Shown in pieces: positions 1 to 64,000 of a stretch of 64,000 nt of DNA (its first letter is position 1; each line of letters begins with the position of its first letter). Made by a program: the position numbers and the translations under genes. The DNA comes from Glandiceps talaboti (lineage: Eukaryota; Hemichordata; Enteropneusta; Spengelidae). The DNA lies in NCBI RefSeq assembly GCF_964340395.1, contig NC_135564.1, forward strand, positions 2,073,501 to 2,137,500, written 5' to 3'. The notes beneath the pieces are model-generated. The model searched no databases. It was given only the letters and a program-made list of their open reading frames with translations, and was not told the DNA's origin.

Positions 1-38
1 AAAGATATACTGTCTGATTATACAATACTTGGACTCAC

Positions 39-202
39 CTCTTTGAGTTTTTCAACATCAATTGCCAATGCCTGGATGTCTTCTCCATCAATCACCTGTT
101 TTGGAGGAGGGGCCTGCTCTTCTTCCAGCTGAGACTGAGATAAGTTAGGACTGGTTGCCTTTTCTGGAGTGCCATCTCTTTTCTTGCCACCCTTCAACTT
201 GT
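39..202 (-). CDS. Shared coding exon of an unidentified gene with several alternative 5' exons (partial gene)
   Basis: Read on the - strand, this 164-nt exon follows a textbook acceptor: a TCTAAC-like branch site, a long CT-rich tract, then CTACAG at 203-208. It ends at GAG|GTGAGT (donor at 33-38). The first two bases (AC) complete a phase-1 codon; 54 codons follow and the exon ends in phase 0. The peptide starts KLKGGKKRDGTPEKATSP (basic, then Pro/Ser/Gln/Glu-rich) and finishes DIQALAIDVEKLKE, which looks like the beginning of an amphipathic or coiled-coil helix. All the ATG exons described upstream (3.5-32.4 kb) end in the phase this exon needs. The rest of the protein lies left of the window. 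I do not recognise the family; a cytoskeletal or scaffold protein is only a guess from composition. Confidence 0.82.
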
Positions 203-3200
203 CTGTAGATAGAGAAATAGAGAAAGATGTTAGATTTAGAACTTGACATCTATGTAACCTGTCCTCATTCACAGTCAATTGGGTCCAATAAAAGCAATAT
301 GTTGTTTTTTGTGGAATAACATGAGCTACATGTATCCTAGAATTCAAACATCATACTTATAGTTACATGTATTTTATACATATTTTTGTTAACTTGTGAT
401 GTTCTCAATTCAACACTGGTTTATAACTTTGGCTTTTTTCCATATAGTCAACTTTTTACAAGATTTATAGAGAATTTACAACTTTCTCTGAAATAAATAC
501 ATGATTTTGAATACAAAGATTTTGGAGTTGGTACAAAATGTGTAACATGTTACCTCCATAGAATTTCACTCTAGAAGGGAAAAACCAAAATGCCATGAAA
601 ACAACTTGGGACTTTCATATCTTACACATGAGTTTCATCTTCATTGTGAGACCAAAAGCCACACTTTTTGACCCCATCTTCTGTCAAAACGTATGAAATC
701 CGGGATAAGCACGGCAGCAAATCCTTGGAATTACTGGCATTGACAAATTACACTGAAATGTGTCAGATTGGAATGACTACCATGCTAATGATGATTGTTT
801 AAAAACAGCAGTTGCTATTTGAAGTAAATCTCAATCTATAGGCCATACAATGTTGATTTTTCGTTGTATGGATGGCGATAACCTCCAAAAGTTTACCCAT
901 TGAAAAAGTGAACAGTGTTTTAAGTTATCATAAGTAGAACTACAGTATTGGTATTCCTTAACCACATTTGGGTCTAGATTTTTTTATCAGGAATTCTGAC
1001 TTGTTTTATGGTTAAAATTGATACATTTCTGGATGACAAACCCATATAACAATAATTTTTCCAGAGTGGCTCGCATAAACACGATCAGTGTGCCAAAGGC
1101 AAAATGAAATGACATTTGCCTTCTTAGATATAGTTGCTGTAGCAGTGCATTGTTTCATTCTGTCTACTGTTTGCTATTGCTTTCAATTGGTCATGTTGAA
1201 TTAGCTGGTGTGTTTTAAATTGCATTACATGACACTGACAGAACACAATGCAAAAGAGAGAACTAGACACAGAACGTTAATGACGTTTATCCTTTGCTGT
1301 AAGTGGACATTACAAAGTGGCCTCGACAATAGACAAGCGTCTTTACTATTGTCAGAAAGTTGACACTGAAATATTTTCACGCTGATATCTTTTGGGGCTA
1401 AATTCTCGGTACTTGTGATCATTTTACATGCTAGAGGGTCAAAATAGCACAAGAAGATGGACAAAGTGCATATAACATGTAATGCACGTGTAGTATATTG
1501 TGGAGTGGAAGTCATGGTGTCAAGAAGTCGAATGACTGAGTGCCTATACATTTGTACATGTAGGTGGTGAAATTCTGTTTCCCAAATTGTGAATCACTCA
1601 GGATGAAAATGATGCTGTACTGGTTTCATAGGTCCCACTGGATGTTTTCACATGGATTATTTGACCAAAGTCTTGAACTATTGGTGTACATGTATGTGCT
1701 GTGAGATGTTCACAAGCTGGATGGAAAGCTGACTCAGACTGTTTGCTACTATGTGTACATGTTTGCTGGTTTCTGGAATCTTCTGACTACTTTGATATCT
1801 TCTAAACACTAAATTGAATGAGTTGAAAACAATGGTAATGTACATCTCATTTTATCTAGTGGGTGTATGGAAGTCGTCTCGCCCATGTGCTCTTCTTACC
1901 TAGCACAAAGAAAAGTACATCTTTCATGCAAAGACTGCTAATTTCCGTGAGTACCATTGAGATCTGTGGTATATCGAAGATTACATCCTTACTTTGTGTT
2001 GGACTAAGATATGAATTTTTCAGTTTGTGTAAAACAGCCCTATACACTTACCAGATGTAAAGAGTGATAGACATGTTGTTGAACATCACCAGTTCAGGTA
2101 AGACATGTGTTTCTTAATTCAAATCTAAGAATTTCAATTTTAAACATTAAAGTGAAATTATTATAAACAAACTTGTTATAACTACTGTATTACTAGGGTG
2201 ACTGACCAAACATTTTCATCAGCTTGATAGATCAAATGATTTACAAAGGCTGTAACACACAAGCAGTTCAAAGTTGTTTAGCATAGTTACTATGGTGACT
2301 GTTTCACCATTTCTCAGAGTCACATCCAAGACCCTTAGTCTATGATATCATTTTGAAATCTCATTTTGAGATTATAGAATTGAACATAACATGGTATACG
2401 TTGGACGTTCCATGAAGTCAAGATGACTGTTCTAACCTACCGGACTTTCATTTCTATGAACATTCATGAGTACCCTCAATGATGGAACATCTAACTCGGA
2501 CGCCTGGTTAACCACTTGGGGGTGTTTGAGGAAATAGTACAGACACTAGATTATATTTTATGTGTTTGAATCCTCAGTTAGTAGCATGCGTTCTGTATGT
2601 GCATTGTACATGTACATGCTGACTGTTAGATTGTATGTTATAGGTTATGTATTTGCACCCAAAAACATATTTCATTTTCAGAAGGTTTTTTTAGGAATAC
2701 AACAAAATATAATCTGTGTCTGAATATAGACTAGGATATCATCTGTATATAGTTCATGGATACTTCTCTGATTGGTATGGTATTCTCTAAACATACACAT
2801 CATTTGACTTATAGCATGACATGATGTGGTAAAGTAAATTGGTTTACATTCTGTCTGGTATATCAACTGGATAACACACGCTACATCACCATGGTCACCA
2901 TGGCCTGAGACCTGCATGCACCATTTAAAGACACTCTATAGAACATCTTGGCCACTTGGCCAACACAATCAGAATAAAATATCATTCACCAAGTTATTTT
3001 AAGTTGGTGCATATGGAAGAAAAAGAACAATTTCACAAAGTTACTTCATCACAATTTGAACATGATTCTGAATAGTTTTGGTTGTACATGTACCTGTGGC
3101 CGTTGTCTCAAATAGCCCCTACATGTATGCATTATATACCTGTACCTGTGGTCTCAAATACCCCCTACATGTATGCAGTATATACAGGTATAAATGGCCA

Positions 3201-3478
3201 TTTATTACAAATTAACGGCCTGCTGACAAAATGCAGTGAGTTTCCTCCCAGAGCAGAAACACTACTTTGTGAATAGGACATAGAGTCTGGAATAGACTAC
3301 AAGATATGTCATGTTGTTCAACCTTATCAGGCTTTTAAACCACTGGTTGACAGCAGTGTGAGTGCTGGTTGATAGCGCTGCACAAATGTCATACCTTTAT
3401 ACAGACTAAACCTGGAATTTGAATCTTTTGAGTTACACAACTCATTATGAATTAAAATTCAGTTTAAGTGATACATAC
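203..3478. other. Intron of the - strand gene, with old repeats
   Basis: No convincing coding exon apart from a weak candidate at 1900-1957 (see findings). It contains one copy of a three-copy dispersed repeat (1405-1580), a short segment shared with 35.84-35.91 kb (2225-2300), and a two-copy ~55-bp duplication at about 3082-3186 carrying CCTACATGTATGCA. The rest is AT-rich intron-like sequence. Confidence 0.6.
1405..1580. repeat. Dispersed repeat, copy 1 of 3
   Basis: Shares ATGCTAGAGGGTCAAAATAG, then GTGGAAGT.ATGGTGTCAA, then AGGTGGT.AAATTCT in order with segments at 14500-14715 and 36088-36290. Same order and orientation with moderate divergence indicates an old interspersed family of about 200 bp, probably a transposable-element relic. 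Confidence 0.55.
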
Positions 3479-3623
3479 TAGCTGATGATATGACGCGTAC
3501 AGCTGAACTCAATCTGGCTTTGGATTTCTTGGAGCTTCTTGAAGTACTTGTACTTGAGACCACCGAGGACTGTGACAATGGTCTCCTAGTTGGCGACTTG
3601 GGTTTACTTGTTCTGTCTTGCAT
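3479..3623 (-). CDS. Alternative first coding exon, Ser/Lys/Arg-rich (proximal)
   Basis: The ATG is at 3621-3623 on the - strand, with an in-frame TAA two codons upstream, so this must be a first coding exon. It encodes 48 residues plus one base. The peptide begins MQDRTSKPKSPTRRPLSQSS and continues with a serine run and basic clusters (RSSKKSKAR), a disordered, phosphorylatable N-terminus. The donor is GCTA|GTATGT (3473-3478). The last base A joins the AC of the shared exon to make Asn, so the reading continues ...ISSAN-KLKGG. There is no acceptor immediately 5' of the ATG. It is the closest well-supported first exon to the shared exon, and its product would lack the distal N-termini. Confidence 0.65.
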
Positions 3624-6600
3624 AGTTTAGTAGTCTATTACACAGTAGATATATCCAGTAGGAATGTGAAGTACACTTGAACTTGGTGATTTTCACTATC
3701 AGCAAATATGATCAGGAGATGTGTGAAATATCTGAGACTGTCAAGTAGGGATACACACAACTACAAGATCGGCCTTAATACTTCAACCAACGGGAGAAAA
3801 AAAGTCGCAAAGTTCAATTCTTCTTTACTGGATCTCAATTTTATGTGTTCCACCAGTCAAGTTATTTGTACGTCACATGTATCATTTCATATCCAGATAA
3901 ATTTCTATGTCAAATGTGAAATCTAAATCTCCGGCATAATCTGGTCACTGATACACAGCAACATATATAAAATCAACATAAGTGTCTCCCAACAGTTTTA
4001 TACCATGTATCTGTTCTTTAGACTCAGAGAGGTGTTATAAATTGACTTTTTATCTCCAGTTCATATACTTCACTTAGTTAATAAAGACAGGACTATCTCC
4101 GCATGGTTATTGCAATAGATTAATTCTATAGTCACGCTTGCAAACAAACAATATTCACACATACAGCTGAGTTGTTCATTTCTTGAACCACGCAATAACC
4201 GATATAGGTTTCTTCATTAATAATGATAATATGTATATATCATTGGAGTTCAACACAAGGTAAATTTCTGTCAATCACATGAAATAAGTGTCTAGTACTA
4301 GTAGTAGGTTTTGCCAATCCTGATCAAGTAGTAACAACGATAAACATCAATGAATTGAACAGTTTACAAACAAGATGTAGAAATCCTATTGTCACCCTTC
4401 ACTCTATGTTCTTCACACCTCTGTACTATCCTTCTCCAACAACAATACCACAGTTATCCCAGGTAAATAACCGGTCTTCTTCATAACACCAATGGATTTG
4501 GCAAATTAGTTGTCCCTAAGACTTCCCCGTTGGATTGAAATGCAGATGACCAAAGTGGCTCCAAACACTAGAAGGAGACCACTCCATTATAATCCGAGGG
4601 GTATCAATTCTCTAAATTGTTTAAAACAATTTTGCACAAACTATTTTCTTGCATTACACAGTAAATGAATTGTTGCCAACATGCTTCAATAAATGTCTGC
4701 ATTTCATAGAATAGTTTTCTTTGCTGTATGTTGGTTTGAAAAAGTTTTAAGAATGATGACCACCCCTAATTTCTGAATGGGCTGTCTTACGAAATCAAGT
4801 GAACTTGGTAACTAACATCAATATTCGTATTAGACACATCAAATATTGACCAAGTAATGCTGGGTAAGTTGATAATGTATAGTGATTAAATCTAATTGTT
4901 AGCCACCATGTGTTATATGGTTGACAAAATTCCAATATCAGGAAAAATAGTTTTACTATTACATGGTATATACACACAGACAAAACAACCAATGAATTTT
5001 CCAATCAACCAGAGATGTCGGTGATGTTAGGAGCATACATTTCTCAATCACTTTGAATGGTGTCACTCAATCGGAACAGCTTTACAGTTAATTGGAGTGG
5101 ATGGTGAAAAAGTTGTCAAATTAAATATTATTGTTACTCTCCATTCTTGCTATAGAATAACTATGCTGTAGGTAAATTGGACATGAACAATACCTGCTCT
5201 ACGTCATGTGACTTGTTTGTGTACATTTCATCAAGGAATTGAGTGGTTCCACACTTGCCAACAAAAAAGGGTGTGCAAACACCTGAAGCTGAGTATTACC
5301 TGTAGTCTTATCAGAGTAAAAGACCCAGTGAATCCTTACTGTCAACTTGGTACTGATTACAGGACTCTACTAAGTCTGATACCAAAACTATCGTGGTAAC
5401 CAATAACAACCAAACAACAACATCACTTCCTTCAGATATGGGAATCAACCAAACTCTTAGGATGCAACAAACATTATGGCAAAACTATGCAAAGAGTAAT
5501 TTTCCCAACCGTACACATTCATGACAAAACATTTTTTTTTACTTATTTTTTTTTAACCAATAACAACCTGTCAACAATATATACAGTACTTTGAACAATT
5601 TTTAATTCATGCCAAAAATGACATGTTGAAAACTATTCTAGAAACATACAGGTTTACTGGTTGAATCTGTGACTCCATAACTATTCTTGAATCAAAGAAT
5701 TGGTTAGTCTAGAGGCTATCTGTGGTTTTGGTTTGGAAGGAGAATCAAATCCATGGAGACTAAGCCTCCAGACATGAGACAAGAAATTGGCAAGTCGACA
5801 AAGAAAACAAGTACACTGACTGTACACTGGATTTGGAATCAGTCAGAAGATAACGAAAACAAGTACACTGTACACTGGATTTCAAAAATATACCATGGAA
5901 AAAAAGTAATTCAAAATTCAACATTTGACTTTGCCTTCTGTTAATCAATCAAACTGATTCTCCAGTTAACAGAAATAGTCCACAACTGACTACCAAAACT
6001 TTTTTGTCATAAAACTTGATATGCTTGTCCAGACAAGCTGAGGAATAATTTTTTTGTAAACTTTTGATTTTAAATAAATAACTTTACTCTCTTAATATCA
6101 TTGATTTCCCCAACAAAACTAAAAGTTATTATCACTCAAATGAAGTAATCAAGTTTCCAGAAATCATAAAAAATAACTTATTTGAAATAAACATTTTATA
6201 GATAATACCACCAAATATTCACAGTATCTTTTCTGAAATGCCATTATAATACCAAATAATGGATACCAATTCAAATGAATCCCTCCCCTTTCCTCCTTCC
6301 TTCCCTCCCCCTTAAATGATGAACCCACCCTAGTTCAACATACAACAGTCTAGTTGCCATGCATTACCAAGTCATTGTGTCTTTACTAGAAATACTACAC
6401 CTTTATTTGTACAAGTGTTGTAATCTGGTCATTTATGAGGTAGGTGAGTGACTTTAGCAGTGGTGACTTTTGTGATGGCACACATTGGGTGGTACAGAAT
6501 AGACTATCTATTATCCAGTCAGCTGTACCATGGAGAAATCCCTGACAGACAGGTATGTTATTGTAAAGGTCGAGATGATTGGACTAATACAGTAATCAAT

Positions 6601-7025
6601 AGTATTTAGGATTTGATAGAAACGATAAACCAAACAGTGACTTGGTAACAAAAACTTGCATTTAAGATTTTATCTACAAATGCGATATCTTATATGCTGA
6701 GCTTGAAACCTTGGAAATTACTTTAAACTTCAGGAAAAACACAAAAATAATTTCACTAACAGAAAACCAAAGATTTCAGAGGTACAAGAAACCCTAAAAT
6801 GTCTTATTTTTGAAACTGTAGAGTTGAACATTTAAATCCTGATAAAAATGTTGATGTTCAGAAGTGATAAATATTTACCAGATGTTATAACTTAAATTCC
6901 ACAAATGTTATTCTTTCTTTTCTTTACCAAATATGCAACTTATCTGACATAATAATGTGACATGTTTGTACAGATTGTGTTATTCTTAGGACTTACAGTA
7001 GTATTTAGAAATAGCGGCATTTGGA
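3624..7025. other. Intronic sequence without recognisable genes
   Basis: AT-rich. There is a short local duplication at about 5807-5882 (ACAAGTACACTG repeated) and a pyrimidine tract at about 6280-6315 (CCTTTCCTCCTTCCTTCCC). Open frames here are short and lack codon bias, splice context or homology that I can see. Confidence 0.55.
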
Positions 7026-8085
7026 GTAGTCTAGATGCCAATGTGGTCTGGAGGTGTAAATCGTAACAATACTGTATGGGAACTAGACTAGGATGTCAAC
7101 GTGGTCTAGAGGTGTTAAATCGTAACAATACTGTATGGGAACTAAACTAGGATGCCAACGTGCCGAGTCTAGAGGTGTTAAATCGTAACAATACCGTATA
7201 GGAACTAAACTAGGATGCCAACGTGCCGAGTCTAGAGGTGTTAAATCGTAACAATACCGTATAGGAACTAAACTAGGATGCCAACGTGCCGAGTCTAGAG
7301 GTGTTAAATCGTAACAATACTGTATAGGAACTTAACTAGGATGCCAATGTGCCGAGTCTAGAGGTGTTAAATCGTAACAATACTGTATAGGAACTTAACT
7401 AGGATGCCAATGTGCCGAGTCTAGAGGTGTTAAATCGTAACAATACCGTATAGGAACTAAACTAGGATGCCAACGTGCCGAGTCTAGAGGTGTTAAATCG
7501 TAACAATACCGTATAGGAACTAAACTAGGATGCCAACATGCCGAGTCTAGAGGTGTTAAATCGTAACAATACTGTATAGGAACTTAACTAGGATGCCAAT
7601 GTGCCGAGTCTAGAGGTGTTAAATCGTAACAATACTGTATAGGAACTTAACTAGGATGCCAACGTGGTTTGGAGGTGTTAAATCGTAACAATACCGTATA
7701 GGAACTAAACTAGGATGCCAACATGCCGAGTCTAGAGGTGTTAAATCGTAACAATACTGTATAGGAACTTAACTAGGATGCCAATGTGCCGAGTCTAGAG
7801 GTGTTAAATCGTAACAATACTGTATAGGAACTTAACTAGGATGCCAACGTGGTTTGGAGGTGTAAATTCTTACGATACCGTATAGGAACTTAACTAGGAT
7901 GCCAATGTGGTCTGGAGGTGTTAAATTGTAACAATACTGTATAGGAACTAGACAAGGATGTCAACTTGGTCTACAGCCTACAGGTGTAAATTGTAACGAT
8001 ATTACCATATAGGAACTTAACTAGGATGCAAACATGGTTTGGAGGTGTAAATTGTTACGATACCGTATAGGAACTAGACTATATT
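7026..8085. repeat. Minisatellite array, ~63-bp unit, about 17 copies
   Basis: Unit core is TAGAGGTGTTAAATCGTAAC followed by AATACYGTATAGGAACTAAA and a CTAGGATGCCAACGTG stretch. Units with GCCGAG are 63 bp; edge units with GGT in place of GCCGAG are shorter. The centre (about 7140-7850) is nearly homogeneous and both edges are diverged, as expected from unequal exchange. A lone related piece lies outside the array at about 8370-8410, within a segment that also has a CTCTAGTCCCTATGC-type end, so the unit may derive from the end of a transposable element. Confidence 0.9.
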
Positions 8086-11000
8086 TGTAGTGATATGGTG
8101 ATATGGCAAAGACAACAATTATTTCAATTAAGATATGTTCTGAGAAAACGTTTTCTTTTTTATATGTTTTCTGCGAACCAGCCATACATTTTCATGATCA
8201 TTTAGCTTACGCTGTAGAAGTCACTCAGAAGAAGTTATTTGTTGGCTAGATCTATTATCCCAAGGTGACTATAGTAGAGTTACTCTAGTCCCTATGCTGC
8301 AGTGGTTTAGTTAGAAACCACGTTGGTATCCAGATAGTCTGGGTGCCAGCTGTGGTCTAACCACAGTGAAGGTATAAATCGTAACGATACTGTATAGGAA
8401 CTAGACTAGTGTATATTGTGGGCTAACTTGCTAGAGTTTGGCAATGACATAAGACAATGAAACTCCAATACAATGTAAATAGACCCTATTTATCTTGTTG
8501 TTCAGCACAGGATGAGTTTACACATGTTTGGGCCTAGTTTATTATGCATATTTGTAAGTTACTCACAGTATTGTACTTACTGCAGCATACTTAGCCATCA
8601 CTTGCAATTAACTGAACTCAAACCTGATATAATCTGATGACGTAATTTATTACATGTATCAAAAATGTTCAATACATCCCTACTATGCAGTCAACTGTTC
8701 TAACAAAGCCAGAAGACAATTGTAATTTTATAGAAAGCTTGCATTGACATTGAAACTAGTTTAAAATAGTTTAATATTGAGGTTATTAATGGAAGTATTT
8801 TAACCTTGAGTAAAAATTCTGCTTATGCCACTTTAACTATGGACTTAAATCATAGATATGTTTTCTGTTCTCGGAACATTTGAACAAATCTGTCGTATGA
8901 GAAACTCTGACCCTCACTAGCCCATAGGGATGTGTAGTATTTCTTAGGTTATTTTCCTTGTCTATAGGCTAAACATAATAATGTTTTAACTCTATTTCTA
9001 CAGAAAGAATGACTTATAGTACATAACATGTATTGATACATTTGTAATAATACGTGTCCCTGTGAACTAGCCTTACACTGATCATAGACCCTACATAGAT
9101 GTAGATCATAGAGTAGAGTCGATGCACTGATGCATATTTAGTCAAGTGCTGACCTTCATTGAATCTTTCATATCTCTCTTTCATGATTTAGAGACCACAT
9201 TGGCAACCAAACTAATACATGTTAGACTGTCTCTTAAACTGTAAGATGTATGAAGAATGGTTCATGGTTCCAAGAATCAATAGGACAGTACAATATAGTT
9301 ACTTTGGAACGATAAATTGGAAACAAATGCGACGTTTCGATCCGTCTACTACAGACCTCCAATTTATTGTTCCAAAGTAACTATATTGTACTGTCCTGTA
9401 AGATGTATGTTGTGTTCATCCCTATCAGGCTTTGAGCGCTGGCTGAGGCTGAGCATGACATGAATGTCTGTATGTACAGACTAACTGTCTCTACACCATG
9501 AAGTATTCATCTGTTATCAGATTGTTTACACCTTGGTGTTAATGTCCAGGTATATTTTGACAAGTTGGTTGTAACTAGTCATAATTTATGGTCATTATTC
9601 CTTGTGTCTCAAGTAGAGTTATGTACCAATTACAGCATTTGTTCTAAAATAGTGATTACCAGAGGTTAAAGGTCACCTGGTTTGTTGTTAATTATTAGCC
9701 AGGTGGATGGATGCATAGGTGCAGCTATCACCTGTACATGTAGAGTAGGATTTCATTTAAGTGAAGGAAAAATACAATTTGAGAAAATGTAGAGGAGAAA
9801 ATTGTGACATTATAGATACAGTGCAACATTATACGTTGGTATGTATATATACAATATGGTCTCTGATAAGACAGTGTCTTTTCCTTGTAGGTAATGGATT
9901 CTTCCACTCTTCCACCATGGCTACAACCCATCATTTTCGACCTACCACCCCTATTTTTGTCATCCAGAGACTTGTTTCATAGCAACCAATCAAGTACTTT
10001 CAAACTCTTTGGTTTTTGAGGTACACAATTAAAATTTTACCATGCACAGACTAGAAGTTAACACTATATTCCTTCAATTTCTCCAGGATTTCAATTATTA
10101 AAAATCTTAATCTAATAATCATTAAATTACATGACTAAATTCTAACAAATGATCTTCTCATGAAATTTCCTACAGATTAATTTTTATTTTAACTTTACAT
10201 TACCACTGTACATACGGAAATGTATAGCGTGGTTACAAAACTGTCACTAAAACACACAATCTCTGATATCCACAGTCACTATACCACAAGGAACAATATC
10301 AACAGTTTAAGTTGTGGCTTTTTAAGTTGTACATAGTTGTAAAAACATTTTAAACCCTTTGATCATAAATTTACACATTTTATTTGACCAAATTCCTTCT
10401 TGCCTCAGACAGATAACATTACAGTACTAAGTGCAATATTGATTTTGGGTTGTCTGACGTTCCCAAGAGGTTGTATTTAGATGGTACGTGATATGATAAA
10501 TAGACAATACTCACTGATAAAACTAGTAAAAAAGCTATTGTATGTTAACAACATGCACCAGTAAACACAAGAATCGGTTCCATTTTCTATAGCAGAAAGT
10601 GAACATAAGATTGAAAACTGAGTAAACCTATGTGATAACTTTATTGGTGACTCACAGCTAAGTGTCATTTTGGTTTTTTTTGTAATAAAAGTGAGAAGTT
10701 ACATGTATCGTGACATAGGAAAGCTTGCACACTCATACAGACATGCTGTGGCATGACTCTACTTCAACAGACTGCAAACAGTTCCTCGTCTTTAACCAAT
10801 GAATTAAAAAGTATAAAGGGGAAATAAGTGTAGCCATTAAGCGTGGTAGTCATGCATCAAGAAAGAACAAAGCCATGTGAGGTGTGGCGACAACACTGAA
10901 ACATTTGTGTGCAACATGGCAAGAAATCAGACAGTCTGAAATGATACGGGTGAATGAACAATGAACACCTGATTAGAAAGAAGTGAAATTGAGACGGAAA

Positions 11001-11617
11001 AAAAAATTACAGGCTGTACAAGAATCCTTTGAATTAAAATTTGTGAGTCACTGACAACCACTTATTGTATCAGAATGTATTGAAATCTATGTACGTGATG
11101 ATATGACAACAGCCACAAAGGACCAAGTTGACTTAGTTGTTGATGATTTAGTACATGTACTTTTCATTTTAAAAGCCATATCTAAACATATTCCAACAGG
11201 TGGAAAGTATTTCCCCTTTACTAAAAAGCCCTACTTGAAAAACTAACATGAAATCATTTTAAGAATGTCAATAGAATGTCAATGAAGTTTAGTTTGGCTG
11301 GAGATCAAGCAGTGTTGACGTTTTTCCTTTTCAGAAATTTTTGAAAAGAATTTGTCAGGGACCCCCAAAATCAAACAGAATGTTCAAACATCAAAACAAA
11401 ATGGGTCATACTTTGTAGAGGTGCCTAAGTATCGTTCTCAACTGGAATTTTTTTTATAGATCATGAAGGCTTTTGACGAAACCAATGTTTTGACTTTTGA
11501 TATGTTATCAGACAATTCCTGTAAAACTGTAGAATCATGTCAGTACAATGATTTATGTCTAGAAAATGAAGCTTAGAAACTTGACAACAAATTGGTAAGA
11601 AATTGACATAAAATTAC
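8086..11617. other. Intronic sequence with a solo array unit and a hairpin element
   Basis: Contains the solo 63-bp-type unit at about 8370-8410, an internal palindrome GTGGTTTAGTTAGAAACCAC near 8302-8322, and the inverted repeat at 9282-9396. No exon seen. A frame over 9728-9934 (- strand) has no supporting features. Confidence 0.55.
9282..9396. mobile_element. Foldback element (inverted repeat, ~38-bp arms)
   Basis: The left arm at 9282-9320 (AGGACAGTACAATATAGTTA...) is the near-perfect reverse complement of the right arm at 9359-9396 (...TAACTATATTGTACTGTCCT). The loop of about 38 bp contains GACGTTTCGATCCGTCTAC. A 14-bp direct repeat CTGTAAGATGTATG lies at about 9239 and again at about 9395, just outside or overlapping the structure. 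No coding capacity. This is a small hairpin MITE or the remnant of one. Confidence 0.7.
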
Positions 11618-11678
11618 CGTCAGAGCCACTGTGACTATGGCGACTTGACTCGACTGTGCTAGGCGTCCTCCGTAACAT
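11618..11678 (-). CDS. Alternative first (or alternative 5') coding exon, 20 residues
   Basis: ATG at 11676-11678, 20 codons plus one base, and a donor at GACG|GTAATT. The peptide is MLRRTPSTVESSRHSHSGSD: Ser/His/Arg-rich, CpG-containing and unlike the surrounding AT-rich sequence. The last base G plus AC of the shared exon gives Asp. Ten bases 5' of the ATG is TTTTTGCAG, a plausible acceptor, so the exon may be preceded by a noncoding 5' exon; the frame is open across those ten bases if entered in phase 2. It cannot be entered in phase 1 and leave in phase 1, so it is not a simple cassette between the other first exons. Confidence 0.5.
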
Positions 11679-13342
11679 TGTTTCAAGTCTGCAAAAATAA
11701 CCAAACTTGGATACACCAGACTGACAGCACACACACACTGACAGTCAGCAACAATCTATTGGTAAAATATTGACTACGGAGTTCATAATTCTAGTCTTAA
11801 AGACCAAAAGGTTAATATTGTGCTATCAGGGGTCAGGACACGGGACGCAACATCATTTACACATGTCCAAATAAACCATTTTAAAATCGCCTTGAACAAA
11901 ACATTTAATAGTTGCTATGACGATGTAAAGCTACACTGATTACAAACAAAGAGCTCTACATGTCAGAGTAAGATGAATTATTGCACCAAATTAGGAGTGC
12001 TGCCCTTATGTAAACAGATACAGTATTTTTTTTTCTTTTGATTGATCTTCATGGCTTAGAATCTACCAAATCCATTCAGCCATACAAAATTAAGTTTGAA
12101 ACTCAATTTATAACAGAGTGGTGGACTGAAATTTGTATGCAACTAATGAGATACAGGGTATGTTCCTATAATATGATTATCCATGACAAAAGTGTCTTTA
12201 GAAATTAGATGGAGTTTTGTCAACCGTAAATTTAACATGTTGCTTTCTTTCAGTGAGGAAATAATACACTGTTACTAAACAGACATTTTCTGTAATTTGT
12301 TCCCAAGATATGGATGTTATATGAGAAACTATAACTTTACATAGGTTCATGAAAATTCCATAAAATGTAAAAGCTTCAAATTGCATGGAATATAAATGTA
12401 TAACAAATGAAGTCCACTACATAGTATTATTTTACCGTGGTAGTCATTATACCTAAATTAATTCATGATGGTTTCTCTTGAAAGGAACATACATGTATAT
12501 CCAGACATGCAAGGAAGTACATACATGTATTCAGTTATTTGAGTTAGCCTAATAAATTGACCTACTTGACAACTGAAATGTCTGTGTATACGTTAGCTAC
12601 AGTAACCTAGTAACAGACAGCGCCCTCTACCACATTACAACTAAGTGAATAAAAACAAAAGTATTTCATGGTGATAATTGAGGGCAGCTATCTTCTACAT
12701 GATAACTTCACAAAAGATAGATATTTGAGAAAGATGACAAAACAGTCCACAAAATAGGAATACTTTCCTTGCATTACTAATTCACAAGATTTGGGATCCA
12801 TACAAATCAAATTCACAAGATTTCAATACTAAACTGTACGGATATATATGCATTTATGAAAGCTGATAAAATATAATTTTAATGAAATTAAAAATCTGAT
12901 ACTTTTCAGTTCTGAGGACATTTTCTAGTAACTGCATGGTTCTTTATGAAACCGAAGTTTTGCTCAAATCAATGTGTTTTGCTGAAGTGTTTGTTCACAA
13001 CTATTTCATTGTTACTACCTGTGATCCGTGTGGTTGATATCGCACAATTTCTGCATCTGTAAACTGTAGTTATAAGACTGTATAACAGTGTATACAGACA
13101 CAGTGGAGGACAACTTTTGCTAGGTCTAATACACACAACACACATGAATGAAAACAGGCTATTTCACTATCTGCATGTATGACGTAGATGTACATGTATG
13201 TATGACCATGGAAGTATAACTATACTATCTGTGCTGTCATATCTACATGTATGATGTACAAATAAGTGACTTGATTATCTGAACATGTGACATGTCTTTC
13301 AATACTGGGCAAGCATAATACTACTATAACACTATCTACTAT

Positions 13343-13705
13343 AGCCTAGAATCCAATTATGTGGGGATTTTTGGCTCTCATCATGTACCTTTCCCCTGCC
13401 ATGCCTGGCATTTTGCTGGCAGCCATTTATTTTCATGAAGCTTTTGGCCAGAAATCAGGTAAAAAAAAAATTCTCTCAATTGGGTTGTGAATTGTCCCAG
13501 TTGTTAGATGACATCAGTAGCATCACTACATGATTAGAACCAACTGGAAGGGTTGAGCTGTACAATGTAAACACAATTACCAGATTCAATTGTTGCTGCG
13601 GGAAATTGTTATTGTAATGTTATTTAAGGTTTCAATAAACGTTCACTAGCAATATGGCAGGCATGGTAGGGGAAAGATGAGAGCCCAAAACTGTATTCTA
13701 GGCAA
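13343..13705. mobile_element. Foldback/MITE-like element, ~365 bp with imperfect ~65-bp inverted ends
   Basis: The left end runs through AGCCTAGAATCCAATT, TTTGGCTCTCATCATG, CTTTCCCCTGCCATGCCTGGCA. The right end contains TGGCAGGCATGGTAGGGGAA, GATGAGAGCCCAAAACTGT and ATTCTAGGCAAT, the reverse complement in matching order. There is no open frame for a transposase, so it is non-autonomous. Confidence 0.7.
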
Positions 13706-14499
13706 TATATCTATTAAAGTGCTATTCAACAAGCAAACACAAGTGTATACATAATTGTAATTGGAACAGAGATACAGAACCCCTCAAGTTGCAATTCACC
13801 AGTAATGCCACACTCCCTCCTATTATACACTAACAATGTAGACTTTTCTATCACTGCAGAAATCCAATCTTGTCTAACTATTGAAAGTGTACAATTTATT
13901 CTACAGATTGGAAACTGTTATTGAATTAAGAGCCTAGTTTAGTTTTCTAGTTTCAATCCAACAACATACACAGAGTGACTTATTGGGTCAAATAAGAAGT
14001 GATTCTGGAAAACTGAGATAGATGTGTACAATGTATGTATTGATTGTCACTACATGTACAATGTACATGTACATGCAATATTAATCTACACTGTACTCAA
14101 ATAACAAGAACATAATTTAGGTCAGATTATTTACATTACCAACTGTTGATACGTTTAAAGGCCAATTGATGTCAGATTAAAGATGTGAGTGTGGAAAGAC
14201 TGACTGAAAGAGGTATAGAAAAAGATGGTTCTGAACAAAACAGTGACCCTATGTAATCCTTATGGTGACACTGTATAAGGCTCATGTTAGTCTAGGTCCT
14301 GACAGAGACCATATAATGTACTACAATCCCAGTCTAGTCAATCCCCTTGCTTGAGCACAGATATCTGTGCTCCCCCTATGGCGTTCATACATGTATAAAC
14401 ATGATGACGTCATATTGCTTTGTATCATTTTCATTTCTACTAAGGATTAGACTGTTTAATTTATTACAGTATTTTCATAACTCCTTCTTACTTTCCTAC

Positions 14500-14715
14500 T
14501 GTCAATTGTCGGTACCTGTAATAGCATTTCATCTCATGCTAGAACCAAGGTCAAAATAGAAGAATGGTTTCTTAATCTCACATGTAGCACAAACATGTAG
14601 ATATTATAGTGTATGTGTAGAGTGTGGTGCAGAAGTCTTGTTGTTGACCAAGAAATCAAACGATTGTTATTTTTAAGATGCAGCTAGGTGGTAAAATTTT
14701 ATTGCAGGTCATGAG
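14500..14715. repeat. Dispersed repeat, copy 2 of 3
   Basis: Aligns by eye with 36088-36290: GTAATAGCATTTCATCTCATGC, GGTCAAAATAGAA, GACCAAGAAATCAAACGA, GTTATTTTTA and AGGTGGTAAAATT occur in the same order. A more diverged copy is at 1405-1580. Identity unknown. Confidence 0.6.
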
Positions 14716-15302
14716 AATTTTATATGTTAATTTTGAATAGTCGTCACTGATGTCTCCTACCACTAATGATGTATAACCAATGACATACTTGTACATTTTT
14801 GGGAGGTTAAAACTTACTTATAAACAGATCATATCTGGAAAAACACACAAAGACTGCTTTAATACGGTATTTTGTGTTAGTCATAGATATACTTTTCAAT
14901 TCATGAAAAATGCCATGTATGTGTTGTGCTGTATATTTATTCAATTTGTAATATTGTATATTATTAATCTGTTTGTTATAATATTATTATAATGATATAT
15001 TTTTTATACTTCAAAATGTGAAAATACATGGAAGTACAGTCATAAACTAAAACGTACTATACAATTTTCTAATACATGCACATTATGACATACACAAAAA
15101 ATTGAATTGAAAAATAAATTTGGGTCAGGACTTGTCATTTTTCAAGTAATAATTAATATACAGGACATGATTTATGAATATGATGTGTTTTTAAATGAAA
15201 ATTCTATGTGTATATTTACAATTCATGAGATATGTCACGTTTTTACACATTGATGAAAATTAGTTTGCCTTCAGTTCATGAAAGATAAACATTGATACTT
15301 TA

Positions 15303-15385
15303 GGTAAAAATGATAAAAAATTAGGTATTCTTCTGAGTCACCATAGTATGTAAGAGATCACCAAATTTTGGTGTATCGCATGAAA
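15303..15385. repeat. Left remnant of a dispersed repeat fused to the 37-bp array
   Basis: GGTAAAAATGATAAAAA, GAGTCACCATAGTATG, AAGAGATCACCAAATTTTGG and GAAATTGTTGTGCGTCAGTG match in order the segments starting at about 41688 and 55806. In those copies the next bases are a single CATGTCAAATTGGCTT-like word. Here that word begins a long tandem array. Confidence 0.65.
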
Positions 15386-17726
15386 TTGTTGTGCGTCAGT
15401 GACAAGTCAAAGTGGTTGAGGAGGCACACTGGTCAGTGATATGTCGAAGTGGCTGAGAAGGTACACTGGTCAGTGACATGTCAAAGTGACTGAGAAGGTA
15501 CACTGGTCAGTGACATGTCAAAGTGGCTGAGAAGGTACACTGGTCAGTGACATGTCAAAGTGGCTGAGAAGGCACACTGGTCAGTGACATGTCAAAGTGG
15601 CTGAGAAGGCACACTGGTCAGTGACATGTCAAAGTGGCTGAGAAGGTACACTGGTCAGTGATATGTCAAATTGGCTGAGAAGGTACACTGGTCAGTGACA
15701 TGTCAAATTAGCTGAGAAGGTACACTGGTCAGTGACATGTCAAATTGGCTGAGAAGGTACACTGGTCAGTGACATGTCAAAGTGGCTGAGAAGGTACACT
15801 GGTCAGTGGCATGTCAAAGTGGCTGAGAAGGCACACTGGTCAGTGGCATGTCAAAGTGGTTGAGAAGGTACACTGGTCAGTGACATGTCAAAGTGGCTGA
15901 GAAGGTACACTGGTCAGTGATATGTCAAAGTGGTTGAGAAGGTACACTGGTCAGTGACATGTCAAATTGGCTGAGAAGGTACACTGGTCAGTGACATGTC
16001 AAATTGGCTGAGAAGGTACACTGGTCAGTGACATGTCAAATTGGCTGAGAAGGTACACTGGTCAGTGATATGTCAAAGTGGCTGAGAAGGTACACTGGTC
16101 AGTGACATGTCAAATTGGCTGAGAAGGAACACTGGTCAGTGACATGTCAAATTGGCTGAGAAGGTACACTGGTCAGTGACATGTCAAAGTAGCTGAGAAG
16201 GTACACTGGTCAGTGATATGTCAAAGTAGCTGAGAAGATACACTGGTCAGTGACATGTCAAAGTGGCTGAGAAGGTACACTGGTCAGTGACATGTCAAAT
16301 TGGCTGAGAAGGTACACTGGTCAGTGACATGTCAAAGTGGCTGAGAAGGCACGCTGGTCAGTGACATGTCAAAGTGGTTGAGAAGGTACACTGGTCAGTG
16401 ATATGTCAAATTGGCTGAGAAGGTACACTGGTCAGTGACATGTCAAAGTGGCTGAGAAGTTACACTGGTCAGTGACATGTCAAAGTGGCTGAGAAGGCAC
16501 GCTGGTCAGTGACATGTCAAAGTGGTTGAGAAGGTACACTGGTCAGTGACATGTCAAATTGGCTGAGAAGGCACACTGGTCAGTGGCATGTCAAATTGGC
16601 TGAGAAGGTACACTGGTCAGTGACATGTCAAATTGGCTGAGAAGGCACACTGGTCAGTGGCATGTCAAATTGGCTGAGAAGGTACACTGGTCAGTGACAT
16701 GTCAAATTGGCTGAGAAGGTACACTGGTCAGTGACATGTCAAATTGGCTGAGAAGGTACACTGGTCAGTGACATGTCAAAGTGGCTGAGAAGGTACACTG
16801 GTCAGTGACATGTCAAATTGGCTGAGAAGGTACACTGGTCAGTGACATGTCAAAGTGGCTGAGAAGGCACGCTGGTCAGTGACATGTCAAAGTGGTTGAG
16901 AAGGTACACTGGTCAGTGACATGTCAAATTGGCTGAGAAGGCACACTGGTCAGTGATATGTCAAATTGGCTGAGAAGGTACACTGGTCAGTAACATGTCA
17001 AATTGGCTGAGAAGGTACACTGGTCAGTAACATGTCAAATTGGCTGAGAAGGTACACTGGTCAGTGACATGTCAAATTAGCTGAGAAGGTACACTGGTCA
17101 GTAACATGTCAAATTGACTGAGAAGGCACACTGCTCAGTGATATGTCAAAGTGGCTGAGAGGGCACACTGGTCAGTGGCATGTCAAATTGGCTGAGAAGG
17201 CACACTGGTCAGTGACATGTCAAAGTGGCTGAGAAGGTACACTGGTCAGTGACATGTCAAATTAGCTGAGAAGGTACACTGGTCAGTAACATGTCAAATT
17301 GACTGAGAAGGCACACTGCTCAGTGATATGTCAAAGTGGCTGAGAGGGCACACTGGTCAGTGACATGTCAAAGTGGCTGAGAAGGCACACTGGTCAGTGA
17401 TATGTCAAAGTGGCTGAGAAGGTACACTGGTCAGTGACATGTCAAATTGGCTGGAAAGATACACTGGTCAGTGACATGTCAAAGTGGCTGAGAAGTTACA
17501 CTGGTCAGTGACATGTCAAAGTGGCTGAGAAGTTACACTGGTCAGTGACATGTCAAATTGGCTGAGAAGGTACACTGGTCAGTGACATGTCAAAGTGGCT
17601 GAGAAGGTACACTGGTCAGTGACATGTCAAATTAGCTGAGAAGGTACACTGGTCAGTGACATGTCAAATTGGCTGAGAAGGTACACTGGTCAGTGACATG
17701 TCAAATTGGCTGAGAAGGTACACTGA
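15386..17726. repeat. Satellite-like array, 37-bp unit, about 63 copies
   Basis: Unit: ACTGGTCAGTGACATGTCAA + AKTGGCTGAGAAGGTAC. The unit contains the perfect 10-bp palindrome TGACATGTCA. The main variant classes are AAAGTGG/AAATTGG, GTAC/GCAC and GACATG/GATATG/GGCATG. Length is constant at 37, so spacing stays exact over 2.3 kb. Higher-order copying is visible: a rare block (GTAACATG...TTGACTG...CTGCTCAG...GAGAGGG) occurs at 17101 and again at 17286, exactly five units apart; a CACGCTGG variant recurs at 16350, 16498 and 16868, at multiples of 37. Noncoding; inside an intron of the - strand gene. Confidence 0.95.
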
Positions 17727-17869
17727 TGTAAAAATACATTGAAACTTTATGATATAATATTGATGGGAAACTTTCATTACATTAAATTGTATGGTTTGAA
17801 ATAATACAATTCCTGTGTGAATACATGTAAATCATGTCCCAATCAAATGATTTGTGTTTTATCAAACTA

Positions 17870-18425
17870 TGAGTAGCTAGGCCGACATTTCAAAATTGAA
17901 ATGTACTACAACATAATGTGAACATACGACTCAGTGAACATGTATTCATATGTATTAGTTTTTGACTATAAATACAAATTGCTGCTTAACTGTGTAAAAC
18001 AAGGTATGAATGTGAATTTGTATTTTACACTGTGAGAACGCCCACATTTCAAATGTACAAAATGAGAAAATACAACTCTGTGAGTAATTGCTACCGCATG
18101 CTGCAAAACTGTAAGGTATATTTTTGTACATTGCAGTTTAAACTAGGAGAACGCTGACATTTCATATGTACAAAATAATGAGAAAATACGACTCTGTGAG
18201 TAATTGCTGTGGCATGCTGCAAATCTAAGGTATATTTTTGTACATTGCAATTTAAACTACGAGAACGCCGACATTTCACATGTACAAAGTAATGAGAAAA
18301 TACGACTCCATGAACTTTACTGATGCAAATTGATGCTTTGCTGTGTAAAACTAAGGTTTTTAAATGGGGGAATTTTATTTTAAAGAGTGAGAGAGCCTAT
18401 ATTTCAAATGTAAAGTGATGAAAAT
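17870..18425. repeat. Degenerate tandem array, ~115-165-bp unit, about 4-5 copies
   Basis: Each copy has a GAGAACGCYGACATTTCA word, ATGTACAAAATAATGAG, AAAATACGACTC, TGAGTAATTGCT, GCATGCTGCAAA and GGTATATTTTTGTACATTGC. The copies starting near 18030, 18143 and 18258 are the most alike; those near 17880 and 18387 are more diverged. Noncoding. Confidence 0.75.
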
Positions 18426-18731
18426 TTGACTTTTAATGACGAACTTGACTATTGCAAAATTATGCTACTGTATATGAAAATAAGGAATGAATATGCCAAG
18501 ACTAGTGCTTATAGAAACGAACATAAAATGTTATATTAAAGAAGGAAGGAAATTTATTATGAAAAAGCTCATTAAAACCCTGGATGTAATACACAAAAGG
18601 AAATAGAGTTTCTCTCATAAGTTAGATTTGGGGAAATTAGAAAGAAAAGCTGGTCAGCAGAGATCAATCTAGGATTTGATAAACATCACATAGAAAGTAT
18701 GTGAGTGAGGAAAAATAGGTGTAATACATAC

Positions 18732-18993
18732 TAAGAAGTGTGATGCCACGGATCTTTTTCCAAGGTGTAGAACCACGACTGCTGCCAGTGCTTCGTTCTG
18801 AAATTGATGCTTTTCTAGTCATGCTTAATCTCCTAGGTGATTTACTGCCAGGTGATTTTGGTGGCGATTTAGCACTTGGTTTACGTGCTGCAGTGTTCTT
18901 GTTTTCTTCGGAACGCTGTTTTTCAGATGGGTCATCATTGCTTGAATCATCGTCAGTTTCAGTGCCAGGAATTTGTAAACGTACCCGCCACAT
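18732..18993 (-). CDS. Alternative first coding exon, longest, acidic then basic Ser/Pro-rich
   Basis: ATG at 18991-18993; 87 codons plus one base; donor CTTCTTA|GTATGT (18726-18731). The last base A plus AC of the shared exon gives Asn (...GITLLN-KLKGG). The peptide opens MWRVRLQIPGTETDDDSSND, has an acidic/Ser patch (about residues 11-25), then a basic Ser-Pro segment with SAKSPPKSPGSKSPRR (about residues 39-54) and RRLSMTRKAS (about 53-62), which contains an RxxS-type basophilic kinase site, and ends WKKIRGITLL. The CG-containing codons and low-complexity but protein-like composition separate it from its AT-rich surroundings. This is the strongest of the 5' exons. Function unknown; a regulatory, disordered N-terminus is inferred. 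Confidence 0.72.
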
Positions 18994-21900
18994 TTTTGCT
19001 ATTTTTTTAAGTTTGTCGATTCTAAATGTTATACTTGATGTAATTTAGAAGTGATGAAGTAATGTGGCAAAAGAGATATATAATTCATGATCCGTGTCAC
19101 AAAGAAGAAAAACATCGACACATCATCCTTGTTTTATATTTCAGCAAGTTGCTAGGCAACAAAGTATCATCCATTCCTCCTTCCTCGAAGACATGCTCAT
19201 CACATATCAATCATATGATCACTTTGTGTTCCATTCTCGCAAGCCAGGGCACATTTTACCAGTGATGCAACAATGCGACGTCTGTTTAATGCTGTCATAA
19301 AGAGGTGGTTTATGAAGATGTTTGCATTCAGTGTGAGTTGGTTTAAAGTCTTTAAAAAGTTAACGTTACGGGTTTAAATGAGTCCGACACACTTCACACG
19401 ATCTGATACAGTGACATACCTAGAACACAGTATCTTGTTTTACAGGTATATAACAATACATTGTGTCATCTCACTGTAGAACATATTCACAACATGAGGA
19501 ATATCACAGGTACTGCCTTGGTATAGTTTAGTACAACTAAATTCTGATGATAACACTTCACAGTATATTCACATCACACAACATGTACGTATCCACATTC
19601 TTCACCCAGTGACATTTCCTCCGATTTGGGCTATAATTTCCTGGCGACACACATCCTTTCACAACTGACACTTTTTCATATTATTACTATGACAACAATA
19701 GATGGATCGTTCTATTTTGATAATAGGGATAGCAGCATCTCTGGCACAATAAGGAATGACAGAAAACCTCTGCATACTACCCTTCTTCAAATAGATGAGT
19801 CTGAATTAATTGCATTATCTGTGGATTATAATTAACTGGTACATTTTTTCTGCTCAAGTAGTGAATGTGGCTTGTCTGTATTTGTTGTTTATTATCTTTT
19901 TAGTTATTTGGGGCATTGAGTACAGTAAGCAAATAAAATGTACCAGCATTCTCAAAGTATTCTCAGTTCAACTAGACATTACCCAATTCTTAAGCTTTCT
20001 GTTAACAAAATATACAATGTAGCTAGAACTTGTAATGTTATATTTGCCGGTAAAACACAAATTACAAGCAATCAACATTATTATGAATTTGACCACACAT
20101 TATCTACTCAATTTGATTAGCTTTGTCCCTAGAGAAATTAAAATATCAATTTCAAAACAGCTTAATTTGTTCCTCCAGAAATTACTGCAAATGAATTGCA
20201 TCACAATTTGGCAATTTGTTAATGAGAAAAATATATTTAGAAATGTTAGGAAAACAGTTAGGGTGACTCTTCAGTCACGGCGGTAACAACAACACTTGTT
20301 CATGAACAGAGCATTCCTTTCATGATGGAAGTTATTCAAGTAGTGGGGCTGAGAATATGCCATTGTGTAGAGAAGTTGGGAAAGGTCTTGTTACCAGGAA
20401 TCCAATAAAAAGAAGATAGAGAGGAGGAAAAGGAGAGGCAGAGAAATATGAAGAAGATGATTTTTATTTTTTTACTTTTTCTTTAAATTGACTGGCTGAC
20501 TCATAGTTGCTATGAAAAAGTAATGAGAAACATAAATATCAAGATTTGACTAAAAAAACAAAATAGCACTTGTTTTTGCAGTATTAATGAACATTTCATT
20601 ATCAAAGAATTGAATTTTCTGTTTCGTAACTTGTGACATTGTCCACCTATTTCCTGATTAAAATTGTTGAGGGTATATTATGAATCACACAGTCAACTAT
20701 GCAAAGTAAATGTGATGGCTGCATCAATACCTGTAGGGTTTTGTCACCTGACACTACATGTACATTTAATGGAATTTAATATGTGTACACAGGGTGTTAC
20801 AAAAATATTATTTCTAATCCCTTGTTATTCGTAATAAAAATGAAATATTGATCTGTGTTAATAGTGACTGTACCATTAAGCGAAACGTTTTGGACAATAA
20901 ATGTAACATGCTTGAAGGAAAACTACATGCATGTGAGTGGCTTGATGATCCAGTTTATAGCCCCTGGATATGTATTGATAATGGTAATATTAACATTAGG
21001 CACATATTATGACAGAAAATCATGAAGTGTGAGTGCCAGTATGGCATACACAGGTGTTTGCAGGAGTGCCCATAGTGTTTTCTGTGGTTGTACTTTCATG
21101 AGCATAGTGAGTGAAAGTGCTGCAGAAAACACAGCAAGCACAAGAGCAATACCTCAATTCCCCACTCTGGTACTTCGATGTGATGGGGTTCTGTTTTTAT
21201 CACATACATGTATTATCAAAAACAGCATTTCATAAAAAGTGCAACTGTGTGTTCATGTAGTTTCATGTACATGGAATGATCATACACTCAGCTGCATACA
21301 GGTATGTGGTATAGTAATTGATTTGGGTTATGCATGCAGTGAGTGCAAATTACACCACTGGTATGCAAGCCCAGGCAATCATTCAATTTATACATACAAA
21401 CTATGTAATAACACACCATAGGAGATGATTTAGGTGAAATCATATTATTTGTCATTTACAAGTACCAGTTGTTGTATTATCATCTATTGTCTGCATAATG
21501 ATAGGAGGGAAATTGGAACGATGAAGATTAGTAGTCAGCTTGTTAGGAATGGCTGCTGTGTGATAAATAGTAAAACTTGTATATAGTAATTATATACATC
21601 TGGTACACCAATATCACCTGTCAATCTGATAATATTATGAGTATTATATTATCAAATATGTTTTGAATTGTTATACTTTCATAACTGTAGCTAATCAATG
21701 TATATTTTTCAATTGGCTTCATGATGCTCTATTATTGGGTGAAAGCTTGTCAGTGCTTTTGGAAACCCTTAGAGTTGAGTTTAGTTTAGACTACATTGTT
21801 TGTATTCAGATTTCATTTGTGTTTTTGTAACTCCAAAGTTTAAGTTAAAAGCCTGGGTTTCATTTTCAATTCCAGATTCTTGCACTAGTATTGTCCTATC

Positions 21901-22910
21901 AGTGGAATATTTCAACCCTACATGAGAAGATATGTACAATTATTTTCCATGAAAACACTAAATCTTCTATAAGATACAGACATTCATGCCACGCTATCAG
22001 CCAGTACTGATAGGGCTGAACAAAATGACATATCTTACACTGTAAATTGTCTATTGATGAAACTTTTGAAGAAGATTATTGAGTCACTGCAGAAACATAC
22101 AGTACATGTAAGTGTGGTATTCTGATATTTTCAAAGGCTGGTGATCATAAACTGTAGATAAATGGGCTGTTGACAGACAGACACACTAATGATAAATCAA
22201 CTAGATAAACATAATATATTTTCTCATTAATTTCCATTTTATATCATCCCATAAATAATAACTAACATTTATGCAATAATGATGCAAAAGATGTAAAATA
22301 TGTCAAGATAATGATCTACACACACAACATGTTTTATAATTTCAAACTGCAATTTCCATTCATCATATATTTATATTACACTATGATGTACAGTATGGTA
22401 TTTGGCTCATTACAATATTTATGGCTATAATATTTACTTTGAAATGCCACTTTTTCCATTTTATGAAGTGTCAAGTTTCACACATCACTAGTCAAGCCAA
22501 TCTATTTCATACAATGCAAAGAACTAATTCATAGATTTGTATACTCTGCTAGATTAAAATGACAACCTGTGATGGAAATACTGTATAGGGTGATCATACA
22601 TATATGAATACAACAACTAGCAGCAATGGTGTGGTTTGAATAATAGAGGATTTCTAAAGAATGATGTATTTGGGACACGGTTTACAAGGTATGTAGAAGG
22701 TACATGTACACCTGCTTGGATAATGATGATTTTATTTCACCTGAAAGAGTGATATTGATCAGCAAGTACAATTTCAATGAAAAGGAAATGTACAGGAGGT
22801 AGAAGAATTCTCAATTTTTTTGTGTTTGATGTAGAGTGAGTAGAATTCTCCTTGTGAAATATTGTAGTCTTCAATCAAGCTATAGTAACTTGAAATTGTA
22901 TGTGAAGAAG
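18994..22910. other. Intron or upstream region of the 18.9-kb first exon
   Basis: The first ~400 bp upstream of the ATG (to about 19400) contains scattered CpGs (ACGTTACGGG, GTCCGACACAC, CACACGATC) and is the natural place for that exon's promoter, but I see no defined core element. The remainder is AT-rich with no recognised exon. Several frames of 60-80 codons on the + strand have no splice or composition support. Confidence 0.4.
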
Positions 22911-22990
22911 AATGATGATGACAATGACAATAACAATGATGATGATGACCACGACAACGACAGTGACGATGACTATGATGATGATGAAAG
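22911..22990. repeat. GAT/GAC-rich simple repeat
   Basis: An imperfect trinucleotide tract (GATGATGAC, AATGAC, GACAACGACAGTGACGATGA). It produces a His-rich frame on the - strand that I regard as spurious. Confidence 0.7.
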
Positions 22991-24230
22991 GTGGAAGGTA
23001 TTGATATAACATTTGACCCAAATCTATGCATTTTAAGGTAAATGAGTCAAAAACTGATTGAACTGCTATGGTAGTATAGCATGCGAGATGTCAAATTCAA
23101 TGATAATATTCTGGTAATAATCAGGTATAGATGATGATGACACATGTAGTGACAAAGCAGAACCAATATTATACTCTCATCGACTAAAATTAATCAAATT
23201 TCAAAGAAATATACACACAGAGTACTGCCCCAAGCGTTCTTTTCTTTCCAATTTTTTTAAATTACAATTTTGATCATATGATACGAGTTCTTTGAAATAA
23301 TTGAAAAAAAAATGTGCTTCTTACCATAACAAATCAATGAGAAAAAATTGATTGTCATTTTCATTTCTGTATTTCTGTATATGAAATCATGTGATGAAAG
23401 AGTTTCTTGAAAACAAAATATGACAATCTATTTGTCATTCTGACATCTCAACTAGGGCTAGATATTAATTTGTATTCATTTCTGTATTTCTGATTATGTT
23501 TTAATCCTTCAATGAATAGCATATACTGTAGAACTTACAAATATCAGAGAGAGACAGTATTGATGGAGAGGATTAGATTAATGTTGTCATGGTAATGATA
23601 AAGTAAGACCAAATGTCAACACTGGATTACTGTAATCTAAAGAAATCTTAACTTGTCTACACCCTGAAGGGATAGCCCTACTGACGAACACTTGTCAGAT
23701 TTGAAGGAAGATGTCGGCAAATCAAACGAAATGATTGTGACATCGTCATGGCAACAGAACTAAAGCACCGGAGCAGATAAAATTCAGGGAGCAATGAAAA
23801 ACACTGAAAGAAATTTCTCAGCAGAGGAATAAAGCATGCATGGACCATAAAGGTAAGAACATTTATCCATGGCGAATGGCATACATAAAAAATATATCAA
23901 ACAGATGATGACTTTGGTGTTACTTTATGTGAAAGTATTTGTCTAGAAATTCAAGAGAAAAATAATCTTCTAACTCACTGAACAATTTTTTATGAAGAAA
24001 ATGCAATTTTGTGAATGTTCATTTCACTTCAAAATATCCTTTATTACTTTGATGGATCAATATAAATGACCTCATTTCCTGGAAATGAGGCGAACATTCT
24101 ATTTCTATCATTTTTATTGTTGGAAATGATTTGGTTCAAGCACGTACCAGACATATATGTTTCCACATCATTTGACAAATAAGGTGTTCATGTCTATGAA
24201 TATTCATGCTCACATAAATGTACACTTTGC
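22991..24230. other. Intronic sequence, nothing specific seen
   Basis: AT-rich sequence between two simple repeats. A - strand ATG at about 23741 opens 23 codons but the only nearby donor is in the wrong phase, and the frame ends in TAG. Confidence 0.45.
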
Positions 24231-24465
24231 AGTCTGTCTGTCTTTTTGTTCCCGTCTGTCTGTCTGTCTATCTGCTCATCAGTCTTTGTCTGTTGGTCTG
24301 TCTGTCTGTCTGTCTGTCTGTCCTTGTCTTTCTTTCTGTTTGTTTGTTTGTTTGTTTGTTTGTTTGTTTGTCTGTCAGTAGGTCTGTCCTTGTCTTTCTG
24401 TTTGTTTGTTTGTTTGTTTGTTTGTTTGTTTCTGTCTGTATGTCTGTCTATCCTTCCCTGTCTGC
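24231..24465. repeat. (TCTG)n/(TTTG)n microsatellite
   Basis: Two blocks each of CTGT-type and GTTT-type tetranucleotides: TCTG, then TTTG, then TCTG/TCCTTG, then TTTG, then TCTG. The long open frames on both strands here are artefacts of a tract without stop codons. Confidence 0.95.
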
Positions 24466-27130
24466 ATGTCATTTAACAGATAAACTACATTTGTAGGATG
24501 TCACAATTATCTTTATGTTGTAACTCAATAAAATTTATGCTAAATTAGTAAAAGAATGTGTGAAATAAAATCCTGACATGGTACATGTTAGTCATGTATG
24601 CAGCTAAATAATTCTTTTCAATTTGTTTATCATAAGATACAATTTTATGTAAAGTAGTGTAATAATTTACTTGTATAAAATTAATACTTTAGGTTTTGCT
24701 TTCCAAACGCAATTTTATCGAACTATAAGTCACAGCAGAGCGAATCATACATACATGTAGCCAATAGGTTATCTCTACATATTATGTTATCTTTTGCTTC
24801 ATGGAGTCCAAATAGCTGAGAAAATACAGGCATTGACACTATTCAAACATGTATGACATTTTACGAAATAAAGTGACATGATGTTGACCCAGAAATAATG
24901 ACGATTGGGATAAAAATATCTAACATAATGAAATGGAACAGAAAATGTCAATTTCTTTGCGGTAAGCTATTGTATTTATATACCTGGTATTAAAGTGTAC
25001 ACAGAAGCACTAATATACATGCATTAATAATACTAGTGATAGGGACTCGACCTGAGGGACACTTTGTCAAATTTGACATAAAGTACTCAGACATATATGT
25101 AAATTGTAATACGACTAGAATTAGTAAAATGATACATACAGATAGTGTTCATTGCATACTTTCTATTTCTCCTGAAGTTTTATAAAGTTTCAAATGTCAA
25201 TAACGGTACATGTTCATTTTGTATAAATCAATGATGTTATGTATTTAGGCCAGGGTAACATAAGACACTGTTGTACTACATCGACTGTTACTTTTCGTTG
25301 TCATGAAAAGGAAGCACTTTTTTATAGCAAAGTAAGAATTTCATTTATTTTACCTGGCAAATTATATCCACATAGAAAAACAAAATGGGACTGCTTTTTC
25401 CAAAAGATTTATTGCTAAAATAACTCTTTCTAGCATCAATATTAACGAAATGATTTTCTTTTCCAAATTATCTTAAAACATCTAATGTTGTTATTTATCA
25501 CACAAACAACAAAAGTGAATGGCTGTGAATTACAGTAAATAGACTTGTAATATTATCTTATCTCTGAAGAAACAGTTAGTTACTACCGGTAACACACTTT
25601 TATGTTGTCTATTCAAGTTGGGTGTATCATCTCATAGACTAGATTATAATTATAGTTGTCAAGTTGCTATGGTAACCATGAAGTATGCCGAGTCTGAGAG
25701 AGATAGCACTTTAAGTTAATGAGCATTCTTCAAATGGAATGATGGAGAACTGCTCTTCATTACTTGGACTTTTTTTAGATTATTGGCTGACTGATGAATT
25801 ATTAATGAAAAGTTTAGGATGAAACCATTCAGTGCAAGGGATGAAGACATAGGAGGGGTATCTCAATTCAAGAACTGAAAGACAGTCTTAGACACCATAT
25901 AATTTTGCAGTATAGTATTACATACATGTATATTTAACATATTATAAAATTAAATTAAATTTTGTAAGCATTTTTAATAAGACAACAGGACAATCGCACA
26001 ATTTCATTTACGCTCAATAACTGAACTTCGTTCGTTTAGTGGAGGGGATCTTGTGGCACTGTGTTTGCTGAACTTCATTGTTGCACTTCTAACCAAAACT
26101 TTCACACTTTCAATAAGAAAACTTTCTGTATTTACTACTGAGATGATACATTGATTAGAATTTATTGCTAATGTGATATACAGGGCTGGGTTTCTGGTTT
26201 GTATTTTAATGTGTATACCATATTTCTACATTGTATCGAATGTAGCAGTGGTACGATACAGTTTTCACCATGGTTTACATCATATGTCAATGTCGCACTT
26301 GTGAACGTTCGTTTAGGGGAAGGGGCTTTTGGCTTACATGAACAAAGTTCGTTTTTTGAGCTTGTGCGACATTGAGCGATTATCCCTAAAGAAACAACTA
26401 TATGACTGGGTGACTGTATAGTATTATCACAATATATGACATGTTTGCATGAATCAGTATTAAACTGTTTGACTACCAATAGCATCCTCAAACTTACAGC
26501 ACAGAATAGATTTTCTTTTCCGTTAATTCTTAACAGCACAGATACTGGAGAACCAATTACGACAAAACAGTAATCCCATTTAGCTTTTAAGTAGACAGAC
26601 AGATTTCCACTTCGTTAAAGTCGACATGGTCTACATACAAATGATTGCCATGAAAAACACACACAAATATTCACTTCAAAGAGTCAGTACAGTACATGTC
26701 TGTGAGGGCGCTATTTACAAAGAGGTTTCTTATCACACCTCTGTATCACAATCTGACTCACATGGTCTACACATGTCTGTCGTACATTACTGCCATGAGA
26801 GAGAAGCAAGCAAAGATTCATTATGAAGATAGTACATGGTCTCACGAGGGCGCTGTTTACAAATACGTTTCTTATTGTATTACTATATTACAATTTCATA
26901 TCATGGAGTCACATGACCTGGTCAATATATCAAACACAATAAATCACTAAAAACTTTGATCTATACTGGTTACTATGTACTACACTAACTAACAACTTCA
27001 TATATGACATTGTCTTGTCTAAATTATCAACAATACACACATAAATGAACACAAATCAAACAGTGAACATGATCAAACTAAACCTGTCCATACTTGTCTC
27101 ATATCCTCTAGAAATCAATGTGATACTTAC
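24466..27130. other. Intronic sequence with two repeat segments
   Basis: Contains a dispersed repeat (26060-26390, related to 45985-46330) and a diverged direct duplication at about 26690-26880. In that duplication GAGGGCGCTATTTACAAA and GAGGGCGCTGTTTACAAA each start a ~140-bp copy followed by a GTTTCTTAT word. No exon seen until 27131. Confidence 0.5.
26060..26390. repeat. Dispersed repeat, copy A (paired with 45985-46330)
   Basis: GCTGGGTTTCTGGT, AGTTTTCACCATGGTTTACAT, TGTGAACGTTCGTTTAG, GAGCTTGTGCGACATTG occur in the same order and spacing as GCTGGGTTTCTGGT, AGTTTTCATCATAGTTTACAT, TGTGAACGTTCGTTTAG, GAGCTTGTGCAACATTG at 46.1-46.3 kb. Same orientation, roughly 330 bp, unknown family. Confidence 0.75.
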
Positions 27131-27146
27131 AACTTAAGTTCGCCAT
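27131..27146 (-). CDS. Possible alternative 5' coding exon (tentative)
   Basis: Minimal reading: ATG at 27144-27146 encodes MANLS plus one base, with a perfect donor T|GTAAGT (27125-27130). The last base T plus AC of the shared exon gives Tyr. A protein-like open frame continues 5' of the ATG (about 22 more codons reading ...YRLKFAWVEKDLEL-MANLS) back to a TGA near 27220. A TTACTTATAG acceptor-like site near 27183 would enter it in phase 2. So this is either a very short first exon or the end of a longer alternative 5' exon entered in phase 2. The donor and outgoing phase are the support; the 5' boundary is unresolved. Confidence 0.35.
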
Positions 27147-29113
27147 CAGTTCTAAATCTTTCTCTACCCAGGCAAATTTGAGTCTATAAGTAAAGTTGTG
27201 CACATAATAGCCCAGACAGAGTCACAGTGTACGGAGACTTTTAACATGTAATTGTTTGGCGAACTGAGGTAGCAAAATCAAACAAAATTTTGGGTGGTCA
27301 GAACCCTGTTTTACTTGTGTCTTTATACGAAACAAACTCTGGCAACTGAAAAGACAAAACTGGCTAGAATTTCTGACTAATTTCGTACCTATTAAAGCAA
27401 GAAAAAAATTCAAACTAATAAAATTCCAATCCTTAGAAACCGAAGTTTCTGGTCCCCCTGTCAAATTGAAAGTCTGCAAAAGCAGAATACCAGGAACATG
27501 TAAAACCCATACATACACACAATGTCATTCACTAATTAACATTCACCAACAGGTCATCAGAAATAAAGTATAACTGTTTTGCATTCTTTTCAAGGCTTTC
27601 CATACTAATTATATTTTGATAGCAAGCCCTCACTTCACAACAAACATCACATGTATATGCTGCAAGCCTTCAGTTGATATAAGACACAATGTATTTGCAG
27701 TGCACAATTAGTGTATTTACTGTTGCTTTTCAAAAGTTTACAGAAGTCCTTTCATATAAAATAAACAAGTTCGTATATCCATGCTTGGACACACAACAGC
27801 ACATGTGATTCTGTGAATGTTTCACCACTCTACAAGTATACAGTTGTAGTACTTGTACTATTCATAAACCATGGGGTGGGACGGAAGAGAAGGTCTCCAA
27901 GTACAATTAAGTTTAGGTGAAGTATAATTAACAGACTTTCAAAATATGAACATCAAAAGTTTTATTTGAATTGGCAATTCTCACACGACAGAGCATATTT
28001 TTTTGGTGAAATGACAACAAAATAGAGATGCCATGTTGTATAATTTTAGTCTAGTAATTATATGCGGTCATTTTCTATGATCTCTCTCTCTTTCTCTATG
28101 GAGGGATATTAGCACACATAGTTACTAGTTTAGTACAACGGCCACAAAAAGGCCTGAAGATTGCCATAAGTTTAGTGTTATATATCAAAAACAGAGAGTA
28201 AACTCTCTAAGGACAGTCTGACACTCCACTTTCCAAAACTATTTTTTCAATTGAAGTCTCAAGCCAGTACACAATAACTCATAAAACTTTGTACTTGGCT
28301 ACCACTAATAAAATGTGATTACAATGTGTATTTAATCAACAATTGTGAACACCTGTGGAATTAAATCTGCGAAAACTATACTGACAAAAATTGTGATTAA
28401 TGAAAAAAGATTTATTCCTGGATACAAACCTGACAAAATTTGTTATCACATATATGAGAAATGAAATTTAGATTATACTGTATCAAAAACAAAAAACAAA
28501 ATGTTGCTATGAATCGTTTCATAATGCCATTGTCATGACATTGTAATAGTTAACAAACAATTTGGGCTCTCAGGATAGGATTAACCTAAGTCCTTCAAAT
28601 CATACAATAAATCCTAAATCACATCAAGTCAAACTACACATCTTACCTACCAACTCATGTAGACAGGCATGCACATTTATTTAATACTAATATAACACTA
28701 TTTCAATTCAGTTCACACACTTTAGTACTACAGAAACTAAGTATTATAAATACAATTCAAATAAGTGGCCTTGCCAACAAAAAAAGGTGTCCATTCAACT
28801 CAGCTATGTAATATTCTGAGGTGGTTAAAGTTTTATAAAATAATGGTAAACATATGTAGTTTGAGAATTAAATCGTAAACCTCTACTAAAAAACAGTCTT
28901 AAATTAAATCAAGAACTAATTTAACAAATAGTTAAGTTTTCAGACAATTTCTTTTACAAGATTGTGAATATTCAAGTACAATTTTCTTGCGTGTTTTCCG
29001 CTGAGTGTGAAAACTTTGTTTATACTACAGCAGTAACAGTGACCATGTTGTCAAAAGAATTCCAATAAAGATAACAAACTTATAAGAGTCACAAATCTTT
29101 CAAAGACACTTAC
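27147..29113. other. Intronic sequence, nothing specific seen
   Basis: AT-rich. A frame at 27222-27518 (- strand) has no supported splice sites, and a (CTCT)-rich stretch lies at 28080-28100. I see no exon with a phase-1 donor. Confidence 0.45.
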
Positions 29114-29189
29114 TAATGAGAGCCTGTGTTTTACCAATTTCAGCTACTGCAGCAATGGCAGATTTCAGCTTGAGAGCAGCCAAAGACAT
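29114..29189 (-). CDS. Alternative first coding exon, 25 residues, Ala-rich helix
   Basis: ATG at 29187-29189, with an in-frame TAA four codons upstream, so this is a first coding exon unless an acceptor (CTAATCTAG) abuts the ATG. It has 25 codons plus one base. The peptide MSLAALKLKSAIAAVAEIGK + TQALI is unlike the other N-termini: an amphipathic, Ala/Leu/Lys helix without Ser clusters. Donor ATTA|GTAAGT (29108-29113). Last base A plus AC gives Asn. It lies only about 440 bp from the next first exon at 29632, a tight pair within the cluster. Confidence 0.62.
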
Positions 29190-29631
29190 GATGCTAGATT
29201 AGTTTAGTATCACAGAATACCTGGTTCCTTGTACCTGTGTGTTTTTACGGTAACCAATAGCAACCTCAAGAATTCTACACTAGAGAACACTTGTCTTACT
29301 CTCTAGTATACGACTAGTCAGATTACCAGCATGTCATGCTTCACCTGTTCTGGTGAAAAAGTTTGAACGGAACGGATACCACTTGAACTGAGAAAATGAT
29401 ATCACTTACAGGTGATAATACACCACCATGGCACCACAAAACAAGTGCTCTTGTTTCTCAACTATTTTTATAACCAAGTCTGTGAAAAACAAGATCTTTG
29501 CCCACAACACCACTCAACCTATGACAGTCTACTCATCAACCTTCTGTTGCCAACAGTCAAAAATCTAAGGTAAGACAAAACATTGATAGCTAAAATATAC
29601 GATATTGGTCTGTCTATCATGAAAACCTTAC
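29190..29631. other. Spacer between two closely placed first exons
   Basis: About 440 bp, the 5' flank of the 29.19-kb exon and so a likely promoter region. No obvious core promoter element recognised. Confidence 0.4.
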
Positions 29632-29746
29632 CTTCTTGGATAATATCCAAAGGTAGTATACTTTTTCGTCTCTTTTGATTTAGTTCTCTAAATTTATGTA
29701 TATCCTTTAGTCCAGTGAGAGAGCTTCGACGGCGACCCGTGTCCAT
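29632..29746 (-). CDS. Alternative first coding exon, 38 residues, Arg/Lys-rich
   Basis: ATG at 29744-29746, 38 codons plus one base, donor CAAGAAG|GTAAGG (29626-29631). The peptide begins MDTGRRRSSLTGLKDIHKFR and contains a second basic-Ser site (QKRRKSIL), then ends DIIQE; G plus AC of the shared exon gives Asp. RRRSS and KRRKS both fit basophilic kinase (PKA-like) sites, as does RRLS in the 18.9-kb exon. Upstream the frame is closed by a TAA within the word TATAAA. That word lies about 30 bp 5' of the ATG, so it could be a TATA box giving a very short leader. Confidence 0.68.
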
Positions 29747-32317
29747 CCTAGTTACAGCAGTAATGATGTGCGTTTATATGTGTATCTGGCTTTTGTGACT
29801 GATTTAATGAACTGTTTACTTAAGATCTCTGAATAGCTCATGAGTATTGGCGATGTTTGTCAAATAGTTATACCTCCCATTCAGGTCACACTTGTTGTTC
29901 ACAAATCATTTACTCAGTTCCCCGAGCATAGAAGTATGAAGGGAGGAGTATTTATTGCAAATCAAATAGTCTAGTCGTTTGTTAGCAACCAATGTAGCAT
30001 GTTCTGTGTTGAGTTCGGTTTCTGCAGAAACCCCGGAACTTTGGACCTCTTGACATTCACAATTGTACAAGGTAAGAATATTGATGATGATGTTAGATAT
30101 GTTTGGAGGTTGTCTTGCATAGAAAGGAAATAAAGACATGGACGTCATGACAATTACAACTTAATGGGGTCAGAGGTCATAGCATACACCATGTGACCAT
30201 CAAACATTTCATAAGTGACTTTAAGTGATTTGATGCATTATACATGTGTAGCTTGCCACAGCTTAGAGATTACTGACAATGGATGTAAAGAAATGCAAAC
30301 AACATTAAATATACGTGAAAGAAATGAAATTACCCCAACTGCACAACTGAGCAGCTGGTATTGAAGGAATTCCACTATAGACTTAAACTGCTTGTTGTTA
30401 CTCGACAGCAGTGACCTTTTTGCAAGAAGTGGAAAATTATTTGAACGCTCAGTCACGAATGGAATCTCAGTTGAATATAGATGTATTCAGATAGGACAAG
30501 AAAGTGTCAAGATAGGGATTTTATGTTTTCCTATGTCAAAGGTCATATCCAGTACATCCCGTCTTTGATTCGCTGTTTACAAACACAGCCTTCATTAGGT
30601 GTAGCCATTGCTATGGCAACAACCTGTGTCTTGAGATATAGATAAGGCTGTAGATGACACATATATAGCAATTAGATACTCCATCTATGAAACAGCATTC
30701 TTGTTTAAGGGAAAGTTTATCCACATTGTTACAATAAAATAAATGATTGAGTCACAGACCCAATATGATAGGATATGAAAGAATAACATCACATGAAAAT
30801 TAGATATTCTGAAATCTTTGAAATAGCAGTATATTTCTTCTGCCAAATTCTGGGGAAAGTTGATCAACAATGAAGACCGTTTGGGAAATTACACATATGA
30901 ACTACATGTAAAATTAAAGGGGAACAGTACTTTAGGACATTATGGCATTTTTGTCAACTTTGGGTTCTTGAGAATAATTTCATGATTTCACATCCCAAAT
31001 ATTTCATGCAATCGCTAAGAAACACAAATAAAACTTGTTTTTATATTCATTGTTGTAGCAGTGGTCCAGTGTTGCCTCATGGGAGTCAGCAGACATGCTG
31101 ATATATGCATTGGATGAACAATAAATATTGATGACTCCTAAGTTCTTATTACTGTCAGTTCAGATAAATATACGTACTCATGAATATTTACTGTTTCAAA
31201 GACTTTCACAGGTAGAAATGATTGGGTCTTAGTAAATTACAGAACATGAAACTTGAAAGAACCAATTGAACACACCCTGCATGTGGAAAAATCATAATGT
31301 TGACACACAACTGCATTATAAAGTGCTCAAACAATTACTTCCCTTTGCCCTCCCCCCTCCCCACCAACCTGATCATGATTGAGTATTTGCCGAGCTCCCA
31401 GAAATTTAGTTATCTGAAAAGAAACACTAACACACACTACATGCCTTGAGAGTTCATGTTCTTTTAGTCCCATTTTCTTTTTGTAGACTTAATTTTTGTT
31501 CTACCATTTCACAGGGTTGGGCGCCAAAGGAAGCTTTGTCAATTTCTTATAATAAATAAATATCTTACAAGTGAAGAAAATGAAACATTCTGGTGATGTG
31601 TACAACATAACACGTATGTATGAATTGGAAAAAGAAATTATTACAGAAAGTATTATGTAAAGTTTCAAAGATATCCTTGTGATTAACTTTAGATGAATGT
31701 GCAACTTGATGTAATTCAGCACTCTCATATATAGCCTGAAATGGAGTGAACACTCTTGAATGGAGAAGGAATATACTGTTGTAAATGTACAATGCAACGT
31801 ACTTCATGTACCGTGACAGTTACAACTTATACAAGACACTGGTTCAGTGATTCAATACTGTACTGTGTACAACTATTCTATTTGACGATCATGGATCAAA
31901 TCAAACTGGTGACATTTTAAAAGAGTTTAGGAGTATATGTGCTTGATTGAAATATTATGATGATCAAATAACCAGTTGTCACAACTATCACAGCATGTCA
32001 TTTACGTTCTTTCAATAAAACTTGTTACAAGCTCTGTTGTAAAGATTAACATTTTCGGCCCATGGCATTGATGTCGTGGACAACATTCACTGATGGCCCC
32101 ATGTTAAAACCATGTGAAAGTGACAAATAACATTACAGGGTGATGGTTAAATGCGAATGGATACCGTTTACAAGTGGTACAATACTATAATTGGTATATT
32201 TTACGTGTAAAACAAGAACTTCAGGCATCACACCTGTCAAAAATAAACATAACAGTTTACAAACCCAAGTCATTCAAATAATAAGGCGGACAATTTGCTA
32301 AATTTACAAAAACTAAC
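29747..32317. other. Intronic sequence with no supported exon
   Basis: A frame at 30330-30456 (- strand) starts with ATG and reads like protein for about 40 codons, but its only donor-like site (GGG|GTAATT) is in phase 0, so it cannot join the shared exon in frame. The rest is AT-rich. Confidence 0.45.
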
Positions 32318-32372
32318 CGGTTGATTTGGGACGATCTTTCTTTGATGGTTTGCTGCTGAGTTTGGTACTCAT
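32318..32372 (-). CDS. Most distal alternative first coding exon, 18 residues
   Basis: ATG at 32370-32372 with an in-frame TAA eight codons upstream, so a first coding exon. It encodes MSTKLSSKPSKKDRPKST plus one base; donor ACCG|GTTAGT (32312-32317). G plus AC of the shared exon gives Asp (...KSTD-KLKGG). The peptide is strongly basic and Ser/Thr-rich. A short upstream ORF (MATVVVD, ATG at 32457-32459) precedes it and could lower translation. It is the promoter end of the - strand unit, head to head with PEMT. Confidence 0.66.
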
Positions 32373-32970
32373 TCTGGTGATGATTTTTTTCTCTTAGATG
32401 ATCGGAGCCACAGCAATTGCTTCTGTAAACAATCTTCAATCCACGACAACAGTCGCCATGTTGGATTCAGGTAATATTGCCTGTTAACTCATTGGACCAT
32501 TCTCTCTTTATGAGTTGGAAAAATATAGTGCCAAATATATTCTCAAAGTAACACTTTTTAAACCCGTCGTTCAAAATTACACACCTATTCTAACCAATCG
32601 ATGAAATATCCATCAACGTATACAGCTACATATGACATGAATGGATTTATTGTGGAAACAAAGTTCCGTCATGGCACCTGGCGGATAGATTTCATGGGTA
32701 TCGTTTTCGTGATGCGACCTTGACAACATGGAACTGCGCAAGTGCGTGACTTGATCCGCTTTTTCTCCAGGGGACTTATGGGTAATGTGTGACCTTTCAC
32801 CTCTTAAGTGATAGACATTTTGAGTAGTCGTCTGCTACGAGTACGTGCTGCGCTGTCCATTGAAAGTGATCAAGCACTTTGACGAGATATTTGGTACGTC
32901 ATTTTGGCCGATGTCAGATTGGCGATTAGGTTGCTGTGAAGGTCTTGATCGCTTGGATTTAAGCAAGGTG
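32373..32970. promoter_or_regulatory. Putative bidirectional promoter between the - strand gene and PEMT
   Basis: This is the CpG-richest part of the window (TCGTTTTCGTGATGCGACC, CTGCGCAAGTGCGTGAC, GTCGTCTGCTACGAGTACG). The distal first exon of the - strand gene reads left from 32372. PEMT's first coding exon starts with an acceptor (34320-34321), so it needs a noncoding exon upstream; donor candidates on the + strand are G|GTACGT at 32894 and AAG|GTGAAA at 32968. TGCGCAAGTGCG at about 32734 resembles an NRF1-type element with altered spacing. No TATA box recognised. Confidence 0.5.
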
Positions 32971-34023
32971 AAAACATTGCATATTTTTTTTAGCTAGGAT
33001 AAATCCGTCTACTACGTACGGTACGAGGTACATCTTGTACACTGTGGCGTTTGTTGGTATACGAAGTACATAAACCAAGATAGAGTCTTTTTAGAGATAG
33101 TTTGAATCAGGGCAGGGGTATATAAGTATACAATTGTCTGCAGGGATATTTCCTTAGGGGGGGGCATAGTGTTACATTTCAAGGAGTAATCACATTTCAT
33201 ATAGTGTACATTACACCATGCACCAGTACAGTGAGTACATACGATTTTATTTTACATTTCAAAGTATTGGCCAGAATGGTTGTCTGCATATTACTTCTAA
33301 TCGAGGTCATCATCAAGTCAAACTCTTCACAATCACTTTTCATTGTGTTTGATTATTTTGTATTTTATTTTTTAAAGGAAGACCAAGACTAGGCCACCTT
33401 TACTTTGTTAATGTTACATTGAATTACATAAAACAAACATTCAACTTTATCACTAATTCAATATTTATACATGGGACATTTGATTAGTGTGCTGCAAACA
33501 CTGCAAGTGCGTTCCTTCACAGTTCGGTATTAAGAGATGCACTTTAATCTTTGTCTAATGTATTGTTCCTTTTCAAGGATTTTGTGATAGCCTACCATAG
33601 TACATGTACAAAGGTTTGTTATTGTCTATTCAGGTTATAAACTACAGAGGGCGCTGTTTATAGACAAGTTTATTTTAGTTGAGTTGAAGTTTGAACAATA
33701 CCTGTGAGAAATATGCCAATATTATTATATAGCTGCTGAAAAAAGCATAGGAAACATAAACTGTGGAACTAAACCTTTCATATAAGCATGGAAAAAGCTT
33801 CAAGTTGAATATTCAAAGAAAATAACAAGCAAGGGTACCATTGTATGTTCTTCAGCCAAACTTGCATCATTCTTACATAATAATTTATAGATAAAAATAA
33901 CACAATTTACATAGATTTCATCCTTCTGTCTCATATGAAGTCGTGTGAAATTGAAAATTTCAGGTCCTGATAATTTGTTGTTCATTATTTGTGAAGAGAA
34001 ATCATTACCCTTTTTGGAGTTAT
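32971..34023. other. PEMT 5' intron, nothing coding
   Basis: AT-rich, with one ACTACAGAGGGCGCTG motif at 33641-33656. Open frames at 33012-33392 on both strands are short and without support. Confidence 0.5.
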
Positions 34024-34320
34024 GATGGGTGGATAGTCTAATAGAGTTGCCGGCTTTGAATCTGTGGATTGCAGGTTCGAGCCCCGTCGATGCCATTTGC
34101 TTCAGAATGTCTAAAGTCCTTTGGCAAGATTTGAACCATGATTGTGCCTCAGTCAACCCAGCTGTATAATTGGGAACCTGGTATAGATTTAGGTATTAGC
34201 AAGGGATAATAATAGCTCGACCCTCACAAACAAAGGCATTTATACCTATGAGGCTATTGAGTTTAAAAATGGTTTATTATTATATAATATTATTTAAATA
34301 TTATTATTATTTTATTCTCA
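34024..34320 (+). mobile_element. tRNA-derived SINE with AT-rich tail
   Basis: The head looks like a tRNA: GGGTGGATAGTCTAATAGAG in the A-box area, a GAATCTGTGGATTGCA anticodon/variable-arm region, and a near-perfect B box GGTTCGAGCCC at 34074-34084. A non-tRNA body follows (CCTTTGGCAAGATTTGAACC, CCTCAGTCAACCCAGCTG, TATAATTGGGAACCTGGT), typical of invertebrate and deuterostome SINE bodies, then an ATT-rich tail ending against the PEMT acceptor. RNA polymerase III promoted when active; now presumably inert. Confidence 0.75.
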
Positions 34321-34345
34321 GGTATCTCTGACAATATTTGAAGAC

Positions 34346-34429
34346 ATGGAAGCTCTAATAAATTGGACAGATCCAAATCTGTTTTATTCTGCAGCACTTA
34401 TTGTATTCAAGCCATTTTATTGGCATGGT
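34346..34429 (+). CDS. PEMT: PEMT coding exon 1
   Basis: Starts MEALINWTDPNLF; 28 codons, ends phase 0 at CATGGT|GTAAGT. It aligns with the human start through the F-x-P-x-YW word (FKPFYWHG). The exon itself begins at 34322 after TTATTCTCAG. The 24 nt before the ATG are in frame without a stop, but the match to the family N-terminus favours this ATG. The acceptor implies an upstream noncoding exon. Confidence 0.92.
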
Positions 34430-37400
34430 GTAAGTATTCATTACTAAAATTGCTGGCAAACAAATTCCTTACCAAAATGTTTTAGGAGAATAACATGAAG
34501 TTAAACAAATCCATGCATTATGAAGTTTGATATTTTCCTTTGTTTTTGAATATTTGGGAAAAAAATGTTGCAAGGAAATGAATGGAGCATGAGGGTCAAA
34601 ACTTAAGTCTGGAATCAACCAACTCTAACTACCAGATGAGAGGGGAGAGGTTGGGGGTGGAGTCAAGTCTTCACAACAGTCAGCATTTAGTGAAAACTTT
34701 TGAACACAATATGCTGTAGGATAAATTTAATGTATTATCCAAGTTTTCCTAGTTGATACAATTTAAGTTATAACATAGATATTGAAATTATGTGAACCAA
34801 GATATTTGCCATTCTGTTTTATAATGTATAAAATGTATTCCAATTCCATTTGTAAAGCTCTGCCAATCTCTGATTCAAGGTTAAAGATAGGAGAGTGTCA
34901 CCTAAAAAAAATCTCCCTCTTAAAAAAAATACTGAAATTTTCTGATTACAGAGAAAACTATAAGTTGATCCAAACCTTCTCAGATAGCATTCAATAGTGC
35001 TATGTTTTCCTTGTTTATTTCCTTCAAAATGTTTTCAATTTTGGCATCACTAGTCGGTTTTTAAACTAAATCTATGAGCAGATTACTATGTAGTCCATCT
35101 TATCACCTATCTCGATGATGATGCAACTGAAATCTCTTGAGTGTTGTGATTTTCTCACCAAAATTACATGTATCTTTTAAGAATTGTCATCTTTTTGTCA
35201 TTTTGCAACATCCAAACATAGCAACAGAATGTTGTCAAAAAAGAATATGAAATTTAGTGATCTTTATCAAAGATTTGGTGACCATTTTTCTGAACATGAA
35301 AAACTTTTTTTTTTAAAGTTTCTTCAACAGAAATTTGTAAAGGGGTTTATTTACTATCTTGAATGAAAATAATGTTGTTAAAATGGAAATGAAAACGTTG
35401 TATTCCAAAGTATTTACATATGAATAGTTGCTTAATGTTTCTTGTGATGGGGTTCATCCAAATTTTGATGGCACCCAGATAGTACATACATATGCCTACA
35501 TGTAAGTATAATGCATACATATACATATTTGGATACTAAACTGCTTAGCACATATTGCAGCATTTAAAATAGGTTTGTCACTGAAAGGTATGTGAATCCA
35601 GGGGTTATTCAAACTTGATGTGGAAAGACTTCCAATTAGTTACTTATCTGCGTTTACAATCAATAATCTCAATTAATATTTAATTACCAAGCCACTTCTG
35701 ACTCATTTAACATACTTTTGTGTCTAGAATAACTTGTAATTGTAACATAGATATAAAGACAATAGAGTTTCATCATCATTATTTTTACACTCTACATTTC
35801 ACTGTTTCCTCATAAATTGAAGGATATTTGTTCATAATTAAAACTGATGATTTACAAAGGTTATAACACACAAGCAGTTCAAAGTTTTTAGCATTGAGTT
35901 TTTGATCAGTCTTGGTCGACGATCCTCATCAGAATAAAAAATGATATTCTTTAGATGAATTGAGCATAATACTATATCTAAGATCATCGGCGGTATCCAT
36001 ATTTCTCATATTTATTATGTCGTTAACTTCTAAAATATTCCCTTGCAGTACTTGATTGGCGATTGAATTACTTCATAAACAACAATTCTCTGGACCTGCA
36101 ATAGCATTTTACTTCATGCTAGAGGGTCAAAATAGAAAAAGGTGGTTGACTTATTCTCATGTGCACCTATAGTAATTGCATGTGTAGCGCACAGAGCGGA
36201 AGTTATAGTGTCAACCAAGAAATCGAATAGTCGTTATTTTTATGACAAACCTAGGTGGTAGAATTCTATTGAAGGTATTGAGAATTGATCAGTTACAAAA
36301 CAGGAACATACACGACTTGCAGTTGCTTGTGGTAATCTTCCATATATAGATAACCTGCAAAACCTGACTTGTAAGGTTATACAAACACAGTTCTGATATC
36401 AGAGAGTATGTAAGATATAAAGACATAAAGTCTTTGTTTGTGTGATGTTTGTGTTGATGTATGTTGCAGTTTCAGGGTATATTATATATTTGATTGTTTC
36501 CTAAAAAGCCTGGAACAATTCTTGCTGGCATTGCAATGTGATATAGTGTACTGTGTGCTTGAGAAGGGACTTATCTTTATTTCTCAGACTTCTTAAATAT
36601 TTTCATTTTTGTTGGGTCAGTTGTAAGGACAGATATACACAAAAGGCAGTTAAGGCCTTAACTGTCATAGAGTTCATGGTATCTCCCTGCATGAGACCTG
36701 GATATAGTGCATCAAACAGCCACTAACAGAAAAATCAATGAATGAAAATTTGAAGAGAAAGTTAATTAGACTAAGTGGATAGAATATTAATAGAGGCTGA
36801 CTAAGCCCAATTTAGCTGTGTATGTGTTTGTAGTGATGACACACAACTATTGTTTGCTTTGTTTACATCCATTGTTTGGCAAATCATCAATGTCTACCAT
36901 GTGAACATGACAGGTGCTCACAGACTGGGTCTGAAAATCGTTGAAAGCTTGGCATTTTTTTCACAACCGCCAAAATAGAATTTGAAACTGTAACTGTCAT
37001 TTCTGTATTTGAGGTGTGCAAGATAACGATTTTTCTGCATCAAACTTGTGCTAGTGGCACACCTTTTACAAAATAACTTCTGCAGAGCTGACTTCTCACA
37101 ATATTACTAAGTGACGCTGCTGGAAGTTTTGTACTTTGAATACAGGTGAAATTTCAGGATGTTAGGTATGCTTACAATTACATCTTGGTAACTGCTGGAT
37201 AGTTTGCCGGATGTATAGTTGACTCAATAGAGCTTGTCTGCCATGTTGTTTGCATAGTAAGGGGGCATATTGAGGGAAACAAAAGCTTAGTCAGTTGTGT
37301 TACGTAGTTATCATCATAAGCAGATCAGTTAATGAGGTCTCAAAAGAAAAGATTGGAATTTGGACACGTTGAAATGGCAAAGTTCATCATGACGTATTTT

Positions 37401-40400
37401 TAGCAATTTTGGAACATTCAATTTTACACAGACTTTTACAGTAGCTGTGTGAGATGTGACACCATGATACTACAGTTAAATGAGTTTATGTGGAAAGAGA
37501 AATATATACACATGCAACATAACAACGTAGTGAAAGTGAAAGAATGTTATTACCAAACCATGTGCACAAAGTGGAAACTAATCCAGAGTATATTATTGAC
37601 ATGTGCTGAACATGTGCTATTCAAATTTGTTCCTAGTAAAACGGTAGGCATAGTGTAGAGGAAGAAGAGAGCATGATGAAAAGTATGTTTAAAATGTTAG
37701 AAATTGAGACGATGGAAAGAAGCAATAGAAGTTTTTTAAAAAGTGTGATGAGTATATGGACAAACACAAGATAGAACCTTATGATCCTGGTGGGTATTAC
37801 TGGTTGGTACCTTCTGTATTGTCATCATTTCTGTAGCTAGTTACAGCAGTCTGTGTTCTTTGTGGGACAACTCACATAGTTGCAATTTTCTGTGAGTTGT
37901 TCCACAAAAACCACAAAACACTGATAAAGCTTGTAAGCAGCATTCCTTTCCATTATCAGCAGCAACAGTAGCAGCATTAGCAGTTGTACATGTGTAGTGC
38001 AGCAGTCATGCAGTCAGTGCAGTGATCAAACCAGGTTAGCTTCGGTGTGCTGTAGATAGTGGTGATGAAGCCCTAGAGAGCAACTTGGAGAGAGGTGTTC
38101 ACCCAACTTGTGTCAAGTCAAAAGTGAGGTCAACAGGTGCATGGTAGCTCTCTTAAATAAGGCTGAATGGCGGGATGCTAAAGAATTCAAAAGTTTTCAG
38201 CCAATACATTTCAATTTGACTACTTATAATAGCTTAAGAAAATGAGGCTTAGGCTTAGCTCTAGATCCTTCTCATATGCAAATTAGGATGCTCCCACAGA
38301 AGAATTGATCTGCTGTGGCCTTCGTAATTCCCACCGTATGCCTGCAAGCAGTTGAACAGATACTGTTGTGTGCAGAAACAACAGCGCTGACAAATTATGC
38401 TTTTGTTCACAGTTACGTGAGAAAAATGGAAAGAAACCATTTCCATGAAAAGGCCAAAAATACACAACTGTTCTCATCCCAGTGTTAAAGAGAACACAAC
38501 ATCTGTATTATGCAGGAAAATTCCAATACTGGTGCCGGATCTTTCAGCCACCATTCCGAATACATAATGTATAATGGCACTTTTTCCTTATTGTCAAGGA
38601 TTATACTGTCCTAAGTCCTCAAATTAGGGTGGAAGTGTTGTTAGTAAACTGTCTGTAGTCAGGTTATGTTGTCAGTCGAAATGTTAACTCGATATATATC
38701 AGTCATTACTTTCTGTCTGACACCCCTTGTATAATCTTTTTAGAAGTTTCAACAAAAATGATACTGTGGATGTTTGCTTGGGGTAGTTTTTGTGGTTTTT
38801 GTGAAACTGTTTTGTTTAAAGATACATAGAGGTACAATGAGGAGTGAATGGGATACAAACAACTGTGTTGTCTGTATGAATAGATTAAATAATCACATGT
38901 ATAGTTGGTGTGAAGACAAGTACAGCTAAGCTATTGTGCAATGTGAACAATTCAGCACAGTATTGCACTGCATTTTCTAACATCTCTGTCACCAACGAAT
39001 GTTGGGTAACAGCAACAACCATTTCAGTGATGGACTTCAACACTACTGTCCATGAAATTAGGTCAGCAGTATTTGAATCATTTTGAGCCAAGATTTTTTC
39101 ATTTGTTACTACTTCATTGTTATAATGTCAATGCTAAAACAGAAATACCAGCAATTTGAACAAGTTTTTGTCTTGGAAAGGTAAGAGTTATAATTATTTT
39201 GTGATAATCTTAGTCCTGTGAGTCTTGGGACCAACTAACACCTGACAGACTAGCCACTTTCTCCTGTGAATACAAATTATTGATTATCTCAACAGCTTTG
39301 TCTCAGACTTGACTTTAACTTTTCAATTCATATAATAACGGTAAGATAATTCCCAGGGACTTGTACTGGTCCGGACACATTACTATGGCAACATGGTTAA
39401 CATACTGGAAATAGCCATGACAAAACTTAGTAAAGTCACAAATAAATATATACCAATAGCACTATGATAAAACTTTGTAATGTTACAACAAAGCAGTAGT
39501 ATTGTGACCTTGCCTTTTTTTAAACTTACTACATTTATGGCTCTTAGGGGACTGCAATAAAAACAACAGCCCACAAAAGAAAGGAACAGAAAAAGGGAGA
39601 ACTTTTGGCCATTGTTCACAAGAGTTTGTACTAGTTTAATGTTCAGGTGTGGAAAATCTCATGGTAGCTAAACCATACTTTCTCCATGAAAGTCACAGCC
39701 ATTTTTAATTATTGATACAGCGCAAAATTAATATAAAGTTCATTTAAAAACATTTTAGTCCTTCTCAAATGTTTGTTTTATTCTGTCAGTAAGTCAGTAC
39801 TATTACCTCTATTGTCATCAACACATTTTACTCTGAAAATTTAAAGTTCAGATTTTATGTTCTTTTTAGTAACTTTTTGTGGGAAATAAAGACATGGGAG
39901 GGGGGAGTATCTAAGTTAACAGAGATATTTATCAAAGATTTATGGGAGGAAAGAAAGACGTTTACAGGCGATTTAGTCACTTTCTTGGAATTCTGTTTTT
40001 TAGTGCAGCTGTAGTTTCTTTCATGGTCTATGTTGTGTTTCTTGCCAATTCGAAGGCAAATATATATATATTATTATTATTATTTTACCTCATATCAATG
40101 TTGATCACTAAGCAGTGTTCACCTTAGTCTAGAATTCTAAACTGGTACAGTGTATTACTTCATTACACTTCTCCATGTTCACCTACAAGGTCTACTTCAT
40201 GTATGTCAGTTGTTTTTACAACATTGAAAAGTCAGGTAAATGCCTAAAGTAAGTTTGGCAGCAAAATGTCATCAAAAAAATGTTAACTTTTCAAAATATT
40301 CAACTTTGGAGAATTGAAGATAATTGTTAGCAAGGAAAATGTGTATGTTGTTATTAATAGAACTATAGTTTGTGACAAGTGCAAAATAGGTCCTCACCAG

Positions 40401-43400
40401 ACTAGATATACAGTATAGAACACAATGTATACCTGGTAATACAGGATTTCTTGCTTTACTTTAAGTTTGCTGAATATAACAAGGAATTTGACTCTGATGG
40501 TTAAAAAGAATAAAAAAACCTCTGATTCTTGTTTTTTGCTGCTGTGTTGTCAGAATTGAATCTGCTTTCCCTTACTCTAGAATGAACAAGAATTTAGTAA
40601 AATACCGTAGTAATGCTAAGATAGGCATAAATATAGATAAGGGATAATTTGGAAACCTTATATGATACATACAAGCTAAAAAATTTGAATTAAAATTCGT
40701 TCATGTTAATATCAATTTTATTGAGTAATAAAGTGTGCTATTAACCCAAGAATGAAACAGACAGTTCAAGAAACATGTCAACTTTGTGTACTAAGTAAGA
40801 GTGTGCAATGAAATTAGTGTATACCTAGGATTTCAGAATATGTTTCTTACCAAACAGGTTGGTGGTACTTAATTTCTTTGAAGCAGAAAGTAAGGCACTC
40901 CTTGGTGCAAGTTTCTTGCTCATCTTTAGTGTTGATGTGATTTATCTTGGTGGTGCTTTCTGGGGAAATTATAGAAAATCCAGAGTTATAATCAAAAGTT
41001 TGTCAAATATTTCAATTCAAGTGGATACAACAAGACACAAGATACAAGAAAACTTTATTGCCTCACGAAAGAGAAATTATGGTGACGTAGTTCCATACAA
41101 TTAAACACATGATACTGAAATGTAGATGAAGATACAATATACAAATATACACATGGTTTATGTCTTAAAAATGAAATACTAACTTTAAAAGACTTCCAAT
41201 ACACTATTAAATGCACACTAACAATTATAAAGTTACCATTAAAATCTTACACTGCTTAGACCTTTGTAAGTCAGATATATTGATAATTGCAAAATAACAC
41301 TTGGTAATTTTCATTTTTCCGAAAACCATCCAATTCATTTCGACTTCCAAAGAATGCAGACAAAGATGACAAGTTTTAGATATTGTCTGTATAGAATTAC
41401 TTGGTTTCTGAACCCTAAGCATTCAATTCTTTATATATGAATGTATTTTAATAGACAAGAAAAATATAGTGAAGGTCATCCTCAAAACAGTCTTGGATGT
41501 TGAAATAATATCCAAGTTGTCAAAGTGGTATATATTTCATACATGTCAAAAAATGTACATCTCTTTAAGAAACAGGAGTGTTGTCAATGTTTTACAGTTA
41601 ATATATTGGTCATGATTTTACAGGCTTGTGAGCACTGTCCCCTCTAATGATAGCCACATTTTGTTGTGAGTCAGAATGAAAAAAAGAAGGCATTTCTTGT
41701 GAGTCACACATAGTAAGAGATAAGGGAACACCAAATTTTGGTGCATCACTAGAAATTGTGTGCATCAGTAGCATGTCAAATTGGCTTCAAGAGCATACGG
41801 CTTGTAAGATTCTAAATGATGTACTTTTTATTGTTGGGTGGCAAAAATAATTCCACCCTCTGAAACTATGTAATGAATTCAGACACTATCAGTACCGATA
41901 TATCAACTAAATTATGAAATAAGTCATTTGAAAAAGGAACTAAAACTCTATTGCCAAGGTATATTAGATTTCTTACAAAGTTACATTATGAGAAAGTTTG
42001 TTGAAAACAGACTTTCTATTCAAGGTAATTCTGACCTATTGATTTTAACAGGTGTGTGTCTTTCTCAGAGGTTATCAATAATTCAGAGCCATCTGATCAA
42101 TTCTTATTTACCTTTATCTCAACAAATCAATGAAATGGTCAGGGACTAAAGGAGTCTTCACAAATGAAAAATATAAATGCTACCACTAAGCAAATAATTT
42201 AGATCTTTTGAGCAAAACAATAACACAGAGGTGGTTCCCTGTTTTGAAATAGAATAGTCCCACGATTCAATAGGTTATACCAAAATACTGCTTTTCAGAG
42301 GGTATGCTCAAAATTTAGTTGTAAAATGACACATGCCTTTTCTTGAAGTTATCCTGAATAACAATACAAGTGGAAAAAGTTTTACAATGATTGCAAATTA
42401 TTGAGGAACCATGTATTAATACATTCTATGTGTAAAAATTGTCACTGTCAATCACACAGGACCCTTAAAATCAATAATTAAAAGGTATAATACATAGAAA
42501 CAAACTCTGTTTTTCACCCGATTTGTTTATAGTAAACATCATGCATGACTTGTTTTCCATTGTATTGGTCATTCATTTTTATTAAAAAACTTACATTTGA
42601 GATAAATATATGTAATCACTGACTTAAAAGTACCATTTAAAATCACACATTTCAGTTCTTGATCAAGAAAGCATAGACGTTATTCTTTAAAAAATATACA
42701 TACAGAAAAAATATGTAGACTACCATGTATATAAAATGTATATGGTGGACTTACCGTGTGAAGTTTTAAAGTCTGCAAGTCATACAACTTTTATACAATC
42801 AACTCTGATGTTTCCTCCTGGAATACTCTGTTATCCACTGTGAAGAATGTTTTGTTTACAGACAATTTCACACAAACTTTTCACAACTCAGTAAAGTAAA
42901 ATGTTAATATCACAGGTAAATGCATTTTTACAAGACTATGCTTTGTATCCTAACAACGTGTGTGCGTATTGAAGGAGTGCACCTAGAGACGACTTGTTTG
43001 TGTTCTTTTGTTTTTCTCATTGATTGGCTGGTACCATGATAATGCTTGTGTGTCTGGTATCGAACTGTTGAACATTTCCATCGATGTTAGGGTAGAGAGA
43101 TATTTTGTACATGTAAATCCTTGGTTTTAGATTGATCTCAGCCATGTTAGATTTTCTGGTTTCAGTGCCCCATGTTCTAAATTCTATGATATTTAATTAT
43201 CGTGAAAACATTCCTGTGAAATCATGCAGCTACATTAACCATGGAAACGCATGTAGTAGTAGTTGTAAATGACTGGTGGGGTGAAAGACAAGGATTGCAC
43301 ACTGAGATCCTAAATTGAATTCTGATAAGCTGGAAGCACTGTGTTTGTATAGACATACAACTCGTAAAATAACACCAGTGTGTTTACTTGCTTGTGGCAA

Positions 43401-45903
43401 TCAGAATGAGATGAGGTTTATGCAAAGATATACAAGTTAATTTGTGTCCGTAATTTGTCAAAGTATAAACAACATGGGATTCTAGATTGTATAACCCTTT
43501 TTACTGATTAGAACACTGTTGTTATAAAAATTGAGCGTGACTGTTACTGTTAAGGTATTAACTGAAAATTTACTTTGTAAGGGTAACATAAATAAAGTGT
43601 CACATCAACCTTCATCAGCGGCACCTACTAGTGTTTGTGTACCACTTGCTCCTGTTTGTCTATGCATGAAGTCATCTCTGAGTTCACTTATTTCAAGCAA
43701 ACACACCAGTGTTGTTTTGCAAGTTGTAGCAGCTGAGGATAACATACCTCATATTGTAACTCCCAATGCTTACTCCTACTGCAGAACTTTATGATTTCAA
43801 CACATTTGTGTAACCAAGCCACAAGAAGGAAATGTGGAGTCTTGATTTTCACTGAAAATACAATACTATGGTAGTATTTAAATAGAGATATATACTATAG
43901 ACAGTTGTGAAAACAACGTTGTTTTAAAATTTAGATTTTGATTGAGACATTTGCGAAAATAACAAAAATAAAACCCAAGTGAATGTATTGAGTGTTCCAC
44001 CAAAATATAAGCAAGGAATTTTAATTGTACCTTTATGTTTACTGTGAAAAACTGAAACTACAACTTTGTACAAGAAACGTCTAACTGTGTATGTCAGCTA
44101 GTGTACATAGATATACTACGTTTTAGTTACTATACATTGTCCATCACTAGCCCTACTCAATTATGCACATTTGACATTACTAAGGAGTTGTCCCAAACCA
44201 TCTCTAATCAGATTAGACCGTAGTCTGAGCATCTGTTAGTGGCTTTTGTTGTACTTTTTTTGGCTGTCAATAGATGATAAGGTGTGGGGAAGAAACACAT
44301 GATACCTTAGACCTATTCATTGAGATAAAGATTTACATAACACACATGTAAAGTTAGGGGTGTAAAGGTTTAGCTTTAGATATACATGTACTCTACTTGG
44401 AGGCATAGACAGTAGAGAGATTCCATGTCTGTCATAGAAGCAAGATAATGCTGTGTATGTGACACAATGGCAAGTTGTGAAGAGCAAATTAAATGACTCC
44501 GAAAAGTTCAGTCTGAAACTTTTGGCCTTATTCTCACTTGAACTGTACTCAGGTGAAAGTTCAGCTAAAATTATGTAGGCTTGGTGTTTCATTCATGTGA
44601 CATGACATTTAATACACATCCTCAGACAACTTACAGCTAAAATGATGTTGGCTTGGTGTTTCACTCATGGAACATGACATTTATTACACACCCTCAGACA
44701 ACTTCTAATGCAAAAGAAACGATTACATAGGTGCTGTGCACAGTGGGGATGTAGAAGTAGTCAAGTTTGAATGTTGATTATCAGTTAGAAAATACACAAT
44801 TGCAGCCATTTAAATCATCAAGTCCATGTGTAATATTTTCATTCGAAGCCTGTTTCTAATGCAATGTGAAAGAATAGCAATACTTATCACTGTTCAGTGT
44901 GGTTGAGCAAAGGACCCTGCTGTGTATAGTTGTGTCTCTGTTATTGTTAGTCTAGAGTTGAACTGTGTCTATCTTTGTGTCAAAAAAACATAATGTCCCA
45001 TGAATGAAACACCAAACCAACATCATTTTAGCTGTAATATAGCTGAGAAAAATTGAGTTTAAAGTCTGCAACTCACTAAACTTGTCAATAACCAGTGTAG
45101 AAGTTTGCATCATCATTAATAGGTCTATGTATATGTTGGTGTGCATGTCAAGTAGACTCATGGTACCTTCTGAGGTTATTGAGTCCCTGGATGAAAACAT
45201 TGTGAATGACAGTGTGTAAATAATCTGTGGTGAATACATCACTTTGTGAGTAAAGTACCTTTAAGTTGTCCCAATACAAAGTGGCTAATCTCTTTACAGC
45301 TGTTCATCTACTCTCTTTTTTCACTTAGATTTTTATTTTAATTGATGCAATCGTGTATTTACATAAACACGTTTTGGGCAAATGCAATGACTGCGCAGTA
45401 CTAACAACATATGAAGATTTTATAGAAAAAGTCCCCAAAACATGCTTGATTTGTATGAGAAAAAAGTTGCCAAGAAGGCAAGTAGGGGAAATAATGCAAC
45501 TAATAGTTTTATTTTCTCAGTATTCTAGAAATACTTTGGAACTCTGTAGATTTTACCTCATGTATCCGCAAGAAAAAACAATGCTTTCATTTTCTTTCAT
45601 AGAAATATATCTTTTCATGGTAATTATCTTAATTACACAAAATACCTAAGAATATTACTTCAACACAGGATAGTTTACATGATATCTGCCTCTGCTTGAT
45701 GTGCAAATGATCAGAGTTCAATCCCACGATTTTGTATTAGCAGACTCTTGTTAATTGAGACATAAATATTACATAGAATTATTCTTTTGTTCAGGACCAA
45801 CTCTGTTTGATAGACAAGTGTTTTTCACAACTAAATTTTAATTCCAATCCAAACTTGGTTGTTAAGTTTTTCACAGGTTGTTGTGTGGTTCTGAAGTAAG
45901 GTA

Positions 45904-45949
<46 letters not shown>

Positions 45950-48900
45950 GGGGGGGGGGGGGGGGTCTGGTGCCAAAGTAATTGCTGAACTTCATTTTTC
46001 ATACTTCAAATCAAATTTTGAAAACTTTCCCATCTTCAATGATAACAGCTTCTTTATGTACTACTGAGATATTGATAACAATTTCCTTCTAATGTGAGAT
46101 ATGGTGCTGGGTTTCTGGTAGTATTTGTTTACTATCATGTTTTTACATTACATAAATTGTAGACGTAGTGGTGTGACTGCTATAGTTTTCATCATAGTTT
46201 ACATAATATATAAACATTTGATGTCACACTTGTGAACGTTCGTTTAGAGGGAGGGGTGGGTGTTTTGACCTAAACGAATGAACGATGTTTGTTTGTTGAG
46301 CTTGTGCAACATTGTGCAATCCTCCTTAATGTGATTAGTTTACAGTTTGTGATCGGCTTTAGTTTGCAGTTACTGTTCTGGTATATAGATACCAAATTGA
46401 AGCATCTCTACTTGAAACTTGTCTGGAGTTGACTGTTGGAGCTAGAGTTTAAAAGAGTTCATACCCAAGTAATATATTGCAACAATAGAATAATCCTGAT
46501 AATCTCCATATCTCTTAGAAATAAATTGGATATCAAGACTTCTGACTTTGTCCTTTAGATATAACTTTATGTCTTGGTTTTTGTGTGCTAAAATCCTGTT
46601 ATTTCTTCTTGATTTGTTACTAGGTAGCAAGGTTAGAGTACTATACACACATTATCAGTTCTTTGTTTGGTTCAGCCTATACAGCATGTGTTGCGTTTGG
46701 AATATCAATCCTGATGCTTGGCAGTGTCAGGGATTGGAGGTAAGTTATGATAATTTATAATGTACCTAGTGATAATGCTGTGCCATGATTCGCTAGAATC
46801 AGTCACATGATAGGAAAATAGAATGACTATTTCCCTCGGGGAATAGTTCCATCAACTATTACATGGTCACGTGACCACCGCGAGTTCACAGCAGGTCAAA
46901 ATGGCAGCTTCTGACAATGTCGTCTGCCAACCTCAAGAGAAGAGGGCAAGATTTGCATGAGGTATATTATAAAACACATATTGCCTGGCCTATATTCGGG
47001 CTATAGCACCCATTTATTACCCCCTCGTGACTGTGAGTTCGGCCTCGGGAAATAGCATGTGATTCTGGTAACTCACAGTCCCTCGGGTGTAATAAATGGG
47101 TGCTATAGCCCTCATGGCCAGGCAATATGTGTTCAATATACTTTATTAATTCACACAAAATTAAGAAATTCAAATATAGCCACCACTTCTGCAGTGCCTA
47201 ATGTCCCAGTGTTAAAGCAGGAGGAAAACAAGTACCTGGGGAAAAAACTTGTATTGTTTGGTAGAGTCAAACTGAACATCACCTTGAACACACAGATCTT
47301 GGAAAGTTATTTATTTATTTATTGCATCCCTTTTGTATCAGGGGCTCACTAAGAGTGTTATGAGCAGCACTAAGAGAAAATTAAAATACATACACTACTA
47401 AAAAGATGAGTAAAAAAAACAAATACAGGAACAAACAACAAAATAAACCAAAGTGAGGTAAGAATATTGATAAAATGAAAATAAAAATAAAAATAACAAT
47501 GTATGCTTCAAATGTTAGTTGTCAGAAAATCTAACGGCTAAACTATTCTATATTAGTTTTAACTAAAATAAGTACTCAAAACACGTTGAGTTATGATTTA
47601 TAAGCAGACACTCAGAGTTGTCTACCGGTTTAAAGTTGTAGAAAAACAGCCGTAATAGTGTGGGCAATAACAGTGTTTTTTACAGGGTTGTGAAACCCCA
47701 GTAGGTGAAGAGAGCAAGCTGATAAAACATGTATAGATTCCATATCTTGTATATTGTATTCAAGCTAGGGGGTTAAGGTTAAGGATAGGTATAGAGTCAG
47801 ACCCCCTAGCATAAAGTGGTTTGTATCATTCACCACAGATGACCACTTTTCTACACTTAGCACTTGTAATTGTCATCTGCATTTTATTATTTCTAGGTTC
47901 AATGCGATGATGGCTAGTCAACCCAAAATAGAAATGTTAGATGGTGCATTGGGTACTGTTCTTGGTGTACTGTCCATCATGGTAGGAGCAACATTGGTCC
48001 TGTCCAGTTTTTGGGCCTTAGGCTTTACAGGAACATTTCTAGGTATGGAATATCTATCCATTTAATTCACATAATCTTCTGACTGCAAAGGGGAGGGCTT
48101 CAATATATATACCTCTATCTCTATTGGTAGAAATGGATGAGCTATTCCTTGATAGGTCAGAGATGGATTTACAGCAAATAAATAAATGATTTATTTGACA
48201 GAAAGATTCATATTGTGCTTATGACATGCTTATAGCTTATAATATATGTTAGTTTTTATATAGTGCTTTCTCTCACTGTGTTCAAAGCACTTTACAGTTA
48301 TTACCCCTGGTATGAACTGTGTTCAAAGCACTTTACAGTTATTACCCCTGGTATGAACTGTGTTCAAATTATATCATTAAAAGAAAAATTAATTTAGAGT
48401 GCTAAACTCTTCAATTTTGTTACAAAATAAGAATTACCAGGGCTACACTTTCATAGATAAACTCGTCCCACTGGTAGGGTTCTTATAGTTTACTCATTGC
48501 TATCACTAGAGGGAGCTATTCTATGCTAAACTCTTCAATTTTGTTACACAGTAAGAATTACCAGGGCTACACTTTCATAGATAAACTCGTCCTACTGGTA
48601 GGGTTCTTATAGTTTACTCATTGCTATCACTAGAGGGAGCTATTCTATGCTAAACTCTTCAATTTTGTTACATAATAAGAATTACCAGGGCTACACTTTC
48701 ATAGATAAACTCGTCCCACTGATAGGATTCTTATAGTGTACTCATTTCTATCACTAGAGGGCAGTATTCATTGTAAACAGGTGTATCAATCGTGTTATTG
48801 TTGTTATGGTTGTTTAACAGGTGACTACTTTGGTATTTATCTGGATGAGAGAGTGACAGGATTTCCCTTTAATGTAACTGATAATCCAATGTATTGGGGT

Positions 48901-50065
48901 ACAACCATGAACTTTGTAGGATTTGCGTTATGGTAAGTATGAACATATTTATTGAATTATGCACAAAACCTTGACAAAATTGCCAGTTGAAAACAAAGAA
49001 AACACAATAAATTGTGGCAATCAATTAAATTTGTAAACAGTATAGTGCAAGATATACAATTGTGATTGGGAATTATGTTGTTTGTATGTTCATTTAAATC
49101 ATTTGTTACCCTGTATATTGCCACTAGAGGGCGCTATTTTTGGTTACTTGAAAGTACTCTTGATGAGAACCTATCTGGGCGATGTACAGCTATTACAAGG
49201 TTACCACTGATTTGAAAACATTTATATACTTTATCACTCATTAACAATACAGCCAACAGATGTGTTTGTTTTCCTTTGTTTTCTATCCAATCAGAATGAT
49301 CCTTTAAAGTGCTTCACATTATATGATCTGGTTCCCTGGTGTCCCATTCTTCAATATTGGCAGCTATCCTGTACTCACAAAAGGTGTCATATATAGACCA
49401 CTTTATCCAATGGCTCTTCCCTGTCTACAAGAGAGTAATGGTTAATGTAGTCTAGAGGCTATGACTTTGAATCCTTCTCCACATCTAGAGGAACGACGAG
49501 CCAAGATGAAAATGTCAAATTCAAACAAAGCAACTCGCACAGCAATTAACATCATACAATCACAGAATTCTGCCCAATAATAAGTTAGTGTTGGCGTAAT
49601 GTCCAAATATGGTACATCTGCCATGTCAGGACACTACCTAATACACTGATTACATCATTCTAACAGTTGGGATTTACTCATTTGCATGAAAAAACATTTG
49701 GTTTATGACTTCTCATTCCTCTAGACATGGAGAAGGATTCAAAGCCACAGCTAGCCTCTAGACTACAGTCATTGTTACAATCTAATCTAATCTAATCTAA
49801 TCTAATTTTCTTATATAGCGCATTCCATATAACTATCACAATGCACTTTACAAAGCACAGAAAAACTAGTACAAAAACAGACTCAAGCAAAGAGGGTGAT
49901 CTTTATTCATGAAAAGTTCATTTTTCTTTCAGGAATGCCAGTGCTGCTGGACTTCTGATGATACCATTGATAGTCTTAGTATACAAGATCATAATACAGT
50001 TTGAAGAACCCTTCACTACAATGATCTACGCTAACAAAGCTCAAAATGACAGAAAGAAGTCCTAG
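34346..50065 (+). CDS. PEMT: Phosphatidylethanolamine N-methyltransferase (five-exon gene)
   Basis: PEMT makes phosphatidylcholine from phosphatidylethanolamine by three S-adenosylmethionine-dependent methylations in the ER and mitochondria-associated membranes. Joining 34346-34429, 46624-46739, 47897-48042, 48821-48932 and 49933-50065 gives 591 nt: 196 residues and a TAG stop (human form 199). Diagnostic segments are SQPKIEMLD (residues 74-82), LVLSSFWALGFTGTFLGDYFGI (about 100-121), FPFNVTDNPMYWGTT (about 130-144) and the acidic FEEPFT (176-181) with the paired Glu linked to AdoMet binding. About four hydrophobic membrane segments: roughly residues 11-25, 41-62, 84-112 and 157-175. The C-terminus NDRKKS is a KKXX-like basic tail. 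Odd: the first Gly of the GxG AdoMet motif is Met here (M95-V-G97). Highly confident assignment. Confidence 0.96.
35843..35915. repeat. Short dispersed repeat, paired with 2225-2300
   Basis: GATGATTTACAAAGGTTATAACACACAAGCAGTTCAAAG (in pieces: ATTTACAAAGG, TAACACACAAGCAGTTCAAA, TTTAGCAT) is shared with 2236-2290. Unknown family. Confidence 0.6.
36088..36290. repeat. Dispersed repeat, copy 3 of 3
   Basis: CTGCAATAGCATTTTACTTC, ATGCTAGAGGGTCAAAATAG, GTGTCAACCAAGAAATCGAA, GTTATTTTTATGA, AGGTGGTAGAATTCTATTG match the order seen at 14500-14715, and partly at 1405-1580. Confidence 0.6.
37863..37906. repeat. Short hairpin (inverted repeat)
   Basis: TGTGGGACAACTCACA and, after about 12 bases, TGTGAGTTGTTCCACA form 16-bp complementary arms with one mismatch. 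No neighbouring exon; significance unknown. Confidence 0.7.
41688..41804. repeat. Dispersed repeat, unexpanded relative of the 37-bp array
   Basis: GGCATTTCTTGTGAGTCACA, AGAGATAAGGGAACACC, AAATTTTGGTGCATCAC, AGAAATTGTGTGCATCAGT and a single GCATGTCAAATTGGCTT word. Matches 55806-55935 and the left flank of the 15.4-kb array. Confidence 0.75.
44540..45045. repeat. Tandem-duplicated ~75-bp segment with an inverted third copy
   Basis: AGCTAAAATTATGTAGGCTT and, about 92 bp on, AGCTAAAATGATGTTGGCTT each precede GGTGTTTCA.TCATG, ACATGACATTTA and CACCCTCAGACAACTT (or a close variant). At about 44990-45040 the reverse complement (TGTCCCATGAATGAAACACC, AACATCATTTTAGCTG) occurs. Probably parts of a foldback element. 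Confidence 0.65.
45907..45965. repeat. Homopolymer junction T42-G17
   Basis: 42 T followed directly by 17 G on the + strand. Strongly mutable and error-prone, so true lengths may differ. It immediately precedes dispersed repeat copy B (45985-46330). Confidence 0.9.
45985..46330. repeat. Dispersed repeat, copy B (paired with 26060-26390)
   Basis: Same order of words as copy A (see 26060-26390), beginning with CTGAACTTCATT and ending around GAGCTTGTGCAACATTGTGC. Confidence 0.75.
46624..46739 (+). CDS. PEMT: PEMT coding exon 2
   Basis: 116 nt; acceptor TTACTAG|GTAGCA, donor TGGAG|GTAAGT; phase 0 in, phase 2 out. Encodes VARLEYYTHIISSLFGSAYT followed by ACVAFGISILMLGSVRDW, which aligns residue for residue with the human VARWEHKTR...FGSPYLAC...ILLLNFLRSH stretch (second membrane segment). 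The human Trp of VARW is Leu here. Confidence 0.93.
46740..47896. other. PEMT intron 2 with foldback element
   Basis: Contains the 46963-47152 inverted-repeat element, a short CTAGGGGGT...ACCCCCTAG palindrome (47764-47810), and a TTTA microsatellite (about 47308-47321). Noncoding. Confidence 0.65.
46963..47152. mobile_element. Foldback/MITE element with ~60-bp arms
   Basis: The left arm (AACACATATTGCCTGGCC, GGGCTATAGCACCCATTTAT, TACCCCCTCG, GACTGTGAGTT) is reverse complementary to the right arm (AACTCACAGTCCCTCGGGTG, TAATAAATGGGTGCTATAGC, GGCCAGGCAATATGTGTT). The centre has GGCCTCGGGAAATAGCATGTG. No open frame, so non-autonomous. Confidence 0.8.
47897..48042 (+). CDS. PEMT: PEMT coding exon 3
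   Basis: 146 nt; acceptor TTATTTCTAG|GTTC, donor CTAG|GTATGG; phase 2 in, phase 1 out. Encodes the split Arg67, then FNAMMASQPKIEMLDGALGT, then VLGVLSIMVGATLVLSSFWA, ending ALGFTGTFL. Carries the AdoMet-contacting glycine region and the very conserved SS-F-ALGF-GTFL loop. Confidence 0.95.
48043..48820. other. PEMT intron 3 with tandem duplications
   Basis: Holds a two-copy ~42-bp repeat (GTTCAAAGCACTTTACAGTT, 48275-48362) next to a TATATAGTGCTTTC word, then three copies of a ~125-bp unit (48400-48770). Noncoding. Confidence 0.65.
48400..48770. repeat. Triplicated ~125-bp unit
   Basis: Units start at GCTAAACTCTTCAATTTTGT near 48400, 48524 and 48649; each contains ATTACCAGGGCTACACTTTC, ATAGATAAACTCGTCC and TATCACTAGAGGG, a CTCF-core-like word. 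The third copy ends in AGGGCAGTA, about 50 bp before PEMT exon 4. Confidence 0.9.
48821..48932 (+). CDS. PEMT: PEMT coding exon 4
   Basis: 112 nt; acceptor TGTTTAACAG|GTGAC, donor TTATG|GTAAGT; phase 1 in, phase 2 out. Encodes GDYFGIYLDERVTGFPFNVT then DNPMYWGTTMNFVGFAL. This is the family's most diagnostic block (FPFN-DNPMYWG-T-N). Confidence 0.97.
49121..49137 (+). promoter_or_regulatory. CTCF-core-like motif
   Basis: CCACTAGAGGGCGCTAT fits the bilaterian CTCF core (CCASYAGRKGGCRSY) closely. Related words: 51334-51349 (+), 52468-52482 (CCACTGATGGCGCTG, +), 55482-55496 (CCACTGAGGGCGCTG, -), about 12617-12632 (-), 33641-33656 (+). Some are embedded in repeats (26.70/26.85 kb, 48.5-48.77 kb), so repeat origin is as likely as function. 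Confidence 0.35.
49447..49765. mobile_element. Inverted-repeat (MITE-like) element, ~48-bp arms
   Basis: Left: GTAGTCTAGAGGCTATGACT, TTGAATCCTTCTCCA, ATCTAGAG. Right: CTCTAGACATGGAGAAGGAT, TCAAAGCCACAGCTAGCCTC, TAGACTAC. The arms are imperfect complements about 226 bp apart. Confidence 0.7.
49781..49805. repeat. (TCTAA)n microsatellite
   Basis: About five tandem TCTAA units, 5' of a TATATAGCGC word; probably the variable end of a short interspersed element. Confidence 0.7.
49933..50065 (+). CDS. PEMT: PEMT coding exon 5 and stop
   Basis: 133 nt; acceptor TTTCTTTCAG|GAATG; phase 2 in. Completes Trp153, then NASAAGLLMIPLIVLVYKII (last membrane segment), the paired acidic FEEPFT, and ends AQNDRKKS-TAG at 50063-50065. 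Confidence 0.95.
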
Positions 50066-50110
50066 TTGTCAAAAGGAAACTTTATAATGATTCAGATATT
50101 CAAAAACAGC

Positions 50111-50116
50111 AATAAA
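50111..50116 (+). terminator. Poly(A) signal of PEMT
   Basis: AATAAA 45 nt after the stop codon, followed by a TTTAATTTGAGTG stretch. Position gives a very short 3' UTR; longer 3' ends cannot be excluded. Confidence 0.6.
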
Positions 50117-52720
50117 ATTTAATTTGAGTGCCAAGACAAAAAAAATTATCCTATGAAAAAAATTATATATTAATCCTGTAAAGACAGAAATGATATGAAG
50201 TGTACTTTTAATCAAATGACTACATCACTGTTTTCAAGCATATGGTGTTCACATGTTATAAACATGATGTACACGTCGTTCACATGATACTCACATGTTG
50301 TTTACATGATGTTCACATGTTGTTCACATGATACTCACATGTTGTTTACATGATACTCACATGTTAGTTGTTCACTTATTCATTAGATGTCACAGGAATA
50401 TGCAGGTGTCTTTTATATATTCAAACAGAAGCAATGCATTAATGTTTATACTAAACTGGTTGTGAAGAAGTGGCAAATTTTGTGAGATTATTGAGTTTTT
50501 CTTCAATTTTCCACAATCTTTCTATCACAGTACTTGATTTAGTTTATATTTACATGTCAGTTTAACAGGGTTCTTTAATGAATTTGATTTTTAGAAGTTT
50601 TATTCTCTCACCTTTCTTTGCAAACAAATCAGATACTAAGAAATTTGAAGACAATATGATGTTTTATGTTTTATACAACACACTGTTTTAGGTGATCACA
50701 TGATTTTGTATATCCTATCATATACTCTAAAATATTAGGGTTGTATTAGGAATTTATTTTCAGTTTTAGTGTCTTTTTCACTCAACAAAAATCTCAGGAA
50801 AAATGGTCTTTACTAATACATAGTTATCATGCATACCTTCAAAAATCAACAAAAAAATAGGTCTGGCAAGCTACAACCTATTTCCCATTCCAGTGAAAAT
50901 TAAATTCCTTGGGAATCTAATATTCCATAGAGTACACAGTCTTACACTGAAGAGAACTTTAATATGCTGGATGCATGCACTCAAGTAGTAGTGTGGTATT
51001 CTTGTAATACTGAGTCTCATTTCTTTGGAGTGTGTACATTCTGAAGTCAGTTTTTAAAAGGTTTATGAAGAAATTACAGAGTTTTGACAGACTGTTTCAT
51101 GTTTGAGAAAAGGTTTATCTTTTACATGTAACTACACACAGGTTTTATGCAGTCACTCACAAAACTGTTCCTATTTGACAATGATGGAATTTTTAGGCCT
51201 GTCAATTAGCACTGCCGTAAAGAGGCTATTGGTTTTCGACAATGATTAGAAATTATTTTTAGCAATAATTGAGTGCAGATAAAATTGTCACAGCTTTATG
51301 TCAACGTCTGACCACGAGTTACTACATGTTCAAACACTAGAGGGCGCACTAACTCAAAACTCTAGAATTCTGTCTTTTTAGTGAGTTTTAATGTGTTTGT
51401 TTGCAACCTACAATGGATTTTTTTTTTCATTCAGAGTGATTTACAAGCAAAATACAGATAAGTGTAAGACAGTGGTTAGAAGAGTGACAATTGACATCAC
51501 ATCTTAATAGACACCCACAATTTCACAAAAACAAACTATTATTGTGGTATGGATTTGGTGACATGAATTGATGACAGTATCACCATGGTGATACTATAGT
51601 TAAAACAATTATTTTTTTAGGCCTAAGACCTAAAGAAAAAAATGTTTGGTTCCGGTTTCCTGACCCTGCCTAGTTTTTCACTGCCAAACCTAAACTTTTT
51701 TTTTTTACATATTCGAGAAAAAATGAACTTGATAAAATCATGAAAATTGTGAAGTCTCGGCAGAAATAGTGGCTGTGGAAACTGACATCAACTTAAAAAA
51801 GACAATGTAACACTGTTCTTCCAATCTGTAATGGCTGTACATCTGATGAAAAGAAACCAATAACACAGAGACCATTTGGAAAACAACAGAAAAAATAACG
51901 ATCTGAACTAGACACTCACACATGAAAAAAAAATATGAAAAAATATACCTACCCCACTTATTCTAAAATTGAGCATAATCAGAACCACACAATTTTTTTA
52001 TTAGGCCTAACTTGTCTAAACTATGAACCACGTCATTGTCTGCATTGCTCAGTAGACAGTACAGGTGAACCATTACCTAAATACAAAAGTAGACTTTGGA
52101 AATATCACAAAAACAACAAATCAAGAACACACGTCAACATATTAAAAAAATTAATTTGATGAATCTTTCTAAATTGCTACCTTCCTCTTTTAAAGTACTG
52201 ATAAAATATATTATGCATTTAGAGAAATCTATCAAATCTTATATCGCTAGACTAGTGAAATATATTGCAGACCATATGATATATCAATGTGGGAAGAGAT
52301 AAAAATAAAAGTTAAAATCTAACAAAACTTTGTTGCCTTCGTTTTGATTTTATAATTTTTTAACCATTTTCATGATATCTTCTATGTTTTACGTCATTGC
52401 TTACCATTAATGGTGTGGCTGTACAAGACAAAATCTACGAAGATATTCAGAGAACTCTCATTCTGACCACTGATGGCGCTGTTATGATCTAGCGTTGACC
52501 ATGGGCAGTGGCGAAAGTAGTCCTTAGTGAGGAAACTTTATTTTGAATTTCAGACTCTTGGAAAACTGTCTGCTACAATTGAAACTGTACAGTTAGAGGC
52601 ATAGAGGTGGTTCTGATGGTTATGGCTGGAAAATCTGCTAGGTACAAGCTGAACATGCAGATTGGCGTAGGTATTGACCGAACACTAGATGTGAGGTGAT
52701 ACACGTGTTTTGTCTTCACA
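50117..52720. other. Region downstream of PEMT, no gene seen
   Basis: Includes the ACATG-rich array (50248-50370), a CACTAGAGGGCGCAC word (51334-51349) and a dispersed-repeat-like stretch at 51617-51712 (GGCCTAAGACCTAAA, GGTTCCGGTTTCCTGACCCT, CTGCCAAACCTAAA). The frame at 51935-52159 is not coding by composition. Confidence 0.55.
50248..50370. repeat. ~12-bp tandem repeat with longer-period structure
   Basis: Repeats of ACATGTTGTTCAC / ACATGATACTCAC / ACATGTTGTTTAC alternate, giving visible 24- and longer-bp periods. Noncoding, 180 bp past the PEMT stop. Confidence 0.8.
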
Positions 52721-52750
52721 GTCTTGTATCGTGCTGTCCCGTCAGTAGTT

Positions 52751-53098
52751 TTCGTAATTTCTAAATTCTATGAGGGGACGCTCTCTTTACCTTCAAGTTT
52801 TCCAACAAGTCGAACGAGGTATGCAATGAACTTGAACCAGTACAATGTCAGCAAGTGTAGTTTAGTAGCTGCCTGGAACTGGTGGAGTAGCTGTGATCCT
52901 GTCCAGATCCAGTGTAACTGTGTAGCAAAATTTTATTTTGACTTCGTAATTTCTACGAGGGACGCTCTCTTTACCTTCAAGTTTCCAGCATGTCGAACGA
53001 GGTATGCAATGAACTTGAACTAGTACAATTTCAGCAAGTGCAGTTTAGTAGCAACCTGAAACTTGTGAAGTATCTGTCCAGTGTAACTGTGTAGCAGA
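52751..53098. repeat. Tandem duplication, two ~180-bp copies
   Basis: CGAACGAGGTATGCAATGAA, CTTGAAC.AGTACAAT, TCAGCAAGTG, CCAGTGTAACTGTGTAGCA occur in both halves (from about 52751 and about 52943). The open frame across the first copy (52724-53023) depends on the duplication and I do not call it a gene. Confidence 0.8.
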
Positions 53099-53825
53099 GG
53101 TGAACTGACGACCATGGGTATGGTGATGTGCTGCAAGTGTAGCCAACCAGCCGCCTGGGAGTAGTACACTCATCCACAGTAACTTTGGCAGTTGCTCGGG
53201 TTGTCATCGAAAACTTCCTGCATGAGACCGTAAACAGTAAACTTTGGTTAAGCAGAAGTGCACGGAAGAGGTTAGTCATCTCAGTTTAATTAAAGATTGA
53301 TGTCGATTTTGAAGAATACCAGGAGTTAGGATACTCCGAATACAAATAGACCTACAGAACTGTGTTAAAGAGGGCACAGGCTGAGTTTAGACGGTTTTTA
53401 CTTTGGTTTAATAGTAATACAAAATACTTTACATAAAACCATGGCTAAACTAGTCATGTATAGTGTTTACAACGATTCATGTAGCCGTGATGTGTCACTT
53501 TTTACCAAACCATCCAACTCCTGCTTTGTTCATGTCCTAACAGGGATTTCCTCAGTTTTGTTGATACGTTCTCAAATCTTTCATATACATGTATTATATC
53601 TAAATACCAGGATTCAGTTATACCAGTATCAAGTAACGGATGAGTGTGCTTCAGTAAGTAGAAATAAAATATGTTACACTTCGTAGGCAACAAAAAATTG
53701 CATCCAAAACTGTCTATACTCAGCCTGTGCCCCTTTAATATTGCTGGTCTAGTTGGGTATGGAGGAGAGAACCTCTTGTGTGTCTACTAAAGTCCCTCTA
53801 TTTAAAGTTCATATTGTCTGTGCTG
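53099..53825. other. No gene seen
   Basis: Moderately CpG-containing at 53100-53230. No splice-compatible exon recognised. Confidence 0.4.
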
Positions 53826-54231
53826 TCTAGTTGCTGATGGACTGTATTCCGTACTATGTTAACTTCACACTTATACAGTCTAGTCAATCCCATGACTGAA
53901 GGCTTTAATTGTGGTTCAACCCCATGTTGGGTGAAGCATAAACAGCGCGTGTTAGTAGTAATCCATCACAAATTGATAGGCTGTCGTCATCGCTCATGAA
54001 TATCATTTGGTAAAGCTGTTTCAGTTTTGACTATGATATGCAAATGTCCAACCAGGACGCCACCTCCAGTCTGTTTAAACTAAAATCATGTGGGACACAT
54101 CATGTTTATGTGAACGCCATGTAGGGGGAAGCACAGAATTATGTGCAAGAGTAACAGGATTGACTAAACAGAAAAGTATTAAGATAGCTTAGTACAGAAT
54201 ACGGTCCGTCAGGAACTAGACTAGCTGTTAA
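53826..54231. mobile_element. Foldback/MITE element, ~400 bp
   Basis: The left end (CTAGTTGCTGATGGACTGTA, TTCCGTACTATGTTAACT) pairs with the right end (AGATAGCTTAGTACAGAATA, CGGTCCGTCAGGAACTAG). Inner inverted words continue (GTCTAGTCAATCCC / GGATTGACTAAAC). The right tip, AGGAACTAGACTAG, is also the end word of the 63-bp array unit at 7-8.4 kb, so the two may belong to one family. Confidence 0.7.
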
Positions 54232-54287
54232 CTGTAAAGTGCCGAATCCAGACTAAATTTGAGTCGCTGTATATCCAGTAGTATCAT

Positions 54288-54415
54288 TGTATTGTACCGA
54301 GGACCTGGCATAGTGCATGCTGAGGGTTAAAGGGTGTGATCATGTGTATTGTATTGTACCGAGGACCTGGCATAGTGCATGCTGAGGGTTAAAGGGTGTG
54401 ATCATGTGTATTGTA
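54288..54415. repeat. Perfect tandem duplication, 64 bp x 2
   Basis: TTGTATTGTACCGAGGACCT, GGCATAGTGCATGCTGAGGG, TTAAAGGGTGTGATCATGTG repeated head to tail without change, so recent. Confidence 0.9.
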
Positions 54416-56661
54416 TTGTACTCGAACCTGAGGCTGTCTATGCATGTTGTGTTCAGAGCAGCAGATGAATGAACTCGTTGAATTACGGACAGTGAATTAT
54501 ATTTGCGTACTAGAAATTGCTACAGCTGATGTGGAACAGTATGATATTCAACTTGAAACCTAGACAGAATGTAGAAAAAGCAATTTTTGAAATTGCTAGA
54601 TTGAAAAATAGAAGTAAGTGAATTTTAGTGAAAACCTTTGGCAGTGTAGCGGGTTTTGAGTGAGAATCTGTGGAGGGGTCCTAACATGGACTATGCTGAC
54701 CACTGACTTGACCACTTGGTGGACGGGGAGGGAGGCTGGAGAGGATGAGAGTTATCAACTGGACGGGAAGGCAGGCTGGGCAGGCAGGCTGGGCAGGATG
54801 AGAGTTAATCAACTTAATAAAACATAGAACCAATCATATTTTTTCCTTATTTACACATTACATATATATTGTGAAATGAATAAACTACTCAGATATGAGG
54901 TGAAGAGGTGGAAAGTAGGCTTAAAATGGTCATTTTAGGATAAAAAATACTTATTTTTTAAATGTATGTTATGCAATCATTTAAGCAGCAGCAATTATCA
55001 AAAAAAATCATTCATGGATAAATTTTTCATGCTATGAAGGTGTTTCCAAGAGATTACAATAAACACTGATGCTTTCATTATGGTAAATAACAACAAATTT
55101 GCATAATATAAACAAATAAATAATAGTATCTGTGAATTTGTTCTGCTTTCACCACTTCCACAAAGTGTCACAGTGTGGATCCTGAAACCATGTGTTTATT
55201 TTTCAGAGATCCTCTGCATGATATAAGGGCAAGGTAATTTGTTTGAAAAAAGAAGGAAAACACATTTTTAGAAAAATTAAATTGTAAATTAAAAAAAATG
55301 AACATTTGCAATGGACTTGGTAAGAAAAGTTATTTATGCTTGATTTAATAATTTCTCTTTCTGAATCCGTTCAGAAAATAAGTTAGTAAAATAAAAGCAA
55401 GCTATTTCCACATTGAAATATTCAAATTGATTTCATAAACAAGCAAGTAAATACAAATAAACAGATATGCCACAATTGGCACAGCGCCCTCAGTGGTGGA
55501 AACTTAAATTACTTGCCAGGTCATTATCTTCTCTTAATGAGCAGAAATATTACTTTTGTTTGAAAATCACCAAATAATATTATATAAATACAATTTAAAC
55601 ATGATTTTTTAAATTTCCAGCGCCTTATTTTCAGCCAAACAATGAACAAAATCGTTGTGTAGTGCACCCTCATCGGCAGTCATTACTATTTTCTTTATGT
55701 AAACAAATAAACAGTGCTGTCATTTGGCGATCAATATGAAGAATTGACGTAGGAAATATAAACTTTTTTATGAGTCATAATTTATAACCAAATTTTGTTG
55801 TTATGGGTAAAAATGACAAAAACTGGCATTTCCTGTGAGTCACCACATAGTACGAGATAGGGGAACACCAAATTGTTGTGCATCATTAGAAATTGTGTGT
55901 GTCAGTGGTACATGAAATTGGCTTAGAGAGCATATGACAACCTAAATGGCTGTTAAACTTCAACTTTCTATGACGATATGCTGGCAACCATTGTGTTCAC
56001 ATATTCATGCGTGTGATTTCGGGGGAAATGTTCAACTTTAGTTTGTCAACAAACCTGAAAAGATATAATTTGATGTGTACATTACAAATTTTGAGTATGA
56101 AAAGTCGAAAAGTGACAGTAGCTCAGTGATCAATGCATGACTGTAATGCCATGGGACGCTATTTTCTAAAGTTCAAAGGTCATTCCCCTCATTCTGAAAA
56201 TGTCACTATGACATTTCCCACCTAAATAACTACATATTTTGTCAAATTGAATGGAATGTAACACTGTTTTGGTAAATAATTTTGGTGTCTAAACAAAAAC
56301 AGGTAACTTTTTCGCTTCTGCACTGAAGCATGTTCACGGCCAAAACAGCCACCATCTTTGTGTAGAACTTTCGAAGTGCAAACGTCCTTATTTTATTTAT
56401 TTATGATCAGTCTAAAAAGTACTAAGTTATAATTTCCATCTCAAATAATTTCATATAGAATTAGATTAAAAGGGATACGCCTTGATTTCAGTTTAAAATA
56501 ATGGCAGTTCAAACATAACCCCACCGTATTTAAACATGTTATTGACAGTTGTTTACATTATGCAAATGAGTGAGCTTGTCGTTGTTTACTTCAACATGGC
56601 ATTGGGATCTGGAAGGTACTGTCATAATGGACCTAGATGTGATGGTGTTGCAAGGGTTAAG
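54416..56661. other. No gene seen; one dispersed-repeat copy
   Basis: Short GGCTGGGCAGGCA duplication at 54716-54805. The dispersed repeat at 55806-55935 is listed separately. Several GCGCCCTC words (55483, and related at 55665). Confidence 0.45.
55806..55935. repeat. Dispersed repeat, unexpanded relative of the 37-bp array
   Basis: GGTAAAAATGACAAAAACTG, GGCATTTCCTGTGAGTCACC, ACGAGATAGGGGAACACC, AGAAATTGTGTGTGTCAGTG, then a single ACATGAAATTGGCTTAGAGA word. Matches 41688-41804 and 15303-15400. Confidence 0.75.
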
Positions 56662-57005
56662 AATGCATGTTTCAAATTCAATATAATTTACTACATCATA
56701 CATTAACCATAACAACATGCACAGCTTCTAAAAAAATTTGTGATGTATGTACCCTTAGTTTTAATGACTTGGTTGCATAATTAATGATTTTCAGTAATTA
56801 GGCGATATCTTCAAAATGCATACTTCAAATTCAATATAATTTGCTACATACTTCAAACATAACTAATCACACATGTTCTGAAAAGCTGATTGATGTAGCT
56901 GTTAGTTTTAATGAGTCATTTGCATAATTAACGATTTCAGTAATGAAGCTATATCTGAAAATGCATTCTGCAAATGCAATTAAATTTGGTACATACTTCA
57001 AGCAT
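56662..57005. repeat. Diverged tandem triplication, ~145-151-bp unit
   Basis: AATGCATGTTTCAAATTCAA, AATGCATACTTCAAATTCAA and AATGCATTCTGCAAATGCAA start successive copies near 56664, 56815 and 56959. Each continues with a TTTGCATAATTAA.GATTT / CAGTAAT word and a CATAACTAATCA word. Confidence 0.75.
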
Positions 57006-57654
57006 AACTAATCATATACATCCTGTTGCATTCAAACAATTATTGTGTGTAGGAACAAAAATTTAAAGACTTCGCTTACTGAAGGCATTCAGTTTAAATC
57101 TGGTTAAGTTTAGAACATATAGATATTAATTTATTCAAGTATTAATTAATTCATTGTATTATAAAGTTATATTGCAATTAATTTATTCAACAATTAATTT
57201 ATTCAACATGTGATATTATATTGCATAGACATTTATGTATTCAATTAATAATTTATTTCATTGTTAATTATTCCATTCTTCATATACTCAGTCGATTTTG
57301 ATGTATATATGTGTATTTATTTTGTTGTAATAATATATACAAGCATAGAAAATCCAAAGAACCTGTGTGGCGACTGTTTCATTCACACTGTACACACCAG
57401 AATGAGATCTTGGATCAAAAGTGACACCAACAAAAGTACCTCATATCAGGCCCCCAAAAATGTATATGACCCAAGTACTTATTTTTATTTGTGTTGCAGT
57501 TGTACGTGAAATCAGTATTTGAAATAGCACCCTCATGTGGTTGACAACACAGCTGTATATAGCAAACAAAAGTATATAGAATATGGACGTTGAGGGCGCC
57601 TTCGGTAATTATTGCTAGCGGAATGCTGGTGGAATGTGTGTGTGTGTAAACGAC
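57006..57654. other. AT-rich spacer
   Basis: TTAATTTATTCA repeated irregularly at 57120-57260, and a GT run at about 57635-57648. The frame at 57261-57509 has no supporting splice or homology evidence. Confidence 0.45.
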
Positions 57655-58350
57655 TTAAAGTCAAAAACTGCCAGACTGATTGCCTTGGTATTTGGTGGGG
57701 ACATTACATAGAGCCAATAGATGGGAAATTGTTCAAATAAAAATGATTGCATCAGAGATGTGTGTTTTGGGTTAAAAAAAGGGATTTTTGGTAGAAAAAA
57801 CTTAAAACTCCAAAACTACTGGACAGATTAGCCAGAAATTTGGTGGGAAGATTCATTTGGTGTTTAGTTTAAGAATTGTTCATGACACGATCCCATCAGT
57901 GATATGAAAATTCGGGCTGAAAATGTGTCTTTTTGGTCAAAAGTCTATAATTCCAATATTACTGAGCAGAGGCGGCTGAGATGTGGTGGGAATGTTCTGA
58001 GATGTGTTTACATTAAGATGTATTCTTGATATGATGATCTAATGAGTGATATGCATATTCTGGCTAAAAATGTGTCTTTTTGGTAAAAACTCTATAATTA
58101 CAAAACTGCTTAGCAGATTTAACTGAAATTTGGTGGGAGCGTTCCTAGGGGTGTTTAGTTAAAGAATTGTTCATAACGTGATGATCCCATCAGTGATATG
58201 CAAATTGGGGCTAAAATGTATCTTTTTTGGCAAAAATCTGTAATTCAAAAAATTAAATTTCAAGTTTGGTCAAAAAATTTTATTTCGAAAACTACATGGT
58301 GAATGGGGCTGAAACTTGGTAGATGTGTTTCTGGAGGTGTTATCTGCAGT
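57655..58350. repeat. Diverged tandem repeat, ~145-bp unit, four to five copies
   Basis: Each copy has CCAAAACTACTGGACAGATT, GAAATTTGGTGGGAAGATTC, GTTTAAGAATTGTTCATGA, ATCCCATCAGTGATATG and GTGTCTTTTTGGTAAAAA. Copies begin near 57665, 57812, 57954, 58096 and 58275; the last is most diverged. Probably an old transposable-element-associated repeat. Confidence 0.8.
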
Positions 58351-59186
58351 TTTTGTTCAAACATTTTGACACAACTGGCCCTAGCAACCATGGCCATTTC
58401 CTTAGCAACAGTGAAGTGATAATGCATATTACAAGGATAACAAGAGAGACGGGTAGTTAAATAAGTAAAAAATAAAAAAATATATGTTAATGTCTAGCAA
58501 CAAGACTCGCCGATACCACGCCCATAGCAATATCCAAATGATGGTTTATATAGCAAAGATGAAAAGTGGGAAGAGTAGGCAAGTTAATAAAGATTCTAAA
58601 AATGTTTGCAAATATGCCTAGCACCATGACCACACCCATACTAACAGTCAAATACAATTGTGCTACAATGCCATTAGTGCTACTTTTATTTCTTGTTTGA
58701 ATCAGGCTCGAGGCCCATATTGTTGAATATGTACAATTTTATTGATAATCCTACTACCTTCTGAAACATGTCACAGCTGACTAATTATTTACTTTTATAT
58801 TGCTCAACCAATCATGAAGAAAGGTGACAAACAAAGAATCTAGATTTAATAACATTCAAGAATAATAATGAAATCAGAAAGGCTTGGGCTAGTTAGACTA
58901 CAGGTTTACAAAAACACAAAATAAACAAAAAATTCAACAACAACATACAAACACCTGATATGTTTGTCAGTGTTTATAAGTTGTTGTTTTTTGTTTTTGT
59001 TTGGTTTATGTGTTTTCGTAAACATAACTTAAACTTGAGCCCCGCTTTGTGATGATGGAATCTATTTAAAGGATAACCTGGACAAGGATTCTAGAGGTGT
59101 GATATGTAGATCTTTCCAAATGACAAGTTTAACACAATCAATGAATCCTTTTCTACAAAGGTAATTTTATCTCATTGACCAAATAG
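58351..59186. other. No gene seen; inverted repeat at 58903-59025
   Basis: 58903-58944 (GTTTACAAAAACACAAAATA, AACAAAAAATTCAACAACAAC) pairs with 58981-59025 (GTTGTTGTTTTTTGTTTTTG, TTTGGTTTATGTGTTTTCGT, AAAC), a hairpin with a ~36-bp loop. Confidence 0.6.
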
Positions 59187-61735
59187 TAGCAGTCCAGTTT
59201 AGAGTTTCTAGTGTTGTCTATTTATGATTACCAGGGTATGTTGGAAAAATAGTGTATAATCCAATTTAGAGTTTCTTGTGTTGTCTATTTATGATTACCA
59301 GGGTATGTTAGATAAATAGTGTATAATCCAATTTAGAGTTTCTAGTGTTGTCTATTTATGATTACCAGGGTATGTTGGAAAAATAGTGTATAATGCAATT
59401 TAGAGTTTCTTGTGTTGTCTATTTATGATTACCAGGGTATGTTGGAAAAATAGTGTATAATGCAATTTAGAGTTTGTAGTGTTGTCTATTTATGATTACC
59501 AGGGTATGTTGGATAAATAGTGTATAATGCAATTTAGAGTTTCTAGTGTTGTCTATTTATGATTACCAGGGTATGTTGGAAAAATAGTGTATAATGCAAT
59601 TTAGAGTTTCTAGTGTTGTCTATTTATGATTACCAGGATATGTTGGAAAAATAGTGTATAATCCAATTTAGAGTTTCTTGTGTTGTCTATTTATGATTAC
59701 CAGGGTATGTTGGAAAAATAGTGTATAATCCAATTTAGAGTTTCTAGTGTTGTCTATTTATGATTACCAGGGTATGTTAGAAAAATAGTGTATAATGCAA
59801 TTTAGAGTTTCTAGTGTTGTCTATTTATGATTACCAGGGTATGTTGGAAAAATAGTGTATAATCCAATTTAGAGTTTCTAGTGTTGTCTATTCATGATTA
59901 CCAGGGTATGTTGGATAAATAGTTTATAATCCAATTTAGAGTTTCTAGTGTTGTCTATTTATGATTACCAGGGTATGTTGGATAAATAGTGTATATTCCA
60001 ATTTAGAGTTTCTAGTGTTGTCTATTTATGATTACCAGGGTATGTTGGAAAAATAGTGTATAATGCAATTTAGAGTTTCTTGTGTTGTCTATTTATGATT
60101 ACCAGGGTATGTTGGAAAAATAGTGTATAATGCAATTTAGAGTTTCTAGTGTTGTCTATTTATGATTACCTGGGTATGTTGGATAAATAGTGTATAATCC
60201 AATTTAGAGTTTCTAGTGTTGTCTATTTATGATTACCAGGGTATGTTGGATAAATAGTGTATATTCCAATTTAGAGTTTCTAGTGTTGTCTATTTATGAT
60301 TACCAGGGTATGTTGGATAAATAGTGTATATTCCAATTTAGAGTTTCTAGTGTTGTCTATTTATGATTACCAGGGTATGTTGGAAAAATAGTGTATAATG
60401 CAATTTAGAGTTTCTTGTGTTGTCTATTTATGATTACCAGGGTATGTTGGAAAAATAGTGTATAATGCAATTTAGAGTTTCTAGTGTTGTCTATTTATGA
60501 TTACCTGGGTATGTTGGATAAATAGTGTATAATCCAATTTAGAGTTTCTAGTGTTGTCTATTTATGATTACCAGGGTATGTTGGATAAATAGTGTATATT
60601 CCAATTTAGAGTTTCTAGTGTTGTCTATTTATGATTACCAGGGTATGTTGGAAAAATAGTGTATAATCCAATTTAGAGTTTCTAGTGTTGTCTATTTATG
60701 ATTACCAGGGTATGTTGGAAAAATAGTGTATAATCCAATTTAGAGTTTCTTGTGTTGTCTATTTATGATTACCAGGGTATGTTGGAAAAATAGTGTATAA
60801 TCCAATTTAGAGTTTCTAGTGTTGTCTATTTATGATTACCAGGGTATGTTGGAAAAATAGTGTATAATCCAATTTAGAGTTTCTAGTGTTGTCTATTTAT
60901 GATTACCAGGGTATGTTGGAAAAATAGTGTATAATGCAATTTAGAGTTTCTTGTGTTGTCTATTTATGATTACCAGGGTATGTTGGTAAAATAGTGTATA
61001 ATCCAATTTAGAGTTTCTAGTGTTGTCTATTTATGATTACCAGGGTATGTTGGAAAAATAGTGTATAATCCAATTTAGAGTTTCTTGTGTTGTCTATTTA
61101 TGATTACCAGGGTATGTTGGAAAAATAGTGTATAATCCAATTTAGAGTTTCTTGTGTTGTCTATTTATGATTACCAGGGTATGTTGGAAAAATAGTGTAT
61201 AATCCAATTTAGAGTTTCTAGTGTTGTCTATTTATGATTACCAGGGTATGTTAGAAAAATAGTGTATAATCCAATTTAGAGTTTGTAGTGTTGTCTATTT
61301 ATGATTACCAGGGTATGTTAGAAAAATAGTGTATAATCCAATTTAGAGTTTGTAGTGTTGTCTATTTATGATTACCAGGGTATGTTAGAAAAATAGTGTA
61401 TAATCCAATTTAGAGTTTGTAGTGTTGTCTATTTATGATTACCAGGGTATGTTAGAAAAATAGTGTATAATCCAATTTAGAGTTTCTAGTGTTGTCTATG
61501 TATGATTACCAGGGTATGTTAGTAAAATAGTGTATAATCCAATTTAGAGTTTCTAGTGTTGTCTATTTATGATTACCAGGGTATGTTGGTAAAATAGTGT
61601 ATAATCCAATTTAGAGTTTCTAGTGTTGTCTATTTATGATTACCAAGGTATGTTGGATAAATAGTGTATAATGCAATTTAGAGTTTCTAGTGTTGTCTAT
61701 TTATGATTACCAGGGTATGTTGGAAAAATAGTGTC
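59187..61735. repeat. Minisatellite array, 67-bp unit, about 38 copies
   Basis: Unit: TTTAGAGTTTCTAGTGTTGT + CTATTTATGATTACCAGGGT + ATGTTGGAAAAATAGTGTAT + AATCCAA. Variable sites: CTAGTG/CTTGTG/GTAGTG, GGAAAAA/GGATAAA/AGAAAAA, AATCC/AATGC/ATTCC. Higher-order copying: a rare TTACCTGGG unit occurs with its t at 60171 and 60506, exactly 335 bp = five units apart, in the same unit order. Noncoding. Confidence 0.95.
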
Positions 61736-61997
61736 ACTATAATCCTTTCTTGTCTTGTTCCTCATATCATTTATGTACTTCAAATTTATAAATGTTAATA
61801 GATTTAGCACTGATTAATGTTTCCTATATCAAATATTTCAGGTTTGTAAGAAATTTTTTATTAATTTTGTTGTATTTGAGACAAGCTTTTTTACCTTTAT
61901 GCTGCAAGTGATGTTAGACTGGCCTTGCACAATGAACTATACTTAATGTTAGCCCTGAAGTCATGCAATCTGTTGTAACAAATGGTCCTATGAACGC
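61736..61997. other. Spacer between two arrays
   Basis: About 260 bp of unique-looking AT-rich sequence; nothing recognised. Confidence 0.5.
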
Positions 61998-63118
61998 TCA
62001 ATGGTAAGGTACTGTCTTGTCTGTACAGTGTCTTGGTGTATGGCTTGATGTAGTGTATCTAAATGTTCAATGGGTAAGGTATTGTCTTGTTTGTACAGTG
62101 TCTTGGTGTATGGCTTGATGTAGTGTATCTAAATGTTCAATGGTAAGGTATTGTCTTGTTTGTACAGTGTCTTGGTGTATGGCTTGATGTAGTATATCTA
62201 AATGTTCAATGGTAAGGTACTGTTTGTACAGTGTCTTGGTGTATGGCTTGATGTAGTGTATCTAAATGTTCAATGGGTAAGGTACTGTCTTGTTTGTACA
62301 GTGTCTTGGTGTATGGCTTGATGTAGTGTATCTAAATGTTCTATGGTAAGGTACTGTTTGTACAGTGTCTTGGTGTATGGCTTGATGTAGTGTATCTAAA
62401 TGTTCAATGGTATTGTCTTGTTTGTACAGTGTCTTGGTGTATGGCTTGATGTAGTGTATCTAAATGTTGAATGGTAAGGTATTGTCTTGTTTGTACAGTG
62501 TCTTGGTGTATGGCTTGATGTAGTGTATCTAAATGTTCAATGGTAAGGTACTGTCTGTACAGTGTCTTGGTGTATGGCTTGATGTAGTGTATCTAAATGT
62601 TCAATGGTAAGGTACTGTCTTGTTTGTACAGTGTCTTGGTGTATGGCTTGATGTAGTGTATCTAAATGTTCAATGGTAAGGTATTGTCTTGTTTGTACAG
62701 TGTCTTGGTGTATGGCTTGATGTAGTGTATCTAAATGTTCTATGGTAAGGTATTGTCTTGTTTGTACAGTGTCTTGGTGTATGGCTTGATGTAGTGTATC
62801 TAAATGTTCAATGGTACAGTGTCTTGGTGTATGGCTTGATGTAGTGTATCTAAATGTTCAATGGTAAGGTACTGTCTTGTCTGTACAGTGTCTTGGTGTA
62901 TGGCTTGATGTAGTGTATCTAAATGTTCAATGGTATTGTCTTGTTTGTACAGTGTCTTGGTGTATGGCTTGATGTAGTGTATCTAAATGTTGAATGGTAA
63001 GGTATTGTCTTGTTTGTACAGTGTCTTGGTGTATGGCTTGATGTAGTGTATCTAAATGTTCAATGGTAAGGTACTGTCTGTACAGTATCTTGGTGTATGG
63101 CTTGATGTAGTGTATCAG
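61998..63118. repeat. Minisatellite array, up to ~69-70-bp unit, about 17 copies
   Basis: Constant core GTCTTGGTGTATGGCTTGAT + GTAGTGTATCTAAATGTTCA. A variable-length linker follows (GGTAAGGTACTGTCTTGTTT + GTACA), with deletions giving units of about 50-70 bp. Unlike the 59-61-kb array the length varies while the core is nearly fixed. Confidence 0.93.
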
Positions 63119-64000
63119 TAGCTAACGTCACATACAAATTGAAGGGTAGTTAAAATGTTGAAATTATGGAGACATAAGTTTATGTCTATATTCTCAAATA
63201 TTTTGACATTGTCATGTTTTATGTTTATATTAATAGGACACTTTCAAAGGTTGATTTGATTCTGTGATTAGTTTGATCAATTATGTTGACACATGTCACT
63301 GGAAATGTTTAAATAGATGTTGGCCACACATGTATGTATGAATATTACTCGGGAGTTTACATGTCGATCTGTATGTCATAGATTTACACACACACATACA
63401 TACACGCATACATACGTACGTACGTACGTACGTACGTATACATACATACATACACATACATAAGTACACACACACAATGAATGCTGACAACAAAGTATTC
63501 TTCTTATTAAGAATGGCACATGTATTTGTTCTAAATAAATGCTATGTACATGAACTGATAAAGAGGCAACATAAAACAAGAAAATAAGTTGTCGGGTTGG
63601 TACACACATTTTCCACCATATTAAAAACTGATGTTGACAAAAATGCTGGAAACAGGAAATGACTTTTTCAAGGTATATTAAGACAAAAAAATGTCAACAC
63701 GGTCTAATGGTTTGTGCCCAGTAGAAACTGATATGATATAATGAACTGTCTTTAAATTATTACTGATATGAGAAAGAAATGGCTGAAGCCCCTGGAACTC
63801 AGCATATGCATACCCCAAAACCATTGCTGTGCCATCATTCAAATATTTGATTTCGATTTATTTATAAAATTGTACCTACACTTTCACCAGCAGCATGCAA
63901 TGAATACGTGCCTAAAAATACTGAGTTTTTCCCCTATTATTACTAAATTTCTAACAGGATTCAAACGTAAAGGCAGAAAATAAACGTGAAAAGTTATATC
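63119..64000. other. Right edge, no gene seen; one microsatellite
   Basis: An imperfect CACA / TACA / TACG microsatellite lies at about 63388-63475, with a TACG run at 63415-63438. Small open frames at both sides of it are stop-poor repeat artefacts. Confidence 0.55.

What the first reader, a model, noticed from the sequence alone, without database searches (positions are those of the whole stretch)
39..32372. A 32-kb cluster of phase-matched alternative first exons feeding one shared exon
Seven short ATG-bearing - strand exons (at 3.5, 11.6, 18.9, 27.1, 29.2, 29.7, 32.4 kb) each end at a donor after exactly 3n+1 coding bases. The shared exon at 39-202 needs a phase-1 partner. The outgoing base changes the junction residue (Asn, Asp or Tyr), but every join stays in frame. 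At least four (3.6, 29.2, 29.7, 32.4 kb) have an in-frame stop just upstream, so they are first coding exons and not serial cassettes. By chance only about one third would have the right phase. The N-termini are unrelated to each other: basic/Ser-rich, acidic then Ser-Pro-rich, or an Ala-rich helix. This implies combinatorial promoter choice giving one protein body many regulatory heads, similar in layout to UGT1A or protocadherin clusters but in a gene I cannot identify.
Basis: partly seen in the sequence, partly recalled or inferred. Interest (0 to 1): 0.86.

Follow-up and report, generated by a model that had tools for sequence, protein, structure and literature searches.

The report
Several alternative starts for MYCBPAP gene
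In what looks like an acorn-worm genome, the gene for a motile-cilium protein (MYCBPAP) appears to have several widely spaced alternative first exons that give the same protein body different short, flexible N-terminal tails.

Summary
The shared exon (39-202, - strand) is exon 2 of MYCBPAP (FAP147), a protein of the C2a projection of motile cilia. Further MYCBPAP exons follow collinearly just left of the window (Pfam PF14646, E down to 2.5e-24). A Saccoglossus gene model has a head clearly orthologous to the window's 18.9-kb exon, running straight into the shared exon. A scan in all phases for head-like peptides nevertheless singles out 18.9, 3.5 and 32.4 kb. Part of this weakens under stricter filters. 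I accept 3.5, 18.9 and 32.4 kb; rate 11.6, 29.7 and a new head at 26.0 kb probable, 29.2 and 40.9 kb uncertain; and reject 27.1 kb. The 32.4-kb exon shares a CpG island with PEMT and is the likely default start. There is no RNA evidence. The kind of arrangement is known; the number of heads is notable.

The parts
39..202 (-). Shared exon = MYCBPAP exon 2 (54 codons plus 2 nt; entered in phase 1, left in phase 0)
   Evidence: homologs in Saccoglossus, Owenia and vertebrate MYCBPAP
3479..3623 (-). First exon 3.5: MQDRTSKPKSP...VISSA, donor CTA|GTATGT; accepted
   Evidence: composition 27.8, reached by 1 of 1012 control ORFs; ties with the shared exon for second-lowest hydrophobic count; CpG peak at 3741, though the fixed -400..+100 window is unremarkable (0.41); A at -3
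11618..11678 (-). Candidate first exon 11.6: MLRRTPSTVESSRHSHSGSD, donor ACG|GTAATT; probable
   Evidence: composition reached by 4 to 16 of 1012 control ORFs by training set; phase 1 among scores of 5 or more; CpG peak 0.72; A at -3
18732..18993 (-). First exon 18.9: MWRVRLQIPG...WKKIRGITLL, donor TTA|GTATGT; best supported
   Evidence: Saccoglossus P0001 has the orthologous head joined directly to the shared exon
19148..19160 (-). X-box-like site GTTGCCTAGCAAC, 155 nt upstream of the 18.9 ATG
   Evidence: 4 such exact sites in the 64-kb window, 14 in 183 kb of control
26012..26078 (-).
   Evidence: composition reached by 3 to 8 of 1012 control ORFs by training set; phase 1; CpG peak 0.86 at 25901; A at -3
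27131..27146 (-).
   Evidence: 5 residues, C at -3, no CpG peak
29114..29189 (-). Candidate first exon 29.2: MSLAALKLKSAIAAVAEIGKTQALI, donor TTA|GTAAGT; undecided
   Evidence: A at -3; composition 4.8-5.8 with phase-1 donors but best in phase 2 in two runs; codon test p 0.003; no CpG peak
29632..29746 (-). Candidate first exon 29.7: MDTGRRRSSLTGLKDIHKF...LDIIQE, donor AAG|GTAAGG; probable
32318..32372 (-). First exon 32.4: MSTKLSSKPSKKDRPKST, donor CCG|GTTAGT; accepted, likely default start
   Evidence: composition 14.8, reached by 2 of 1012 control ORFs; strongest CpG island; A at -3
32001..33250 (.). CpG island between the MYCBPAP 32.4 exon (-) and PEMT (+): possible bidirectional promoter
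   Evidence: CpG o/e up to 1.15 against a region mean of 0.32
40851..40923 (-). Weak extra candidate head 40.9: MSKKLAPRSALLSASKKLSTTNLF, probably antisense inside a PEMT intron; uncertain
   Evidence: (4 to 16 of 1012 controls reach it); no CpG peak
34346..34429 (+). Probable first coding exon of the neighbouring gene PEMT: MEALINWTDPNLFYSAALIVFKPFYWHG
   Evidence: weak tblastn match (E 0.91) to a recalled human PEMT, plus ATG, acceptor and GTAAGT donor

Best explanation
The minus-strand gene is MYCBPAP (FAP147), a structural protein of the C2a projection of the central pair in motile cilia. It has a phase-1 intron after a variable first coding exon. Three first exons (32.4, 18.9 and 3.5 kb), and probably about three more (29.7, 26.0, 11.6 kb), each with its own promoter, splice to the single acceptor at position 202. 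Every head ends after 3n+1 bases, so each gives the same MYCBPAP body with a different short, flexible tail. Shown here: gene identity; direct 18.9-to-shared joining in the Saccoglossus gene model; a statistical excess of phase-1, head-like, A(-3) starts, and their coincidence with CpG peaks. Inferred: the 32.4-kb exon is the default start, driven by a CpG island shared with PEMT; the 18.9-kb start is cilium-programme driven (X-box 155 nt upstream); choice is by promoter; the intron is ancient; the tails tune phosphorylation or docking of the MYCBPAP N-terminus, the part reported to bind CCDC108.
For: Saccoglossus LOC102808588: 71% identity over a 62-residue stretch that holds nearly all of the shared exon, head orthologous to 18.9 (local score 193 against a shuffle mean of 42.7, 0 of 2000 shuffles). 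Profile hits to vertebrate MYCBPAP: 16 of 58 entries bear that name, E 8.8e-7 to 3.4. Further exons collinear in L002, PF14646 at 5.8e-23, 3.9e-15 and 2.5e-24. Composition: 18.9, 3.5 and 32.4 are the top three minus-strand heads in three training sets that exclude Saccoglossus. Phase: 7 of 7 heads scoring 5 or more and 14 of the top 15 are phase 1, against 27 of 80 control ORFs at -2.5 or more and 0 of 20000 bootstraps. A at -3 in 8 of 8 kept or uncertain heads, background 0.272. X-box.
Against: No RNA data. The Saccoglossus record is a single gene model and shows only one head. With a stricter donor filter (4 or more of 6 positions) 18.9 and 3.5 themselves drop out, the phase excess is p 0.045, and p 0.50 once that list's own top three (32.4, 11.6, 40.9) are removed. 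The CpG test on the six weaker heads alone gives p 0.08, and in a fixed -400..+100 window the 3.5, 29.2 and 40.9 heads are unremarkable (0.41, 0.21, 0.25). A synonymous-codon test found nothing for 18.9 or for most heads. Six of seven donors are mediocre, including the ortholog-supported one. X-box-like sites are about as frequent in control DNA.
Confidence: 0.7

Rival explanations
1. MYCBPAP has only one or two real first exons (18.9, perhaps also 32.4 kb); all other heads are chance ATG-to-GT stretches in a long first intron.
For: Phases are even over minus-strand candidates; ATG ORFs with a usable donor are common (97 in 203-33000 at score 0 or more); Saccoglossus shows one head; with donor match 4 or more no excess remains once that list's top three are removed (p 0.50).
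Against: The 3.5 peptide is as extreme as the two exons confirmed by homology; bootstrap phase excess for ranks 4-15, 0 of 20000; A at -3 in all eight heads kept or left open; CpG peaks at 3.5, 11.6, 26.0 and 29.7 kb.
Confidence: 0.2
2. Some heads are 5' exons of other transcripts (antisense or long non-coding RNA from the CpG islands of the PEMT-MYCBPAP region) or are joined serially within one long 5' leader.
For: 40.9 probably lies antisense in a PEMT intron, and CpG peaks at 35.8 and 24.6 kb have no matching head.
Confidence: 0.07

Closest known systems
MYCBPAP / FAP147 (AMAP-1), Pfam PF14646
   Same: Shared exon and the downstream exons found; GEDIQALAI-type motif; short basic Ser/Lys-rich N-terminus ahead of it in Owenia and several vertebrates
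   Different: Several candidate first exons over 30 kb; the listings show no paper on such a layout for MYCBPAP (one search listed 25 of 70 papers; only the papers named in this report were opened)
SPAG16, a central-apparatus gene with alternative promoters giving Spag16L and Spag16S (PMC5282894, start of abstract seen in the listing)
   Same: Ciliary central-apparatus gene with transcript forms from alternative promoters
   Different: Two major transcript forms there; here several heads on one body
UGT1A and clustered protocadherins (recalled)
   Same: Layout: variable first exons feeding one common acceptor
   Different: There (recalled) the variable exons are large, duplicated from each other and encode whole domains; here the heads are 18-87 residues and show no clear mutual similarity

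Membership tests
MYCBPAP (PF14646) | PF14646 domain in the same gene | tested here: met
   three of four exons tested left of the window at 5.8e-23, 3.9e-15 and 2.5e-24 (gathering score 24.5 bits, matches 82, 56.2 and 86.5); the fourth, N-terminal to the domain, gave no family
MYCBPAP (PF14646) | N-terminal GEDIQALAI-type motif ahead of the domain, with collinear exons | tested here: met
MYCBPAP (PF14646) | Product is in the C2a projection of motile cilia | not testable with these tools
   mouse data only: PMC13345628, abstract, passages and section 8 seen
Alternative-first-exon gene (general) | Two or more first coding exons spliced to one acceptor in transcripts | not testable with these tools
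   no RNA; one junction supported by an ortholog model
Alternative-first-exon gene (general) | A separate promoter for each first exon | tested here: inconclusive
   CpG peaks at six heads; exact X-box-like sites upstream of 18.9 and, within 272 nt, of 29.7
UGT1A / protocadherin-type cluster | Variable exons are duplicates of one another | tested here: not met
   28 pairs of eight heads, lowest shuffle p 0.0295, none significant after allowing for 28 comparisons

The most novel reading that the evidence does not exclude
One structural gene of the ciliary central apparatus carries six or more promoters, each adding a different tail (two with basophilic kinase-like sites), so that different ciliated cell types or sperm build chemically distinct C2a projections from one gene.
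Probability: 0.25. Interest if true: 0.65.

Novelty: new member of a known kind. Interest (0 to 1): 0.42.

Why it matters
Motile cilia differ between tissues although their central apparatus is largely built from the same genes (general knowledge). A MYCBPAP gene with interchangeable N-termini on the end reported to bind CCDC108 would be a direct route to cell-type-specific ciliary architecture, and easy to test with capped RNA. It also gives a homology-backed case in which intron phase lets unrelated first exons be recruited to one gene.

Tried and rejected
Uninformative: the synonymous-codon test, since the supported 18.9 exon scored p 0.41 (29.2 gave p 0.003, one of eight tests). No result: Pfam on the shared exon and heads; Pfam on six homologs (no hit reaching a cut-off); PDB; Rfam and ARAGORN on the window; paper searches for the motif EDIQALAI, MYCBPAP + isoform + first exon, and X-box + RFX + Foxj1 + MYCBPAP. 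(hemichordate genome, methylation) were background listings; none of those papers was opened.

Choices made along the way: the composition score was trained on heads of other species. I tried four training sets, two rules for choosing the donor and two donor filters, and the favourable phase counts are those of one training set without Saccoglossus and the looser filter; with two other sets 29.2 comes out in phase 2. Tandem repeats were masked; 17,110 N lie in the control DNA. The CpG pattern was seen before it was tested. The protein search scored only the 7988 candidates sharing most words.
Full report
What the gene is. The shared exon at 39-202 (-) is a clean internal exon: acceptor CTACAG|AC, donor GAG|GTGAGT, 54 codons plus two bases, open only if entered in phase 1. 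A protein search with the 3.5-kb head plus shared exon found two relatives: a 171-residue Saccoglossus kowalevskii protein (LOC102808588) and an unnamed contig (2 proteins at E 10 or less among 16 candidates). A second search with their alignment added an Owenia protein and others (15 at E 10 or less among 3145 candidates). A third, padded with X to a longer length, reached vertebrate MYCBPAP: 16 of its 58 entries bear that name, best E 8.8e-7, worst 3.4 (only the 7988 candidates sharing most words were scored). The window lies at G000:C17:2073501-2137500 of a 590-Mb assembly, so I fetched DNA to its left. There further MYCBPAP exons follow in order on the same strand, with PF14646 in three of four exons tested at 5.8e-23, 3.9e-15 and 2.5e-24. 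The matched body spans about 6 kb, the candidate first-exon region about 30 to 40 kb.

What MYCBPAP does. In mouse it is one of three mutually dependent proteins of the C2a projection of the ciliary central apparatus, and its N-terminus binds CCDC108 (PMC13345628; abstract, passages and section 8 seen). The algal counterpart FAP147 is listed in a table of a Chlamydomonas flagellar phosphoproteomics study (PMC3536430, one passage) and as a human-conserved C2 protein called AMAP-1 (PMC7999657, one passage).

The observation as stated. All seven ATG-to-donor pieces exist. The argument that 3n+1 endings are improbable does not hold: on the minus strand from 203 to 33000, ATG ORFs with a donor score of 2 or more divide 11/14/13 over phases 1/0/2, and at 3 or more 8/8/8. 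Short ORFs with a usable GT are plentiful, and a donor of the wanted phase can be picked. The donor matrix uses recalled textbook frequencies. The 27.1-kb head is only MANLS.

The 18.9-kb head is supported by an ortholog. The Saccoglossus protein starts MWKLLQVPT and ends its head SSRGSTPWKKIRGITLI, then runs into NKLKGAKKKDGTPEK. The window's 18.9 exon starts MWRVRLQIPG and ends SSRGSTPWKKIRGITLL, then joins NKLKGGKKRDGTPEK at donor TTA|GTATGT. Alignment score 193, shuffle mean 42.7, 0 of 2000 shuffles. It is a database gene model, not a read. The next exon boundary agrees as well: the shared exon ends in phase 0 and exon 3 opens with IHQPKPPSAERRRTP, as Saccoglossus has VHIPKPPSAERRRTP.

Which other heads are real. 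I scored every first-ATG ORF with a donor, in all phases, by amino-acid log-odds trained only on MYCBPAP heads of other species. Against 1012 such ORFs from 20 stretches of 10 kb elsewhere on the chromosome, 18.9 scores 43.6, 3.5 scores 27.8 and 32.4 scores 14.8; 0, 1 and 2 control ORFs reach them, and those two controls are a Thr/Ser-rich repeated frame and an Arg-Glu dinucleotide repeat. The same three lead the minus strand when Saccoglossus is left out of training and with vertebrate-only or non-vertebrate-only training. The weaker heads are less clear: 11.6 is reached by 4 to 16 of 1012 controls, 26.0 by 3 to 8, 40.9 by 4 to 16, by training set, and 29.7 is unremarkable. Of 7874 overlapping stop-free 40-residue stretches outside repeats, the three least hydrophobic places, after merging overlaps, are the 18.9 exon, the shared exon and the 3.5 exon.

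Phase, tested without choosing it. On the minus strand from 0.2 to 45 kb (repeats masked), 7 of 7 heads scoring 5 or more are phase 1 (18.9, 3.5, 32.4, 26.0, 11.6, 40.9, 29.2), 9 of 9 at 0 or more, and 14 of 15 at -2.5 or more. The plus strand of the same stretch gives 0 heads at 5 or more and 5 of 10 at -2.5 or more; the controls give 2 of 8 and 27 of 80. No bootstrap of 20000 pseudo-strands reached 14 of 15, nor 11 of 12 for ranks 4-15. Against this: with a donor filter of 4 of 6 positions, 18.9 and 3.5 drop out, the excess is p 0.045, and p 0.50 once that list's top three (32.4, 11.6, 40.9) are removed; and with two other training sets 29.2 is best in phase 2. So the wider excess depends on admitting weak donors, which the ortholog-supported 18.9 donor also is.

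Start context and CpG. All eight of 3.5, 11.6, 18.9, 26.0, 29.2, 29.7, 32.4 and 40.9 have A at -3, against 0.272 of 762 first ATGs on that strand; 27.1 has C. The sequence is CpG-poor (o/e about 0.32), and six of its nine highest CpG peaks between 0.2 and 45 kb fall at the 32.4, 18.9, 26.0, 29.7, 3.5 and 11.6 heads. Of the other three, that at 31.8 kb reaches the 32.4 exon and those at 35.8 and 24.6 kb have no head. An exact X-box-like site lies 155 nt upstream of 18.9; such sites occur 14 times in 183 kb of control, so this is only suggestive.

Neighbour. PEMT lies on the plus strand, with exons matched at about 46.6 to 50.1 kb (E 4.9e-5 to 4.2e-14). A probable first coding exon is 34346-34429; its match is weak (E 0.91) but it has an ATG, an acceptor and a GTAAGT donor. 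The strongest CpG island, 32.0-33.2 kb, would then lie between PEMT and the 32.4-kb head, which suggests a bidirectional promoter and makes 32.4 the likely default start of MYCBPAP (inference). Its peptide MSTKLSSKPSKKDRPKST resembles the short basic or Ser-rich starts of Owenia and of several unnamed relatives, but gave no significant similarity to the Owenia or vertebrate heads tested.

Mechanism. The intron phase may be old: in six of 14 relatives aligned (P0002-P0005, P0008, P0010) the residue at this junction reads Asp after what look like translated intron ends, as expected for a phase-1 AG|AY acceptor (inference from protein letters only). 3.5, 18.9 and 32.4 are low in hydrophobic residues and rich in Ser, Lys and Arg; 18.9 and 29.7 hold three basophilic kinase-like motifs each, and 3.5, 11.6, 29.2 and 32.4 none. 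The likely effect is a change of a flexible, phosphorylatable tail on the end reported to bind CCDC108; this step is untested.

Verdict. Accepted: 3.5, 18.9, 32.4. Probable: 11.6, 26.0 (new), 29.7. Uncertain: 29.2, 40.9. Rejected: 27.1. The heads show no clear similarity to each other (28 pairs, lowest p 0.0295). The gene is known, and alternative first exons are a known kind of arrangement; a central-apparatus gene with alternative promoters, SPAG16, is in print (PMC5282894, start of abstract in the listing). The number of heads on one ciliary structural protein is the notable part. My paper searches (listings, showing 25 of 70) did not show it described.

Noticed in passing
34346-50062 (+): PEMT gene: exons near 46.6-46.7, 47.9-48.0, 48.8-48.9 and 49.9-50.1 kb (E 4.9e-5 to 4.2e-14) and a probable first coding exon at 34346-34429 (E 0.91), head-to-head with MYCBPAP.
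   Followed up: partly
   Followed up: yes
35821-36320; 24621-25120: CpG peaks (o/e 0.77 and 0.70) with no matching head or known exon.
   Followed up: no
15395-17725; 59193-61734; 61998-63116; 7046-8081: Large tandem arrays inside or near the genes: 37-bp x 63, 67-bp x 37.9, a 69/133-bp array and 63-bp x 16.7; the last is CpG-rich (o/e up to 1.1).
   Followed up: no
P0001 (Saccoglossus kowalevskii, not in window): The database model ends at 171 residues, shortly after the part matching exon 3, so it may be a truncated model or short isoform of MYCBPAP.
   Followed up: partly
P0047 and P0061 (salmonid proteins, not in window): Two fish entries share PEKKRLKVSEDFSS but have unrelated N-termini before it, hinting at variable MYCBPAP first exons in vertebrates too.
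   Followed up: no
32450-32464 (-): CCAACATGGCGACTG about 80 nt upstream of the 32.4 ATG resembles a YY1-type core-promoter element (motif recalled, not tested).
   Followed up: no
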